DNA from: Humulus lupulus
Taxonomy: Eukaryota; Streptophyta; Magnoliopsida; Rosales; Cannabaceae
Direction of reading: 5' to 3'
NCBI RefSeq assembly: GCF_963169125.1
Contig: NC_084802.1
Coordinates: forward strand, 27,595,107 to 27,659,106
DNA length: 64,000 nt
A program made the position numbers and the translations under genes. The notes beneath the pieces are model-generated. The model had not been told where the DNA came from. It did no database searches and saw only the letters and a list, made by a program, of their open reading frames with translations. Numbering within the stretch: position 1 is the stretch's first letter; the number at the start of each line of letters is the position of its first letter. Below are positions 1 to 64,000 of the stretch, one piece after another.

Positions 1-604
1 ACTTAACACATGGAGTGCTTGTGGTTAGGGTGAGACCCCAATGGATACATGGGATATCCTTACGGTGTAGACCGAGATCCCAGGCTTTGGTAACGCTTCT
101 GGGATGGCATGGTCGTATATGTGCTTAAATCTTATGGACTGTCTGACTAGATATGAGTTATCTGCTATAGTGATCGTATGATACGCATATGTTATGTGCT
201 GTTTGAGTTTTCTTGCTGGGCTTCGGCTCACGGGTGCTCTGTGTTGCAGGTAAAGGCAAGGAGAAAGTCAACCAGCCATGAGTATGGAGAGCGTGGGGGC
301 GGCGCGTACATGTTTGGCCTGCCCGACTGCTTCGGTTGGGGATATCTTTGGGAAATGGCTGTACAAACCCTAGTTTTGATGGTTAATTACTTATAAACTT
401 GCTTTGAGTTGTAAATATTTTATAAACCGAGTTCTGGGAACCCGAATGTTAAACTCTTGAACTTTTAATGAAATAGAGTACTTTTTAAAGATTACAGCCT
501 GGACTTCTATTTAATCACACTTTTGCTCTAAAAACCTCATTTAGCGAGTTGATTGCACATTTTAAACCCACTTAGTAACGGCTCTAAGGTAGTAGGGCGT
601 TACA
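1..604 (+). repeat. Tekay-like LTR fragment, family A (3' part)
   Basis: The window opens inside an LTR. It ends in GGGCGTTACA at 604, the same end as the other Tekay-like LTRs here (ends of the form TGTAAYGCC...GGGCRTTACA). The conserved block CTTGCTGGGC...GGCTCACGGGTGCT...TTGCAG lies at about 212-248. No coding potential is convincing. The next bases, GTCAC (605-609), would be the target duplication if this is a solo LTR that landed in the neighbouring family B LTR, but the left end lies outside the window, so this cannot be tested. Confidence 0.7.
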
Positions 605-1145
605 GTCACATGGATAAAGGAAGCTGTACCCAACTTAGTGACTTTTGCGACTGTCACTTACCTGTTTAGGACTGAAAGTCCTAAATGATTATTTTGATCT
701 TTGTTGATATTATATCATGCTATATTGTGTTTTCTTGCTGGGCCTTGGCTCATGAGTGCTATGTGGTGCAGGTAAAGGGAAAGAAAAGCTCACCCAGCCT
801 TGAGTGGAGAACTTAGGTGGTGATGTGTACATATGCGGCCGCTAGACCACCACGGCCAAGGAGTTCTCAGAGGAACTAAGGGTTTACCCTATATTTGCCG
901 CTTAGGTCGGCGAGTTTGTAAATTTGAAACAGTAATGACCATTTTGAGTTGTAAATAACTTGTAAATGTTTTTATGGGCCCATGAACAGTTTTATGTATT
1001 TAATAAAATATATCATTTCCTTTTTATTGTTTTTCCACCTTAGCCTGTTAATAACACTTAGAAGCACATTTTTAACCAAAGGACTTGGGTAGCGTGTCAA
1101 ATTTCCGGTTCACCGTAACTTTTCTGGGGTAACCAGGGCGTTACA
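605..1145 (+). repeat. Tekay-like LTR fragment, family B (3' part)
   Basis: This is the 3' portion of the same LTR family that is complete at 6209-8489 and 50083-52396 (both on the minus strand). The end, GGTAACCAGGGCGTTACA, matches the reverse complement of their left ends, and the CTTGCTGGGC...GTGCAG block is at about 734-771. It starts abruptly at 605 after the end of family A, so A probably inserted into B. After 1145 the sequence is Tat gag, so B in turn inserted into the Tat element. Confidence 0.75.
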
Positions 1146-1165
1146 GAAACACAAATCCATCCGAC

Positions 1166-1870
1166 CACCTCGGGATGTTCAATACCTTGATGATGGCCCA
1201 CAATGTCGGGTTCGACCTAAGATGTATTCTGTTCCCCACGACTCTGATCGGAGCTGCCAGACAGTGGTTCAAAAAGTACAAAAACATTCGATAAGCTCTT
1301 GGAAGAAGTTGTCTTCCGAGTTCAAGAGAGTGTTCTGAGCTTCAAAGGAAACTCGCATAAAGGCCAACTCATTGGCCAACATAAAATAGCAACCTGGTGA
1401 GTCCTTGAAAGCATATTTGGGCAGATTCGCCAATGTTGCAGCACGAGCTAGAGACACTGATGATAGCTCCAAGATCATGGCAATGAGAACAGGGATCCTG
1501 GTGGGAGGCGATCTATGGCAAGAGCTCCAACAAAAAGGGGTTAAAAGTGTAGACGAGTTCTTGGCCCGAGCTCAGGAGTGGTTAAACTTGGAGGGGGTGT
1601 GATATGCTGTCGTAGGAACCAACCAGGCCTCTATTCAGCTCGCTAGAGCGGTGACAGGCGGTGCAGCTGTGACTCGACCTGTTACCCAGAATAACCAAGT
1701 GGGAAACAATAAGAGGAAAGGGAATGGTGAGGGCAACCATAATGGCACAAAGAAAAACAAGTCCAGGGAAAAATTCAGGCCCATTTATGCCAGATACACT
1801 GACCTAACAACTACACAAGAACATATTTTCCTGACAAACTCTAATTGCCCTTTGTGGAAGAAACCATAGC
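1166..1870 (+). pseudogene. Tat gag relic
   Basis: Translation in shifting frames gives a retrotransposon Gag capsid region: DHLGMFNTLMMAH at about 1160-1200, then IGAARQWFKKYK near 1245-1280, then the segment at 1405-1602 containing SLKAYLGRFANVAARARD and DEFLARAQEWLNLE. The capsid layout (a hydrophobic GAA..WF motif followed by the ..L..F..RAQ..INLE type motif) is that of Tat-lineage Gag. It is followed by a basic Gly/Asn/Lys-rich stretch (1651-1869). Stop codons and at least one frameshift break it, and no intact start is visible. Confidence 0.7.
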
Positions 1871-2083
1871 CATTAAGGCATCAGTCCCTCAACGTTTTGT
1901 TGATACCACAATGACATCTGTCATAATACCAACGATTTCCGACAATTGAAGGATGAGATTGAAACTCTTATTAGGGCTGGATCGTTAGCCCAGTACGCCT
2001 GAAACTGAGTTACTCCCAATCAATCTACCAGGAAAAATTATCGTTCAGCTCCAAAAACTCTGGCAGGTCAGTCTAGGACTCAG

Positions 2084-3054
2084 ATGGATCATAACCAAGT
2101 CGACCCTCCCCCAAGAGTAGGAGGAGATATAACTACTATTTTCAGAGGACCTCATTTGGCGGACATGAGCAATGGAGCCCAAAAGAGATATATACAGAAG
2201 TTGAAGACTCATAACGATATGGAATTTATCTCGGAGCAACGGTTATCAAAACAACAGCGGTTGGAAAAACAACCAATCATTTTCACGGAGGATGACGCTA
2301 GCCACGTTCAGTTCCCACACAATGACTCGCTGGTGGTAACCGTGCAGCTCATTAATCAAATGGTACGAAGGATATTGGTAGATAATGGAAGCTCAGTAAA
2401 TGTGATTTTCAGGTCCACCCTATAAAAGATGGGATTATTCGTGACCGATCTAAAGGAAACCTTAATGACATTGTATGAATTTTCAGGTAAAGGGACGGTG
2501 GCCATATGGATAATCAGACTGGTGGTTACGCTAGGGGATGATGCACGACTGTTACTAAAATACTTGAGTTTGTTGTAATCGATTGTCCGGCTGCGTATAA
2601 CGCGATTTTGGGACGACCCACACTGATGGTTTTTGAAGCCATTACCTCGATCCGACACTTGGCAATGAAGTTCCCCTAAGCCTCGGGGATATGCACAGTA
2701 TGTGGAGACCAGCTCGCTACCTGAGAATGCTACAACATAGCCATGAAGGGAAAATCACAACCCGGGCGATAGGCAATGGTCATAGACGAAGAATGTGAGG
2801 ATTCCCGGGTAATGGAAGTTACCCATGGGACAGAAAAACCTCAAGAAGAAGCTAATGAGGTTGCCCAACAGGACTACATTGACCCGCGAATAGGCGAAGA
2901 TATATCTGAGCTCAAAGTTGTGGATGAGCTTGAGGATATCAGTATCGACCCAGAAACACCTTCAAGAGTTGTAAAAGTTGGGAAAAATCTAGGAGCTAAA
3001 AGGAAGAATGAGCTAGTCAAATTCTTGAGGAAGAATCTGGACGTCTTTGCCTAG
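2084..3054 (+). pseudogene. Tat protease and gag-pol linker relic
   Basis: The segment 2084-2425 encodes the Tat hallmark FRGPHLADMSNGAQKRY, then IIFTEDDASHVQFPHND, and the aspartic protease motif VDNGSSVNVIF at about 2375-2410. Tat proteases read DNG where most gypsy elements read DSG. Downstream to about 2670 the frame shifts, but ILGRPTL-like sequence (about 2606-2625) marks the protease end. The segment 2776-3054 is an acidic linker before reverse transcriptase. Several in-frame stops show that no functional protease remains. Confidence 0.7.
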
Positions 3055-3960
3055 TTGCATGAAGATATGGTGGGAATCAATTCGACTATAATAATGCATA
3101 CTTTGAACTTGGAAAATAAAGTGCCTGCAAGGTCCAAAAAATGAAGGCTTTTGAGGAGAGTATGATCGGAAGCATTAGAAAAAGAAGTAGCTCGCCTACT
3201 TAAATGCAGATCTATCAGGGAAAAAAAATACCTGATCTGGGTTGTTAACCCCGTTCTGGTCTTGAAGCCAAATGGGAATTGGAGAACTTGCATTGATTTC
3301 TCCGATCTCAACAAGGCCTGTCCTAAGGACTGTTTCCCATTACCTAGAATTGATCAGTTGGTAGACGCTACCGTTGGTCACAAGCTCATGTCTTTCATGG
3401 ACGCGTATTCTTGATATAACCAGATCGCGATGAACCCTGCAGAACAAAAGCATACCAACTTCATGACCGAGCATAACATATACTGCTAAAATGTTATGCC
3501 ATTCGGGTTGAAGAATGCCTATGATACGTACCAACGATTAATCAACAAAATGTTCGCTAACCAGATCAGGAAAAACATGGAGGTGTGTGTCGATGATATT
3601 CTCGTTAAATCAAAGACTGCCAGTAACCGTGTATTCGACCTGGAAGATGTTTTGCGTATTAAGGAGATATGCCATGAAGTTAAATCCCCATAAGTGAACT
3701 TTCAGAGTTTAATTGAGAAGATTTCTGGGGTTTATAGTCAACACAAGGGGGATAGAGGCAAATCCAGAGAAAATCAAATCGTTGTTGGAAATGCCTTCGC
3801 CTAGGTCGTGCAAGGAAGTACAAAGTTTAACTGGAAAGGTGGCGGTCCTAAACCGCTTCGTTTCAAAATCCACTGACAAGTGTCTCCCATTTTACAATTT
3901 TCTCAAAGGAAACAAGAAGTTTGAGTGGACCGAAGAACATTTCATGACCTGAAAGCTCAC
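3055..3960 (+). pseudogene. Tat reverse transcriptase relic
   Basis: The order of motifs is that of gypsy reverse transcriptase: KPNGNWRTCIDFSDLNKACPK at about 3268-3330, FPLPRIDQLVDAT to about 3370, MPFGLKNAYDTYQRLINKMF at 3496-3560, the catalytic VDDIL at about 3589-3603, and FLGFIVNTRGIEANPEKI at 3722-3778. The two adjacent aspartates are present, but there are stops at about 3414 and 3487, so the polymerase cannot be made. LNKACPKD wording is characteristic of the Tat/Athila branch rather than chromoviruses. Confidence 0.8.
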
Positions 3961-5067
3961 TTAGCTGAACCCCCTGTACTATCAAAACCGGCGTCTGGGG
4001 AATGTTTGTTTTTGTATCTAGCCATGATAGAAAATGCAGTCAGTGCTGTGTTAGTTCGAGAGGAAAATCAGGCATAGAAACTAGTGTGTTATGTAAGTAA
4101 AGACTTCTCGGAGCTGTGTCCCGGTATCCATTAATAGAAAAGCTCGCGTTTTGTCTTATTTTGGCTTCAAGGAAGCTCATACCATATTTTCAGTGCCACA
4201 TTATCCACGTCTTAACCAACCAAACTTTAAGGCAGGTTTTGAAAAAACCTGAAACGCCAGGACATATACTAAAATGGGCCATAGAACTCAGCCAGTTCAA
4301 AATATTATATATGCCACACACAAAAATCAAGAGTTAAGCTCTCACTGACTTTGTGGCTGAGTGCACAGGTTTTTAGGATGAGTCGATAAGAGAACTGGTG
4401 TAGGAATTGTGGAAAATATTCGTTGATGGATCCTCTAATGAAAACGGATTGGGAGTTGGGATAATTTTAATCTCACCTGAAGGGCATCAATTCCATACAA
4501 CTCTCAGGTTGGGATTTGAAGCATCCAACAATGAAGCCGAATATGAGGCCTTATTAGCAGGGCTAAGGGTGGCGAAAGAGCTAAAAGCAAAGGAAATCCA
4601 ATGTTATAGTGATTCTCATCTCATAGTCAATTAGATATTGGGAGAATACCAAGCTAGCGGTATCAAGATGGTGGCCTACTTAGCCAAGGTTAAAGGTGAG
4701 TTGTCTGAATTCGAGTTTAGCTTTGTTGAACAAGTACCCCACGAGCATAATTCCAATGCTAATGTTTTGGCTCGACTTGCTACCACCAAAGAGGTAGATA
4801 CACTAAATGTAGTTCCGGTGGAGTTCTTGGAAAGCCTGAGCATAATAGCAGAAACGGATGAGGTCAGAATGATTGACATAAATCCGACCTGGAGGACCCC
4901 CATAGTGGAGTATCCCACAACTAGAAAGTTTCCTGACGATCGAAAGGGTGCAAGAAAGCTTCTATATCAAGCTTCACGATATGTTATGGTTGAAGGGATT
5001 CTATATCGATGAGGGCATTCACTACCTCTCCTACGGTGTGTTCTGCCCGAGGAAGCACAAACTATCT
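3961..5067 (+). pseudogene. Tat RNase H plus second archaeal-type RNase H relic
   Basis: A gypsy RNase H remnant (3961-4370) is followed at 4407-4634 by a second RNase H: IFVDGSSNENGLGVGIIL (first Asp), NNEAEYEALLAGL (Glu) and CYSDSHLIVN (Asp), continuing at 4638-5012 with QVPHEHNSNANVLARLAT. A second RNase H of this type is a known hallmark of Tat elements. A single stop at 4632-4634 separates the two halves. The reading frame runs into PEEAQTI just before 5067, where element C begins. Confidence 0.8.
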
Positions 5068-8000
5068 TGTAATGCCCTGGATAACCAAGATCGTTACACT
5101 GTGTGTTTAAAATAGTAAAAGACTTGCTAATCAAGTCATTTAAATGAAAATGTGATCCTAAAGTAATAAACAAGTTAGGTTTAAAAGATTTTGGTCATAA
5201 ATGGATAATTTTCATTAAAACAAATATTTGGTACACGGGATCCCAAAAACAGGGTTTAAACGACAGATTTACAAAATTTCCAAAAGTTATATACAATCAA
5301 GGACACTCTAATGGCAAAATGCACATTTTAGGTTTCCGTCCCTGTACAATCCCTCGATCGTGGCAGATGAGCAGCTGACAATGTACACCTCGCCCCCAGA
5401 GCTCTCCAACTCATGGTTGAACCATCTTACCCTTGCCTTTACCTGCACCACGTAGCACCCGTGAGCCGAGGCCCAGCAAGAAAACCATAACATCATAACA
5501 TATTCAATAACAAGAATCAAATAATTTTAAGACATTAACCAGATATTCAGCAGGCCATAACAGACATAAAAAGTAGTGACGACAATCAAGGAATCATCAG
5601 TCTATCATCCAGGTATTCAACAAGCCATAACCATCAGATTAACAACAGTAAACACATTCATAATCAACAGTTTATCACAATCATCATACAATACGTAGGG
5701 TTGACACCCTTAGGCCGCACCCTCAGTTTAACCCACTGACTCTGACTCGCTTAGGCCGAGCCCAGTGTTTAACCCACTAACTCCGGCTCGCTTAGGCCGA
5801 GATCAGTGACTATTTAGCTAACCTCAGCTCTCAGTGGCAGAGCCGCGTCCTGTGCGCAAATATCAGTCCTGAAACTCTTAGGCCATTTATTTCATGCTCA
5901 CGTGGCATATCATAATCATATAGAATTTGTATTCAAATATAATGAAACCTAGTCCCAACACAGCCACACAAAAGGGTGCAGTTTTCTTACCTCATGTTCA
6001 AGTACTTCGGTTAATAAGAACGACCCTCGAGCACGATCCTGTTCTGAGCCCTAGCGAACACCCAATCACAATCCATAAATGGTACTTAGATGAGTTAATA
6101 TTCCAAAGAACAATCCCGGAACCAATCCCGTGCTCTCGGGACCTCTAATTCCACCAAACAGGGTGGTGAAATCGTCTCATGAGCCCCTGAGCAAAAACCC
6201 TAAAAAGGTGTAACGCCGTGGTTACCCCAGAACAGTTGTGGTGAACGGTGAACCGGAAATTTGAACTGCTACTCGAGTCCTTTGGTTATAAACGTGCTCT
6301 AAGTGTTATTAACAGGTTAAGGTGGAAAACAATAAAAAGAAAAGGATATATTTTATTAAGTATATAACTGCTCATGAGCTTATCAAAACATTTACAAGTT
6401 ATTTACAACTCAAAATGGTCACTACTGTTTCAAATTTACAAACCCGCCGACCTAAGCGGCAAAATAGGGTAAACCCCCTAGTTCCTCTGAGAAACTCCTT
6501 GGCCGTGGTGGTCAAGCGGCCGCATATGTACACATCACCACCTAAGCTCTCAACTCAAGGCTGGGTGAGCTTTTCTTTCCCTTTACTTGCACCACATAGC
6601 ACCCATGAGCCGAGGCTCAGCAAGAAAACACAATATAGCATGATATAATATCAACAATGATCATAATAATCATTCAGGACTATCAGTCCAAAACAGATAG
6701 GTGACAGTCTCAAAAATCACTAAATTGGGAATAGCTCCCTTCAACCTTGTGACGATAGGGTCATCGGGGCTTAACAGGTAAGTGAACCTTTCATTAGCTT
6801 AACCAGGATAGGTGCATGGTGACTGGTCACCAACATAACCTTCCTCATGACCATAGAGTCATAACCCTGAAACATCGTTCCCTAGCCATGTGACAAGCGG
6901 TCACCTGGGCCTTAGGCCCTGGCTCTGAGTAACTAGTCTTAGACTAGCCAAGTGCTTATAAGTTTCATCGACCTTAGGGTCGGTCCAGCATTAATGCCTT
7001 AGAGCCATTCAATGCTGATATCGATTAGATCTAATCTTCATTCGGCCCTGCGTTCAGGACGCTTATGCCGTTTCTGACTCTTAGGTCAGTGTCCCTGACT
7101 ACTCAGTACCATATATAAGTAAACAATATTTGCTAGCATTTAATATGCAATCAATGTCCACATTTATCAACCAACATGCCTCAACAACAATCATGCATGT
7201 CATATACACAGGGTGCAATTTTCTCACCTCAGATTCGAGCTAGAGTGAATAAAGGAACGACCCTTGAGAACGATCAACTTTTAGTCCTTTAGCGGTCACG
7301 TAGTCATAACCAAACATGGGACATCATCAATTAAAATGATCAACATAGGTTCCCAAACAAAAATCTAGCCTCTGGGACATCAATCCAAACTAATCCAAGT
7401 AGTAGGAACAATCTCGAGGCGTAAAACTATGTTCCCGGGGTCAAAACACACAAACGGGCTCAACCCTGCTCAAGGGCTGCGGCCCTGACACCTTGGGCCG
7501 CGGCCCCCAGCCACCACAGAAACAAGGGCCGTGGCGCCCAACAAAGGCAATTTCCCCCACCTGCTTCTTTGAGATAGGGCTGCGGCACTCCAAGAACAGG
7601 GCCGCGACCCCCAACCCAGAACACGCACAAACTCGTTCTCCAACATCCCAAAGCCTCCAAAATCATGCCTAAACATTACCAAATCATCAAATCAAAGTTC
7701 CCAAGCTTCCCAATGGTCCAAAACCATTCAAACCCAAGGTTCAATCAAACCAAGAACTCAACGGTTCACAAAATACAATTCAAAGCTTAGAAACTCTAAT
7801 AACTCAAAACATTAAACTTAGATTACCTTTGATTGGGTTGTTTCTCGTCGAATCCTTCGATCAAGAAACTTCTAATCTTTCCTAGGATTGCTATGCCTCG
7901 ATCCTGGCTTGATTCCGACTCCTAGAACTCGAGATTTCTTCGAAATGGCTTCGAACCGTAAGAATGAACTAACGGGAAAGAACGAGAGGTTTTCTAACGT

Positions 8001-9747
8001 ATGTTCTATCTGACAAGCTACTTCAAGCTTAAGTAACCTCAAATAAAACCTAGTGCTTGGGGTCCCAAAAACCTCCCCGGGGACATTATAGTCAAAATTT
8101 CCAGAATTTCATCCTGATCTCAATAACTCCCAATTTATCATCAAATAAACATTCTTATTACCCAATAATTGACCCCGTTATGACAAAACCGCTAATCCAT
8201 TATATAGGACCGTCTCATGCCGAATAGCTCGAATATATCTCCATAATAATGGAATCTCATTCACAAATCACAATATGCACCCAAATATACAAATATACCC
8301 TTAACGGGCCAAATTATCAAAATATCATAATACTCAAATGTGGCCCCACATGCATGCATATAACATCATATTATAATATAATTCATATAAACATGCATAT
8401 ATTCATTTAATGGCATAATTAAGCAGTTATGGCCCTCCCAACCTACTAATCCTGCCATTAAACCACATCGGAGGATTCATGGCATTACAAAAGGTACCCA
8501 AAAATCAAGTTTTGAAAGCTGAGTAGCGCTACAACGCTACCTATTAGGCGTGACAGCGATAGAGCCAGAGACTCTAGCCCACAAAATCGCAGCCTAGCGT
8601 TGTAGCGCTCCCAACCTAGCGCTGATACCAAAATTCTGAAATTCTGGGTTTTCTCTTCGAATTTCCCCAAGCCAAAGCTCCAAAAATCCATCCCTCAAGA
8701 CCTCCAAACCCATAATTAACCATGGAAATCCACTCTACTCATCAAAGGCAACAAAATCTAACCAAGTTTTTCTCAAAAACTCCAACAAATCCCCAAAATC
8801 CATATCCAAGCTCTCAATCCCCAAACATCATAAAAACAGAGTAAGAATTCAGAAAATTCAGAGATAATAGTCAGAATTTTACCTCAGTTGTGACTATCTT
8901 CTCACAAGCTTCAACCTCCAATTTCTGAGCTTAAGTCTCAGCTAAACCCTCCCTAGTTCCAGAGCTTTAACTCATCTGAAATGATGGCCTAAGCTTCCCT
9001 GAATCTTCTGACTGTCCTAAACTTGCCTTCCCTCAGCTTGACCCAGCCTAGAACCAACCTAGTTCCCAGCCGAAATTCTACAGCCCTTCACCTTAACTCC
9101 ATAATTGAGAGAGAACAAACCGTGAGTGAGAAAGAGAGAATTTTGGTTATCTCTCAAAGTTTCCAGTTTCTTCTTAGTATAACACTAACCTCAAATATAC
9201 ACTGAGTATATCTCTAAAAAAAAGACCTTTATGCCCCTCCAAGGTTTACTAATCTTTAAATAGCCCCTAGGGATAAAATGGTCATTTTGCTCCCAATTCC
9301 CGCTAATTCCTCAATTGCTCCTAATATCTATCTATGAATCCTATCATCCAATTAATTACCCAATGTCTAATAATCCCTGATATATTTTCTAAATTCCCGA
9401 AAATACCCAGGCTCCCCCAAGCCGGGCATAAATCCCCGCCGTGACTATTTCCCCAATCCGCTCACTAGGACCGTCTCAAGCCATATATTGCAAATATATC
9501 CACATAATCATGTGGTCTCAACAATTTATCACATATAATTACATTTATGCCCTCAACGGGCCAAAATTACAAATATGCCCTTATAAGCTAAACAGGGCCC
9601 ACATGCATATTTAATACTTATAAACATGCATTTAATCATATCCATATAATCATGCGTTTAATCATTTATTCACATATATACCAATTATGCCCTCCCGACA
9701 CACTAATCAAGGCCCTTAAGCCTTATTAGCAATTTTGGGTCGTTACA
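5068..9747 (-). repeat. Element C 3' LTR (2,394 bp without the insert)
   Basis: On the minus strand it starts TGTAACGACCC at 9747 and ends GGGCATTACA at 5068. Removing the family B solo LTR and one target duplication (6209-8494) leaves 2,394 bp, matching the 2,395 bp of the sister solo LTR at 11004-14194. A cluster of AGCGCT-type words is at 8523-8625. A predicted splice donor (GAG/GTAAAA) is near 8882, and the conserved CTTGCTGGGC...GTGCAG acceptor-like block is at about 5443-5490. Confidence 0.85.
6204..8494 (-). mobile_element. Solo LTR, family B copy 1, with AAAGG target duplication
   Basis: A complete LTR of 2,281 bp (6209-8489) with no internal region. The 5-bp duplication AAAGG flanks it at 6204-6208 and 8490-8494. 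On the minus strand it starts TGTAATGCC and ends GGCGTTACA. It carries five GGGCCGCGGCCC-type words at 7473-7611 and the CTTGCTGGGC-type block (here with CTGAGC for CTGGGC) at about 6587-6632. It lies inside the 3' LTR of element C, so it is younger than C. Solo LTRs arise by recombination between the two LTRs of one element. Confidence 0.9.
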
Positions 9748-9767
9748 ACTATCCCCTCCTTATTACA
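9748..9767 (-). other. Polypurine tract of element C
   Basis: Read on the minus strand this is GTAATAAGGAGGGGATAGT directly before the LTR start TGTAACGACCC. A purine-rich tract abutting the 3' LTR primes plus-strand synthesis in LTR retrotransposons. The same tract precedes the LTR of element D at 47806-47820. Confidence 0.75.
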
Positions 9768-11003
9768 ATTTCGTCCTCGAGATTTATTCGAACACGTCAA
9801 GTAATAAATCTCATGCATCTGACCAAAACTTCAGAGTCCGATTCTTTACCTTTTATCATTAAATAACACTCTTACTAGGGTGACAATCTTGTACCATAAG
9901 ATCTTATCTTATAACTATAATTTCATTAGCCTTTCCTTGCACAATAACTCTGTTGAAACTCCAAGGTCTGCTTATCTCATCAATGGTCATTATCCCGTAT
10001 TGTCATTGGCACCAGTAATACTCATAAGCCACCACCCATACCAGGGTAAGGCTAACTTGTAGGCCCCCGACCCAGTTCTTGGTATGATCTCGGACCCTTT
10101 CTCGAATCAGAAGTCAAAACTCCCCCTTTCTTTCTCAAGGTATCATACTCTTTCTTGTCTGAAATGTTTGGAGAAATACAAGTCTCCCGTCCTGGAACTT
10201 CGTGTTCCGATACTTGAAACTTGCGGATCCTTATGTCCTTGCAGATGGGCAGATACTTCTGCCCTAATAATTCCAATAACTTCATTGGTTTCCCCCGAAC
10301 CAATACTGAACCATGATACTCACTGCCTTTAATTTCCTTACTTAGAACCGGTACTTCTTGTTTTCTATCTTACCATATCTTATGCCGTGTCACCCTAGCT
10401 GTAATATGGCATTCATCACTGTGACTGCTTCATCAAGGGACTATACTTTTCTTAACATCCCAAACACTTGTACATTCAATGCATAATTCTTTAAAATAAC
10501 CATTAATTCTTTAGGTTACCATTCTATCTGTAGACAACCAATAGTTCTAGGTTCCAACCTTATTCCCTTCGTCCGCTAATTTCTTTCTAGAACTTGGAAA
10601 AATTTAAGGGTCTCAACCCGGCACTATCAATTATCATGCTACGCCACCCATTCACACGAGCCAAAGTGTGTTAACTCAATCTTCTGAGTTGCAACCTTCC
10701 ATGTCCAATCATCTTACTTATAGTCTAATGTGGTCCATATCTACGATCTTCCACTATATCATTTTACCTTCCAATATACGAATTTGAAATCTTATCATCC
10801 AATTAAACTTCCTGGTTACAATATGTCTAAGGAAGTAGTACAATGTTCATTTAGGATTTCCATCTCAACACTAGATTCCATCGGATGACTCATCCGATCT
10901 TCATCTCTTAATTCATACTACGATGGTAGATTTCTTAACCATTTCCACCACATCATCTTTATGAATTTATTTGTCCATAGAAAAATATATATATATATAT
11001 ATA
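9768..11003 (-). pseudogene. Element C pol relic (3' part)
   Basis: There is no open frame here. The stretch lies where the 3' half of pol should be, and short words resemble Tekay pol on the minus strand, but stops are dense in every frame. The adjacent GTCCTCGAG (about 9773-9781) is the usual GAGGACGAAA-like sequence seen just upstream of the Tekay polypurine tract. The stretch ends in a TA microsatellite (about 10986-11003) at the edge of the next solo LTR. I could not place domain boundaries. Confidence 0.4.
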
Positions 11004-14000
11004 TGTAACGCCCTGGATAACCAAGACCATTACATTGTGTGTTAATAAATGTGCAAGACTTGCTAACCAAGTCATTTAGTTGAAAATATGTTGCTAAACC
11101 ATTATTGAACTAGGGTTAAAAGATTTTGTTCATAAAAGATAAATTTTTATTTAAATAAGTGTTTGTTACATGGGATCCCAAAAATAAACAGGGTTAAAGA
11201 ATAGTTTACAAAATTTCAAAGGATATAAACAATTACAAGCCAATCTAATGGCAAAATAGGCATCTAGGGTCTCCTGTCCCTGTATCACCCCTCGGTCGTG
11301 GCGGCCAAGCAGCCGACTATGTACATTCCGCCCTAGAGCTCTCCAATTCAGGGTTGGTCCAGCTTACCCTTGCCTTTACCTGCACCACGTAGCACCCGTG
11401 AGCCAAGGCCTAGCAAGAAAACCATATAACAGAGCATGATCAATAATCAATAGTCAAATAATTCACAAGTCATCAATCAGATACTCAGCAGACCATAATC
11501 AATCATCCAGATAATAAACATGCCATAATCATCAGATTAATAATAGTAAACATATCATACAATATCCAGGGTCGACGTCCTTAGGCCGCACCCTCTGTTT
11601 ATCCCACTGACTCCAGCTCGCTTAGGCCGAGCTCACTATTATATAATTAACCTCAGCTACCAGTGGCCGAGCCGCGTCCTTGTGCGCTAATACTAATTCC
11701 AACACTCTTAGGCCATTTAATTCCATGTTCACATGGTATAATACCATCATATGACATTGCATGCAAGTATAGGGAACTCTTAGTCCCAACATAACCACAT
11801 AACCGGGTGTAGTTTTCTTACCTTAGATTTCGGGTGGAGAAAGTGAACTGATTCCGAGCACGATCCCTAGCCTCGAGCCTTGGCGACAAACCTAGTCACA
11901 AGAGTTATCGATAACTATCAACTTCCAGATCAGAAATAAAATACTTAAGGAACAACACTAACCTCTGAGACCTGAATTTATACTAAAGCAGGCAGTAGAA
12001 ATTGTCCCGAGCCCTAGCAACACCAAGAACTCCTCTAAACCTAAAACTCCCAGGCAGGTCGCGACTTGGTTCAGCAAGTCGCGACTTGCCCCAAGTCAGA
12101 GAGCAAGCTCTTTCACCAAAGGGGAGGCGGGTCACGACTTGGCCAAGCAAGTCGCAACATGCCCCCAAGTCAGAGAACTCCCATGGCCAGGAGGGCCACA
12201 CGCGCTGCAGTGCCCCCAGGCTGGGTCGCGGCGTGCTGCGAACCCAGGGAAAACCTGGGTTTTCCTCCTTCTTCTTCCAGCCAAACTCACCAATTTACCC
12301 AGAATTTTCCCCCAACTCCACACTAGACCAATTACGAACTTAGACCCATAATCACACATATTTTCATCCTATACTTCCCAGCAATAAAAACAGGAACCAA
12401 TACCTTAATTCAGCCACAAGAATCACATTACTAACTACTGGAATTTCCTACTCAAACCAACAACCAAAATTCATCATTCAATCCATGCTTAAAAGCTCAA
12501 GTTCAACCTAACCTACTTAGCAACAAAACCCAGAAATAATAAGAGATTAAGGTCAAAGTTTTTACCTCAAATTGTAGTCCAATTCTCATATGAGTTTCTT
12601 GAATGATCAGCTTCAACTCCTTAAGCCTCCTCCTCAATTAAACTTCCAAATTCACAGCCAAATGCCCCAAGTTCACAACCCCTTTCTTTTCCTTAGCTTC
12701 CAAAGCATACCAATGAGAGAGAAGAGGAAATCGTGAGGGAGAGAGAGAAAAGCTGAGAGTTTTCTATTTCTTCAATATTCTACTGCCTTCTCCAATAATC
12801 TAACATGAAAATCTTATTATATCCCTTTACTAACAAAATGACTACTTTATCCCTCCACACAAAGCTAACCTTAATCAAAACTAGGGGTATAACTGTCATT
12901 TGTTCCCAATCCCCACTAATTCCTCAAGTGTTCCTAATATTTACTGTTGACGCCGTTTTTCGTCAACAGATAAAAGAAGAGAGCACGTAAACAATTAAAG
13001 ACAATGGCCAAAAGAAACAAACGAATCAAACACACGGTTTTTTACGTGGTTCAGCAGTTAAATCTGCCTAGTCCACGAGTCTCTGTTATTAACCCCAAGA
13101 TTATCTCTGAACAATTCTTTAGCATGAATTCTACAGAGTTTTCTCTCAAGGATCAGAACTTCGGTCCTTTACAATGGTGCATGGCTTCTCTATTTATAGA
13201 GAAGGATGCAGAATACTATCCCACATATTTTGGGTAGTTACTCTTTTGTGAATAAAAATAAATGGCTTTAAATGCCTTTAATCAGATAAAAAAGGAAACG
13301 TCCCTGATGACCAGGGAATGCATAACTGACTAAATAATATCCCACGATTCTTGGGGATTTACATCAATAAATGAGGATTACTTCTCATGTTTACAATACT
13401 TGTAGATATTCAAGGTGGTTATAGCGTATCTCCAAGACTTTAGCATTTCAGGTTTCATGTCATTATGCGAGCCACTGACATCTCCCGAGCTAACGTTGCT
13501 TTCGAGATGGGATATCGAGCTCAAGACCCATGCTCCGAAGTTCCTGAAGATGAAGGTATTCTCGGAACTACCTTTCGAGATCGAGATCATTTCGAGATCA
13601 CCGCATTCGAGATCATATATCATACTTTGCAGGCTCGACTTACAATCCTAGATCACTCTAATCCTCACGAGACCATTTGTTGCGAACTCAGCTTTCGAGG
13701 TCATATTTACTATGGCTCGAAATCTGGGTATAACATTTACCACTTAAATCCCATCATCCAATTAGTCACCAATTATTTAGCCATAGTCTAATAATCTCCA
13801 ATACATCCCCTGAATTCCTGAAAATACCCTTAAGCTCCCCCGAGCCGGGTATAAATCCCTGCTGTGACTATTTTTCCAAACAGCTCACTAGGACCGTCTA
13901 GAGTCATATGCTGCAAATATATCCACATAATAATGTGGTCTCAACAATTTATCGCAAATAATCACATTTATGCCCTCAATTGGCCAAAATTACAAATATG

Positions 14001-14194
14001 CCCCTATAAGCTAAACAGGGCCTACATGCATACTAATACTCATAATCATGCATCTCATATATCCATATAATCATATAAGCATGCTTATCACATAATCATG
14101 CATTAACTCATTTAAATCACACATAAACTAATTATGCCCTCCCGACACTCTAATTAAGGCCCTTAAGCCTTATTAGTAATTTTGAGTCGTTACA
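11004..14194 (-). mobile_element. Solo LTR, family C copy 2, interrupted by a Tat solo LTR
   Basis: It has the same family ends as the element C LTR: TGTAACGCCCTGGATAACC at 11004 and GTCGTTACA at 14194. Without the Tat LTR and its duplication it is 2,395 bp. Flanks are ATATA (10999-11003) and ATATC (14195-14199), a 4-of-5 match in a TA-rich site, so the target duplication is probable but not clean. CAAGTCGCGACTTG-type words occur at 12057-12161. A predicted donor is at about 12565 and the CTTGCT(A)GGC...GTGCAG block at 11380-11425. It inserted into the interior of a relative, element C. Confidence 0.85.
12940..13740 (+). mobile_element. Solo LTR of a Tat element, TTTAC target duplication
   Basis: A 791-bp LTR (12945-13735) starts TGTTGACGCCGTTTTTCGTC and ends GGGTATAACA, flanked by TTTAC at 12940-12944 and 13736-13740. 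The TGTTGACG opening with an internal TTTTTACGTGGTTCAGC is typical of Tat LTRs as I know them. A TATA-like TATTTATAGAGAAGG lies at about 13190-13204. The right third is rich in CGAGATCGAG words. It is the innermost, and so youngest, layer of this nest. Confidence 0.85.
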
Positions 14195-17100
14195 ATATCT
14201 GTCCACAACCAATCACAGGAGCTATATCAATCTTAATCGTTACCTCGTCTGACCTGTAATCCGTGGCTTCCTATCCAATCGGCACAGACCTTCCCAAGTA
14301 AGAAATCAACTTCCAAATTAGTTTTCCCCTTGTACAGTCAAGGGTTTCTAACATGAATCACCCATTAAGTCTCACTGGATCTTGGTCGCAGGGTTATTTC
14401 TCTACAAACGGCCCAACACTCAAAATCCCTTACGCTATGCATTCATCGTTAAATAAATGTTCCATGTATACCGGCCATGATCCCATTCTTTCACCTACCG
14501 TGAGGCACAAACTATCATCCCTTCAGTCTATATCTGGGCGCGTCTCAGACTTGGATGCACCGCTTACAGTTTCATGTTTTAAACAAAGACAAGGTCCTTC
14601 GCATTAGCATTCCTATCCATCCATTACACATAGATTCCTATAACACAGGGTGTTAACCAATCCTTATTCTGTCTTCTAAAACAAAATTATCCATTCAGTC
14701 TAAATTTAAGTTCCCCTGCCATCCCAATCTTTGGTGTAGCTGTCTTTGAAGATACTTCAGGTAGTTGATGACATGTCCACCAATCTTATTGTGCCACTTA
14801 TCCCTCAGACGTTCTTCAGTAATTTCTTTGTGGCTTCTGATTGAATCTTTTCATACTTGATCTCTTCTCTTCCTATAGCGTGACCTTAAATACCCTTGGA
14901 GACATCGAAGCTAACACATTTTGGAGCCACCTGTGACCCTGCTTCTTTAGTCTTAGTATCATCAGTGTAGTAGTCGTTCGCATTCTGCTTCTAACTGGGA
15001 AGTAGTTCAACACATCCTTGACGAACCTGGATGTGACTCGTTCATATCGCTCCTATACTCTCTGCTTGTCAAAATTACCTATGTTGTTGAAGCATAAGTC
15101 AGTTAAGGACCTTTACTGATAATCCTTCACACCCCACTTGGTACAAGTAATAATTCCTGAAGACATTGTCCTGTCTTGTAACTGAGCATTTAAACTCTTC
15201 ATCCTTAACAGACGATGTCAACGAATCCCACGATATGATGCTCCATCTAATCCATCCCTAAGTTAAATAGTTCTTCAACTGAACCAATAATTCTATCTGC
15301 CAAACTAATACCATTCTTCATAATGCCCCTGATACCAAATCTGTCCATAGCCAAAACCTGAAGCATACCCAACCACTTCTTACATACCCATCTGAATCCT
15401 TACTGACCAACTCAATTTCCATTCAGTCCAACTAATATACTACAAGTGATTTCCCTTACAATCTATGGTTGTCCCTTATCTAACAAGTTAGCTCTCACTC
15501 AGGCCCATAAGAAGGCTCTCATATGACAAGCTCAATCACTTTCACTACGAACCCCTTTACTACATGTATTCCAATTCTTCTTTTAGAAGTTTCTAATTCA
15601 TCCCCATTAAGTACTAATATCTCAAGCCCCTTGTACAATAGCCTTGAGACATATACTTCATATCTGAATATGTCTTGGGACATACGCAACACCAACTCTT
15701 TCAGCTCATTATATAATCAAGAACGAGGACTATCAAGTCAACTAGTCACCTCCGAGGAACTAGCCTCAGGCTTTGAATGTAACAAGGCATTCCAGTCTTC
15801 CATCCTCTAATCTTGGGCAATCCCTAATCTGCCATAATGTAATGAACCATTCCATGTAGATAACGTGTCCTTACCTGGCATCTTTCCAGATGGCGTCTCC
15901 TGCTTCTGGTACATACTAAATAACTTCACTAGGCCTTATCACTGTCCTCATGATTATCCAGTAAACTAGACCCCTTCCTGTCAAAACCAAGAGCCATAAA
16001 ACTGCCAGGGGTTCTTCTTTTCTGATTACTGAGCATTTGCCCTTACTAAATCCCACAAATGGGAATACCATCATCTGCATTTCTTGCCCTACGACATTCA
16101 CGCTCCATACCTCATTCCTTATATCTTAAATAACATGGCCCTCCCTGCTGCCCAAGCACAGATGAGAATCTCATGCACTGGAGCGGCTTTGATGCTCAGG
16201 CCATCCCAGAGTTTAATCCTTAAATGAATCATCATTTCCAGCTACATCCACTTGTATCAACTTCCAAAGTGAATTGACCAACCCACCAAACTTATTGACA
16301 TATTATGTCGTTGTCTTACCATTCTAAACCAAGTTCATTAATTCATTAGTCTCTGCAGCTCCAACTACTTCATAGTAATCTCTTTTATCAAATCACTGTT
16401 CGAGTTCCTCCCAACCCATCATGTCAACATTTCGGGTCTAGGGTACCACTTCCCACTACTTTCAGCCATCCTTCTACCATAAATTCTTGGCACAGCTACT
16501 CTGTCACGACCTATCATCTTCATAATATCAAGGATGGAATTAGCTATGCCCATCCACTAATTAATTCTCGAGCAAACCCAAACATTTCTCAAAACTAGAG
16601 GATAATGCTTCTAAAGTCTTCGACACAACAATTATTATCTGTCTATACTCTCAAGTTAAATCAACACTGGTGCCCCTACCATCAAAATATACAAAGCAGT
16701 TCTTTCCCTAGCACAACCCATTGTTTCACCCATCTAATCTCCTTTATCAGAACTCACAGCTTTACTCACATACCAGCAAACGTTTGCTGCGACTTTCACG
16801 GGAAGATGGAGGATTCCAACCCTATCTATCATCTGCAACCCTCACTAGAACAATACCAGGTCCAATTAACCATTCTGAGCACATACAATATGAATTAATC
16901 TGCCATCACCGACTAAACCCCTCAGCCCTGATGTTCATATCCAGAACCATCCCATGGGCAGGTCCAAACACCACAATAATCATACACACATAAAGCATAT
17001 CAAACACCAATCTACATTACTATGCATTAGTTATCAAATTTCATTGCTACTAAATACAATCATATTCATCATGCTTTCCATATACCAACAAGCAGATAAA

Positions 17101-17404
17101 TCATATAAGTTCAATTTAAACAATTAACCACATGCAATCAATAGACAAATCATTATCCAAATATTCATCCGCATGCGATAGCAATGCTAAGCAACATGCC
17201 TCAATATCATCACACAGCAGTCAAGGGACAACCCTATCAGAATATCATGCTCCATATTAATCATACAAATTAATGCATTCATATTTCATTCAAGCACTTA
17301 AGCATATAATCTCATGTATTCAATTACAAAACCCTCAGTCAAGTTTGTCTTTAGCAGCAAGTGTACATGTCCAGCTAGTCTTTAGGAACCCTTAAACCTA
17401 GACG
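14195..17404 (-). pseudogene. Element C interior with Gag relic
   Basis: Mostly unreadable. On the minus strand, about 16450-16370 gives GWEELEQ.FDKRDYYEVV and 16290-15950 gives short Gag words and a trailing VWSVNVVGQEMQMMVF. These align by eye with the better preserved Gag of element D (52893-53243: DWKEFRQLFNERYYCDAAKT). The segment 14195-15890 should hold protease to reverse transcriptase but shows only dense stops. No gene here can be functional. Confidence 0.5.
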
Positions 17405-17416
17405 GCTTTGATACCA
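17405..17416 (-). other. Primer-binding site of element C
   Basis: On the minus strand, TGGTATCAAAGC lies 3 bases inside the end of the 5' LTR. It matches the usual initiator-methionine tRNA primer site TGGTATCAGAGC except for one base. It fixes the orientation of element C and identifies the right-hand fragment as the 5' LTR. Confidence 0.75.
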
Positions 17417-17419
17417 AGT

Positions 17420-17516
17420 TGTAACGCCATGGATAACCAAGACGGTTACATTGTGTGTTTAAAATAGTGCAGGACTTGCTAATCAAGTCATTTAAATGAA
17501 AATGTGATCCTAAAGT
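17420..17516 (-). repeat. Element C 5' LTR stub (97 bp)
   Basis: It follows the left LTR closely from TGTAACGCC for about 97 bp (both contain AAATGTGATCCTAAAGT), then switches without a boundary motif to Tat integrase sequence at about 17519. The other roughly 2.3 kb of LTR and the right target duplication are gone. Confidence 0.8.
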
Positions 17517-17518
17517 CA

Positions 17519-18508
17519 TAGACAGGGCTATTTTTGGCCGACGCTGACAAAGGACTCGATCTTGAATGTGCAGAAATGTGACAAATGCCAACGCTTCGCC
17601 ATAGTTTCCCGAGCAGCTCCCATTGACCTAACCATGTTCTCACCCCGTTTTCCGTTTGCAGTATGGGGAATTGACTTGATTGGTTCTTTGTAAACAAGAA
17701 AAGGAAGAGTTCGTTATGTGTTGTCGCCATCGATTACTTCACGAAGTGGGTGGAGGTCGAACCTTTGGCAACCATCACCTCGAAGAGAGTCCTGGATTTT
17801 GTCGTAAAAAATATCATATGTCGATTTGGGCTCCCAAAAAAGATCGTGTCTGAAAACGGAACTCAGTTCAATAGTGATCTTATAACAAATTTTTGTGAAA
17901 AATACGGCATAACCAAGAGTTTTTCGTCAGTAGCATACCCGCAGGCTAATGGGCAGGTCGAGGCCATAAACAAGACCCTAAAGGCAAGCTTAAAGATGCG
18001 ATTAGATGAAGCCAAAGGACTATGGCCCGAGTAGCTCACACAAGTACTCTAGGCCTATAGAACCTCACATCGAACCTCCACAGGACATACATTTTTTTCT
18101 CTGACCTTTGGAAGCGAGGCTATGCTCCTGATTGAGGCGCTGGTGACGACCCGTAGACAAAAGACCTTTGATCGAGATTAGAACCATGAGCTACTCAGTG
18201 CATCCCTTGATGTAATCGAGGAAAAATGAGAAGCGTCACAATTGCAACTCACCCATTATCAGCAGAAAATCACTCATTATTTTAACTCGAAGGTAAAAGG
18301 ACGCAGACTCGGGTTAGGTGATTTGATTATCCGGAGGGTGTTTTTGGAAAGCAAAGATCCCAAGGACGGTGTGTCAAGGCCGAACTGGGAAGGACCATAC
18401 CAAATCATGGCGATCCTGTGCGAATGGACCTTTAAGCTATCCCAGTTAAGTGGAGAAATACATCCACGAACCTGGAATGCCCTGCACCTCAAAAAGTACT
18501 ATCAATAA
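17519..18508 (+). pseudogene. Tat integrase relic (right part of the split Tat element)
   Basis: Coding resumes with RQGYFWPTL and the zinc-binding pair KCDKCQR (about 17519-17595), then GIDLIGS (first catalytic Asp, about 17670), a stop, and a frameshift into 17750-18034. That segment has IVSENGTQF, where the second catalytic Asp is changed to Glu, and NGQVEAINKT with the catalytic Glu. The C-terminal GPYQI-type domain is at 18242-18508 and ends HLKKYYQ. Together with 1146-5067 this is one element. About 24 residues of the zinc-finger region are missing at the element C junction. Confidence 0.85.
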
Positions 18509-19231
18509 TTTTGTTGTCTTCAATGTTTTTGGAATTATTGTTTATGTAAGGCTTATCTATAAAAGCCATTTCATTTTAATAACAATCAATTTTTCTGTTT
18601 TATTATCATAGGCTCACTTTGTAAAAGCAACCTAGAACATTTATAAGTTCTGGTTGCTTGGGGGGCACATAACCGAAGAGAGCTTTTAAAAGAGTTCAGT
18701 GTATTCGAATGAAATCTGAAACTTAGAGTTTGGAAAAATTGATTATTCAATGACTTTTAAAAGCTTAGATTTTAAAATTCCGAACACGAACTAAGATTGA
18801 GAAATTTCTAAAACAAAACCTCTAGAAATAACCAGGTTCGAGGCCTAATTCCTAACAGGTACAATGCTATTAAGCAAACTAAAACCCCTGGATACGACTA
18901 GGTTCGAAGCTTGATTCCTAACAGGTATACCATAATTAGGCGGGCAAAATCTTGGATACAACTAAGATATCGACTAAAATTAGTTAGTCGAGCCATCAAA
19001 ATTCTATCTCGATCTAAAGACAACCCCTAAGTTTTTGAGTGTACAAAAATCCAAGAATTCACAAACATTAGAAAACAATAGACTAAGGGGAACACGAATA
19101 GATGACAAATTAAATATGCATTCAAAAGCATATAGTTATCTCGAGGAGGGAAAAAACCTCGATCTGAGCTCGAAGGCAATTATTTTAATCCTTAGGGACT
19201 TAGTTACAAAATACAAAATAAAGAAAAGGAA
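18509..19231. other. Tat 3' noncoding region
   Basis: No gene is seen. A G-rich tract, CTTGGGGGGCACAT at about 18657-18670, follows the end of pol and resembles the polypurine-like tract of Tat elements. From about 18825 to 18970 there is a diverged direct repeat of about 70 bp: AGGTTCGARGCYTRATTCCT followed by AACAGGTA occurs at about 18834-18862 and 18900-18927. Confidence 0.5.
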
Positions 19232-20940
19232 TCATTGAGCTCCGTCGACTTGCTTGGAGGATGTCACTTCCTCGCCATCCCCTTCAGCAGCATCGGAAGC
19301 CTTGACGGTCTCAGAGGGTTCTTGTGAGAATCGAATCTTGAATTTGGCAAGATAAGGTTCCCAAAACCCTGGCTGCATGAAAGTGAAATTCTCGTCCTGG
19401 TTGAAAGCCCAGCACTGGTAAAGCATCTCCTCCATTGAGTTCGACGATTCGCAATCTCCAACCTCGCCTTCTCGGCCCCCTACTTGGCTTTGGCTTCGAC
19501 CTTTCCAAGCTTCTTTTTTGAGGCCATCATTCTCAGCCTACAGTTGGTCCAGTTGACGGCTCACTTCCACGACTTGATTCTTAGCAATTCGCTCGCCTTC
19601 CTGGGAAGTGGTCAGGGTAGCCTTTGCAGACTGCTCACTCTCCTGGGAGGAAACCAGGGCAGCTTTGGCGGACTGCTCGCTCTCTTGGGTGGCGATTAGG
19701 ATTGCTTGGAGCTCATCACTCCTAGCTCGAATCTGAGAAATTCCTCGGAGTTGAGCCAGGACAGACTGCAAAAGGAAAAGGCAAGTCAAGGTTAGTAAAA
19801 AAAAAGTAAGTAGAAAAGAAAAAGAAATGTTAGAAGAATGAAAGGGCCTCACAGTGAGATTCATTCCCATAGCAGACTCGAGAACATCTTCAGGAGTACG
19901 CTCCTCCATGGCCCTCAGATCCTTGACATTGGCTCTATACACATGGCCCACCATATGGTTCACCATCTCGTATACAGTCCCCCAAAACACTTCGGGGATC
20001 CTTGCCAGCTCAAGTGGCTTTACCGGGATCTGAACAGTTGGGACCTGAGCGGAGGGAGCTTCACCTTGGATCACTTAAGGAACCCAAGGGGGTACATGTG
20101 ACTGTTGTTACCGGGGGTGGGGGTTGAGCTGTTGTTGCTACTCCTGGGTTGAGCTAGCACCTTTGTCTTTGACAGAAGATCCGTTGGAAGTTCCATTCTT
20201 GGAAACATGTTTCTTTGGCACCCTGGGCCTTTTCACCATGGGCCCAGCTCCGGCCCTGCCAACCTTGAAGGCACCCATTAAACCCGAGGCTGAAAAGGAA
20301 CAAGCAGAAGATTCAAATACAAGGGATAGTTAGTCAAAGTAATGCAAAGATAATAATAGAGCATGAACCCTACCCTCCGAGCTAGGGGAGGAATCTACTA
20401 TGATAAGCTCAGGGTTATGAATTGGGCTAGGTATAACCTCTAAATCCTGGACTATCGAAGGTGGGGGAGAGTCTAGAATTATTATATCCTGGGTCCTAAG
20501 GGGTTCAGGCTCTTCTTCTGAGCTAGACTCATCTACAGACTGCCTAACACCGGGTGTTGTCAACCACAATGGTGCATATGGGGTAGCTATGGCCACAACG
20601 TATCACCAGATGATCCACACACTGAAGGAATGTTGTGTTCAGGTTCGGGTCAGACGGATGTCGACTAACGAGCTGATGGGGGTTGAAGGGAATTAGCCTA
20701 AAACTGGCAGTAGCCCAATCTAGTTCTCTATATGGGTTACCTTGGCCGGAAGTGCCAGCTGCTGCCCCTGACTCAACTCGCTCTGGATCAGGACTCTAAT
20801 CATCTTCAGGAACTCTCCTCTTACGCACTAATGATGCTATATCTTCTTTCTCCTTGGTGTCTTCAATGGCGGGCAAGACTTCTTGAGGATAAGGAAGCTT
20901 GGAGAGAACTAGAGTTGCCTATATAAGGAATATGATATCT
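19232..20940 (-). pseudogene. Antisense spliced gene (aORF) of the Tat element
   Basis: A long minus-strand coding region opposite to gag-pol, downstream of integrase. From the 5' side: a segment at about 20930-20600 (..PERVESGAAAGTSGQGNPYRE..), an acidic exon at 20596-20373, a GT-AG intron (20290-20372, 83 bp), an exon with basic KRPRVPKKHVSK, a second GT-AG intron (19766-19852, 87 bp), then a coiled-coil exon with the repeat SQESEQSAKA and a C-terminal segment ending at 19232 (WEPYLAKFKIRFSQEP). At least three stops and one frameshift break it. Antisense extra ORFs are described for Tat-lineage elements; their role is unknown. The 5' start is not identified. Confidence 0.65.
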
Positions 20941-21353
20941 AGGGTTTTCATAAGCCAGTCTCAATTGATTCATTGGGTAAGTGAAAACCTAGACAGTCTA
21001 ATCCTTTCTTGGCCACTCATTCTCTTCTTCTTCTCTTTTAGATCTCTATCTTATGTGTTGAGAACAAGCCCACACTAGTTCTAGGTTGATCAAAGGCTTG
21101 GTGAGGAAGGCTGTGTTGCTGATCTAGTTCAATCTCTTGATAATACTCTGCTACAGAAAGGAATCAAGGGTTAGAGAGATTGAAGGAAGGAGTTGTTCCA
21201 GTTCTGCTACGTAATGTAAATTTTTACTTTACTCTGTATTTGTATCAATTTCATAGGAGTATGTTCTAAGAATTTGCATGTTTGTTTGATAATATGTAAA
21301 TTATATGAAAATAAACAAAGATCCTGTAATATGTATTTCCTACACTTGGTATC
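20941..21353 (+). repeat. Possible truncated LTR end
   Basis: This begins with CTATATAAGG (20918-20927, TATA-like), contains a pyrimidine tract ending TTTTAG (about 21035-21040), and ends TTCCTACA followed by CTTGGTATC, which looks like an LTR 3' end in CA plus the start of a methionine-tRNA primer site. No matching second LTR is in the window. It could equally be Tat 3' sequence. Confidence 0.3.
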
Positions 21354-22310
21354 TATAATTTTTATTGATCAGATATGTTGAGACTAATTGATTTTGAACA
21401 AAGTAACCTCTTTTTTAGTTTAATGAAGTAACCTGGTACATGCAATTTTTATTAATCAAACATGTTGGGACTTGGTTGATTTTGAAAATAGTAACTTGGT
21501 ATTGTAAAAAGTAATCTCTCAGTTGATTCTTTGCTTTTTAACTTAATGAAGTAACCTCATACTACAATTTTTATTGATCAAACGTGTGAGACTTGATTGG
21601 ATTTGTGAAATAAGTAACCTGATATTGTAAAAAGTACATGTTAGTTGATTTTTTGCCTTTATCTTGTTGAAGTAACTTGGTATCTACAATTTTTATTGAT
21701 CAAACATGTTGAGAACTTAATTGATTTTGAAAAAAGTAACCTCTTTTTTAGCTTAACGAAGTAATCTAGGTACATGTTGGGACTTGATTGATTTTGAAAA
21801 AAAGTAACCTGGTATTCCTAGTATTGTAAAAAGTAACATATCAGTTGATTCTTTGCCTTTTTAGCTCAATAAAGTAACTTGGTATCTACATTTTTTATTG
21901 ATCAAACCTGTTGAGACTTTAATGATTTTGAAAAAAGTAACCTCCTTTTTAGCTTAATGAAGTAATATAGTACTTATAATTTTTATTGATCAAACGTGTT
22001 GAGATTTGATTGATTTTGAAAAAAGCAACCTAGTATTGTAAAAAGTAACTTGTCAGTTGATTCTTTGCCTTTTTAGCTTAATGGAGTAACTTGTTACTAA
22101 ACTTATATTGATCAACATGTTGCCAGTTGAGTCTCTGTATTTTTAGCTTGACAAAGTAACTTGGTACCTACAATTATTTGTTGATCAAACATGTTGAAAC
22201 TTGATTGGATTTTTAAAAAGTAAGCTGACATTGTAAAGAGTCCTCTATCAGTTAATTATTAGTCTTTTTAGCTTAATGAAGTAATTTGGTACCTGCGAAT
22301 TTTAGCGAAG
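21354..22310 (+). repeat. Degenerate tandem repeat array, about 120-bp unit
   Basis: Eight to nine partial units carry TTTATTGATCAAACATGTTG, then GACTTGATTGATTTTGAAAA, AGTAACCTGGTATTGTAAAA, and CAGTTGATTCTTTGCC. The ATTGATCAAA-type landmark occurs near 21364, 21450, 21571, 21695, 21896, 21990, 22108 and 22180, so spacing varies from about 70 to 125 bp (some units are truncated). It lies directly downstream of the Tat antisense gene. Tandem repeats in the 3' region are known for Tat and Ogre elements, so it may belong to the element. Confidence 0.75.
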
Positions 22311-22359
22311 ATTCAAAAGGAAAGAGAAGAATGGCGAATGACTGAAGGGTGCAAATGAC

Positions 22360-22530
22360 TTAGTCGACATGCTTGGCGTCCTTAATAGCATAGATTACTT
22401 CTCCAACCTTGTAAAAGACTTGAGCCTCTACGACCTTCTTTCTCCTTGCTCCCTCATCCTCCATTTCCCTCATCTTTGCTTTCGTTAATTCCTTATTGGA
22501 GCCTTCACTTGTGTTTTGTGTTTGGAGACA
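22360..22530 (-). pseudogene. Unidentified gene fragment, possible last exon
   Basis: On the minus strand a short frame gives EGSNKELTKAKMREMEDEG and ends YAIKDAKHVD with a stop at 22360. An AG that could be a splice acceptor lies just upstream (about 22530, ACACAAG), preceded by a pyrimidine-rich stretch. The charged, helical composition looks like real protein, but no matching upstream exon is visible and I do not recognise the family. It may be a captured or truncated host exon. Confidence 0.25.
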
Positions 22531-22609
22531 AAGAAAAATTACAAAAAAATAAAATAAAAATTTATTTGTATATTCTCTTTTACTCTTATTTTTAGTTAAT
22601 TTTTTCATT

Positions 22610-24129
22610 AGAAAAAAAAGCTAATTATTTCACATTTTTTATGTGTTTTGAACTATTATATTTTAAGTAAAAAAACAGCTAACTGTAAATATAATTTTTT
22701 GAACGCATGAATAGAAATACTCAAAAACACATAAAAAGAGCGAATATATTTATTTAATCCAAATTAGATTGACTTAAAATCTAAAATTTATAATTTATTT
22801 TTTTGTGAATTTTGTTGTATTAAGTTTAAATATAAATACTGCATTTTTTTTTTATTATTTGAATTGAAAGTTTAATATGTAAGTTTATATAAATTAATAA
22901 ATACAAAGGTAACATATATAGAGGAATTACACAAAATAAAACTAAAAGGAAAAAAAATAAAAATAAAAACTGCGCTGAAATGATATACAAATTGAAGGAA
23001 ATGAGCAGTTTTCTATATTGAACAATTTTTTTTAAAAATAAGTACAATAATGAGAATGGAATAACGAAAAATACCCCAAAAAAATAATAGAATTCTCTTA
23101 ATATTAAAGTGAGCTAAAAAAATGGAATTATTTTACAAAAATATGGAAATATTTTTATACATAATTAGTTTAGAAGAAAAAGTCATAGATTAATCAAATT
23201 CTTAAAATTTCCATATTTATATATTTATGTAAAGAGAGAAAAAAAGTCCATATCCTACATAATTTCCTCATTCAAAAATTATCTGGTCCCAACATCTAAT
23301 CTTGCCCGCCACATATGGTCTTCGGTACCTTCTCTTCAAAAAATAAAATAAAAAATAAACTTACAATAACAAAAATAAGAAGTTACGTAACCAAGCCTAC
23401 CTGTAGTTCTTATTGTAATTAAACAATGCAACCATTTGTTTGTACTTCTAATTTGACCAATTATTTTGGGTCTGTAATGTATATATGGTATGGGTAAATC
23501 CATACATTACATATTACTCAATAAATAATAAGTTATTATTTAATCATTTATGGCTGTCCCATATGAATACCTAAAAACCAGCTATGCATCATGAAAATAA
23601 AATTTATTTCATTGAATTAAGTGGGTTTTCATTGCATTATCCACCCGTTTTTTTTGTTATTTGGGTTCTTCATTTCTACTAATTTGAATTGAACTACATC
23701 TCATAGTCCCACTACAGATATATAATCCCCCATTTATAGTTGTAACCAGTTAAACACAATGTAATATTTGTTGGGTCAAATTTCTGTGTTTATACTTGTA
23801 TTTAAGTACAATATTAGTGAATTAAAAAATATTAAATATGCCACATAATTAATACTTATATATTTAACATATTTTAAAATAATATATCCACAAACCAAAT
23901 TTGAAAAACAATTTCTTTGACCTTAGTATTTCTTTTAATGAAATATAGTTAATTTAGAGCTAAGCTTACTCCTTAGATCGGTCCTACCTTCCCTTTATAA
24001 TTAATCACGCTTCTATTTTTATTTATGGACCACAACTTATTTATAGTAATCTAAAGATTAAAACTACACATTAAAAATTACATAAATAATCAGTGTAAAA
24101 AAACTAACATCAATACCATCTAAAACTTG
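22610..24129. other. AT-rich intergenic region upstream of the inhibitor gene
   Basis: I see no gene, no LTR ends and no inverted repeats here. The sequence is strongly A/T rich with homopolymer runs. The last few hundred bases should contain the promoter of the gene at 24195. Confidence 0.5.
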
Positions 24130-24137
24130 TATAAATA
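24130..24137 (+). promoter_or_regulatory. TATA box of the inhibitor gene
   Basis: TATAAATA lies 58 bp upstream of the ATG at 24195, giving a predicted 5' leader of about 25-35 nt. It is the only good TATA match in the near upstream sequence. Confidence 0.6.
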
Positions 24138-24194
24138 CCCTCATCCCTCCACAATTATAAACTAATCCAATCACTTTTGCTCCTATATTTCATC

Positions 24195-24794
24195 ATGAGA
24201 ACTCATATTTTTCCTTTCCTCAATATTTTACTTCCTCTTTCCTTCTCTTTCATCCTCTCAACTTTCCATCTCTCCCTAGTAGCTTCTTCTTCTTCAAATC
24301 TCATCCAAGGCACCTGCAAAAAGTGTTCCGACACCGACCCAAATCTCAGTTACAACTTTTGCACAGTCTCCTTCGAGTCTTCTCCCGACGGTCGCCGGTG
24401 CGCCGATCTCCGAGACTTGGGTCTCGTCTCGATAAGATTGACCAAAAACAACGTGACTTCTACTAGGCATTTCATAAAACACCTTCTCCACAATGACAAT
24501 AATAAGAAGAAATTGGACCCTTATGTGAAGGCTTGCTTGAGAGACTGTATGGAGCTGTTTAATGATGCGGTGTTGACAATCAAAGTGGCTGTGAAGGATT
24601 ACAAGGCGAAGCGATACGATGACGCGAATATAGGTTTGAGTTCGGTGATTGACGCTTCATCGACGTGTGAGGATGGGTTTAAGGAGACCGATGAAACCAA
24701 AAAGCACGTTGTTTCGCCTTTGTCGAAGAGAAACAACAATACGTTTCAGCTTACTGCTATTTCTCTTTCCATTATAAATATGCTCCGTAATTAA
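24195..24794 (+). CDS. Plant invertase/pectin methylesterase inhibitor (Pla a 1-like)
   Basis: A 199-residue secreted protein. Residues 1-30 form a hydrophobic signal peptide (MRTHIFPFLNILLPLSFSFI onward). The mature part has the four-helix inhibitor fold signatures: TCKKCSDTDPNLSYNFC (Cys41, Cys44, Cys56), Cys69, ACLRDCMELFNDAV (Cys114, Cys118) and SSTCEDGF (Cys158). In this family two disulfides form between the first and second and the third and fourth conserved cysteines; here these are probably 41-56 and 118-158. YDDANIGLSSVIDASSTCED is close to the putative invertase inhibitors related to the plane-tree pollen protein Pla a 1. Family members block cell-wall/vacuolar invertase or pectin methylesterase; which enzyme cannot be read from the sequence. 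It is intronless, as is usual. The ATG was chosen over an upstream in-frame TTG. The frame is intact, so it is probably the only working host gene here. Confidence 0.9.
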   Translation: MRTHIFPFLNILLPLSFSFILSTFHLSLVASSSSNLIQGTCKKCSDTDPNLSYNFCTVSFESSPDGRRCADLRDLGLVSIRLTKNNVTSTRHFIKHLLHNDNNKKKLDPYVKACLRDCMELFNDAVLTIKVAVKDYKAKRYDDANIGLSSVIDASSTCEDGFKETDETKKHVVSPLSKRNNNTFQLTAISLSIINMLRN

Positions 24795-26206
24795 ATTAAT
24801 ATTGAAACACAATTTATTTGTATTTAGTTATATTATTTGATATCTTCGTTAAAATTAATTCATTTGTCTTCACATAATTAGTTTTTTTACATCTTCACTT
24901 TATGTTAGATTTTATCGTTATCATAAGCACATAATACAAATAAATAGATAAGAATTGAAAAAAAAAAGGTAAGAAAGCATATAATAGGGTATGAGAAAAC
25001 ATAGATGAAGAATATAATTTTATTTAAACTCTCCCTTCAATTTTTTTTTTAAACTCTAGACTTGCATATTAATTTTTTTATGTTATGTTCAATTGATAAA
25101 TTTTCTCCTTTTTTTCCAATAATTAATTTAATAAAGATAAGTTATTAAATATATATTTGCACCTTTTTTTGGAAATTAAATTAGGTAAATTGAGTTATGA
25201 ACCATAATTTTTAAAATTTTATTTATTTAACTTTATGGAGTGTAATAAATAACTTGATGTGAAAATTAATTTCTATTGATGAGCTTTGAAGCCAAATTAG
25301 GTAAGGAGTACTTTCCAATCAATAAATGGCATTATTAATTCAGTATTTTATTATAAGATCTTCAAGAATTTCGATTGAATCCTTCACATTAATTTTTTCA
25401 ATAGTTTGGCACACAATAGTTAAAAGAAAAGATGAAAAATGCTCGAACATTCTCAACAAAATTTAGAAAACATTTTATCAAAATTTCTTAACAAGCTAAA
25501 AAAAAACACTTATTAGATATAGCAAAAAGTATTCAGTAAAATCCCTGGAAAAAATTATTATTGAACAATTTGGACTTAACCCACAGCTAAAATCTTATTC
25601 AAATTGACCTTAATTTAAACATCTCACCACCTTCAATGGGGCAAGAAAATGACTTGCACTTTCACTAGTCAGTAGTCACCAAGGCCAATAAATCACAAGA
25701 ATTATAGAAAGTCAATATTGAATTATTATCACTAAAATGTAGTGGTAATATATGTTAAGTGAACATAATATGGATGTACACCAAACCTCAAATAATGATC
25801 TTTAAAAGCCTTAGGCCATAAAAAAAAATACATGTTCAAACTTTTTCTACTTAAATTGGAATACTTGTGTTTTCATTGTCTTTATGTGGAATACAAAATA
25901 AAAAATAATAAAAAAAGGTCAATTTTAAGTTTTTATTTTTCTTCACTAGTCCTTACTTTGAAAAGGAAAAGTAATTGAAGTCTCTTAATTTGGATAGTAA
26001 AATTGATGGTGTGTTTGTTGAAGTTAACTACAACGCTGAGGTTGCTAAGTTGGTTGGTTGTTGCTTAATTTATCATAGACTTAAAAAATACACAATTTTG
26101 AATCAAGTTAATGATGAAATATTATTAGTACTCAAAATTGTAGTATATAAACAAGTTTGTATTTTTAAATGTTTTTTGTCCTTTTTAATTACTTGGCTTT
26201 GACCAG
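24795..26206. other. AT-rich intergenic region
   Basis: No supportable gene is present. A 76-codon frame at 25975-26202 begins at TTG, has no recognised motif and is probably chance. The region ends at the MULE target duplication. Confidence 0.5.
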
Positions 26207-26214
26207 TTTTAATA

Positions 26215-26332
26215 GGGAAATTTGAATTTTTATGCTTCATGGAGTGGTGTAATTCAAAATAATGCTAGCCATTTTTATCATTTCAAAATGATGCCAATTC
26301 ATTTTAGCATTCCGAAAATACCCCTATCACAA
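26215..26332 (+). repeat. MULE left terminal inverted repeat
   Basis: It matches the reverse complement of 35947-36064 with scattered mismatches and a small indel, from GGGAAATTTGAATTTTTATG through to CCCCTATCACA. The next bases are a pyrimidine-rich tract (to about 26400) that mirrors the GA-rich tract inside the right end. Confidence 0.85.
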
Positions 26333-26676
26333 CTCTCTCCTCTCTTCCCTCTTCTCTTCCCTCTTCTTGTTTCTTCCTCACTCTCTTTCACTCACCTCAC
26401 CTCACATAGCCACTAAGAGCACCACGGTAGAAGGAAGTCGAGCAACCCCCTACGAAGGAAGCCATTTGTAGAGATATAGACCAAAGTAAGGGTTGAGGAA
26501 TCTTGGAGAAAAATCTTATTGGTAAACAATTTTTTCTTAAATACTTGGATTAGTGATGTTTCCTTTAAATTTTTTGGGCATTTCGAATAGATCTAAGCAA
26601 TATTTGAACATATTTTTGGTTTTTTTTTTGTTTTTTGTCGATCTGCGTTTTCTGGAAATTTTCTGGGTTTGAGTTG

Positions 26677-27200
26677 TGCTTGATGGTTGCTTGATGCCTA
26701 CTCGATGCAGGCTCGATGGCACATCAATTCTTATGGTTGCATGTTGTGCTCGATGGTTACTCAATACCTACTCGATGGGTGCTCGATAGTAATGTGCATT
26801 CTCACTATTTCATGCATGCTCGATGGATGCTCGATGCAGGCTCGATGGCACATCATTTTTTACGTTGCATGTTGTGCTCGATGGTTACTCGATACCTACT
26901 CGATGCAAGCTCGATGGTAATGTGCATTCTCACTATTTTGTGCATGCTCGATGCCTGCTCGAGTCAGGCTCGATGGCACATCATTTTTTACGGTTGCATT
27001 CTTGCTCGATTGTTACTCGATACTTGCTCGATGACAATGTGAATTCTCACTATTTCGTGCATGCTTGATGGAGGCTCGATGGCACATCATGTTTTACGGT
27101 TGCATGCTTGCTCGATTGTTACTCGATACTTGCTCAATGCAAGATCAATGGTAATGTGCATTCTCACTATTTCGTGCATGCTCGATGGAGGTTCGATGGT
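26677..27200 (+). repeat. MULE left subterminal tandem repeats
   Basis: About four units of 104-132 bp, each with GCACATCATTTTTTACGGTT (landmarks near 26717, 26849, 26977 and 27081) and many copies of GCTCGATG. The word CTCGATG occurs dozens of times. On the right side of the element the reverse complement (CATCGAG/CATCGAACC) dominates, so the two arrays are inverted relative to each other. Confidence 0.85.
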
Positions 27201-27212
27201 CATGTTTTTCAA

Positions 27213-27359
27213 CATCCTTAAAATACCATTTCCTACCATCTGTTTTTTCAGCTAATTGTATTTGTGTTTTTTTTTTAATTTCAGGTTCTACTGTTTACGT
27301 ATTTGTTTCTTACAACGGTGTTTGGGAAACAAATGGTAGGAAATGGTATTTTAAGGATG
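27213..27359. repeat. 27-bp perfect inverted repeat around the transposase splice acceptor
   Basis: The 27 bases at 27213-27239 (starting CATCCTTAAAATACCATTTC) are the exact reverse complement of 27333-27359, which lies in transposase coding sequence. The 93-bp loop contains the TTTCAG acceptor at about 27285. Confidence 0.9.
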
Positions 27360-29853
27360 CTGAAGGTGAAGTGATACCAGTAGAGAATGATGTCACTTAC
27401 TTGCAACTACTTGACATACTATACGAGACATTTCAGGTGGATAGAGAGGTGTATGAATTGAAACTTGAGGTACCATACGTATGCGGTGACCAACCATTTG
27501 CACCGGTTCAATTGAGGAATGATCGTCAAGTTCGTGTATTCTTAGGAATAAGCTTGAAAGAACAGATAGTCTTATGTGTGACTCTAGTTAAGAAGAATGT
27601 CATATCAGATCCTTCTCCTAGTGTGAACAAAAAAGACACGACCAGTGTTGATCCATCTCCTCCAGGTAGTAGTTACAAGAATCTTAGCGAGGTGGGCACT
27701 TTTGTTCCAGTTACTGATCCGATGGCTACTATTTAACTTGATATACCACAAGGAGGTCCCACAGGTGTGCTTGAGGCATATGAGTACGATCCCTATGTGA
27801 ATGATGATCCAGTTGGTAATTACTTTGAAGATAATGATGATGGTTCCGAGGATGACTCGTATTATAGTGCAGATGTTTCAAATGAGGAGTTAGAAATTTC
27901 CCAAGCCCAACAAGTAGAAGAAGAGTCAGGACTGCCTTTTGCACAGGCACACCTCCTAACTCAAGGACGCTGAACACCTGCTAGAAGCAGTAATCAATCT
28001 GCTAGGATAGAAGATAACATTGGGTGGAGGGAGTATCAAGAGAAGATCACACCAGATGGAGTGCCCCAATGTTTACAAAAGAAGATATTAAGGCATCTGC
28101 TAAAACCCATTCCTCATCATCTGGTGCACCAATGGGAGAAATATATGTTGGGAAGACTTTTGAGGACAAGATTGATTTAAAAACCAAAGCTGCTCTATTT
28201 GCAATGAAGAATAAATTTGAGTATATGGTGAAAAAGTCTGGTACTGATGTGTGGTATATCACATGCAAAGATCTTGACTGTTGTTGGAGACTGAGAGGGA
28301 AAAAACTACCAATGTCCCCCATGTTTGAGATCACGATATACAAGAGCGTACACATATGCTCACTAGAAGTGCGACAAAAAGGTCATCATCAAGCTGCACC
28401 GTGGGTCGTTGGACACCTCATAAAGAACAAATACGCAGTTGATGGGACCAGTTACGTGGTAAACAACATAAATGAGGATATGAAGAAAATTTTTGGTATT
28501 GATATGAGTTATGAAAAGACATGGAGATGTAGAGAGAAGGCACTTACGTATGTTAGGGGGACATATGAAGATTCGTATTGCAAGTTTCCGTCCTACTTGC
28601 ACATGTTGCAGCAAAAGAATCCAGGTACAATTACTGATTTTGTCATTGAAGATGGTCGTTTCCTATATTGCTTCTTTTCCTTTGGAGTTTGTAGGAGGGG
28701 ATTCAGATTTTGTCGTCCTGTGATATGTGTGGATGGCACATTCCTGAAGAATAAGTACGATGGCCATATGCTATGTGCCGTTGCTTTAGATGCGAATAGT
28801 CATTTATATTCAATTGCGTTCGGGTTGGTGGATAGTGAGAACCACAACTCGTGGAAATATTTCATGAAGAAATTGAAGGAAGCCATTGGGGACGTTGATG
28901 ACTTGGCTTTTGTGTCAGATATGCATGCTAGTATTATTCATGCTCTAGAGGTTGTCTTTCCTGATGTCTACCACGGTGCATGCTACCATCACATCAATAT
29001 GAATGTGAAAGCTAAGTTCAAGACTGATCACTGTCACAGTGAGATGTGGGCAGCAGCCTATGCATGGAAGAAGACTGAATTTCTAAAGAATCTTAAAAAT
29101 ATTAAGCGAATGGATCCTCCCATAGCTACCTATTTGGAGGGAATTGGTTTCGATAAGTGGTCTCGTCCTTTCTTTCTTGGAAAACGATACAATATAATGA
29201 CAAACAACTACACTGAAAGCTTCAACAACAAGACCAAGGATGCAAGAACCTTTCCAGTTACAATTTTTTTGGAATTCATTCGATTCACACTACAGTCTTA
29301 GTTTTCTGAACGACGTAGTGTGATATAGAAGACTACCACCAAATTATCCACCCTGATGGAGGCAAATGTATCAAACAATGCTGACAAAGGAAGGTTCATG
29401 AATGTCTATGCCCTTGGCCAATTTGAGTTTCATGCAACTAGTGCAAACAGCGATGCTGAGGTGATTTTGATGACGAAATCATGCTCATGTGGGGTATTCC
29501 AGCTCATAGGCACACCTTGTCCCCATGCAACTGTAGCAGCTATAGAGCATGGGGTGAACCTTTACTCTTTGTGTTCACCGTTTTACACCATTGAGTCATG
29601 GAGTAATTCGTACAAAGAAACCATTTACCCAACTTGGAACAAGGATGAATGGATACTTTTAGATGACATTAAGAATATGGTAGTTGGTGTACCCATAGAG
29701 AAACAACAAGTTGGTCGTCCAAAGAAGCCAAAGCTAGGAAGACCAAGGATAAACCGTTGGCCATTCGGCGGGGGAAAAGATGTGAAAATGCGTAAGTGCA
29801 GTAGATGTGGTGGTCATGGCATCAACAAGTCCCCATGCAAAGCTCGGCTTTGA
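27286..29853 (+). pseudogene. MULE transposase (MURA-type), decayed
   Basis: Coding starts after a pyrimidine tract and TTTCAG (acceptor at 27285) with STVYVFVSYNGVWETNGRKW; the exon holding the start codon was not found. N-terminal domain 27286-27736; acidic linker to about 27970; MuDR DNA-binding-type domain about 28150-28400 (CKDLDCCWRLRGKKL); DDE core with CVDGTFL (Asp near 28732), VSDMHASI (Asp near 28918), CYHHINMN, and NNYTESFN (Glu near 29215); SWIM zinc finger CSCGVFQLIGTPCPH near 29480; C-terminal cysteine cluster CSRCGGHG near 29800. All three catalytic acids remain. Stops at about 27735, 27971, 29299 and 29320 and a frameshift near 28068 mean no active enzyme can be made. The family cuts and pastes DNA with 8-11 bp target duplications, which fits the 8 bp seen. 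Confidence 0.85.
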
Positions 29854-30047
29854 GTTTAATTTTTGTTGTATTTTATTTAAACTTGAAGTTAAATGTTATT
29901 TTTTTTTTTGTTTTTTTATTGTCGTTAATGAATTTTGGTCGCTTGGATTTTTATTGCTAATTGTCGTTAATGATTTGCATGCTCGATACACAATTTTTTC
30001 TTAATAACTTAAAATTTAAGGAAAGAAATATAACAAGAAGAGACTGT

Positions 30048-33000
30048 TCAATATCTAACATTCTGATACCATAAGTCAACTATCCATTTGTTTCCGAACA
30101 ACTCCATGTTGTCATCGTAGATCGTGTGAAGTGGTAGCCTACCCAATAAGTGCTCGATGTGCTTGATGGCGTACACACCACAATCTCTACTGTGAACGAA
30201 ACATAAACTGCATTAGTAACAAAATCAACATAGAATTTAATTAAAAAAACTTGAATAAAAACTAGAATTTTGATTACCTGACTTTGGTTTGGGGTACTGA
30301 ATCAACTGGCATGCGGTGCATGTTGAACTCTTTGTGAACCGAGGGTCGTCCTTGAAAAGTTGTGACTGCAATAACAACGATGGGAACAAAGTAGACCACG
30401 ACTTCATAAAGGATTGTAGTTGTTTATCACTTATCACTGTCACGTCTGAATCATAAACATTCAGAGTCCAAGTAGAAATGGAGGATTTAACTACAAACCA
30501 ATGCACTTGAAGGTAGTTCTGGCACCAATATACAGTGTCTACTCCCTTCCACGATGCCAGAAATTGATTGTCAATTCCCGTAATCATTGACATCACATCT
30601 GAATCCCACAAAAACCTTTTCTTATCCGCTTCCTTGGCATTCTGATATGCATCATAACGGGCCGGTACTACTTGTGAGAACATAATATTCATCATAACAG
30701 CATCTAGCCGATACGCCTCGGGATAGAACTGTCGACGCCTACGTAGCATATGCTTGGCCGCATCAATATGCTACAAAAATGTTAGGAAAGCAATTGTTAA
30801 ACCATCTGCCGATACCCATCGAACCCCTATCGAACCCCCATCGAATCCAATTTAAAGCTACTAGAACCAAACCATCCGCCTCTACCCATCGAACCCCATC
30901 GACCTCAATTTAAAGCTACTAGAACCAAACCATCTGCCTCTACCCATCAAATCCACATTGAACCCCTATCGAACCCCATTTAAAGCTACTAGAACCAAAC
31001 CATCTGCCTCTACCCATTGAACCCCATCGACCTCAATTTAAAGCCACTAGAACCAAATCATCTGCCTCTACCCATCGAACCCCATTGAATCCAATTTGAA
31101 GCTACTAGAACCAAACCATCTGCCTCTACCCATAGAACCCCTATGGAACCCCATCAACCTCAATTTAAAGCTATTATAACCAAACCATCTTCCTCTACCC
31201 ATCAAATCCACATCGAACCCCATTTAAAGCTACTAGAACCAAACCATCTGCCTCTACCCATCGAAACCCTATCGAACCAACATCAAACCCCTATCGAACC
31301 CACATCGAACCCCTATCGAACCAACATCGAACCCCTATCGAACCCAATGTTTATACCAGATAACGTATATTAATAAAATTACTTACCCCATCATCGATCC
31401 AAAACTGTGGTGTCTTCATCGTCAGAAACCAACTCAGACCATACACACCAGTTTGGACATCCCTCTTCGTCTTGTTTGGAATATCTCCATGCAACCACTT
31501 GCTGACCGTCCTGTACCGTGTAGCAAGTGGCTTCTTCAGAGGGTCGAGGACTAATGGCACGTCATCAATCACATCCACACGAGCTTTTTTTCTGGTTGGG
31601 TCAGTGTAGTCTTCAAATTTCTTAGGTTTGTATCTTTTCCTCTTGGCCAATTCAAACTCTACACCAACAACATCCCCAGGTTCTATAATAGCAACACCTA
31701 GGGTCTCAGGATTTTCTGTGAGTACTATTGGGGGAGGAGTGCCTATGTCATGTACGACAAAATCATTTGGGAGGTCAAGTGAGTCAGAATCAGAATCATC
31801 TGGAAGATCTTGTACAAATGTCAAGATCTTATTGACAACATCCATGATGACCACCTGGTTCTTTAGGATGGTATCCTGATGACTCTCGACTCGCTCCAAC
31901 CTTTCCAACACCTCCCGTAAATCAGGTTGATCAGGACTGGGGTGTACCGATGGGACTGGGGTCGAGGGTGTGGGGCCGATGGGGACTGGGGTATCCTCAT
32001 CATTAGGGCCATCAACAAAAATATTGGCTGCCTTCGGAACCTCAGCAACTATCTCTGCCACCTTCTCAAAATCAGTGGGAGTTTGTACCTCATCTTCTTG
32101 GCCCAACCCGGGATACAAGGGAGCATCACCCTCAATCAGAGCGCTATAATAATCTATCTCCGAAGGCCGGGGCTTCAACATGGACAACACAATTAACTGC
32201 ATCAAATACAAAGCATTAAGTTAGTTTGAAACCACCAAAGAATACTGTATTTTGACATAATATAGAAGAACTTACACATGTCTTCTTGAACATCGGTGCA
32301 AGGTCGACCTTCGAAATAGGACGCTCCTTATTGCTCGACCAACTGAGCATCCTCAGAAACTGGTTTCCATGGTTAATACCATACGCACGTGCAAACTGCT
32401 GGATGGCTTCGTATGCCCAATACTGCAATGCAGGGACATAACCATAAAAACTATATTTTGCTTCTTTCTGTTTCCCCTTAACTTCCTTCTTCTTCTCATA
32501 GTTCCTCTTCTGATGATGCATGTCTTTTTGACATGCATCCATAAGCTTGTTAAAAGACACCTTCCCCCATGGGTAAGTAAAGAAGTACTCAGTGTCCTCC
32601 ACCATCTTCAGTGAATCTATCCAGACATTTTACTTGCCCTCTCGTGCAAGTAAAATCCCCTCAACAAAGAAACATAGGCCCAACTTGTAGGCATCTTCAA
32701 CTACAGTGCAATTTTTTAAAGCATCCTCCAAATGCATTATCTTCACTGTTTCTTCATCATTAAAGTACTCCTTGATTAAGCGATCACTAGTCAAGTGTTT
32801 CTTCAAATCAGTCTCAGATGGCTCAGAATTGAAGTTCAACCCCGTAACCAAAGCAAACTCGCCTCTACCAAATCTACAGGGTCTAGATCCCAAATGAAAA
32901 TGCAACTCATCCTCTTTATTGCACTGGATCTTGTGCAACATTAATTGATGTATGAGAGATGCAGAGAAGTATAACTTCTCAGCCACAAAAAATTGTTTGA

Positions 33001-33133
33001 AAGGGGATTCCTTCACCCTTTCTATCAACCCGAGCTCCTCAAACTTGTCCTTGATTGTTTTAAAGTAACCATTACCCCTATATGTGACTCGACCAGGAAA
33101 GTGATCTGTCAAGGGAAAAAGAAACTTCAGCAT
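30048..33133 (-). pseudogene. ULP1-like (C48) cysteine protease gene carried by the MULE, with DUF1985-type region
   Basis: Minus strand, at least four exons with GT-AG introns: 33133-32276, 32196-31387, 30770-30278 and about 30189-30048. Exon 1 (ATG at 33133, right after TTTTTTGCAG) encodes a DUF1985-type region (FFVAEKLYFSASLIHQLMLH, GRGEFALVTGLNF, FFVEGILLAREGK) and then TYPWGKVSF. Exon 2 is a Pro/Asp-rich linker with a basic KRKRYKPKKFED. Exons 3 and 4 give the protease triad: VHWFVV (His, 30501), NVYDSD (Asp, 30450) and RDCGVYAIKHIEHL (Cys, 30180). Defects: a stop at about 32630, and the simplest splice from exon 3 to 4 leaves the Cys exon out of frame. ULP1 enzymes remove SUMO from proteins; why MULEs carry them is unknown. 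It is unlikely to be a host gene because it lies between the MULE ends. Confidence 0.8.
30808..31349 (+). repeat. Tandem repeats inside a ULP intron
   Basis: About seven units of roughly 60-70 bp carry AATTTAAAGCTACTAGAACC, then AAACCATCTGCCTCTACCCA, then TCGAACCCC runs (landmarks near 30851, 30910, 30977, 31035, 31092, 31160 and 31220). The last 100 bp is a simple run of CATCGAACCCCTATCGAACC. The array fills the predicted intron 30771-31386. Confidence 0.85.
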
Positions 33134-33182
33134 CTGCAAAAAATAAAAATAATAATAATACAATTAAAGTCGAGTGAAAAAT

Positions 33183-33499
33183 CCATAAATAAACATATAT
33201 GCAACCATCGAACCACTATCGAGTACCCATCGAACACCAATCAAACCCCTATCGAACTGGAAATTTCCATAAAAAACTACCCCATCGAACATCCATCGAG
33301 CATGCATCGAATCACCATCGAACTCGCTCCTAGAACCCCTAAGACCCACCCTATCGAACAATCCTAGAGCATGCATCGGACCACCATCGAGCATGCATCG
33401 AACCATAATCGAGCATGCATCAAATCACAAAAGCATAAACCTAAAACCCAAAATGACCTAACCTATCGAACCCAATCGAGCATGCATCGAGCGTCGTCT
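33183..33499 (+). repeat. MULE right subterminal CATCGAG/CATCGAACC repeats (left of the solo LTR)
   Basis: Irregular copies of CATCGAACC, CATCGAGCATGCATCGA and CTATCGAAC. These continue at 35355-35470 on the other side of the solo LTR, so one array was split by the insertion. Confidence 0.8.
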
Positions 33500-35354
33500 A
33501 ACAATGATGGACCCTAAATGGGTATGTTTTAAATATTTATAACTCGCAAGCGCACGAATCGTATATGGAATATAGTGTTCGTGTAAGCACGAGATCGAAC
33601 CCAAAGGAGTTGTCTAAAATCGAAAAGAAAACTATTTTAAACCAAAATTAATAAATTCTAACCTAGTTCCAAAGATTGATGGGAATTTGTAACAATAAAA
33701 ATAAAATAAAAGATAATAATAAATAAATTAAAGACAATATATAAACATAAATTAATAATTGTAAACAAGATGGTAAAATAAGATTATTAAGGATTAGAAT
33801 CCACAAAATATAAGTTTAATAATATTTATAAGTACATTGATTCTCAAGTTTTAGTGATAGTTAAAATAAATCAAACTATCATTTTCCAAATAGATTTATA
33901 ATAAGCACAAATTACTTCTAAAAAGATAAGATTTTTCTTCACTTTTCAAAATTATAATTTCAAAGCATTTAGTGTAAATCAATCTAATGAAATAACAAAT
34001 AAATCAATGAACATTATTTATAAGGCAAAACATAATATTTTTGTTCTAAGTATGGATGTGTACAATTTAATGACACATCTTACACAAAGAATATTATGTA
34101 TTTGCACTAATGAAGAACAAAGTTTAAATATGTGCTAACAATCCAAAATACATGATATTTAAGATGAAAGAAGATATTTGAAGAAGAAAATTTTATAAAC
34201 TTTGTTGCACAAATTGGGAAATCAACATACAAAATAAATACTATCTAGTTACATATTGTTTCATCATCACCTTAATAATCTTAAAAAGATTAGAAACTCA
34301 TAACTAGAATAGCAAATACAAACTAAAAATTACAAACATAAATAGGAAATTTTGGAGGAGAAACCCCCAAAATTTCCTCTAAAAATACATAGAAAAATTA
34401 CCCAAAAGAAGAAGAAGATGAAGAGAAAAGAGAGGTTTTGAAATGTGTAGAATTTGTGGTATGGTAATCTGCTCTCTAAAATATGACACCCAAATGGTCT
34501 TCAAAACTCCCTATTTATAGCCAAAATGAGGTATTAAAATAATCAATTTAAATTAATTAAATTGATTAAATTAATGATAATATGACAAATAGAGGTAAAA
34601 TATAGAGTGTAATAATGATGTTTTAGGGTAAAATGTGTAGAAAGTGGGGTAAAAAAATAGTATTTTTGGACAAAGAGACAAGGGGACAATTTGCTTGGCA
34701 GGCTTGTGGAGGCTGGACTTGAGGAGGGGCAGTTGAAGTCTTGTGAGGTGCCAGGCGGGTTGGAGGCAGCTGCTGGGAATTGCTTTAGCTGGAGCTTCTT
34801 ATAGGTGATAGCCGAATGATAGCTGCTGGCCGAAGGGTGCTGTTGGGCATTGCTTCGTGGGCCAAAGGAGCAGTTTGGGCCTGGGGCGTTGGGGTTGGCT
34901 GGTGGCAGCTCCAAAACTAGTCTTATGGCATTTTAAAAATGCCATTTTTCCTTTCTTCCTTTAGTTTTTTATCTTTTTTTTCAAACACAAACATACCCCG
35001 AATTCCCTAACAAAATAAACATAAAATAAATCATAATAAAATATTTTCACTATAAAATAAATCAAACTAATTATTTGAAAATATTAATTATTACTTAATT
35101 TATATTTAACACTTAAGCTCAATAATACAACATTTTTTTACCACAAGTTAAACTACAATAATTCAAATAATTTACTACAACACTTCACAACAAAATAACT
35201 ATAAAAACACACAAAAATATATAAAATCAAAATAAGACTAAAAAAATCAAAAATACTTTAAAACTTAATAAATCAATTAAAAACTCAAGAATTAAGCAGC
35301 AATTAGCACATAAAAAGTGGTAAAATAACTCTATTTTGTAGAGTTATCAAACAA
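33500..35354 (-). mobile_element. Solo LTR in the MULE, AACAA target duplication
   Basis: A 1,845-bp LTR (33505-35349) starts TGATGGACCC and ends GAGTTATCA, flanked by AACAA at 33500-33504 and 35350-35354. Near its left edge lie GCAAGCGCACGAATCG and GAGATCGAACCCAAAGGAG, the reverse complement of the conserved LTR tail of Athila/Tat-type elements, so it is on the minus strand. No internal region and no second LTR copy are present. Confidence 0.85.
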
Positions 35355-35946
35355 CCATTGAGTATGCATCGAACCCCCTAAATGCCTACCCATCGATGCT
35401 TATCGAACCCCCCAACGATGCCCATCGAACCATCGAGCAACATCAAATAAACAAAGCAAAAGCTCACACTCGATATTCAAAATACCCATTCCAAAACAAA
35501 TCAGATCAATATGCTCACACTCGCAAAGTATACAACATTCACACAAAAAAATAAAAAAAAATCAAGGGAAATCGACCTTCACCTTTGTGATTTGATAAGG
35601 AGGAGAAGAGGCGTGGAGGCGGGTGGAGGAGAAGAGATGCGATCAACGAGGGTGGAGAGGTTGTGCTTTGACGAGGGCGGAGGGCTCTCAGGGTCTCGGT
35701 GCTTCGACGAGGGCGGAGGGGTTGTGCTTCAAGGTCTTGGTGCATTGACGAGGGTGGTGCTTCAGAGGTTCGACGGAGAAGTGGACGGAGGCTAGACGGT
35801 GGTTCGACGGCGGCGAGACGGGCTTCTCCGATTGGGTTCGATGGTTCTCGATGGGTATCGGGGGGGGGGGGGGAGAGATGAACCGAGAGAGAGAGAGTGA
35901 GATAGTGGAGAGAGATAGAGGAGAATCAAAAATGGGGAAATTTTTT
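35355..35946. repeat. MULE right subterminal region
   Basis: The remainder of the CATCGAACC array (to about 35440) is followed by a G-rich, TCGACGAGGG-repeated stretch (about 35600-35860), a run of 14 G near 35861, and a GAGAGA tract (about 35884-35925). It mirrors the pyrimidine tract inside the left end. Short frames here are a by-product of the repeats. Confidence 0.65.
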
Positions 35947-36064
35947 TTGTGATAGGGGCATTTTTGGTACTGTTAAAAGTTTTGGCATTATTTTGTAATG
36001 ATAAAAATGCCTAGCATTTTTTTGAATTACAACACCCCATTAAGCATAAAAGTTCAAATTTCCC
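35947..36064 (-). repeat. MULE right terminal inverted repeat
   Basis: Inverted partner of 26215-26332, ending AGTTCAAATTTCCC at 36064, directly followed by the TTTTAATA duplication. Confidence 0.85.
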
Positions 36065-36072
36065 TTTTAATA

Positions 36073-36851
36073 TTCTTTCATTTGATTACTTTATATTTGG
36101 CAATACCAGTTTGAAGCTTGCAACAAGATTTCGCACGAAATACTTAAAATTTGATTTTTTTTTTCTATAGACTATGTTGTCAAAATAATTGCAAGGATTT
36201 GATTGCATCTGTTTTTAAAATATAAGGATTTGGTTGTAAAAATATTTTTATATACTAAAATTAAAAAAATATATATAATACATAAGAAGTATTTATACTA
36301 TAACCCCTTAATTTATTTAAAATAAATAAACAATAATTAAAATAAATTCACATTTTCAGTGCAATTACTTAGTTTTTTTTGGTAGGAGTAAACAAATGAT
36401 CTATTAATTATGAAAATTGCACAATTTATATGTTATCTCACATTAGTAGGAGGCGTGTCACCACATAGTGGCAATGCATCGACACCCTAATTTTAACATA
36501 GGCCAAAAGAAATGCAAGCAATATGTGGCTTCTTGACATATGATATAACACATGTCCCTCTGATTATTTACCATATCAACTTGCCCAAATCACCTCAAAA
36601 ATTACCAAATTTCTCCCACATCTTTAGATTTATTTAGATACTTCATTGTATCAATATAAACCCAATTTGGTCATCAATTGTTGATACTAATAATAAAAAC
36701 TTAAATTTCATACCACTTTGTGTGAATATTTTTTATTGTGTTACACCTACTTGTGTAACAATGTAAAATAATTTATTCTTTATATTTAATCAATTTTAAC
36801 AGAGAGGTGTATAAAGTATCATATAAACACAATGTACATATGTATAGGGAG
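36073..36851. other. AT-rich spacer between the MULE and the Athila element
   Basis: No gene is seen. The last five bases, GGAGG-like GGGAG at 36847-36851, would be the target duplication of the Athila element, whose other end lies outside the window. Confidence 0.4.
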
Positions 36852-38202
36852 TGTTGCGAAAAATAATTACAATGCTTGCAAGTGCACAAATCGAACAAGT
36901 AGTAAAATAGTCACAATGACAGATATCAACCCACAAGGATTAAAATCAATTAAATATATTAAATACAACAAGTACCGAATCCTAACTTTATCTAAGCAAT
37001 CAATTTCGAAATATAACAAAAACTTGAAATAGAATACGAATTTAAAGAACAAATAGTTAAATGTGAATAAACTCAATATAATAACAATGGTTAAGGTTTT
37101 GACTTCACTCTCTAACAATTCTAACTCTAATAATTATTGTCCCTAATTCTATCCAATACTTTCAAGAACCTAGAGCATTATTTTATCTCTATACCCTCTC
37201 TCGAGTGCTGCATAAAGAATGTGTAAGTGACAACTAGCTTATATCTCTATACAACAATTTATCCCTACCTTCATTACGTTCCACTCTAGAAACAATCCTA
37301 AATATTCCACCTCTCAATTTCACAATCTTGAATTATTTTGGCTACCTAGATCCATGCTTATTTCTCGATCTAACATAATCTAAGTTATTCTACCTGCTGC
37401 CAGATTGTTTGAATGTTCCCCTCTCGAGTAATAATTTTCACAATCTAAATAAAACCCTAATTATAATAATATACTGTAAAACAATATAAACATCACAATT
37501 AAAGCAATAATAATTCAAAGTAGAACACAAGAACAATATTGGATTAAATTAAACTTTGCATTAAATCATAAAGATAGAATCATATCAAGAGATATGTCTA
37601 CACCCTAACAAACAAGAAAACTAGCCACATATAATAAGGTTCATAATCTCAAAATATTGTAATTAACCAGAAAAATCAAAGAAATAAAGAAAACTAAAGA
37701 ACTTCATTGATATGGCTTGATTCACTTCTTAGATCTTCCACAGATGAGTCTCCTTTTCAAAATGTCTTTCTCTTCCTTTTTTTATCTGTGTTTTGTTCGT
37801 GCCCTAGCCCCTCGAAACGTCCTTAGTCGACTTCCCTTCGAATTAGAATTAAAAACGTGTAAAAAATCAAGTTTCCTGATCTTTGTGGCGCAACAAGTGA
37901 TGTCTCGCGTTTATCAGGCGACGCATTGCCTTTGACAAGCGATGCATCGCCATATTACGGGCGACTTATCGCCTAGCTCTATACCCAGGTGCGCTTTCTC
38001 CCATATTTTGCGACTTGTCGTCTATCAGAAAGCGCGTAATGCCTCATTCTCTAACTTAAACACTGGAAATAATGTACAAAACACTAAATTATTCAATTCC
38101 TGCACACTTAAGGGAAGCTCATCAAATCTACAAAAACTTAAAGAAAACAAACCATTTTAGGTACAAAAGCAATATTTGAGTGCATAAAATCTGCACTCAT
38201 CA
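36852..38202 (-). repeat. Athila element E 3' LTR (1,351 bp)
   Basis: On the minus strand it starts TGATGAGTGCAGATTTTATG at 38202 and ends TTCGCAACA at 36852. It contains the conserved tail (GCAAGTGCAC...CAACCCACAAGGA on the + strand, about 36878-36940) and a cluster of GCGATGCATCGC-type words at 37917-38021. Confidence 0.75.
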
Positions 38203-38216
38203 CACCCCCAAACTTG
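38203..38216 (-). other. Polypurine tract of Athila element E
   Basis: On the minus strand, CAAGTTTGGGGGTG sits directly before the LTR start TGATGAGTGC. A second similar tract (AAGTTTGGGGGG) occurs at 39648-39659, just after the third ORF, which is common in this lineage. Confidence 0.7.
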
Positions 38217-39728
38217 AATGATTGTTTGTCCTCAAGCAAAAATAGATTCTCAATAACTGCAAACCATTATCAAAACAACTAAAATGAACATTTCCTAATT
38301 TGTACAAAACAATAGAAATAAAAATAAAAACTAAACAACCAAATCGAGAATGTTCATTTAGACTCAAAGCATAACATCTCAAATTACTAACTCTCTTTCA
38401 ACCACTCAATATGTTAATCAAAATGGATGACTAGAATTTTAACAAATCAATACTCAACTATTAATATTACTATCTTATTGTGCGCCAAACATCTCTAATA
38501 ATCTCAAACAAATATGCAACTCATGTGCATCGAGACAAATTAACGAACCAATCACATAATCAAACAATCATAAGCTCAACTTTTTCAACTTATCTCCACT
38601 AATGTAAATCAAATATTATGCAAATCAAGAGGACTTTATTTAGCTTATAACATTAGGCTCGGGTCAATGGTGGGTGAAAAAGACACATTTAGGCTTACTT
38701 TCACACCATAAACTTACAAAAGAACTAACTTTATACTATAAAACTTTTATTTCCCAAAACATTATTTTCATTCATTCATTCTGTGCTTCTATTTTGCCCC
38801 AATGAGTTACAACTCCCCAAACTTGTTTCTTTTCATTCTTTTTCAATGATATTTTATTATTTCAACAATTTGTTTTTTTAAAGATATTCATATTTTTTTT
38901 CTTTTCTATTCGCCTATTTATATAGAAAAGAAACCTTACAAACAACACAATGGAAGTGTAATTCTCTTTTCTCATTGAAGACACATCACATCCTTTCTCA
39001 AATAAAACTATCATACATATCCCATTCCCCACTTAACCTCATAAATTTAATAAAATTGAATCTTACGCTTATGGTGAAAAAGAAGGTATAAGGATAAACA
39101 TTAATGAAGTTGAAATTTTTATAATCACAAGCTCAAGATGTTTTTAAACAACAAATAATAAAATGTCAATATTAGGCTCAAAAAAAGGAAACAAAGAGAA
39201 TATATATATATATATATATTGGTTAACTTTTTGGCTCAAACGATTCAAAGAAAATGCCTCTATCATCTCTACATAACAAAGATCTAGGATTTCGCCTCAA
39301 TAAGTTGATCAAGTAAGTTCTAGTTGGCTCTATGCCCATCAAAATGAATCCAAGTCTCTACAATACCCACAAAGCCACATATTGAGTAGAAATCATAAAG
39401 AGACCTGACAACGAGAGATAACAACATTAACACCAAGTAAGATAAGCCAAGCACACAGTCAATAAGCTTCAAAACACATACTAAGTAATATAAAAAAGTT
39501 AAGCATAATAGTCATCATCGAAACCCACGAGTCATAAAATCAACAACTCAATCTAGTCAAGTACAATCATCCAGGAAAACATAAAAACTAAAGTAAACTA
39601 AAGTCCACCCAAATAAAATAGAAAAATAAAATAAAATAAAACTCTTTCCCCCCAAACTTAAGAAAAACAGTGTCCCCACTGTTTAGCAAGAAAATATCAA
39701 GGAAAGAAAAGAATACCCCATGACCCGA
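38217..39728 (-). other. Athila 3' noncoding region
   Basis: No coding sequence is seen. A TA microsatellite lies at about 39200-39220. The stretch is long, AT-rich and element-specific. Confidence 0.5.
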
Positions 39729-42590
39729 CTAAGGATCGTCGGCCATATCAACACCGTCATCAGCAACTGGTGACTCCTCGTACTCTGGAGAGCAATATGG
39801 GTCATGAAACATGCTCGGAAAAGTAAGGAAATGATTTTCAGGATACTTCTGGTGCCATTGATCATAAATAATTGTTGTATAGTTATAAAACTAAAATTGG
39901 CGCTCCTGCTGATAAGTATTGAATTTGTCTATTTTTAATTCATTATTATCCTATGATTATACACTTGATTATTTGTTTATATATGCTTAATAAGTTTATT
40001 TTGTGTTTTTAGGACTTCCAAGACATTTGGGTGAAAAGTAATGAATTTAGGATGTTTTACAAGCAATGGTTAAGCTCAGAATTACAAGTTTAAAACTTCA
40101 CACTTTATTTTGATAATTTTCCAATGCTCTTTTAAAAATATTTCAAGAAATCAATTTTATATCTTTTTCTTATCTTTCCATATCTTTTTGAATTGTCCAA
40201 TTCTGAGTTACATCGAGGAAGTTGTGGTTAAAATACCGTCGGTGGCTACAGCTGAAGAAAACTGAAAAAATGGAAAAATTAGTACGGTTGCGACAATCCT
40301 TATTCCACGCCGTGGCCTGGGGGATAGAACGCAGTGGCCGCGGTCAGCAATGTCCCAGGCCGTGGCCGAAGCCCGATTTTCTGAAAAATACATGTTCCAG
40401 TGGCTGCAGCCGCTAAGAAACACTAGTTGCGGCCAGCCATCAATTTTTACCTTAATTTTTTAATTTTAAATGTATTTTTGAAATGGCTAGAAAAAGGGTT
40501 AGGGTTATAACAACTTTGGATTGCGAATTTTAGAGGCTAGAGCAGTAGAGGAGGAGAAAAGACATCAACATAAACATTCCTCAATCTATTTTTTATTTCT
40601 TCTCAAAAATCTTTTATGTTCATTGAATATTTATGTTTATGAATATGAATGTGATTATGAAGTAGTTTTCTTTATAGTTGAGGGTTATTTCAAAACCCTG
40701 GACATGAGATCTTGAATGCATTGATGAATTTTATTCCTTCTATTCCCTTATATTAAATTGCTTCTATTTTTCTATTTGAATGTTATGAATCTTGTATAAT
40801 CTTGTTTAGATGACCACTAATTATGATCTTGCATTGTTCTACTATCATCTTAGGATTGTTAATCACCTAATAGTTTAGGATTCTAAGTAGAGTGATAAAT
40901 TACAATTAGGATATTGTGACGAGTATTTTGATTGTAATGAAAAATAGAACCTAGGTGAAATGAATTGCATGCTTAATGAATTTGTTGCCTAAATTTCCCT
41001 ATTTCCATAGAGTGTAATACTTTTACTAGGTTAAATAGATCACATGCTTAAAAGGTTTATTGCTGGGTAAAAAGGGTTAATTAAGAGTGCTTAGCTTTAA
41101 TTAATTATAATAGGGAAACTGAGATAATTGACTGCTTAAGTGTTATCTGTGGGGTTAATAGTTTAATTGGGAATATGGAATATTATTCGTCATTGTTGAT
41201 AGATTGATTGTTAAAGGTGCAGAGTAATTCTTGACTATTTCTTCAATATCGTTCTATCCTTAGTTATATAATCTTTGATCATTATTTTATGTTTTCAGTT
41301 TTTAAAAATAAAACCCCTATCTAATTTCTGTTTAGTTTTTATTTTGAATAATAGTTTGATCATAGTCCTCGTGGGTACGACCCTTATTTACCATTATACT
41401 AAAGTAGCTGGTATAAGTGAATAATTTTTTTTAATTTGATACAGCATACGACACCCATCACTTGCATATTGGAAACATGACGATGAATACTCTGATTGGA
41501 CAACTCTAGGTTAGATAACCTCTCACCTTGCTGAACCTGTAAATGACCAATATAATTAAGACTATAGTGTCTATCCTCATCAAGATGAGAAGAGGAAGCA
41601 GCACACTGAGCTTGTTTGTCACGAGCACATTGCTGAATCTGAGTATCATAATTAGGTTGTTGGAAAGCATCAGGTGGCGGTCGGAGACGTGGATGTGGAG
41701 CAGCAGGTGGTGGTGGGACATTCTCAGGATCATCCACCTCAAATCCAAGGCCAGAAGGACGAGGAGTTCTACCTTGCCAGAACGAACCACGAGTCAAATT
41801 ACTGTGATCAGTAGTGGTATTTTGCAAACAAGGCTTGGTCTCATTCATCGGAACACCAGCCACCCGACATAACCCAGTAATCAGATCGGCATGACCATGA
41901 CCACCAGTAGTAGCATCCCCCATAATCTTCAAAATACTGTCATGAATTAATATTCCAACATCGATAGACTTTCCCACACAAATACAATACAAAAAAACCA
42001 TTCGATCAACCAGAATTTCAGACTTATTGGTAGAGGGCATCAATGTGGAACAAATAAAATATTCCATGCTTTGGCATAAGGATTCAACACTGTACTAAGC
42101 ACATTACGAGGCACCGTCAGATCAGTAGTAGAATAATTCCAATCCACTCCAGGAGGAGCAAGATAACTTGAAATAAATCTGTAACTCGGTCCCTCTCTCA
42201 CCATAGTATGATAGTCATCATCTCAAACTCTTGGTAATCCATAATATGCATTAATCACCGACGGAAAAAAAATTCAACATTCAACCCCTTACCATCACAG
42301 AATTGTTCTCTTTTTGTTGGGTGTCATTAGCATAAAATACTCTAACCGCACTAATATTCCCCATAATGGAAACCTCACATAAGCGTTGCCATCCACGTTC
42401 TTGAATTATGCTAAAAAAATTTCCATCATGTGTCGCCGACTGAAAAGAAGATTCCATGATGATTTTCTTATTCCGATCATTATACAACTTATATTTAGCC
42501 TTTGGCTCATCATTCAAAAGAGTGTTGTACAATAAAGGACGTCGAGGTAGAGGCCCCAATTCTCTTCTTTTTAAGCCTCATTTGCAATTA
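39729..42590 (-). pseudogene. Athila third ORF (plant transposon-protein domain), interrupted
   Basis: Minus strand. The 5' part at 42559-42281 reads LYNTLLNDEPKAKYKLYNDR and then MESSFQSATHDGNFFSIIQE. The middle at 42067-41465 contains FICSTLMPSTNKSEILVDRM, LYCICVGKSIDVGILIHDSI, DLITGLCRVAGVPMNE, and a Pro-rich stretch. The 3' end at 39904-39729 contains YDQWHQKYPENHF and ends ADDP-stop. This matches the conserved plant transposon-protein region found downstream of pol in Athila elements; its function is not established. A stop at about 39890 and frame changes near 42060-42280 disable it. The solo LTR at 39910-41459 splits the last part. Confidence 0.7.
39905..41464 (+). mobile_element. Solo LTR inside the Athila third ORF
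   Basis: A 1,550-bp LTR (39910-41459) starts TGATAAGTATTGAATTTG and ends ACGACACCCATCA. Flanks are CCTGC (39905-39909) and CTTGC (41460-41464), one mismatch. The host reading frame continues in phase across the site when the LTR and one duplication are ignored, which supports the boundaries. The conserved tail CCTCGTGGGTACGACCC at about 41367-41383 fixes + orientation. GGCCGTGGCC-type words lie at 40306-40439. Confidence 0.8.
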
Positions 42591-43565
42591 TCAAAGACCC
42601 CCACAACCATTCTCAAGATCAACAACACTCTTGAACCCAAACTACCTCTCACAAAATACCAAATTCTTCCCCAAAATTCAATGAAAAGTACCTATCATAA
42701 AAAAATACCAACATCCCACATATACTAAATCAATGCATAATCTCCAAAATCAATTAGCCCAAACTTGCTAATGTATCTCCAAACATAAACAAATTAAAAC
42801 CACCAAAAAAATTCAAGTAATTCTTCAAAAATCAATGTAAACTGTCATTGGAGCATTTTATCAAACACTTGATGTGCATTAAAGAACCACACACCTCCAA
42901 CACCTCTATAGACATTAAACCTTCTCCAAAAGTACATATCATCACACAAAACAGTCCAATCCTTCAATTATCATCAAAATAAAGCAAAGAATAAAACCAA
43001 AAGAATAGATATAACCTTACGTGGGATGGAATGGAAACCCTTGTTCATCTCCACTTTGCCATTGAGAAAAACTTGAGAAAGATATTGTAGAGTAATAAAT
43101 GATAGAAACAAAGCAAGAAAATAGTAATGTGATGAGAATGGATCATAAAATATGAGAGTGATGGTGAAGAGAAAAAAAATGATGATGGTGATAAAGAGCT
43201 TGAAGAAGAAGAAGAAAAGAAGGAATGGGGAATAGTAGAGAAAAAAATGAAAAGAAATAAAAATAACTACATAACTAAAACAAAAGTGACTCTTGTGCTG
43301 ATTTCCTTTTAATTTAATTTTTTTACAGACGCCTGGTGCGATTATTGAAGGGCTGTGATTACAACCCAGGCGATGCATCGCTTGGAAGAGGCGACGCATC
43401 GCAGGGCTCTCTACCAAAAACGCCCAAAATTCAATTTGTGGCGATTCATCGCCGCATCGCCTGAACTTTTTTTTTTTAACTAAATTAAACGTAAAAAAAT
43501 TGAACATACATCTAAAAAAGATCAAACTCTAAGAAAAATGAACAAAACTATTTTAAAAAGATGGG
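42591..43565 (-). other. Athila spacer between pol and third ORF
   Basis: No supportable gene. A minus-strand frame at 42974-43525 is mostly low-complexity Phe/Ile/Leu. It contains three GCGATGCATCGC-type palindromic words (43369-43452), the same word as in this element's own LTR. Confidence 0.55.
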
Positions 43566-43589
43566 TTGCCTCCCATTAAGCGCTTAGTT

Positions 43590-44959
43590 TAAAGTCTTTA
43601 GCTAGACCTTGTACCAAAATACCATAACTAGTCATCATCGAGCTTAATGCTCGCCATTTTCTCCACCTCTCCTTCAAAATAATGCTTCAACCGCCGACCA
43701 TTCACTTTGAAAGCAGGTTCATCACCTCGTTGAATCTCAACAGCTCTGAATGGAAAAATATGAATAACCGTGAATGGTCCTGACCGACGAGACTTTAATT
43801 TACCGGGAAAGAGTTTAAGACGAGAATTGAATAAAAGAACCTTCTCTCTCGGTACAAACTCGCTGTGAAGAATGTGCTTATCATGCCATTTTTTTTTTCA
43901 CTCCTTATAAATCTGTGCATTCTCATATGTTTCATGAAGAATTTCTTCTAACTTATTAAGTTGAAGAAGTCTTTTCTCTCCCAAAGCTTTCAAATCAAAA
44001 TTCAGCTTTTTAATGGCCCATTGTGCAAGGTGTTGAAGCTCAAATGGTACATGACAAGGCTTCCCAAACACAATCCGGTAATGAGACATGCCTATAGGTG
44101 TCTTGAAAGCCATCCTATAAGCCCATAAAGCGTCATCAAGCTTATTAGACCAATCATTTCTATTGTATTGCACTGTTTTCTCCAAGATAAGCTTAATTTC
44201 CTGATTAGATATCTCAGCTTGACCATTAGATTGCTGATGGTAAGCAAGGGCCATCTTATGTCTTACTCCATACTTCGCCATAAGAGCATCAAAAATTTTA
44301 TTTGCAAAATGGGTACCTTCATCACTAAGTCTTGCTCTAGGTGTACCAAATCGAGAAAAGAAAATGTTCTTTTGCATAAATTTGACTACCACCCTAGCAT
44401 CATTTGTAGTTGTTGCAACAACCTCTACCCATTTACTTACATAGTCCACCGCTAAGAGAATATATAGATTACCAAAAGAAGGTGGGAATGCTCCCATAAA
44501 ATCAATACCCTACACATCGAAGATCTCCACTTCTAGGATATTAGTGAGAGGTAATTCATGTCTTCTAGAGATATTTCCCACTCGTTGACACCGATCACAA
44601 CTTTTCACATATGAAAGACAATCACGGTGTAAGGTAGGACAATAAAACCCACTTTCAAGGACCTTTGCAGCAGTCCTCACAACTCCAAAATGTCCACCCG
44701 CTGGAGAAGAATGGCAATGGAACAAAATTTCACTCACTTCCTCTTCTGGTCCACATCTTCTTATAACAAGATCAACACAATGCTTGAAAATAATCGGATC
44801 ATCCAAAATATATTGTTTCACATCATGTAAAAACTTCTTCTTTTGTTGAGAGGATACACCCGATGGCAAAACCTTGCATGCTAAATAGTTGAAGAAATCA
44901 TAATACCAAGGAATTTTAGTTGCCACTGTAAATAATTGTTCATCCGAAAAAGCTTCCAA
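43590..44959 (-). pseudogene. Athila integrase
   Basis: Minus strand. Zinc-finger part 44959-44510: CHSSPAGGHFGVVRTAAKVL, then CDRCQRVGNISRRHELPL. Core 44497-43898: [35 protein letters not shown] (second Asp) and [12 protein letters not shown] (Glu). The C-terminal segment 43890-43590 carries FPGKLKSRRSGPF and FKVNGRRLKHYF. One stop (TAG in place of the usual Trp codon, about 44511-44513) separates zinc finger and core, and a frameshift at the T-run near 43890 separates the C-terminus. Otherwise it is well preserved. Confidence 0.85.
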
Positions 44960-44999
44960 AATTGACGAACCTTCATCTACTATTTACCCCCTCAAGAAG

Positions 45000-45269
45000 A
45001 GATAGATGATTAGCTACTACATTCTCACTTCCTTGCTTATCTCGAATCTCCAAATCGAATTCTTGGAGCAATAGAACCCATCTAATCAAGCGAGGTTTAA
45101 CATCCTTTTTCTCAAATAAGTACAAATAGCTGCATGATCTGTATAAATTATCACCTTAGATCAAATAATATAAGGACGAAACTTGTCACAAGAATAAACC
45201 ACTGCTAACATATCTTCTCAGTAGTTGTATAATTCTCTTGAGCTTCATTCAAAGTACGGCTAGAATAAT
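45000..45269 (-). pseudogene. Athila RNase H, 3' part
   Basis: On the minus strand, frames give [43 protein letters not shown] and [11 protein letters not shown], the end of a gypsy RNase H. Frameshifts occur. The 5' part of the same domain is at 53811-53967 across element D. Confidence 0.75.
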
Positions 45270-45274
45270 AAATA

Positions 45275-47805
45275 TGTAATGCCCCAAACTCCAGGGACCG
45301 TTACGGTATGTCTTGTAAACAGTGCTAAACTCGCTAATTGAGTCATTTGGCCAAAATCGTGTAACTAAGTATGATTAGCGGTTTAGGGATTAAAAGTTTT
45401 GGTTAAGATATAACGTTTCATTAGAACTTTACTGTATACATTGGGATCCCAAAAAAAAATATAATTTAAAGGTCTATTACAAGAAAATATTTACAACAGG
45501 ACGATCTAAGCGGCAAAACAGGGTTTAACCCTAGTTCCTCTTTCAACTCTCGGCCGTGGCGCTCGAGTAGCCGCATATGTACACATCGTCACCTAAGCTG
45601 TCCAGCTCAAGGATGGTCCATCTTTCTTTTTCCTTTACCTGCACCACATAGCACCCGTGAGCCGAAGCCCAGCAAGAAAACTTAATATGCTCATGAACAG
45701 TAATAACATGTCATCAAATTATAAGGCACACGCCTAGCAGATATAGCCCTATTCAAGAAGGCAAATGAGTTCACGTAGTGTTGAGTATAACACATCAACC
45801 GATGATCGTAATAATCATCCAGGGTTTTTAACCCTAAATAGAAGAGTGACAATTGTAATAGTCACTGAGGTGGGTTCATTCCCAATAGCCATGTGACGAT
45901 AGGGTCACCAGGGTTTTATAGATAAGTGAACCTTTCACTAGATTAAACAGGATAGGTGCATGATGACTAGTCACCAACATAACCTTCCTCATGACCATAG
46001 AGTCATAACCATGCAGTACTACTCCCTAGCCATGTGACAAGCTGCCACTTAGGCCTTTGGCCCTGGCTCTAAGTAACTAGCTTAGACTAGTCAAGCGCTT
46101 ATAAGATTCATCGACCCTGCGTTCATGACGCTTATACCGTTCTCGGCTCTTAGGTCAGTGATACGCGACCAATGCCGACCCTGACTAGTCAGTGCCATAC
46201 ACAAGTAAGCAATGCCACCAAACATATATCATATGTCAAATATTCGAATACAGGGTATTTAGCATGCTTACTCAATAATTACTAGCACAATTAGGATCAT
46301 GCATAAACACAGAGGCTCAAGCTCTGAACAATCTCATATTCAATATTCATAGCATGCCCTAATCACATGTTTCTCGTGCATTACATTTAAACATCCAACA
46401 TGCATCAAGAATAACCATGCATGTCACATATACACAGGGTGCTGTTTTTTTACCTCTTGTTCGAGCGAGAATTAGAACAAGAACAACCCTTGAGAATGAT
46501 CGATTCTTTAATCCTTAGCAGTCACCTATTCATAACCAAATATAGTCTCCGATTAATGAAAATCAACAAAGATAGGGTCTTGATCTAAACTCCACTCTCG
46601 GGACCCCGAAATGTACCCACACGGTGAGTAGATTCGATCCTAGGCCTTAAGGATTGAAACCCCAAGTCAAAAACCCTTAAAAACACTCAAAATGGGGTTA
46701 TGAAGAAATAGGGTATAGCGCTGTAGCGCTACCCTCCTAGCGCCCCAGCGCTCTTCACAGAGCCAAAACCGCCTAGCATCCCCTGCAGGTAGCGCTGTAG
46801 CGCCTCATTCTGGGCGCTGTAGCGCTACCTCCAGCCAGCAACTGCCCAGAAAATTCTTCCTTCGATTTCACCATTTCTAACCCAAACCAAAAGCTTCCAA
46901 AGATCAAATTATATCCCAAATGAACCCAAATATCACCTCCACATGTCATAGGCACCACAACCACAAGAAACCTAGCCAAAACTCCAATCAATTCCCAACT
47001 TTCCAACTCAAAAACCAGCTGAAACTTAACTAAGAAAACAGAGCAAAAACAAGAGTTCTAATGGCTTAAAACTCACCTCAATCTCAGCAACACACCCTCT
47101 TCAATGGTGAAGCATAACCCTAGCTTATCCTAGCTTGGTTCCTTGGCTTGATTCCTCAAAAAGAGCTTGAAAATTCAAAGAAAAATGGAGATGAAAACCA
47201 TCGGGAGAGAAGGAGGAAATGGGACTCTGTTTTGGTAAGCTTCTACAGCCTTAATGGTTGATATAAATCTTTAAGGGTGAAAAGATCTAAATGCCCTCAA
47301 GTCTAAAATAAAACCTTAACAGTCACCAAGGGCAAAACCGTCCTTTCGCACCTATTTTGTTAATCATAATTAACACCCTCCAATTCCCGCTATTCTCAAT
47401 TACCAATATATCCTGTTACCCCTTTAACTCCCAGCAACACTCTAATCATTAAAATCACCCCGAGACTCACCCCGAGCCCCGAACTTAATCCCGTTATGAC
47501 CAAACCGAACACTTGCATTTCGTGATCGCCTCATGCCAAAAGGCTCGAACAAATTCACATATAATGTGCTACCATTCATAACTCACCCACATGCACGAAA
47601 ATACACAACTACGCCCTCAATGGGCCAAATTACCAAAATGCCCTTAGAATTAAAAATACACCCATATGCCTGTGTTTACCATCATATTATAATATAATTC
47701 ACATAAACATGCATATAATCATTTAATAACACAATAAATCAATTATGGCCCTCCCGACCCCCTAATCAAGGTCCTCAACCTTATTAGGAAATTTGGGGCA
47801 TTACA
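45275..47805 (-). repeat. Element D 3' LTR (2,531 bp)
   Basis: On the minus strand it starts TGTAATGCCCC at 47805 and ends TTTGGGGCATTACA at 45275. TATA-like TTTATATCAACC is near 47262. A predicted splice donor (TTGAG/GTGAGTTTT) is at 47076 and the CTTGCTGGGC...GTGCAG block at 45639-45683, which would make a 1,438-bp intron within the LTR. AGCGCTGTAGCGCT-type words occur four times at 46716-46826. Confidence 0.85.
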
Positions 47806-50082
47806 ACTATCCCCTCCTTACAGAAATTTCAGCCGCGAAATTTATTTAAACAACCTGGAATAGGAATTTCACTCAACTGATTCCAGTTTCCCAGGTCGCT
47901 CCCTCGACCTCACTGTTTCTATAACATTACCTTAACTCAAGGTACACTCCGTTCCTCAGAACCTTATTACTTTTGTTACAATCTGAACTGGCTATTCCTT
48001 ACCGGAATACTTAACCTTAACTTTCAGATTATTATGATCCAACTCATGAGTTCCTTTAACCCATGTCCCCTGCATGGAAATACATAACACACTATATTTA
48101 ACTGACAGTGCCAAAGATAAGGTTGATCCAAAGTCAACCTAACCAATCCTATCCAGGACTCAACTGCCAAGATAATCTAGGGCTTAGCTTGCCCTTAACT
48201 CCTCACTCCTTTCCATGGTGATACTTTAAGGAAGACACATTCTTCTACTTGGAACTCCACGTTCCTACTTTTCATTTCAGTAAAACTTTTCCATTTATTC
48301 TAAGAAGTGAGCATCCAATCTCTAACCTCTAACAATCTCAATGATCCCCTGAACCATCTCATGATTTTTGATTCTGGATCCTTACCCATCTCATTTCAAT
48401 GAACTGGTGATAAACACTCTCAAACATACCTCATCTCATAAGGTATCTTTCCAATACTGGATAACTTTCTTTCTCTCTCTGATTTACCATCAGTCTGAGA
48501 ATGATAAATTGTACTGAATTCCATCTATATATATTCATCGCCTTCCTTAACCCTTCCAAGACCTGGAAGTAACAATAGAGTCTTCATCTAATAAGATAGA
48601 CCTTGAATTCTCAAGAAGGCACATTATCTCTTACTCACATAGAGATTTGAATATTGATCAGTTGCGTTACATATCCTTACTGATAGAAATGAACTCACTT
48701 GGAAAACTGATCCATAATGACCCAATCCAAATCATGCTGACCCACTAACTTGGGCAGCTTCACCACGAAACCTATCGCGATGCTTCCTTATTTCCATTAT
48801 AAAATACTCAAAGCCTGCAATGGCCTTGTCGAATCCTGATACTCTGTCCTGATCTGTTGGCAGGTAAAGAACTTTATCACGCATTCCATTATGCCCCTCT
48901 CCATCTCAGGCCACCACTAAAAAGCTTTCATATCCTGATACATTTCCACGATGCCTGAATGAAGAGAATATGAGAATAACACGAGATTCATCCAGAATCT
49001 CCTAATTAATCCCAGTGTCCATCAGATTCCAAATCCGATCCTTATACCACAATAAACCCATATCTGACACTGCTTAATCCTTAGCTAACCCAGCTAAGAC
49101 TTTCTCCTCAACCTTCCTATCTGTGGTTCACTTTCACTTAATTGTTTTTCTTTCGATCTTCTCTGAGATAGTAATCTCAAGCATAAATCTGGCCACCTGG
49201 CCCATCAGAAACTCTACTATAGTTCTGGTCAAATCCTTTAACCAACATGTTGCATAGGCAATCACTTTTCTCTGCTACTGAGGTGTTATAACAACCTCCA
49301 AACTGATTTTGATCTACAAGAAGACTCAGAATTAATTCCCAAGGCACCTGAAATATCTTTACCACCCAAGGAAACTCCTGCCCTTAAGGCATTCCTTGAC
49401 CTTGGCAAATCTCTGCGGAGAGAACATCACGAAACCATTGTCCACGACGATAAAAAATCCCATTCAAATAAATCTTTGAATGCTCTGTCCATCTGATTCA
49501 CAAACACTTGGCATTAAACAAGTTCTCAAATCATAACTCAGCACTTCCAGTGCCCTTATCTGTTATAAATCAATCTTCTATTTATCCTTCTCCCTGATCT
49601 CTAACTGGTACTAACCAGAGCCAAGATCTACCTTGGAGAATACCATCTAACTCGATAACTGAACCTTTAATTATAACCACTCTGTTGAGCCATTCAAAAC
49701 AGTGCCCTAGATCTGAATCCATTCCTGGCACCAATTCAACCACCATACTATCTTTTCACATAAAGGAACCTTGACCAATCCACTAGAAAAACAATCAGAA
49801 CTTACAGAATAATCCAGTCTGTCTTAACTCCACTGGCCCAATCTAAATAGTACCAACCACACTAGCTAAGAGTTCCATGCACCTCCCTGCACTAGAACTT
49901 TAGCTCTCAATATAGATGTCATTAACATACCAAATCCACGCACAGTGCCAATTATCACAAGACTTTCCACTCTCAAGCTCAAGAGTTACTATACTTTCCT
50001 TGCCATTTAGCATTGCCCCATAATTACTTAACCAATCCATACCCTGGATCAAACCAAAGCCAATCATAACCAGCTTTATCAA
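47806..50082 (-). pseudogene. Element D pol relic (protease, RT, integrase remnants)
   Basis: The minus strand starts after the solo LTR with the protease end GMDWLSNYGAML (about 50050-50000). Reverse transcriptase words (VFSKVDLGSG) are near 49640-49560. Integrase-like words (VIMDQFSK, then LEGLRKAMN) are near 48710-48530. The polypurine tract TAAGGAGGGGATAGT abuts the LTR (47806-47820). At about 2.3 kb this is well short of the roughly 3.5 kb expected for Tekay pol, so internal deletions have occurred as well as many stops. Confidence 0.55.
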
Positions 50083-52401
50083 TGTAACGCCCTGGTTACC
50101 CCAGAACAGTTACGGTGAACGGTGGATCGGAAATTTGACTCACTACCCGAGTCCTTTGGTCAAAAACGTGCTCTAAGTGTAATTAACAAGTTAAGGTATA
50201 AAACCAATAAAAAGGAAATGGATATTTTCATTACAAACTGCTCTGTAGAGCTAATCAAAACATTTACAAGTTGTTCTCAGTACAAAATTGTCACTACTGT
50301 TTAAGATTTACAAACCCGCCGACTTAAGCGGCAAAAATAGGGTAAACCCCCTAGTTCCTCTGAGAACTCCTTGGCCGTGGTGGTCAAGCGGCCGCATATG
50401 TACACATCACCACCTAAGCTCTCCACTCAAGGCTAGGTGAACTTTTCTTTTCCTTTACCTGCACCACATAGCACCCATGAGCCAAAGCCCAGCAAGAAAA
50501 CATAACACTATATGTAAATATTATCAAATGATTATCATTATAATCACACTGAGCATATAGCTTTCAAAAAAATGAGTGAACATCACATGAGGTCCTGATA
50601 AACCATACTGAGTGACTGACAAGCATGTCACTGTTTCAAGTGGGAGAGTGGCTGCTAGGTAAGCCACTAGCCTCCAAGCGCTTATTTCATTCATCGACCC
50701 TCGAGGTCGGTCTGGCATTAATGCTCTTTGAGTCATTCAATGCTGATAGTCGATTAGATCTAATCTTTGTTGACTTGCGTTAACACGCTAAGGCCGTCCT
50801 GACTAATGAGTCAGCGCAATGTGACCAGTGCCCAGTACCACTGCCGAACCTAACTAATAAGTCACAGCTTCACAGTTGATACTAGCACCTTTGCCAAATC
50901 TGAATAATGAGTCAGTACCATGCACAAGTGAGCAACACATTCTAAGCATTCTATATTCAATCCATGTCCATATTTACACAACCAACATGCCTCATGAATA
51001 TCCATGCATGTCACATTTGGGGCGCAGTTTCTTACCTCTGGTTCGAGCTAGAATGAATAAAAGAACGACCCCTGAGAATGATCAACCTTTAGACTCCTTA
51101 GCGGTTACCTAATCATAACCAATTAGAAACCATTAATAAAATAAATCAATGAATGGTTTATAATCTAAACCACACTCCCGGGACCAATCCCCCACTCTCG
51201 AGACTCTCAAACTACTCAAAAGGGGCAAAGGAACTAACCCTCGAGCCTTAGAAACCATCCCGAGCCCCAAAAATAACTTTCCCTGAAACTGACCTAGCGC
51301 CTTGGCGCTGCCCACCAGCGCTGGGGCGCTGCCCCAGAAACAGAGAGGGCTGCTCTCTGCCCTGCATAGCGCTGGGGCACTAGGACTGGCGCTGGGGCGC
51401 CAGCTTCAAACCAGCAGCTACACTGAATTTCCTTCCTCGCGATTCCTCTTGAAACCAACCTTCTAAATCAATCCCAAACCTTACCAAAACATCCAATTCA
51501 ACCCCTAAACCTCATCTACGTCACCCCCTCACCAAAACCCAATCAAACATACACAAAAACTCCCCTTGATTCCAACTTTCTACATCAAAAACCAAAAGCT
51601 GAAAACTAAAAGGAAAACAGAGTAACACCTGAAATTCATGGACAATTCCTTACCTCCAACTGGTTTTGAATCCTCCTTAGTAGATGAGCTAAGTCTACAA
51701 CCTCCAAGCTTTGATTTCCTAGCTTGCTACTTCAATTTGGGACCAAAAACCTCAAAGGAAGATAGGGAGGAAATGATGTACGGGAAGGAGAAAACCTTAC
51801 TCTGTTTTTATTCTATAACCTTCTACAGCCACTTAAAACATATATAACCCAAGCCAAATGACCTTAATGCCCCTAGGTCATTTAAAGCTTCTAAAGTCTC
51901 CCCAAGGGTAAAATCGTCATCTTTTACCTATTTCGTTAATCATAATTAACGCTCTCCAATTCTCGCTAATCTCAATATTCTCGAACACCAATAATTCACA
52001 TCCTGTTACCCTTTTCACTCCCGGCAACTTTCTAATCATTAAAACATCCCGAGACTCACCCCGAGCCTCGTACTTAATCCCGTTATGACTAAACCGCTAC
52101 TTTAATATTAAAAGATCGTCTCATGCCGAATAGCTCGAACGAATCCACATATAATGTGGCCTTAACAATATATCACCGACACGCATACAAATATACAATT
52201 ACGCCCTCAACGGGCCAAATTACCATCACACCCCTGTAACTAAAATGTGGACCCACATGCATGCATTTAACGTCATATTATAATATAATTCTCATGAACA
52301 TGCATAAAAACATTTAATGGCATAATTAAACAGTTATGGCCCTCCCGGCCTACTAACCCAGCCATTAAACCATATTAGGGAATCCGGGGCATTACAATCA
52401 A
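50078..52401 (-). mobile_element. Solo LTR, family B copy 2, ATCAA target duplication
   Basis: A 2,314-bp LTR (50083-52396) with ATCAA at 50078-50082 and 52397-52401. Its ends match copy 1 at 6209-8489 closely. It carries AGCGCTGGGGCGCT-type words at 51294-51402 rather than the GGGCCGCGGCCC words of copy 1. Predicted donor (GGAG/GTAAGG) at 51653 and acceptor block at 50459-50502. It sits between the Gag and protease parts of element D. Confidence 0.9.
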
Positions 52402-52595
52402 AGTCACTGATGAGTCCTTTTCACAATAATTCACCTGATCTCTTAAATTACCAATACAATATCACTTTTCCATCATAACATAACCATATGATCTGCATAT
52501 CATCTTTATGATTCTATATGCAACAAATAAAGAACAACATGGCACCAAGTCAGTTAGCACAAAAATAAAGATCAGGACCAAAAGCTAACTTGCCA

Positions 52596-53243
52596 CTAAC
52601 CTGCCACCCTCGAAGAACTAGTCTCGGTCTCAGACTTTGACTGCCTCGGAATAAACACTCGAGTTGGAATCGAGCTGTCTATCCCCTTTTTCTCATGCTC
52701 TCTTAGCCTTGGGAAATTCTTCATAATATGCCCTACCATATCACATGCAAAACATGCCCTTGCTCGGCATTCTCCCAGATGACGCCTCATGCACCGAGTG
52801 CATATTGGACGAGTCTTCCAACTTTCACTTTTGCTTAGTCCAATAAGTGGAGATACCAATATCTGAGCTCCGTGCTCTCTGGCACTCTTCTTCTAATCTC
52901 CTATGCTCTCAACAGCAAGAGTCTTCTCCACCACCTGAGCATAGGTAGAGACTTTGTGCACTGGAGCAACTATAATGCCCTGAGCTATACCAAGATTCAA
53001 TCCCTGAACAAACCTTTCCTTTCGAGCCACATCTGTGGGTACCATGTCTAAAGAAAACTTGGCCAACCCATCAAATCTACTAACATACTCGGTTACTGAT
53101 GTCTTTCCCTGAACGAGACTCAGAAATTCATTCATCTTAGCAGTCTTAGCTGCATCACAATAATATCTTTCATTGAACAGCTGCCTAAATTCTTTCCAGT
53201 CTATCACAGCTGTATCTTGTGTCTGGGATACTATTTCCACCAC
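52596..53243 (-). pseudogene. Element D Gag relic
   Basis: Minus strand. Capsid part 53243-52893: DWKEFRQLFNERYYCDAAKT, EFLSLVQGKTSVTEYVSRFD, RFVQGLNLGIAQGIIVAPVH. After a frameshift near 52890, the segment 52859-52596 has a zinc-knuckle-like CTRCMRRHLGECRARACFAC followed by GHIMKN. The wording is that of Tekay/Del Gag, similar to residues 185-395 of the intact polyprotein at 57025, though clearly diverged. The N-terminal part was lost with the deletion that trimmed the 5' LTR. Confidence 0.8.
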
Positions 53244-53263
53244 GTCTGGGCATCATCCCGCAA

Positions 53264-53810
53264 TACATAAATCTTTAAGGGTGAAAAGACCTAAATGCCC
53301 TTAAGTCTAAAATAAACCTTAACAGTCACCAAGGGCAAAACCGTCCTTTAACACCTATTTTGTTAATCATAATTAATACCCTCCAATTCCTGCTATTCTC
53401 AATATTCTCAATTAGCAATAAATCATATCCCGTTACCCCTTTAACTCCCGGCAACGCTCTAATCATTAAAATCACCCCGAGCCCCGAACTTAATCCCGTT
53501 ATGACCAGACTGAACACTTGCATTTCATGATCGTTTCATGCCGAAAGGCTCGAACAAATCCACATATAATGTGGTACCATTCATAACTCACCCACATGCA
53601 CGAAAATACACAATTACGCCCTCAATGGGCCAAATGATCAAAATGCCCTTATAATTAAAAATACACCCATATGCATGCGTTTACCATCATATTATAATAT
53701 AATTCACATAAACATGCATATAATCATTTAATAACATAATAAATCAATTATGGCCCTCCCGACCCCCTAATCAAGGTCCTCAACCTTATTTGGAAATTTG
53801 GGGCATTACA
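53264..53810 (-). repeat. Element D truncated 5' LTR (547 bp)
   Basis: It aligns with 47262-47805 of the complete LTR from ATAAATCTTTAAGGGTGAAA to GGGGCATTACA. The inner breakpoint, near 53264, joins directly to Gag coding sequence, with no primer site. Confidence 0.85.
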
Positions 53811-53967
53811 AAATATCTCTAAGGATGTTGTCTCTTTGCTGACCAAGAACCGTTCCAATAGCATGATCACTTGCATCGCACATTATCTGAAAAGGCTCAC
53901 TCCAATTGGGCACAATAAGAACGAGATCCGCTTTAAGTTTCTTTTTAAGGATATTAAAAGCTTTAAA
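53811..53967 (-). pseudogene. Athila RNase H, 5' part
   Basis: A short island of host Athila coding between two insertions. On the minus strand it reads CFKAFNILKKKLKADLVLI, PFQIMCDASDHAIGTVLG and QQRDNILRDI, the start of RNase H with its first catalytic Asp. Confidence 0.85.
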
Positions 53968-53972
53968 GCATG

Positions 53973-55881
53973 TGTAGAGTCCAAGAACTTTACTTAGCTA
54001 ATTGTTTAGTAGTATTATAGTATATTTAAGTGTTATCTTTGTTACTATGGATTTTTGGTTCAGACCGGGAGTTATTTGGACACTCATAGTAGTACTTATA
54101 GATTTTCTAAGTTTAACCTATAGTTTAAGAATATTAAGTATAACCTAAGGTTTGATTAATGTGTCTGATATTAAGGATTATATTATTATATTATAAGGTT
54201 TAGACATCAACCAATAGGATTTTAAGCACATGTTTTGAATGGTAATTAAGGATTAAGTATTTTTGAGGATTAAATTAAATAAGGGTAAAAGTTTGAATGT
54301 ATAGGGTCAGTCAGCAGCTTTGAGTACGTTGAGGGCTTAGTCAAGGCTGTTTACTCCATTCAAACTCAGCTAAAAATGTGTAAATTCGTGTTTAAATATT
54401 CAGCGTAAGCCGATATATCGCAACTATACGGGGCGATATGTTGCAGCACGTAGATACGGAAAACACGAATCGATGCACGGTCGCCTCGGGAACAAAGGTC
54501 CAGGCGATATATCGCCTATAGGGGGCGATATATCGCCTCCACCAGCATGTTTTCAAATACATTTGAATTCTTTTCCCTTCAGCCATTCAAACTCCTTCAA
54601 CAGTCCAGCATCTTCTGAACGAGTCTTCAGCCTCTGCTGAACGATTATTCAAATGATTTTCACCTAAAAAGCCATTATTTTTATTCAAGTAAAATCAAGA
54701 TATTTTCATTCCCAAACTCTATAAATAGGACCTAGTACCCAGCCATTATTCACCATTTTCTCTAAGTTCAGAGGCTGCTAGTGTTAATTGAGTGTGAGAG
54801 TGTAAACACTTGGTTTGGGGAAAAACTATAAGCTTAAACATCATAAGCTTATCAAACACTTTGGGAAGTGAGTTCTATAGTATTTCGGTGGAGGTTAGAG
54901 TGATCTTGCAATCTTTGAGGTAAACCCAAAACTCTAGTTCCTTTCTGTATTTTATGTTATTTCCTTTTTCAAAAACCTTCTACTCAGTCCCCTAACCTTA
55001 TTCTTATTTTGGTTAGGGAATCCAAGCTCTTAAGCATATAAGTCGGTAAGTATGTTTTTATGGTTTAGTCTTTCCATCTCTTTCATTTCATCTCCTTTCT
55101 TAGACTCACTCTTTCTTATGGTTTTAGGAGTGTTCCAAAAGTCCCAACTCAGTCCATAATCCCGGTAACTTTGGTAAGGAAAATAGGCTAGAATCAACAT
55201 GTTATGTGCTTATGTTATCTATATGTTTTATGTTATTAAAAGTGTTATGATATGTATATGTGTATGTTTGTAGGCTTGGGCATATGACCCATATGACTAA
55301 CAAGACCCCAAATGGGTTATGGGCATATGACCTACTTAGCTAGTAGGACCCCACTAATCCCATGGGCATATGCTTGTTTAGTCTATGGGACCCCAAGTAA
55401 TAATGGCCATTATAATAAGTGTATGTTATATGTGTTATGTTAAGTCTTTATGTTTTCTTATGAAATTATGTATATGATTTTGTGTTAGATTTTCCTTGCT
55501 GGGCATTAGGCTCACTCCTTTCTGTTTATGTGCAGGAAAATAAGTTTAGAGGTGGAAAGATTCGTGACGCTTGGAGAACGTGTATCGATGATGAATGGAG
55601 TCAAGGGGGCCGAGCGTTATTCGATTCGAGGATATAGTCTCCTTTTATGTTTTTATGGTTTTTATGTGTATTTTCCGCATTATTATGTAATGTCTTTTAT
55701 TTTAAATCTTGTTTTGTTTTAAAGACAATGGGATCCCAAAATCCTTCTTAGTATTCTGTTGATTTGTAAATAACTCTTATTTTGCAAGTTACTCAATAAA
55801 TTATGGTATTTTCGTAAAAATGTAGGATTTATGTATAGTTTTGTTAATGGTCCAAATAGTCTAGATTAGTGGGTCATTACA
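53973..55881 (+). repeat. Tekay 5' LTR
   Basis: Starts TGTAGAGTCC and ends GTGGGTCATTACA. GGCGATATATCGCC-type words at 54411-54540, TATA box at 54720, candidate splice donors at 54920 (TTTGAG/GTAAAC) and 55046 (GTCG/GTAAGT), and a CTTGCTGGGC...GTGCAG acceptor-like block at 55496-55535. A repeated phrase, GGGCATATG(A/C), occurs several times at 55270-55375. Confidence 0.95.
54720..54727 (+). promoter_or_regulatory. TATA box of the Tekay 5' LTR
   Basis: TATAAATA followed by GGACC, in the middle of the LTR as expected for the U3/R border. The same sequence is in the 3' LTR at about 62461. Transcription would start about 25-35 bp downstream. Confidence 0.65.
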
Positions 55882-55883
55882 GT

Positions 55884-55895
55884 TGGTATCAGAGA
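55884..55895 (+). other. Tekay primer-binding site
   Basis: TGGTATCAGAGA begins two bases after the 5' LTR and matches the 3' end complement of initiator methionine tRNA (usual site TGGTATCAGAGC) except for the last base. Confidence 0.85.
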
Positions 55896-56041
55896 AAACG
55901 GTTCCTTCGCATGAAGTTCTCCTCGATACACATGCTCAAAGCTCCGAATCGGACCGCCAAGTAAGTGTTTAAGTTACAAGTTACAAGTTACTTTGTCTAT
56001 GTGTATAGCTAACAACTTTAGTGTTTATGTTTCAGTTAAGA

Positions 56042-56509
56042 ATGAATGGAGCTTTAAACTACCAAGATATCCGAGCCATTAAGGCCTTAAAAAGAATAAG
56101 GGAGCCAAGAAACACCGTAGGAGCCTTAGAAAGGATTACACGAAGGTTGCTTTTGTTTCACCAAGCAATAGGTGGCCTTCAAGAGGCTAAACAAATAATG
56201 CTAAGATCAACGGAACAATATGTATTAGTGATTAGGTTGTTTAAAGATTTCCATCCTGTAATAGCAGCCTTAGAAGAAATATGGGAAGAAATGAATGATG
56301 AGGATGAATCACCATTAGCAATGAGATACTATTTCCTCTTAGTTAGGTTCACCGCAAAATTTGAATTTCAATTCACCAATGAGCAAAAGAATAGGATTCT
56401 CACCAACCTACCTGTAGGACGTTTCGATGCTCATGATAATGATGATTATGAGCAAATAGATGATGATATGCTAGATGACGGATCGGATGTAGAAGATCCC
56501 GATTTTTAG
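56042..56509 (+). CDS. Extra leader ORF between primer site and gag, unknown function
   Basis: An open frame of 155 residues, about 160 bp after the 5' LTR and about 515 bp before the gag ATG. The ATG at 56042 lies six bases after TATGTTTCAG, a good splice-acceptor sequence, which suggests expression from a spliced leader; a further in-frame ATG at 56027 is possible. The protein starts MNGALNYQDIRAIKALKRIR, is rich in charged helical sequence (ERITRRLLLFHQAIGGLQEA, LFKDFHPVIAALEEIWEEMN), and ends in a strongly acidic tail of about 27 residues (HDNDDYEQIDDDMLDDGSD...DF). No zinc finger, protease or nucleic-acid motif is seen. I do not recognise it. It is not part of the standard gag-pol layout of Tekay elements. 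Confidence 0.6.
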   Translation: MNGALNYQDIRAIKALKRIREPRNTVGALERITRRLLLFHQAIGGLQEAKQIMLRSTEQYVLVIRLFKDFHPVIAALEEIWEEMNDEDESPLAMRYYFLLVRFTAKFEFQFTNEQKNRILTNLPVGRFDAHDNDDYEQIDDDMLDDGSDVEDPDF

Positions 56510-57024
56510 ATTAGAAGTTTTTAAATGTTTGTTTTTTTTTTTGATTGTAATAAGTGAAATTATTTTTCCAAATGAATAAACATGCTATTTGAATATCATG
56601 TGTGAGTTTGATTTTTTTACAATCATAATGAATACTAAATAAAATGAATAATGACTAAGTTCGGTGAGGGTGGATACAAATCAATGAACCTGGTTTCCTT
56701 ATTGAGAGTTAGGGGGCCTTAGTAGTGGGAACGATTTTACTGATCCCAGCCCTCCCTCAATATGGTTAACTTTGGAACAAAGATAAGTTTCGAGCCTGAG
56801 AATTAAGTCATATAGGATTATTAGAAACACACTTAGAAAATAAAGATGACTTGTTTTTCTAAGTATAGAAACCCGCTCTAATAATAAATAAAGACCTATA
56901 TAATTTTTCATAAGAAGTCATAATAAATAGGTCCGAGACATGTTTGTTTAGAATAAGTTTTTGCCTTAGAGCCTATTAGGAAAAGTTCTAACATGTTTCT
57001 TTTAACTGTTAGAACTCTGCTACG

Positions 57025-60000
57025 ATGTCTCTCCGAAGATCTGCTCGCACCAACGGGAACGCTTCCAACGATGTTCCAGCGACCAATGCGGTCCCTACCG
57101 TTCGCCGAAGGAGAGTGAGTGTTACTGCTCGCCGCAACGCGCCGGCACAGCCAGCTGACAACACTGCAGAGATTGCCAGACTGCGACAGCAAGTCGAGGA
57201 ACTTCTGCAGCAACAACGCCAACAGGCTCAATCTCAGCCTCAGCCTCCGCCACAGCCGCAGCCGCAGCCGCAGCCGCAGCCACAGCCAATGGCCCCAGCA
57301 CCCCAACAAGTTGGTCCGTATGGGGGATGGCCTATGACGAACTACGCTCCTTATCCTGTACAGCATATGGAGCCAGTGTACGAGAGGTTCCGCAAGCAGC
57401 ACGCTCCAAACTTCGAAGGGACTACGGACCCCTTTGAAGCAGAAGAATGGCTAAGGAATGTGGAGCCGATCCTAGCCCACATGAACCTCAATAATGCTGA
57501 CCGCATATCCTGCATCTCATCTTTACTCAAGAAAGATGCCAGGATATGGTGGGATTTGGTCCAGCAATCCCACGATGCTGCCACTATGACGTGGACCCGA
57601 TTTGTGGAGCTCTTCCACAAGAAGTACTACAATTCAGCGGTACTTGCTACGAGAGTTGAGGAGTTCACCAATCTGAAGCAAGGGAACTTAACAGTGGCAG
57701 AATATGCTCGTCAGTTCGATTGCTTAGCGAAGTTCGCAGCAGAGTTGGTTCCAACCGACTATCTAAGGGTGAACAAGTTTGTTAGAGGACTTCGCCCGAA
57801 GATCGAGATGGGGGTTAAACTAGCAAACCCGGGAAACACTTCATATGCCGACGTTCTTGAGACAGCAATTGAAGTAGAAAGGTTGCAAGCCAACGTGAGC
57901 AAAGAAGAAGTCAGCAAGCCGGAACCTAGGCAGCAGAGCCAACCTCAGGCCAGTCGGAACAACAATCAGTTCAGCAACAGTCAGTCCAACAACAACGGTA
58001 ACGGACAGAAGAGAAGGCATCCTGACAACAAGCAAGCCGACAACAATAAAAGGGCACGACCAAGTAATGGGGGAAATAGGTCGGGCTACGTGGAATACCC
58101 GCCATGTGCCAAATGTCAGAAGAAGCACCCCGGAGAATGCCGTGCCAACACCAAGGAGTGTTTCAACTGTGGTCAAGAAGGGCATCGTAAAAGAGACTGT
58201 CCTCAGCAAAAGCCGGAAGGAAAGAAGGACGAAAAGATGGTTCCTGCTCGGGTTTTTGCTTTAACCCAAGGAGAGGCGGATGCTAGCAACAAGGTGGTCA
58301 CAGGTCAGGTTTCCATCCTCAATAAATTATATCATGTATTATTTGATTCGGGAGCCACTCATTCGTATATTTCGTTAGGAATGATAGATAAACTAGACAA
58401 ATCTAGTGAAAGATTTAGAACTAGGTTTGCAACCGAGTTGCCTTCGGGCAAAGTAGTTCTATCATCACGAATTGTACGAGGCGTACCAATCAAGATTGAG
58501 GACAAGGAACTAGAAGGAGACCTGATAGAGCTGGTGATCAAAGACTTCGACGTCATACTAGGCATGGATTGGCTAGCACGGCATGGCGCAACTATCGACT
58601 GCAGACGCAAGAAGGTGATGTTCGAGACTCCTGACGGCCAGAAACTGTGCTTCATGGGACAAGCTTCAGGACTACGCACCCCGTTAATATCATCTCTCAA
58701 AGCTCAGAGAATGATGGAGAAAGGATGTCAAGCATTCTTAGCCAACATCACGAATGTGGAGAAGGAGACATCACTCAAAGTTGGAGATGTTCGAGTCATA
58801 CAAGAATTTCCAGAAGTATTTCCCGATGACTTGCCAGGATTGCCGCCAACTAGAGAAATAGACTTCACGATAGAATTAGTACCGGGCACCGAGCCTATCT
58901 CTAAGGCACCATACCGGATGGCACCTACGGAACTCAAGGAGTTAAAGACACAGCTACAAGAACTCCTAGACTTGGGTTTCATTAGGCCAAGCCATTCACC
59001 ATGGGGAGCTCCGGTACTATTCGTGAAGAAGAAGGACGGAAGTATGCGCATGTGCATAGACTACCGTGAGCTGAATAAAGTAACAATTAAGAACAAATAC
59101 CCGCTACCTCGGATCGATGATTTGTTTGATCAACTCCGAGGCGCGACTGTATTTTCTAAGATCGATTTACGGTCCGGGTATCATCAGCTCAAGGTAAAGG
59201 GAGAAGATATCCCTAAGACAGCCTTTAGGACTCGTTATGGACATTACGAGTTCTTGGTTATGTCTTTTGGTCTTACTAACGCGCCAGCCGCGTTTATGGA
59301 CTTAATGAATAGGGTCTTCAAAGACTACTTGGATAAATTCGTCGTTGTGTTCATCGATGACATTTTAATTTACTCCAAGGATGAAGTGGAGCACGAGGAG
59401 CACTTGAGGATGATTTTGACGCGATTGAAGGAGCACCAACTCTACGCGAAGTTCAAGAAATGCGAGTTTTGGCTCTCACAAGTGGCGTTCCTCGGGCACA
59501 TTATATCGAAAGACGGAGTTGCAGTAGATCCATCGAAGGTAGAGGCCGTGAAGGATTGGCCTAGACCAAAGAACGCGTCGGAAGTAAGAAGCTTCTTAGG
59601 GCTAGCAGGTTACTATAGAAAGTTTGTAGAGGGCTTTTCTAAGATAGCCACTCCACTCACCAACCTGACCCAGAAGCAACAAAAGTTTAACTGGAATGAT
59701 AAGTGTGAGGAAAGCTTCCAGTTGCTTAAGGATAAGCTTTGCTCAACACCAGTACTTAGTGTCCCAACACCCAACGACAAGTTCGTTGTCTACTGTGATG
59801 CATCAAAGTTAGGATTGGGATGCGTACTGATGCAGAATGACAAGGTGATAGCCTACGCCTCACGTCAGTTAAAGGAGTATGAACAACGCTATCCAACTCA
59901 CGATATGGAGTTGGCAGCGGTGGTCTTTGCGTTAAAAATATGGCGCCATTATCTTTACGGAGAACGGTGCGAGATTTATACGGACCACAAAAGTTTAAAA

Positions 60001-61677
60001 TACTTCTTTACTCAGAAGGAGCTTAACATGAGGCAGCGCCGGTGGTTGGAATTAGTAAAGGATTACGACTGCGAAATCCTATACCACCCGGGGAAGGCAA
60101 ACGTAGTTGCCGATGCACTTAGCCGAAAAAGTTATGGGAACTTAGCAGCCTTATCCGGAATAGAAAAGCCACTACAGCAGGAGCTTATCAGTGCCGGAAT
60201 AGAAGTAGTTGTAGGCAAGCTGGCTAACTTGTCTATCCAATCGAATCTGCTAGAAGACATACAAAATGGTCAGAGACATGATGATTCGCTAGCAACGCAC
60301 ATGGATGCAGTCAGAGAAGGCAAGACTACAGATTTCTCAATATCCAGTCAAGGTTTATTGAGATATAAGGATCGGGTATGCGTGCCAGACGATCAAAGTA
60401 TTAAGAAGACGATCCTAGAAGAAGCGCACAACACCCCATACTCGGTTCATCCAGTGTCTACCAAGATGACTCATGACATCAAGGCAGTCTATTGGTGGCC
60501 AGGGATGAAGAAGGACATAGCGGAGTATGTATCTAAGTGTCTGGTATGCCAGCAAGTGAAGGCAGAGCATCAGCGGCCTGCAGGATTATTGCAACCGCTT
60601 AGCATATCGGAGTGGAAGTGGGACGATATAGCCATGGACTTCGTGACGGGTCTGCCAAAGACAAATAAGCAGCATGATTCTGCTTGGATAGTCATAGATA
60701 GACTAACCAAGTCGGCTCATTTTCTGCCTGTTAAGACTTCTTATACGGCAGACCAATATGCAGACATCTACATCCAAGAGATTGTACGATTGCATGGAAT
60801 CCCCAAGACGATAGTATCAGATAGAGGATCAGTGTTTACGTCAAGATTTTGGAAAAGCTTACAGCAAGCCATGGGTACTAAGTTAAGTCTTAGTACAGCT
60901 TTCCATCCTCAGACAGATGGGCAGTCAGAGCGTACGATTCAGATTTTAGAGGATATGCTACGCGCATGTGTACTTGACTTCGGAGGATCGTGGAACAAGT
61001 ACTTACTGCTGATCGAGTTCTCGTACAACAACAGCTACCAGTCGATGATCGAGATGGCACCTTATGAGTTGCTATATGGAAGAAGGTGCCGATCACCGTT
61101 GCACTGGGACGAGGTAGGAGAAAGGCAGCTTCTAGGGCCCGAAGCTGTTAGGCAAGCTCAAGAGGCAGTAACGCTTATTAGAAAGCGTATGCTTGCTGCT
61201 CAAAGCCGACAGAAAAGCTATGCAGATACCAAGCGACGCGATGTGGAGTTCCAAGTTGGAGATCAAGTCTTCCTGAAGATATCTCCTATGAAGGGTGTCA
61301 AGCGGTTCGGGAAGAAAGGCAAGCTCAGTCCCCGATTCTTAGGTCCTTTTGAGATATTGGACAAAGTGGGACCAGTTGCGTATAGACTAGCCCTACCGCC
61401 AGCACTAGCCGATAGTCACAACGTCTTCCACATCTCGATGTTACGCAAATATGTGTCAGACCCATCTCACGTCCTCAAGTACGACACCATAGCGCTCCAG
61501 AAAGACTTAAGTTACGAGGAACGACCGGTTAGCATCCTAGATAGGGGGATGAAGCAGTTACGGTCCAAGAGCTTTCCTATAGTTAAAGTCCTATGGAGCA
61601 ATAGTTCTGAACGCGAGGCAACGTGGGAGTTGGAAGAGGACATGCAGAGCCGGTATCCGGAGTTATTTGGTAAGTAA
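57025..61677 (+). CDS. gag-pol: Tekay/Del chromovirus Gag-Pol polyprotein
   Basis: An uninterrupted 1,550-residue frame. Gag 1-400: basic N-terminus, Gln/Pro-rich repeat (about 61-95), capsid (about 115-290), zinc knuckle CX2CX4HX4C at Cys379, Cys382, His387, Cys392. Protease: LFDSGATHS, Asp441. Reverse transcriptase about 615-800: [24 protein letters not shown], and FIDD with Asp778/Asp779. RNase H about 917-1035: Asp925, Glu962, Asp987, Asp1030. Integrase: His1135, His1142, Cys1172, Cys1175 zinc finger, and D,D35E triad Asp1205, Asp1266, Glu1302. A chromodomain lies about 1500-1548 ([30 protein letters not shown]). The chromodomain and sequence type place it in the Tekay/Del chromoviruses, whose chromodomain is thought to steer integration to heterochromatin. 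All catalytic residues I looked for are present. The loop HPVSTKM differs from the common HPGSTKM. Confidence 0.97.
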
Positions 61678-61700
61678 ATTTCGAGGACGAAATTCTTTTT

Positions 61701-61713
61701 AGTAGGGGAGAAT
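61701..61713 (+). other. Tekay polypurine tract
   Basis: AGTAGGGGAGAAT directly abuts the 3' LTR start TGTAGAGTCC and follows GAGGACGAAATTC, the usual sequence between the end of pol and the tract in this lineage. Confidence 0.85.
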
Positions 61714-63622
61714 TGTAGAGTCCAAGAACTTTACTTAGCTAATTGTTTAGTAGTATTATAGTATATTTAAGTGTTATCTTTGTTACTATGGATTTTTGGT
61801 TCAGACCGGGAGTTATTTGGACACTCATAGTAGTACTTATAGATTTTCTAAGTTTAACCTATAGTTTAAGAATATTAAGTATAACCTAAGGTTTGATTAA
61901 TGTGTCTGATATTAAGGATTATATTATTATATTATAAGGATTAGACATCAACCAATAGGATTTTAAGCATATGTTTTGAATGGTAATTAAGGATTAAGTA
62001 TTTTTGAGGATTAAATTAAATAAGGGTAAAAGTTTGAATGTATAGGGCCAGTCAGCAGCTTTGAGCACGTTGAGGGCTTAGTCAAGGCTGTTTACTCCAT
62101 TCAAACTCAGCTAAAAATGTGTAAATTCGTGTTTAAATATTCAGCGTAAGCCGATATATCGCAACTATACGGGGCGATATGTCGCAGCACGTAGATACGG
62201 AAAACACGAATCGATGCACGGTCGCCTCGGGAACAAAGGTCCAGGCGATATATCGCCTATAGGGGGCGATATATCGCCTCCACCAGCATGTTTTCAAATA
62301 CATTTGAATTCTTTTCCCTTCAGCCATTCAAACTCCTTCAACAGTCCAGCATCTTCTGAACGAGTCTTCAGCCTCTGCTGAACGATTATTCAAATGATTT
62401 TCACCTAAAAAGCCATTATTTTTATTCAAGTAAAATCAAGATATTTTCATTCCCAAACTCTATAAATAGGACCTAGTACCCAGCCATTATTCACCATTTG
62501 CTCTAAGTTCAGAGGCTGCTAGTGTTAATTGAGTGTGAGAGTGTAAACACTTGGTTTGGGGAAAAACTATAAGCTTAAACATCATAAGCTTATCATACAC
62601 TTTGGGAAGTGAGTTCTATAGTATTTCGGTGGAGGTTAGAGTGATCTTGCAATCTTTGAGGTAAACCCAAAACTCTAGTTCCTTTCTGTATTTTATGTTA
62701 TTTCCTTTTTCAAAAACCTTCTACTCAGTCCCCTAACCTTATTCTTATTTTGGTTAGGGAATCCAAGCTCTTAAGCATATAAGTCGGTAAGTATGTTTTT
62801 ATGGTTTAGTCTTTCCATCTCTTTCATTTCATCTCCTTTCTTAGACTCACTCTTTCTTATGGTTTTAGGAGTGTTCCAAAAGTCCCAACTCAGTCCATAA
62901 TCCCGGTAACTTTGGTAAGGAAAATAGGCTAGAATCAGCATGTTATGTGCTTATGTTATCTATATGTTTTATGTTATTAAAAGTGTTATGATATGTATAT
63001 GTGTATGTTTGTAGGCTTGGGCATATGACCCATATGACTAACAAGACCCCAAATGGGTTATGGGCATATGACCTACTTAGCTAGTAGGACCCCACTAATC
63101 CCATGGGCATATGCTTGTTTAGTCTATGGGACCCCAAGTAATAATGGCCATTATAATAAGTGTATGTTATATGTGTTATGTTAAGTCTTTATGTTTTCTT
63201 ATGAAATTATGTATATGATTTTGTGTTAGATTTTCCTTGCTGGGCATTAGGCTCACTCCTTTCTGTTTATGTGCAGGAAAATAAGTTTAGAGGCGGAAAG
63301 ATTCGTGACGCTTGGAGAATGTGTATCGATGATGAATGGAGTCAAGGGGGCCGAGCGTTATTCGATTCGAGGATATAGTCTCCTTTTATGTTTTTATGGT
63401 TTTTATGTGTATTTTCCGCATTATTATGTAATGTCTTTTATTTTAAATCTTGTTTTGTTTTAAAGACAATGGGATCCCAAAATCCTTCTTAGTATTCTGT
63501 TGATTTGTAAATAACTCTTATTTTGCAAGTTACTCAATAAATTATGGTATTTTCGTAAAAATGTAGGATTTATGTATAGTTTTGTTAATGGTCCAAATAG
63601 TCTAGATTAGTGGGTCATTACA
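61714..63622 (+). repeat. Tekay 3' LTR
   Basis: A 1,909-bp copy of the 5' LTR. By eye the differences are: T/A in AAGG(T/A)TTAG, C/T in AGCA(C/T)ATG, T/C in GGG(T/C)CAG, T/C in GAG(T/C)ACG, T/C in ATGT(T/C)GCAG, T/G in CCATTT(T/G)CTC, A/T in ATCA(A/T)ACAC, A/G in ATCA(A/G)CATG, T/C in GAGG(T/C)GGAA, and C/T in GAGAA(C/T)GTG. Confidence 0.95.
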
Positions 63623-63627
63623 GCATG

Positions 63628-64000
63628 ACTCATCAAAGAGAAAATGCTCATCCATCTCTAATAATTTGCATAGTGTCTTAGTAACTATAGAGAAGTCTTT
63701 AATAAAGCACTTATGAAATCTGGCGTTGCCTAGAAAACTTCAAATTCCTTTCACATTAGTTGGCGGTGGTAAGTTCTCAATAGTAGAAATATTTGCTTTA
63801 TCCACCTCCAAACCCAAAGAAGAAATTTGGTGCCCAAGTAAAATCCTCTCCTTAACCATGAAGTGGCACTTCTCCCTGTTAAGAACAAGATTTGTCTCCA
63901 CACACCTTTTAAGAACTATTCCAAGGTTGCACAAACAAAAGTCAAACGATGAATAAAAAACTGAATTTTTTTTCCATAAATACCTCCATTATATTCTCCA
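63628..64000 (-). pseudogene. Athila reverse transcriptase, 3' end (continues outside the window)
   Basis: On the minus strand: LVLNREKCHFMVKERILLGH, then the stretch ending IENLPPPTNVKGI (63934-63740), then FHKCFIKDFS and FDES to the insertion point. Near 63970 the catalytic FMDDF motif reads FMEKKF, and a stop follows at about 63950, so the polymerase is dead. This is the host element into which the chromovirus inserted. Confidence 0.8.

What the first reader, a model, noticed from the sequence alone, without database searches (positions are those of the whole stretch)
7473..62285. Clusters of GC-rich palindromic words recur in LTRs of unrelated retrotransposons
Seen directly: AT-rich LTRs each contain a cluster of about three to five short GC-rich, self-complementary words. 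They are GGGCCGCGGCCC-type at 7473-7611; AGCGCTACAACGCT-type at 8523-8609; CAAGTCGCGACTTG-type at 12057-12161; GCGATGCATCGC-type at 37917-38021; GGCCGTGGCC-type at 40306-40439; AGCGCTGTAGCGCT-type at 46716-46826; AGCGCTGGGGCGCT-type at 51294-51402; and GGCGATATATCGCC-type at 54411-54540 with its copy in the 3' LTR (about 62152-62281). Inference: the exact word is free to vary while self-complementarity and CpG content are kept, which looks like selection on structure or on binding of a dimeric factor. Possible roles are RNA kissing loops (compare retroviral dimer-initiation palindromes), protein sites, or methylation-sensitive control. In the intact Tekay the cluster lies upstream of the TATA box, and in element D downstream of it, so no single role is proven.
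Basis: partly seen in the sequence, partly recalled or inferred. Interest (0 to 1): 0.8.

Follow-up and report, generated by a model that had tools for sequence, protein, structure and literature searches.

The report
Paired palindromic sites in retrotransposon LTRs
Several families of plant jumping genes carry, in their control regions, small sets of mirror-image DNA words set about two helix turns apart, which look like docking sites for a paired DNA-binding protein whose preferred word changes from family to family.

Summary
Repeated GC-rich palindromes far exceed dinucleotide shuffles and recur in random stretches of the same 2.48-Gb genome. A word is two inverted 5-6 bp half-sites around 2-4 central bases. 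Neighbouring words are usually 20-23 bp apart, pairs usually about 50 bp apart. Genome-wide, AGCGC-N4-GCGCT pairs number 3,965 against 15 for an equally palindromic reversed control; the 50 places listed all have a 7-8 nt gap although 1-31 was allowed. Five window LTRs are related to each other, yet their words change largely in step (AGCGC to AGGGC; CAAGT). The Athila-like element has the same half-site in its LTR and, internally, before its 3' ORF. Best reading: sites for a dimeric, sequence-specific DNA-binding factor. RNA pairing is less likely but not excluded. The closest known thing is the palindromic repeated motif of Sirevirus (Ty1/copia) LTRs; here it occurs in Ty3/gypsy elements with another core and a fixed pitch. 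No factor was identified. Verdict: new variant of a known kind.

The parts
8524..8632 (-). Cluster of LTR A: four slots, AGCGC-N4-GCGCT type, two slots decayed
   Evidence: centre spacings 22, 49, 22
7473..7611 (-). Cluster of solo LTR B: five words, AGGGC-N4-GCCCT type
   Evidence: spacings 21, 31, 51, 22 (weak extra hits left out)
12055..12161 (-). Cluster of solo LTR C: four words, CAAGT-N4-ACTTG type
   Evidence: spacings 20, 53, 20
46716..46827 (-). Cluster of LTR D: four words, AGCGC-N4-GCGCT type
   Evidence: spacings 22, 52, 22
51295..51402 (-). Cluster of solo LTR E: four words, AGCGC-N4-GCGCT type
   Evidence: spacings 21, 51, 20
54409..54537 (+). Cluster in the 5' LTR of the intact Tekay-type element T: four words, GGCGA-N4-TCGCC type
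   Evidence: spacings 23, 71, 21 (weak extra hit left out); 16 of the LTR's 34 CpGs in one 150-bp stretch
62150..62278 (+). Copy of the same cluster in the 3' LTR of T
37917..38022 (-). Cluster in the 3' LTR of the Athila-like element: GGCGA-N4-TCGCC type
   Evidence: spacings 21, 22, 49 (weak extra hits left out)
43369..43453 (-).
   Evidence: (spacings 21, 50)
40306..40439 (.). Weak cluster, GGCC-type words, in an inserted fragment of about 1.5 kb (read by eye)
   Evidence: loosest setting only; z -0.81
5068..6208 (-). LTR A, part left of the nested solo LTR B
8492..9747 (-). LTR A, part right of the nested solo LTR B, followed by the PPT of a minus-strand element
6209..8489 (-). Solo LTR B, nested in A, AAAGG at both ends
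11004..14194 (-). Solo LTR C
45275..47805 (-). LTR D, followed by the PPT of a minus-strand element
50083..52396 (-). Solo LTR E, ATCAA at both ends
53972..55881 (+). 5' LTR of element T (1,910 bp, 99.5% identical to the 3' LTR)
61713..63622 (+). 3' LTR of element T
54719..54728 (+). TATA box CTATAAATAG of T, about 180 bp after the cluster
57013..61677 (+). Open gag-pol frame of T (gag, protease, RT, RNase H, integrase, weak chromodomain)
43898..44983 (-). Integrase part of the Athila-like element
   Evidence: PF00665, PF17921
41399..42094 (-). 3' ORF of the Athila-like element (PF20167)

Best explanation
The clusters are arrays of binding sites for a dimeric, sequence-specific DNA-binding factor that acts on transcription of the element. 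Each word is one dyad (two inverted 5-6 bp half-sites); two words about two helix turns apart form a unit, and two units, usually about 50 bp apart, form the array. The factor's half-site preference shifts between element families, and when it shifts the sites of a cluster shift largely together. Shown: dyads, repetition, fixed spacing, sharing of half-sites between lineages, joint change of words. Inferred: that a protein binds, that it is a dimer, that it regulates transcription. Whether host or element encodes it is open.
For: Arms pair in 128 of 160 cells, against 157 of 640 when centres are shifted by 3-4 bases. Between LTRs D and E arms agree in 37 of 40 positions and centres in 5 of 16, while their long shared block is 67.9% identical. 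Genome: 3,965 AGCGC-N4-GCGCT pairs against 15 for the reversed, equally palindromic control pair; the 50 places listed, with 21 different spacers, all have gaps of 7 or 8 nt where 1-31 was allowed. In 40 sampled LTRs, 25 of 37 palindrome pairs at 20-22 bp have similar arms, and 0 of 66 at 14-19 or 23-45 bp; 100 shuffles give a mean of 0.01 (max 1) at 20-22 bp. LTR B has G at position 3 in 5 of 5 words where D and E have C in 4 of 4 each, and C at the mirror position in 3 of 5, although B and E share five blocks of 59.5-85.8% identity. The Athila-like element has the same half-site in its LTR and before its 3' ORF. In T the cluster lies about 180 bp upstream of the TATA box. Mismatches inside arms are strand-symmetric, 9 G.T and 10 A.C.
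Against: No factor was found. The place relative to the TATA box differs: upstream in T, about 1 kb downstream in C. Centres are not free: in T they are as alike as the arms (0.88 against 0.83), A-D agree in 10 of 16 central and 29 of 40 arm positions, and TACA makes up 50 of 100 centres in the listed genome places. Within T's family arm columns are not significantly less variable than CpG-matched columns of the same LTR (5 of 40 against 7.6 expected, P 0.17). The fitted period is 9.75-10 bp rather than 10.5 (R 0.80 against 0.68), on few, non-independent spacings. In the 600 bp examined, 15 of 40 sampled LTRs show no cluster and only 18 of 40 have a similar pair at 20-22 bp. The spacer between the two pairs is alike beyond chance in only 2 of 10 LTR pairs (B-E, C-E), so words may have changed in place or been swapped in as a block. 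RNA folding of 8 of 9 clusters is also far better than shuffled.
Confidence: 0.62

Rival explanations
1. RNA structure: words pair with each other in the transcript (hairpins or kissing/dimer contacts), and self-complementary words are kept so that any copy can pair with any other.
For: RNA folds of 8 of 9 clusters have z from -2.9 to -6.0; three other LTR stretches -0.38, -0.12, +1.37. A 21-22 bp pitch would also give stems with 5-8 nt loops. Papers link Sirevirus palindromes to strong predicted structure and small RNAs (passages).
Against: Complementarity alone would let each hairpin drift apart, but words of a cluster share most arm positions (0.73-0.90) and change largely together. No G.T over A.C excess on the sense strand (9 against 10). 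Fold topology differs: neighbouring words pair in D and T, nested or outer pairing in A and C. T's cluster is upstream of TATA, C's well downstream.
Confidence: 0.15
2. By-product of reverse transcription and repeat turnover: template switching at quasi-palindromes and duplication of short units creates and homogenises the words without function.
For: In LTR C the two pairs look like a duplication of one 52-bp unit (84.6% identity), and homogenisation explains joint change of words. Mixed arrays exist (L058, L067, L083).
Against: Across 21 different spacer sequences the gap is 7 or 8 nt, and 0 of 66 pairs at other short spacings are similar. A pitch of 21-23 bp occurs in the LTRs of T, which show no BLAST similarity to A-E, and in both clusters of the Athila-like element. 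The control pair of equal make-up occurs 15 times against 3,965.
Confidence: 0.13
3. Host silencing module: the repeats matter mainly as sources of small RNA or CpG methylation, with the element keeping them only as a side effect.
For: Clusters concentrate CpGs (16 of 34 in T's LTR). Sirevirus palindromes are described as small-RNA hotspots (passages).
Against: An element gains nothing by keeping a silencing target; the spacing rule and the copy before the 3' ORF are unexplained. No methylation or small-RNA data could be used here.
Confidence: 0.1

Closest known systems
Palindromic repeated motifs (RM) of Sirevirus (Ty1/copia) LTRs, PMC2829016 (passages and two sections seen, the second in part)
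   Same: Palindromic, CpG-bearing, multi-copy words; mostly a different word in each family; LTR location, upstream of TATA in T; further copies before a 3' ORF of the same element.
   Different: Host elements are Ty3/gypsy; core GCG-N6-CGC or other in place of CGG-CCG; 4-5 words per LTR; a fixed pitch of about 21 and 50 bp, which the parts I read do not describe; place relative to TATA not constant.
Variable 5' CpG islands of Del (Tekay-type) LTRs, PMC4029996 (passages, outline, one section seen)
   Same: Presumably the same element lineage; CpG-rich, fast-changing patch in the LTR; proposed link to escape from silencing.
   Different: That paper reports islands in most monocot groups and none in eudicot Del elements; the words palindromic, symmetr-, inverted and tandem have no occurrence in it.
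VANC target motifs of VANDAL DNA transposons, PMC10398659 (passages seen) and PMC5735166 (listing only)
   Same: Short non-coding motifs in repeats that evolve synchronously and differ between related families.
   Different: DNA transposons; tandem motifs, with no occurrence of palindrom- or dimer in PMC10398659; an element-encoded reader is known there and not here.

Membership tests
Sirevirus RM arrays | Repeated palindromic word with high similarity inside one element | tested here: met
   within-cluster arm identity 0.73-0.90
Sirevirus RM arrays | CGG-CCG core | tested here: not met
   half-sites AGCGC, AGGGC, CAAGT, GGCGA, GTGGC; the paper's own exception is Tnd-1
Sirevirus RM arrays | Carried by a Ty1/copia Sirevirus | tested here: not met
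   T has the Ty3/gypsy domain order with integrase after RNase H
Sirevirus RM arrays | Additional copies before the env-like gene | tested here: inconclusive
   cluster 43369-43453 lies before the PF20167 ORF of the Athila-like element; that this ORF is env-like is not shown
Sirevirus RM arrays | LTR copies just upstream of a TATA box | tested here: inconclusive
   true for T, false for C; only imperfect matches in B and D, none in A, E and the Athila-like LTR
Sirevirus RM arrays | At least eight copies per element | tested here: not met
   4-5 per LTR; Athila-like element 4 in the 3' LTR plus 3 internal
VANC-type self-recognition | Family-specific motifs that change in step | tested here: inconclusive
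   change largely in step, but half-sites are shared between families
VANC-type self-recognition | Element-encoded protein that binds the motif and removes silencing marks | not testable with these tools
   a conserved leader ORF exists in T but no binding evidence; model unusable
Retroviral dimer-initiation palindromes | Palindrome exposed in a hairpin loop of the 5' leader | tested here: not met
   T's cluster is upstream of TATA, and the words are predicted to form stems
Tekay/Del lineage (element T and LTRs A-E) | Place in an RT phylogeny; chromodomain; LTR ends | tested here: inconclusive
Athila lineage (36.8-45 kb, minus) | Place in an RT phylogeny | not tested
   integrase and PF20167 found; LTR and PPT signs recognised from memory

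The most novel reading that the evidence does not exclude
Ty3/gypsy families of this plant carry an address code: paired dyads at a two-turn pitch, read by a tetrameric (two-dimer) factor whose half-site specificity diversifies with the family, so that families control their own copies and escape repressors or parasites of others. An element-encoded reader, such as the conserved leader ORF of T, would make it a retrotransposon counterpart of the VANC system.
Probability: 0.2. Interest if true: 0.87.

Novelty: new variant of a known kind. Interest (0 to 1): 0.64.

Why it matters
If right, a control device that its discoverers reported as specific to Sireviruses among the Ty1/copia elements they compared is also used by two Ty3/gypsy groups, and its words turn over in step while their spacing stays fixed. 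That gives a natural series of matched sites for finding the factor that reads them, and a direct test of whether retrotransposons diversify their promoters in an arms race with the host. One half-site type alone has 3,965 exact pairs in this genome.

Tried and rejected
Helical phasing as proof of DNA binding: the period fit is broad, best at 9.75-10 bp, so it is offered only as a hint. Purifying selection on arms in T's family: a first count looked strong but came from changes private to the window copy; with minor alleles the effect is not significant. RNA families: none in Rfam at gathering score. Relatives in IMG/VR: none confirmed. LOB-domain factors as reader: two paper searches gave nothing usable, so I name no host factor. 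Leader ORF of T as reader: homologues found, no Pfam match above cut-off, structure model too poor for a fold search (pLDDT 44). Integration-site palindromes (PMC6911290, passages) concern target sites, not LTR words. Asked but did not complete, because the genome tool stayed unreachable: GGCGA pairs. Not asked: mixed pairs, three-word spacing, AGGGC and CAAGT pairs. The half-site class per locus is crude: some differences are one-base or register shifts. In one search the left flank of A crosses the border of the nested LTR B, so its rows there say nothing.
Full report
What is there. The window lies in a 2.478-Gb plant genome; the species was not given and I did not determine it. Nine listed stretches hold repeated GC-rich palindromes. 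Palindromic starts with at least three similar words within 150 bp number 8, 18 and 12 under three settings, against 0, 0.1 and 0 on average in 20 dinucleotide shuffles. A second scan, which asks for two palindromic 14-mers with at least 8 of 10 arm positions alike, gave 22 pairs against a mean of 0.18 and a maximum of 2 in 100 shuffles; it caught seven clusters, missed those at 12057 and 40306, and had one outlier at 30708. One listed cluster, 40306-40439, is weak: it appears only in the loosest setting, and its RNA fold is no better than shuffled (z -0.81).

Which elements carry them. Element T (53972-63622) is intact in outline: LTRs of 1,910 bp, 99.5% identical, GCATG on both sides, and an open gag-pol frame with gag, protease, RT, RNase H, integrase and a weak chromodomain hit. 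The search with 701 bp of its LTR scored 40 of 2,615 candidates; all 40, the window's own two included, are 98-100% identical, so the cluster sits in a young, amplified family. LTRs A to E (clusters at 8523, 7473, 12057, 46716, 51294) are related to one another: shared blocks of 58.8-85.8% identity, similar terminal bases, one orientation; B is a solo LTR nested in A, C and E are solo LTRs, A and D are followed by a polypurine tract that shows the minus strand. They show no BLAST similarity to T. The stretch 36.8-45 kb, minus strand, has integrase domains and a PF20167 ORF and looks like an Athila; that name, like Tekay for T, was not tested with a tree.

Anatomy of a word and of a cluster. 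A word is two inverted half-sites of 5-6 bp around 2-4 central bases. Arms pair in 128 of 160 cells, against 157 of 640 when the centre is shifted. Spacings between neighbouring centres are A 22, 49, 22; B 21, 31, 51, 22; C 20, 53, 20; D 22, 52, 22; E 21, 51, 20; T 23, 71, 21; Athila-like LTR 21, 22, 49; Athila-like internal 21, 50 (the automatic list there also contains weak extra hits in B, T and 37917, which I left out of this line, and the 40306 list is not used). So pairs about 21 bp apart recur in LTRs without detectable similarity, with usually about 50 bp between pairs; T has 71.

The genome. With the pattern AGCGC-N4-GCGCT, gap 1-31, AGCGC-N4-GCGCT there are 3,965 places (each counted on both strands because the pattern is palindromic) and 15 for the pattern read backwards, which is just as palindromic. 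The listing shows the first 50 places, all on the first 20 Mb of one contig; all 50 have a gap of 8 (39) or 7 (11), with 21 different spacer sequences; of their 100 centres 50 are TACA, 21 CCCA, 11 CACA and 11 TATA, strand-free. Twenty random 10-kb stretches (190 kb without N) gave 44 similar-arm pairs against a mean of 1.40 and a maximum of 5 in 20 shuffles; some of the 44 look like ordinary tandem repeats, but clusters stand in four of the stretches: L031 (20, 51, 21), L036 twice (22, 46, 22), L037 (22, 72) and L046 (21, 87, 22). A polypurine-tract plus LTR-start pattern of the A/D type has 5,802 and 5,770 matches, control 0. From its 100 listed places I fetched 600 bp from 40. The first 20 had a similar pair in 14, shuffles 0.54 on average (max 4 of 20); all 40 had one in 25, of which a few (L054, L059, L076, L081, L086) are not clean GC-rich clusters. 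With no requirement of similarity, 37 palindrome pairs lie at 20-22 bp and 25 of them are similar, against 0 of 66 at 14-19 and 23-45 bp; 100 shuffles give 0.01 similar pairs at 20-22 bp; 18 of 40 places contribute.

How the words change. A, D and E share the half-site AGCGC; B has AGGGC and C has CAAGT. Yet by the longest blocks B is nearest to E (85.8% over 471 columns, further blocks 78.4, 74.0, 78.6 and 59.5%), and C to A (81.3% over 433, 70.1% over 1,020, 66.1% over 236). Centre-aligned, B's words differ from those of D and E by a mirror exchange: position 3 is G in 5 of 5 words of B and C in 4 of 4 of D and of E; the mirror position is C in 3 of 5 words of B, G in 4 of 4 of D and 3 of 4 of E. 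In the sampled LTRs there are mixed states: AGCGC-CGCG-GCCCT in L067, AGGGC and AGCGC...GCCCT in L083, CGCGC...GCGCA beside CGGGC...GCCCT in L058. Places with at least 90% identical flanks share the half-site in 8 of 8 pairs, at 80-90% in 39 of 50, at 70-80% in 26 of 64, below 70% in 1 of 1; this covers only places with a class and at least 150 aligned columns, window LTRs included, and the class call counts one-base differences. Between D and E the arms agree in 37 of 40 positions and the centres in 5 of 16; for A-D it is 29 and 10, for A-E 29 and 4. The spacer between the pairs is alike beyond chance in 2 of 10 LTR pairs, the right flank in 7 of 10, so change in place is likely but replacement of the whole block is not excluded. 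The Athila-like element has GGCGA-N4-TCGCC both in its 3' LTR and, 5 kb away, between pol and its 3' ORF; T has the same half-site.

Mechanism. Largely joint change of the words of a cluster, in both arms, while spacing and flanks persist, is what a changing sequence-specific reader would impose; dyads with less constrained centres point to a dimer, the fixed pitch to two dimers working together. That a protein binds is inferred. RNA pairing remains possible because folds of 8 of 9 clusters are much better than shuffled (z -2.9 to -6.0), but such folds follow from any repeated palindrome; topology differs between clusters, mismatches show no wobble excess (9 G.T, 10 A.C), and T's cluster lies upstream of its TATA box whereas C's lies about 1 kb downstream. 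A test of polymorphism in 28 copies of T's LTR did not show significant protection of the arms (5 of 40 segregating columns, 7.6 expected, P 0.17).

Literature. Bousios et al. 2010 (PMC2829016; passages, section 9 and the first part of section 15) describe palindromic repeated motifs in 13 Sirevirus elements, mostly a different word in each, 12 of 13 with a CGG-CCG core, in the LTR before TATA and, in elements with an env gene, before that gene; they call the motif specific to Sireviruses, compared with other Ty1/copia elements. A 2016 follow-up is not held; two papers that cite it say the palindromes are small-RNA hotspots, and one that they evolve rapidly (passages). Cruz et al. 2014 (PMC4029996; passages, outline and one section) report variable 5' CpG islands in Del LTRs of monocots and none in eudicots. 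VANC targets are described in PMC10398659 (passages). I found no report of such clusters in Ty3/gypsy LTRs in the listings; the library is open-access only, so this is weak evidence of absence.

Verdict. A real, widespread and orderly feature; it works like Sirevirus repeated motifs but fails their defining core, host lineage and copy number, so I call it a new variant of a known kind.

Noticed in passing
56009-56509 (+): An open frame in the 5' leader of T, before gag-pol, encodes a conserved protein of about 155-160 aa with an acidic tail: 27 database homologues at 53-93% identity, no Pfam match above cut-off in the five tested. It recalls ORF0 of Retrosat2/RIRE3/RIRE8 by place, which PMC3485330 reports only from grasses (passages).
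   Followed up: partly
LTR E sense about 1470-1600 (window about 50800-50930); L076 from +1009: A second, AT-richer repeated palindrome, TGACT-N4-AGTCA and decayed forms, stands downstream of the GC-rich cluster.
   Followed up: no
21344-22304, 26657-27216, 30799-31348: Three stretches of tandem-like repeats.
   Followed up: no
28018-29301 (+); 24135-24794 (+): A MULE-type transposase frame and a pectin methylesterase inhibitor-like gene.
   Followed up: no
605-1145: Inverted fragment of a B-type LTR (89% over 550 columns); by its offset the cluster would fall just outside the window.
   Followed up: no
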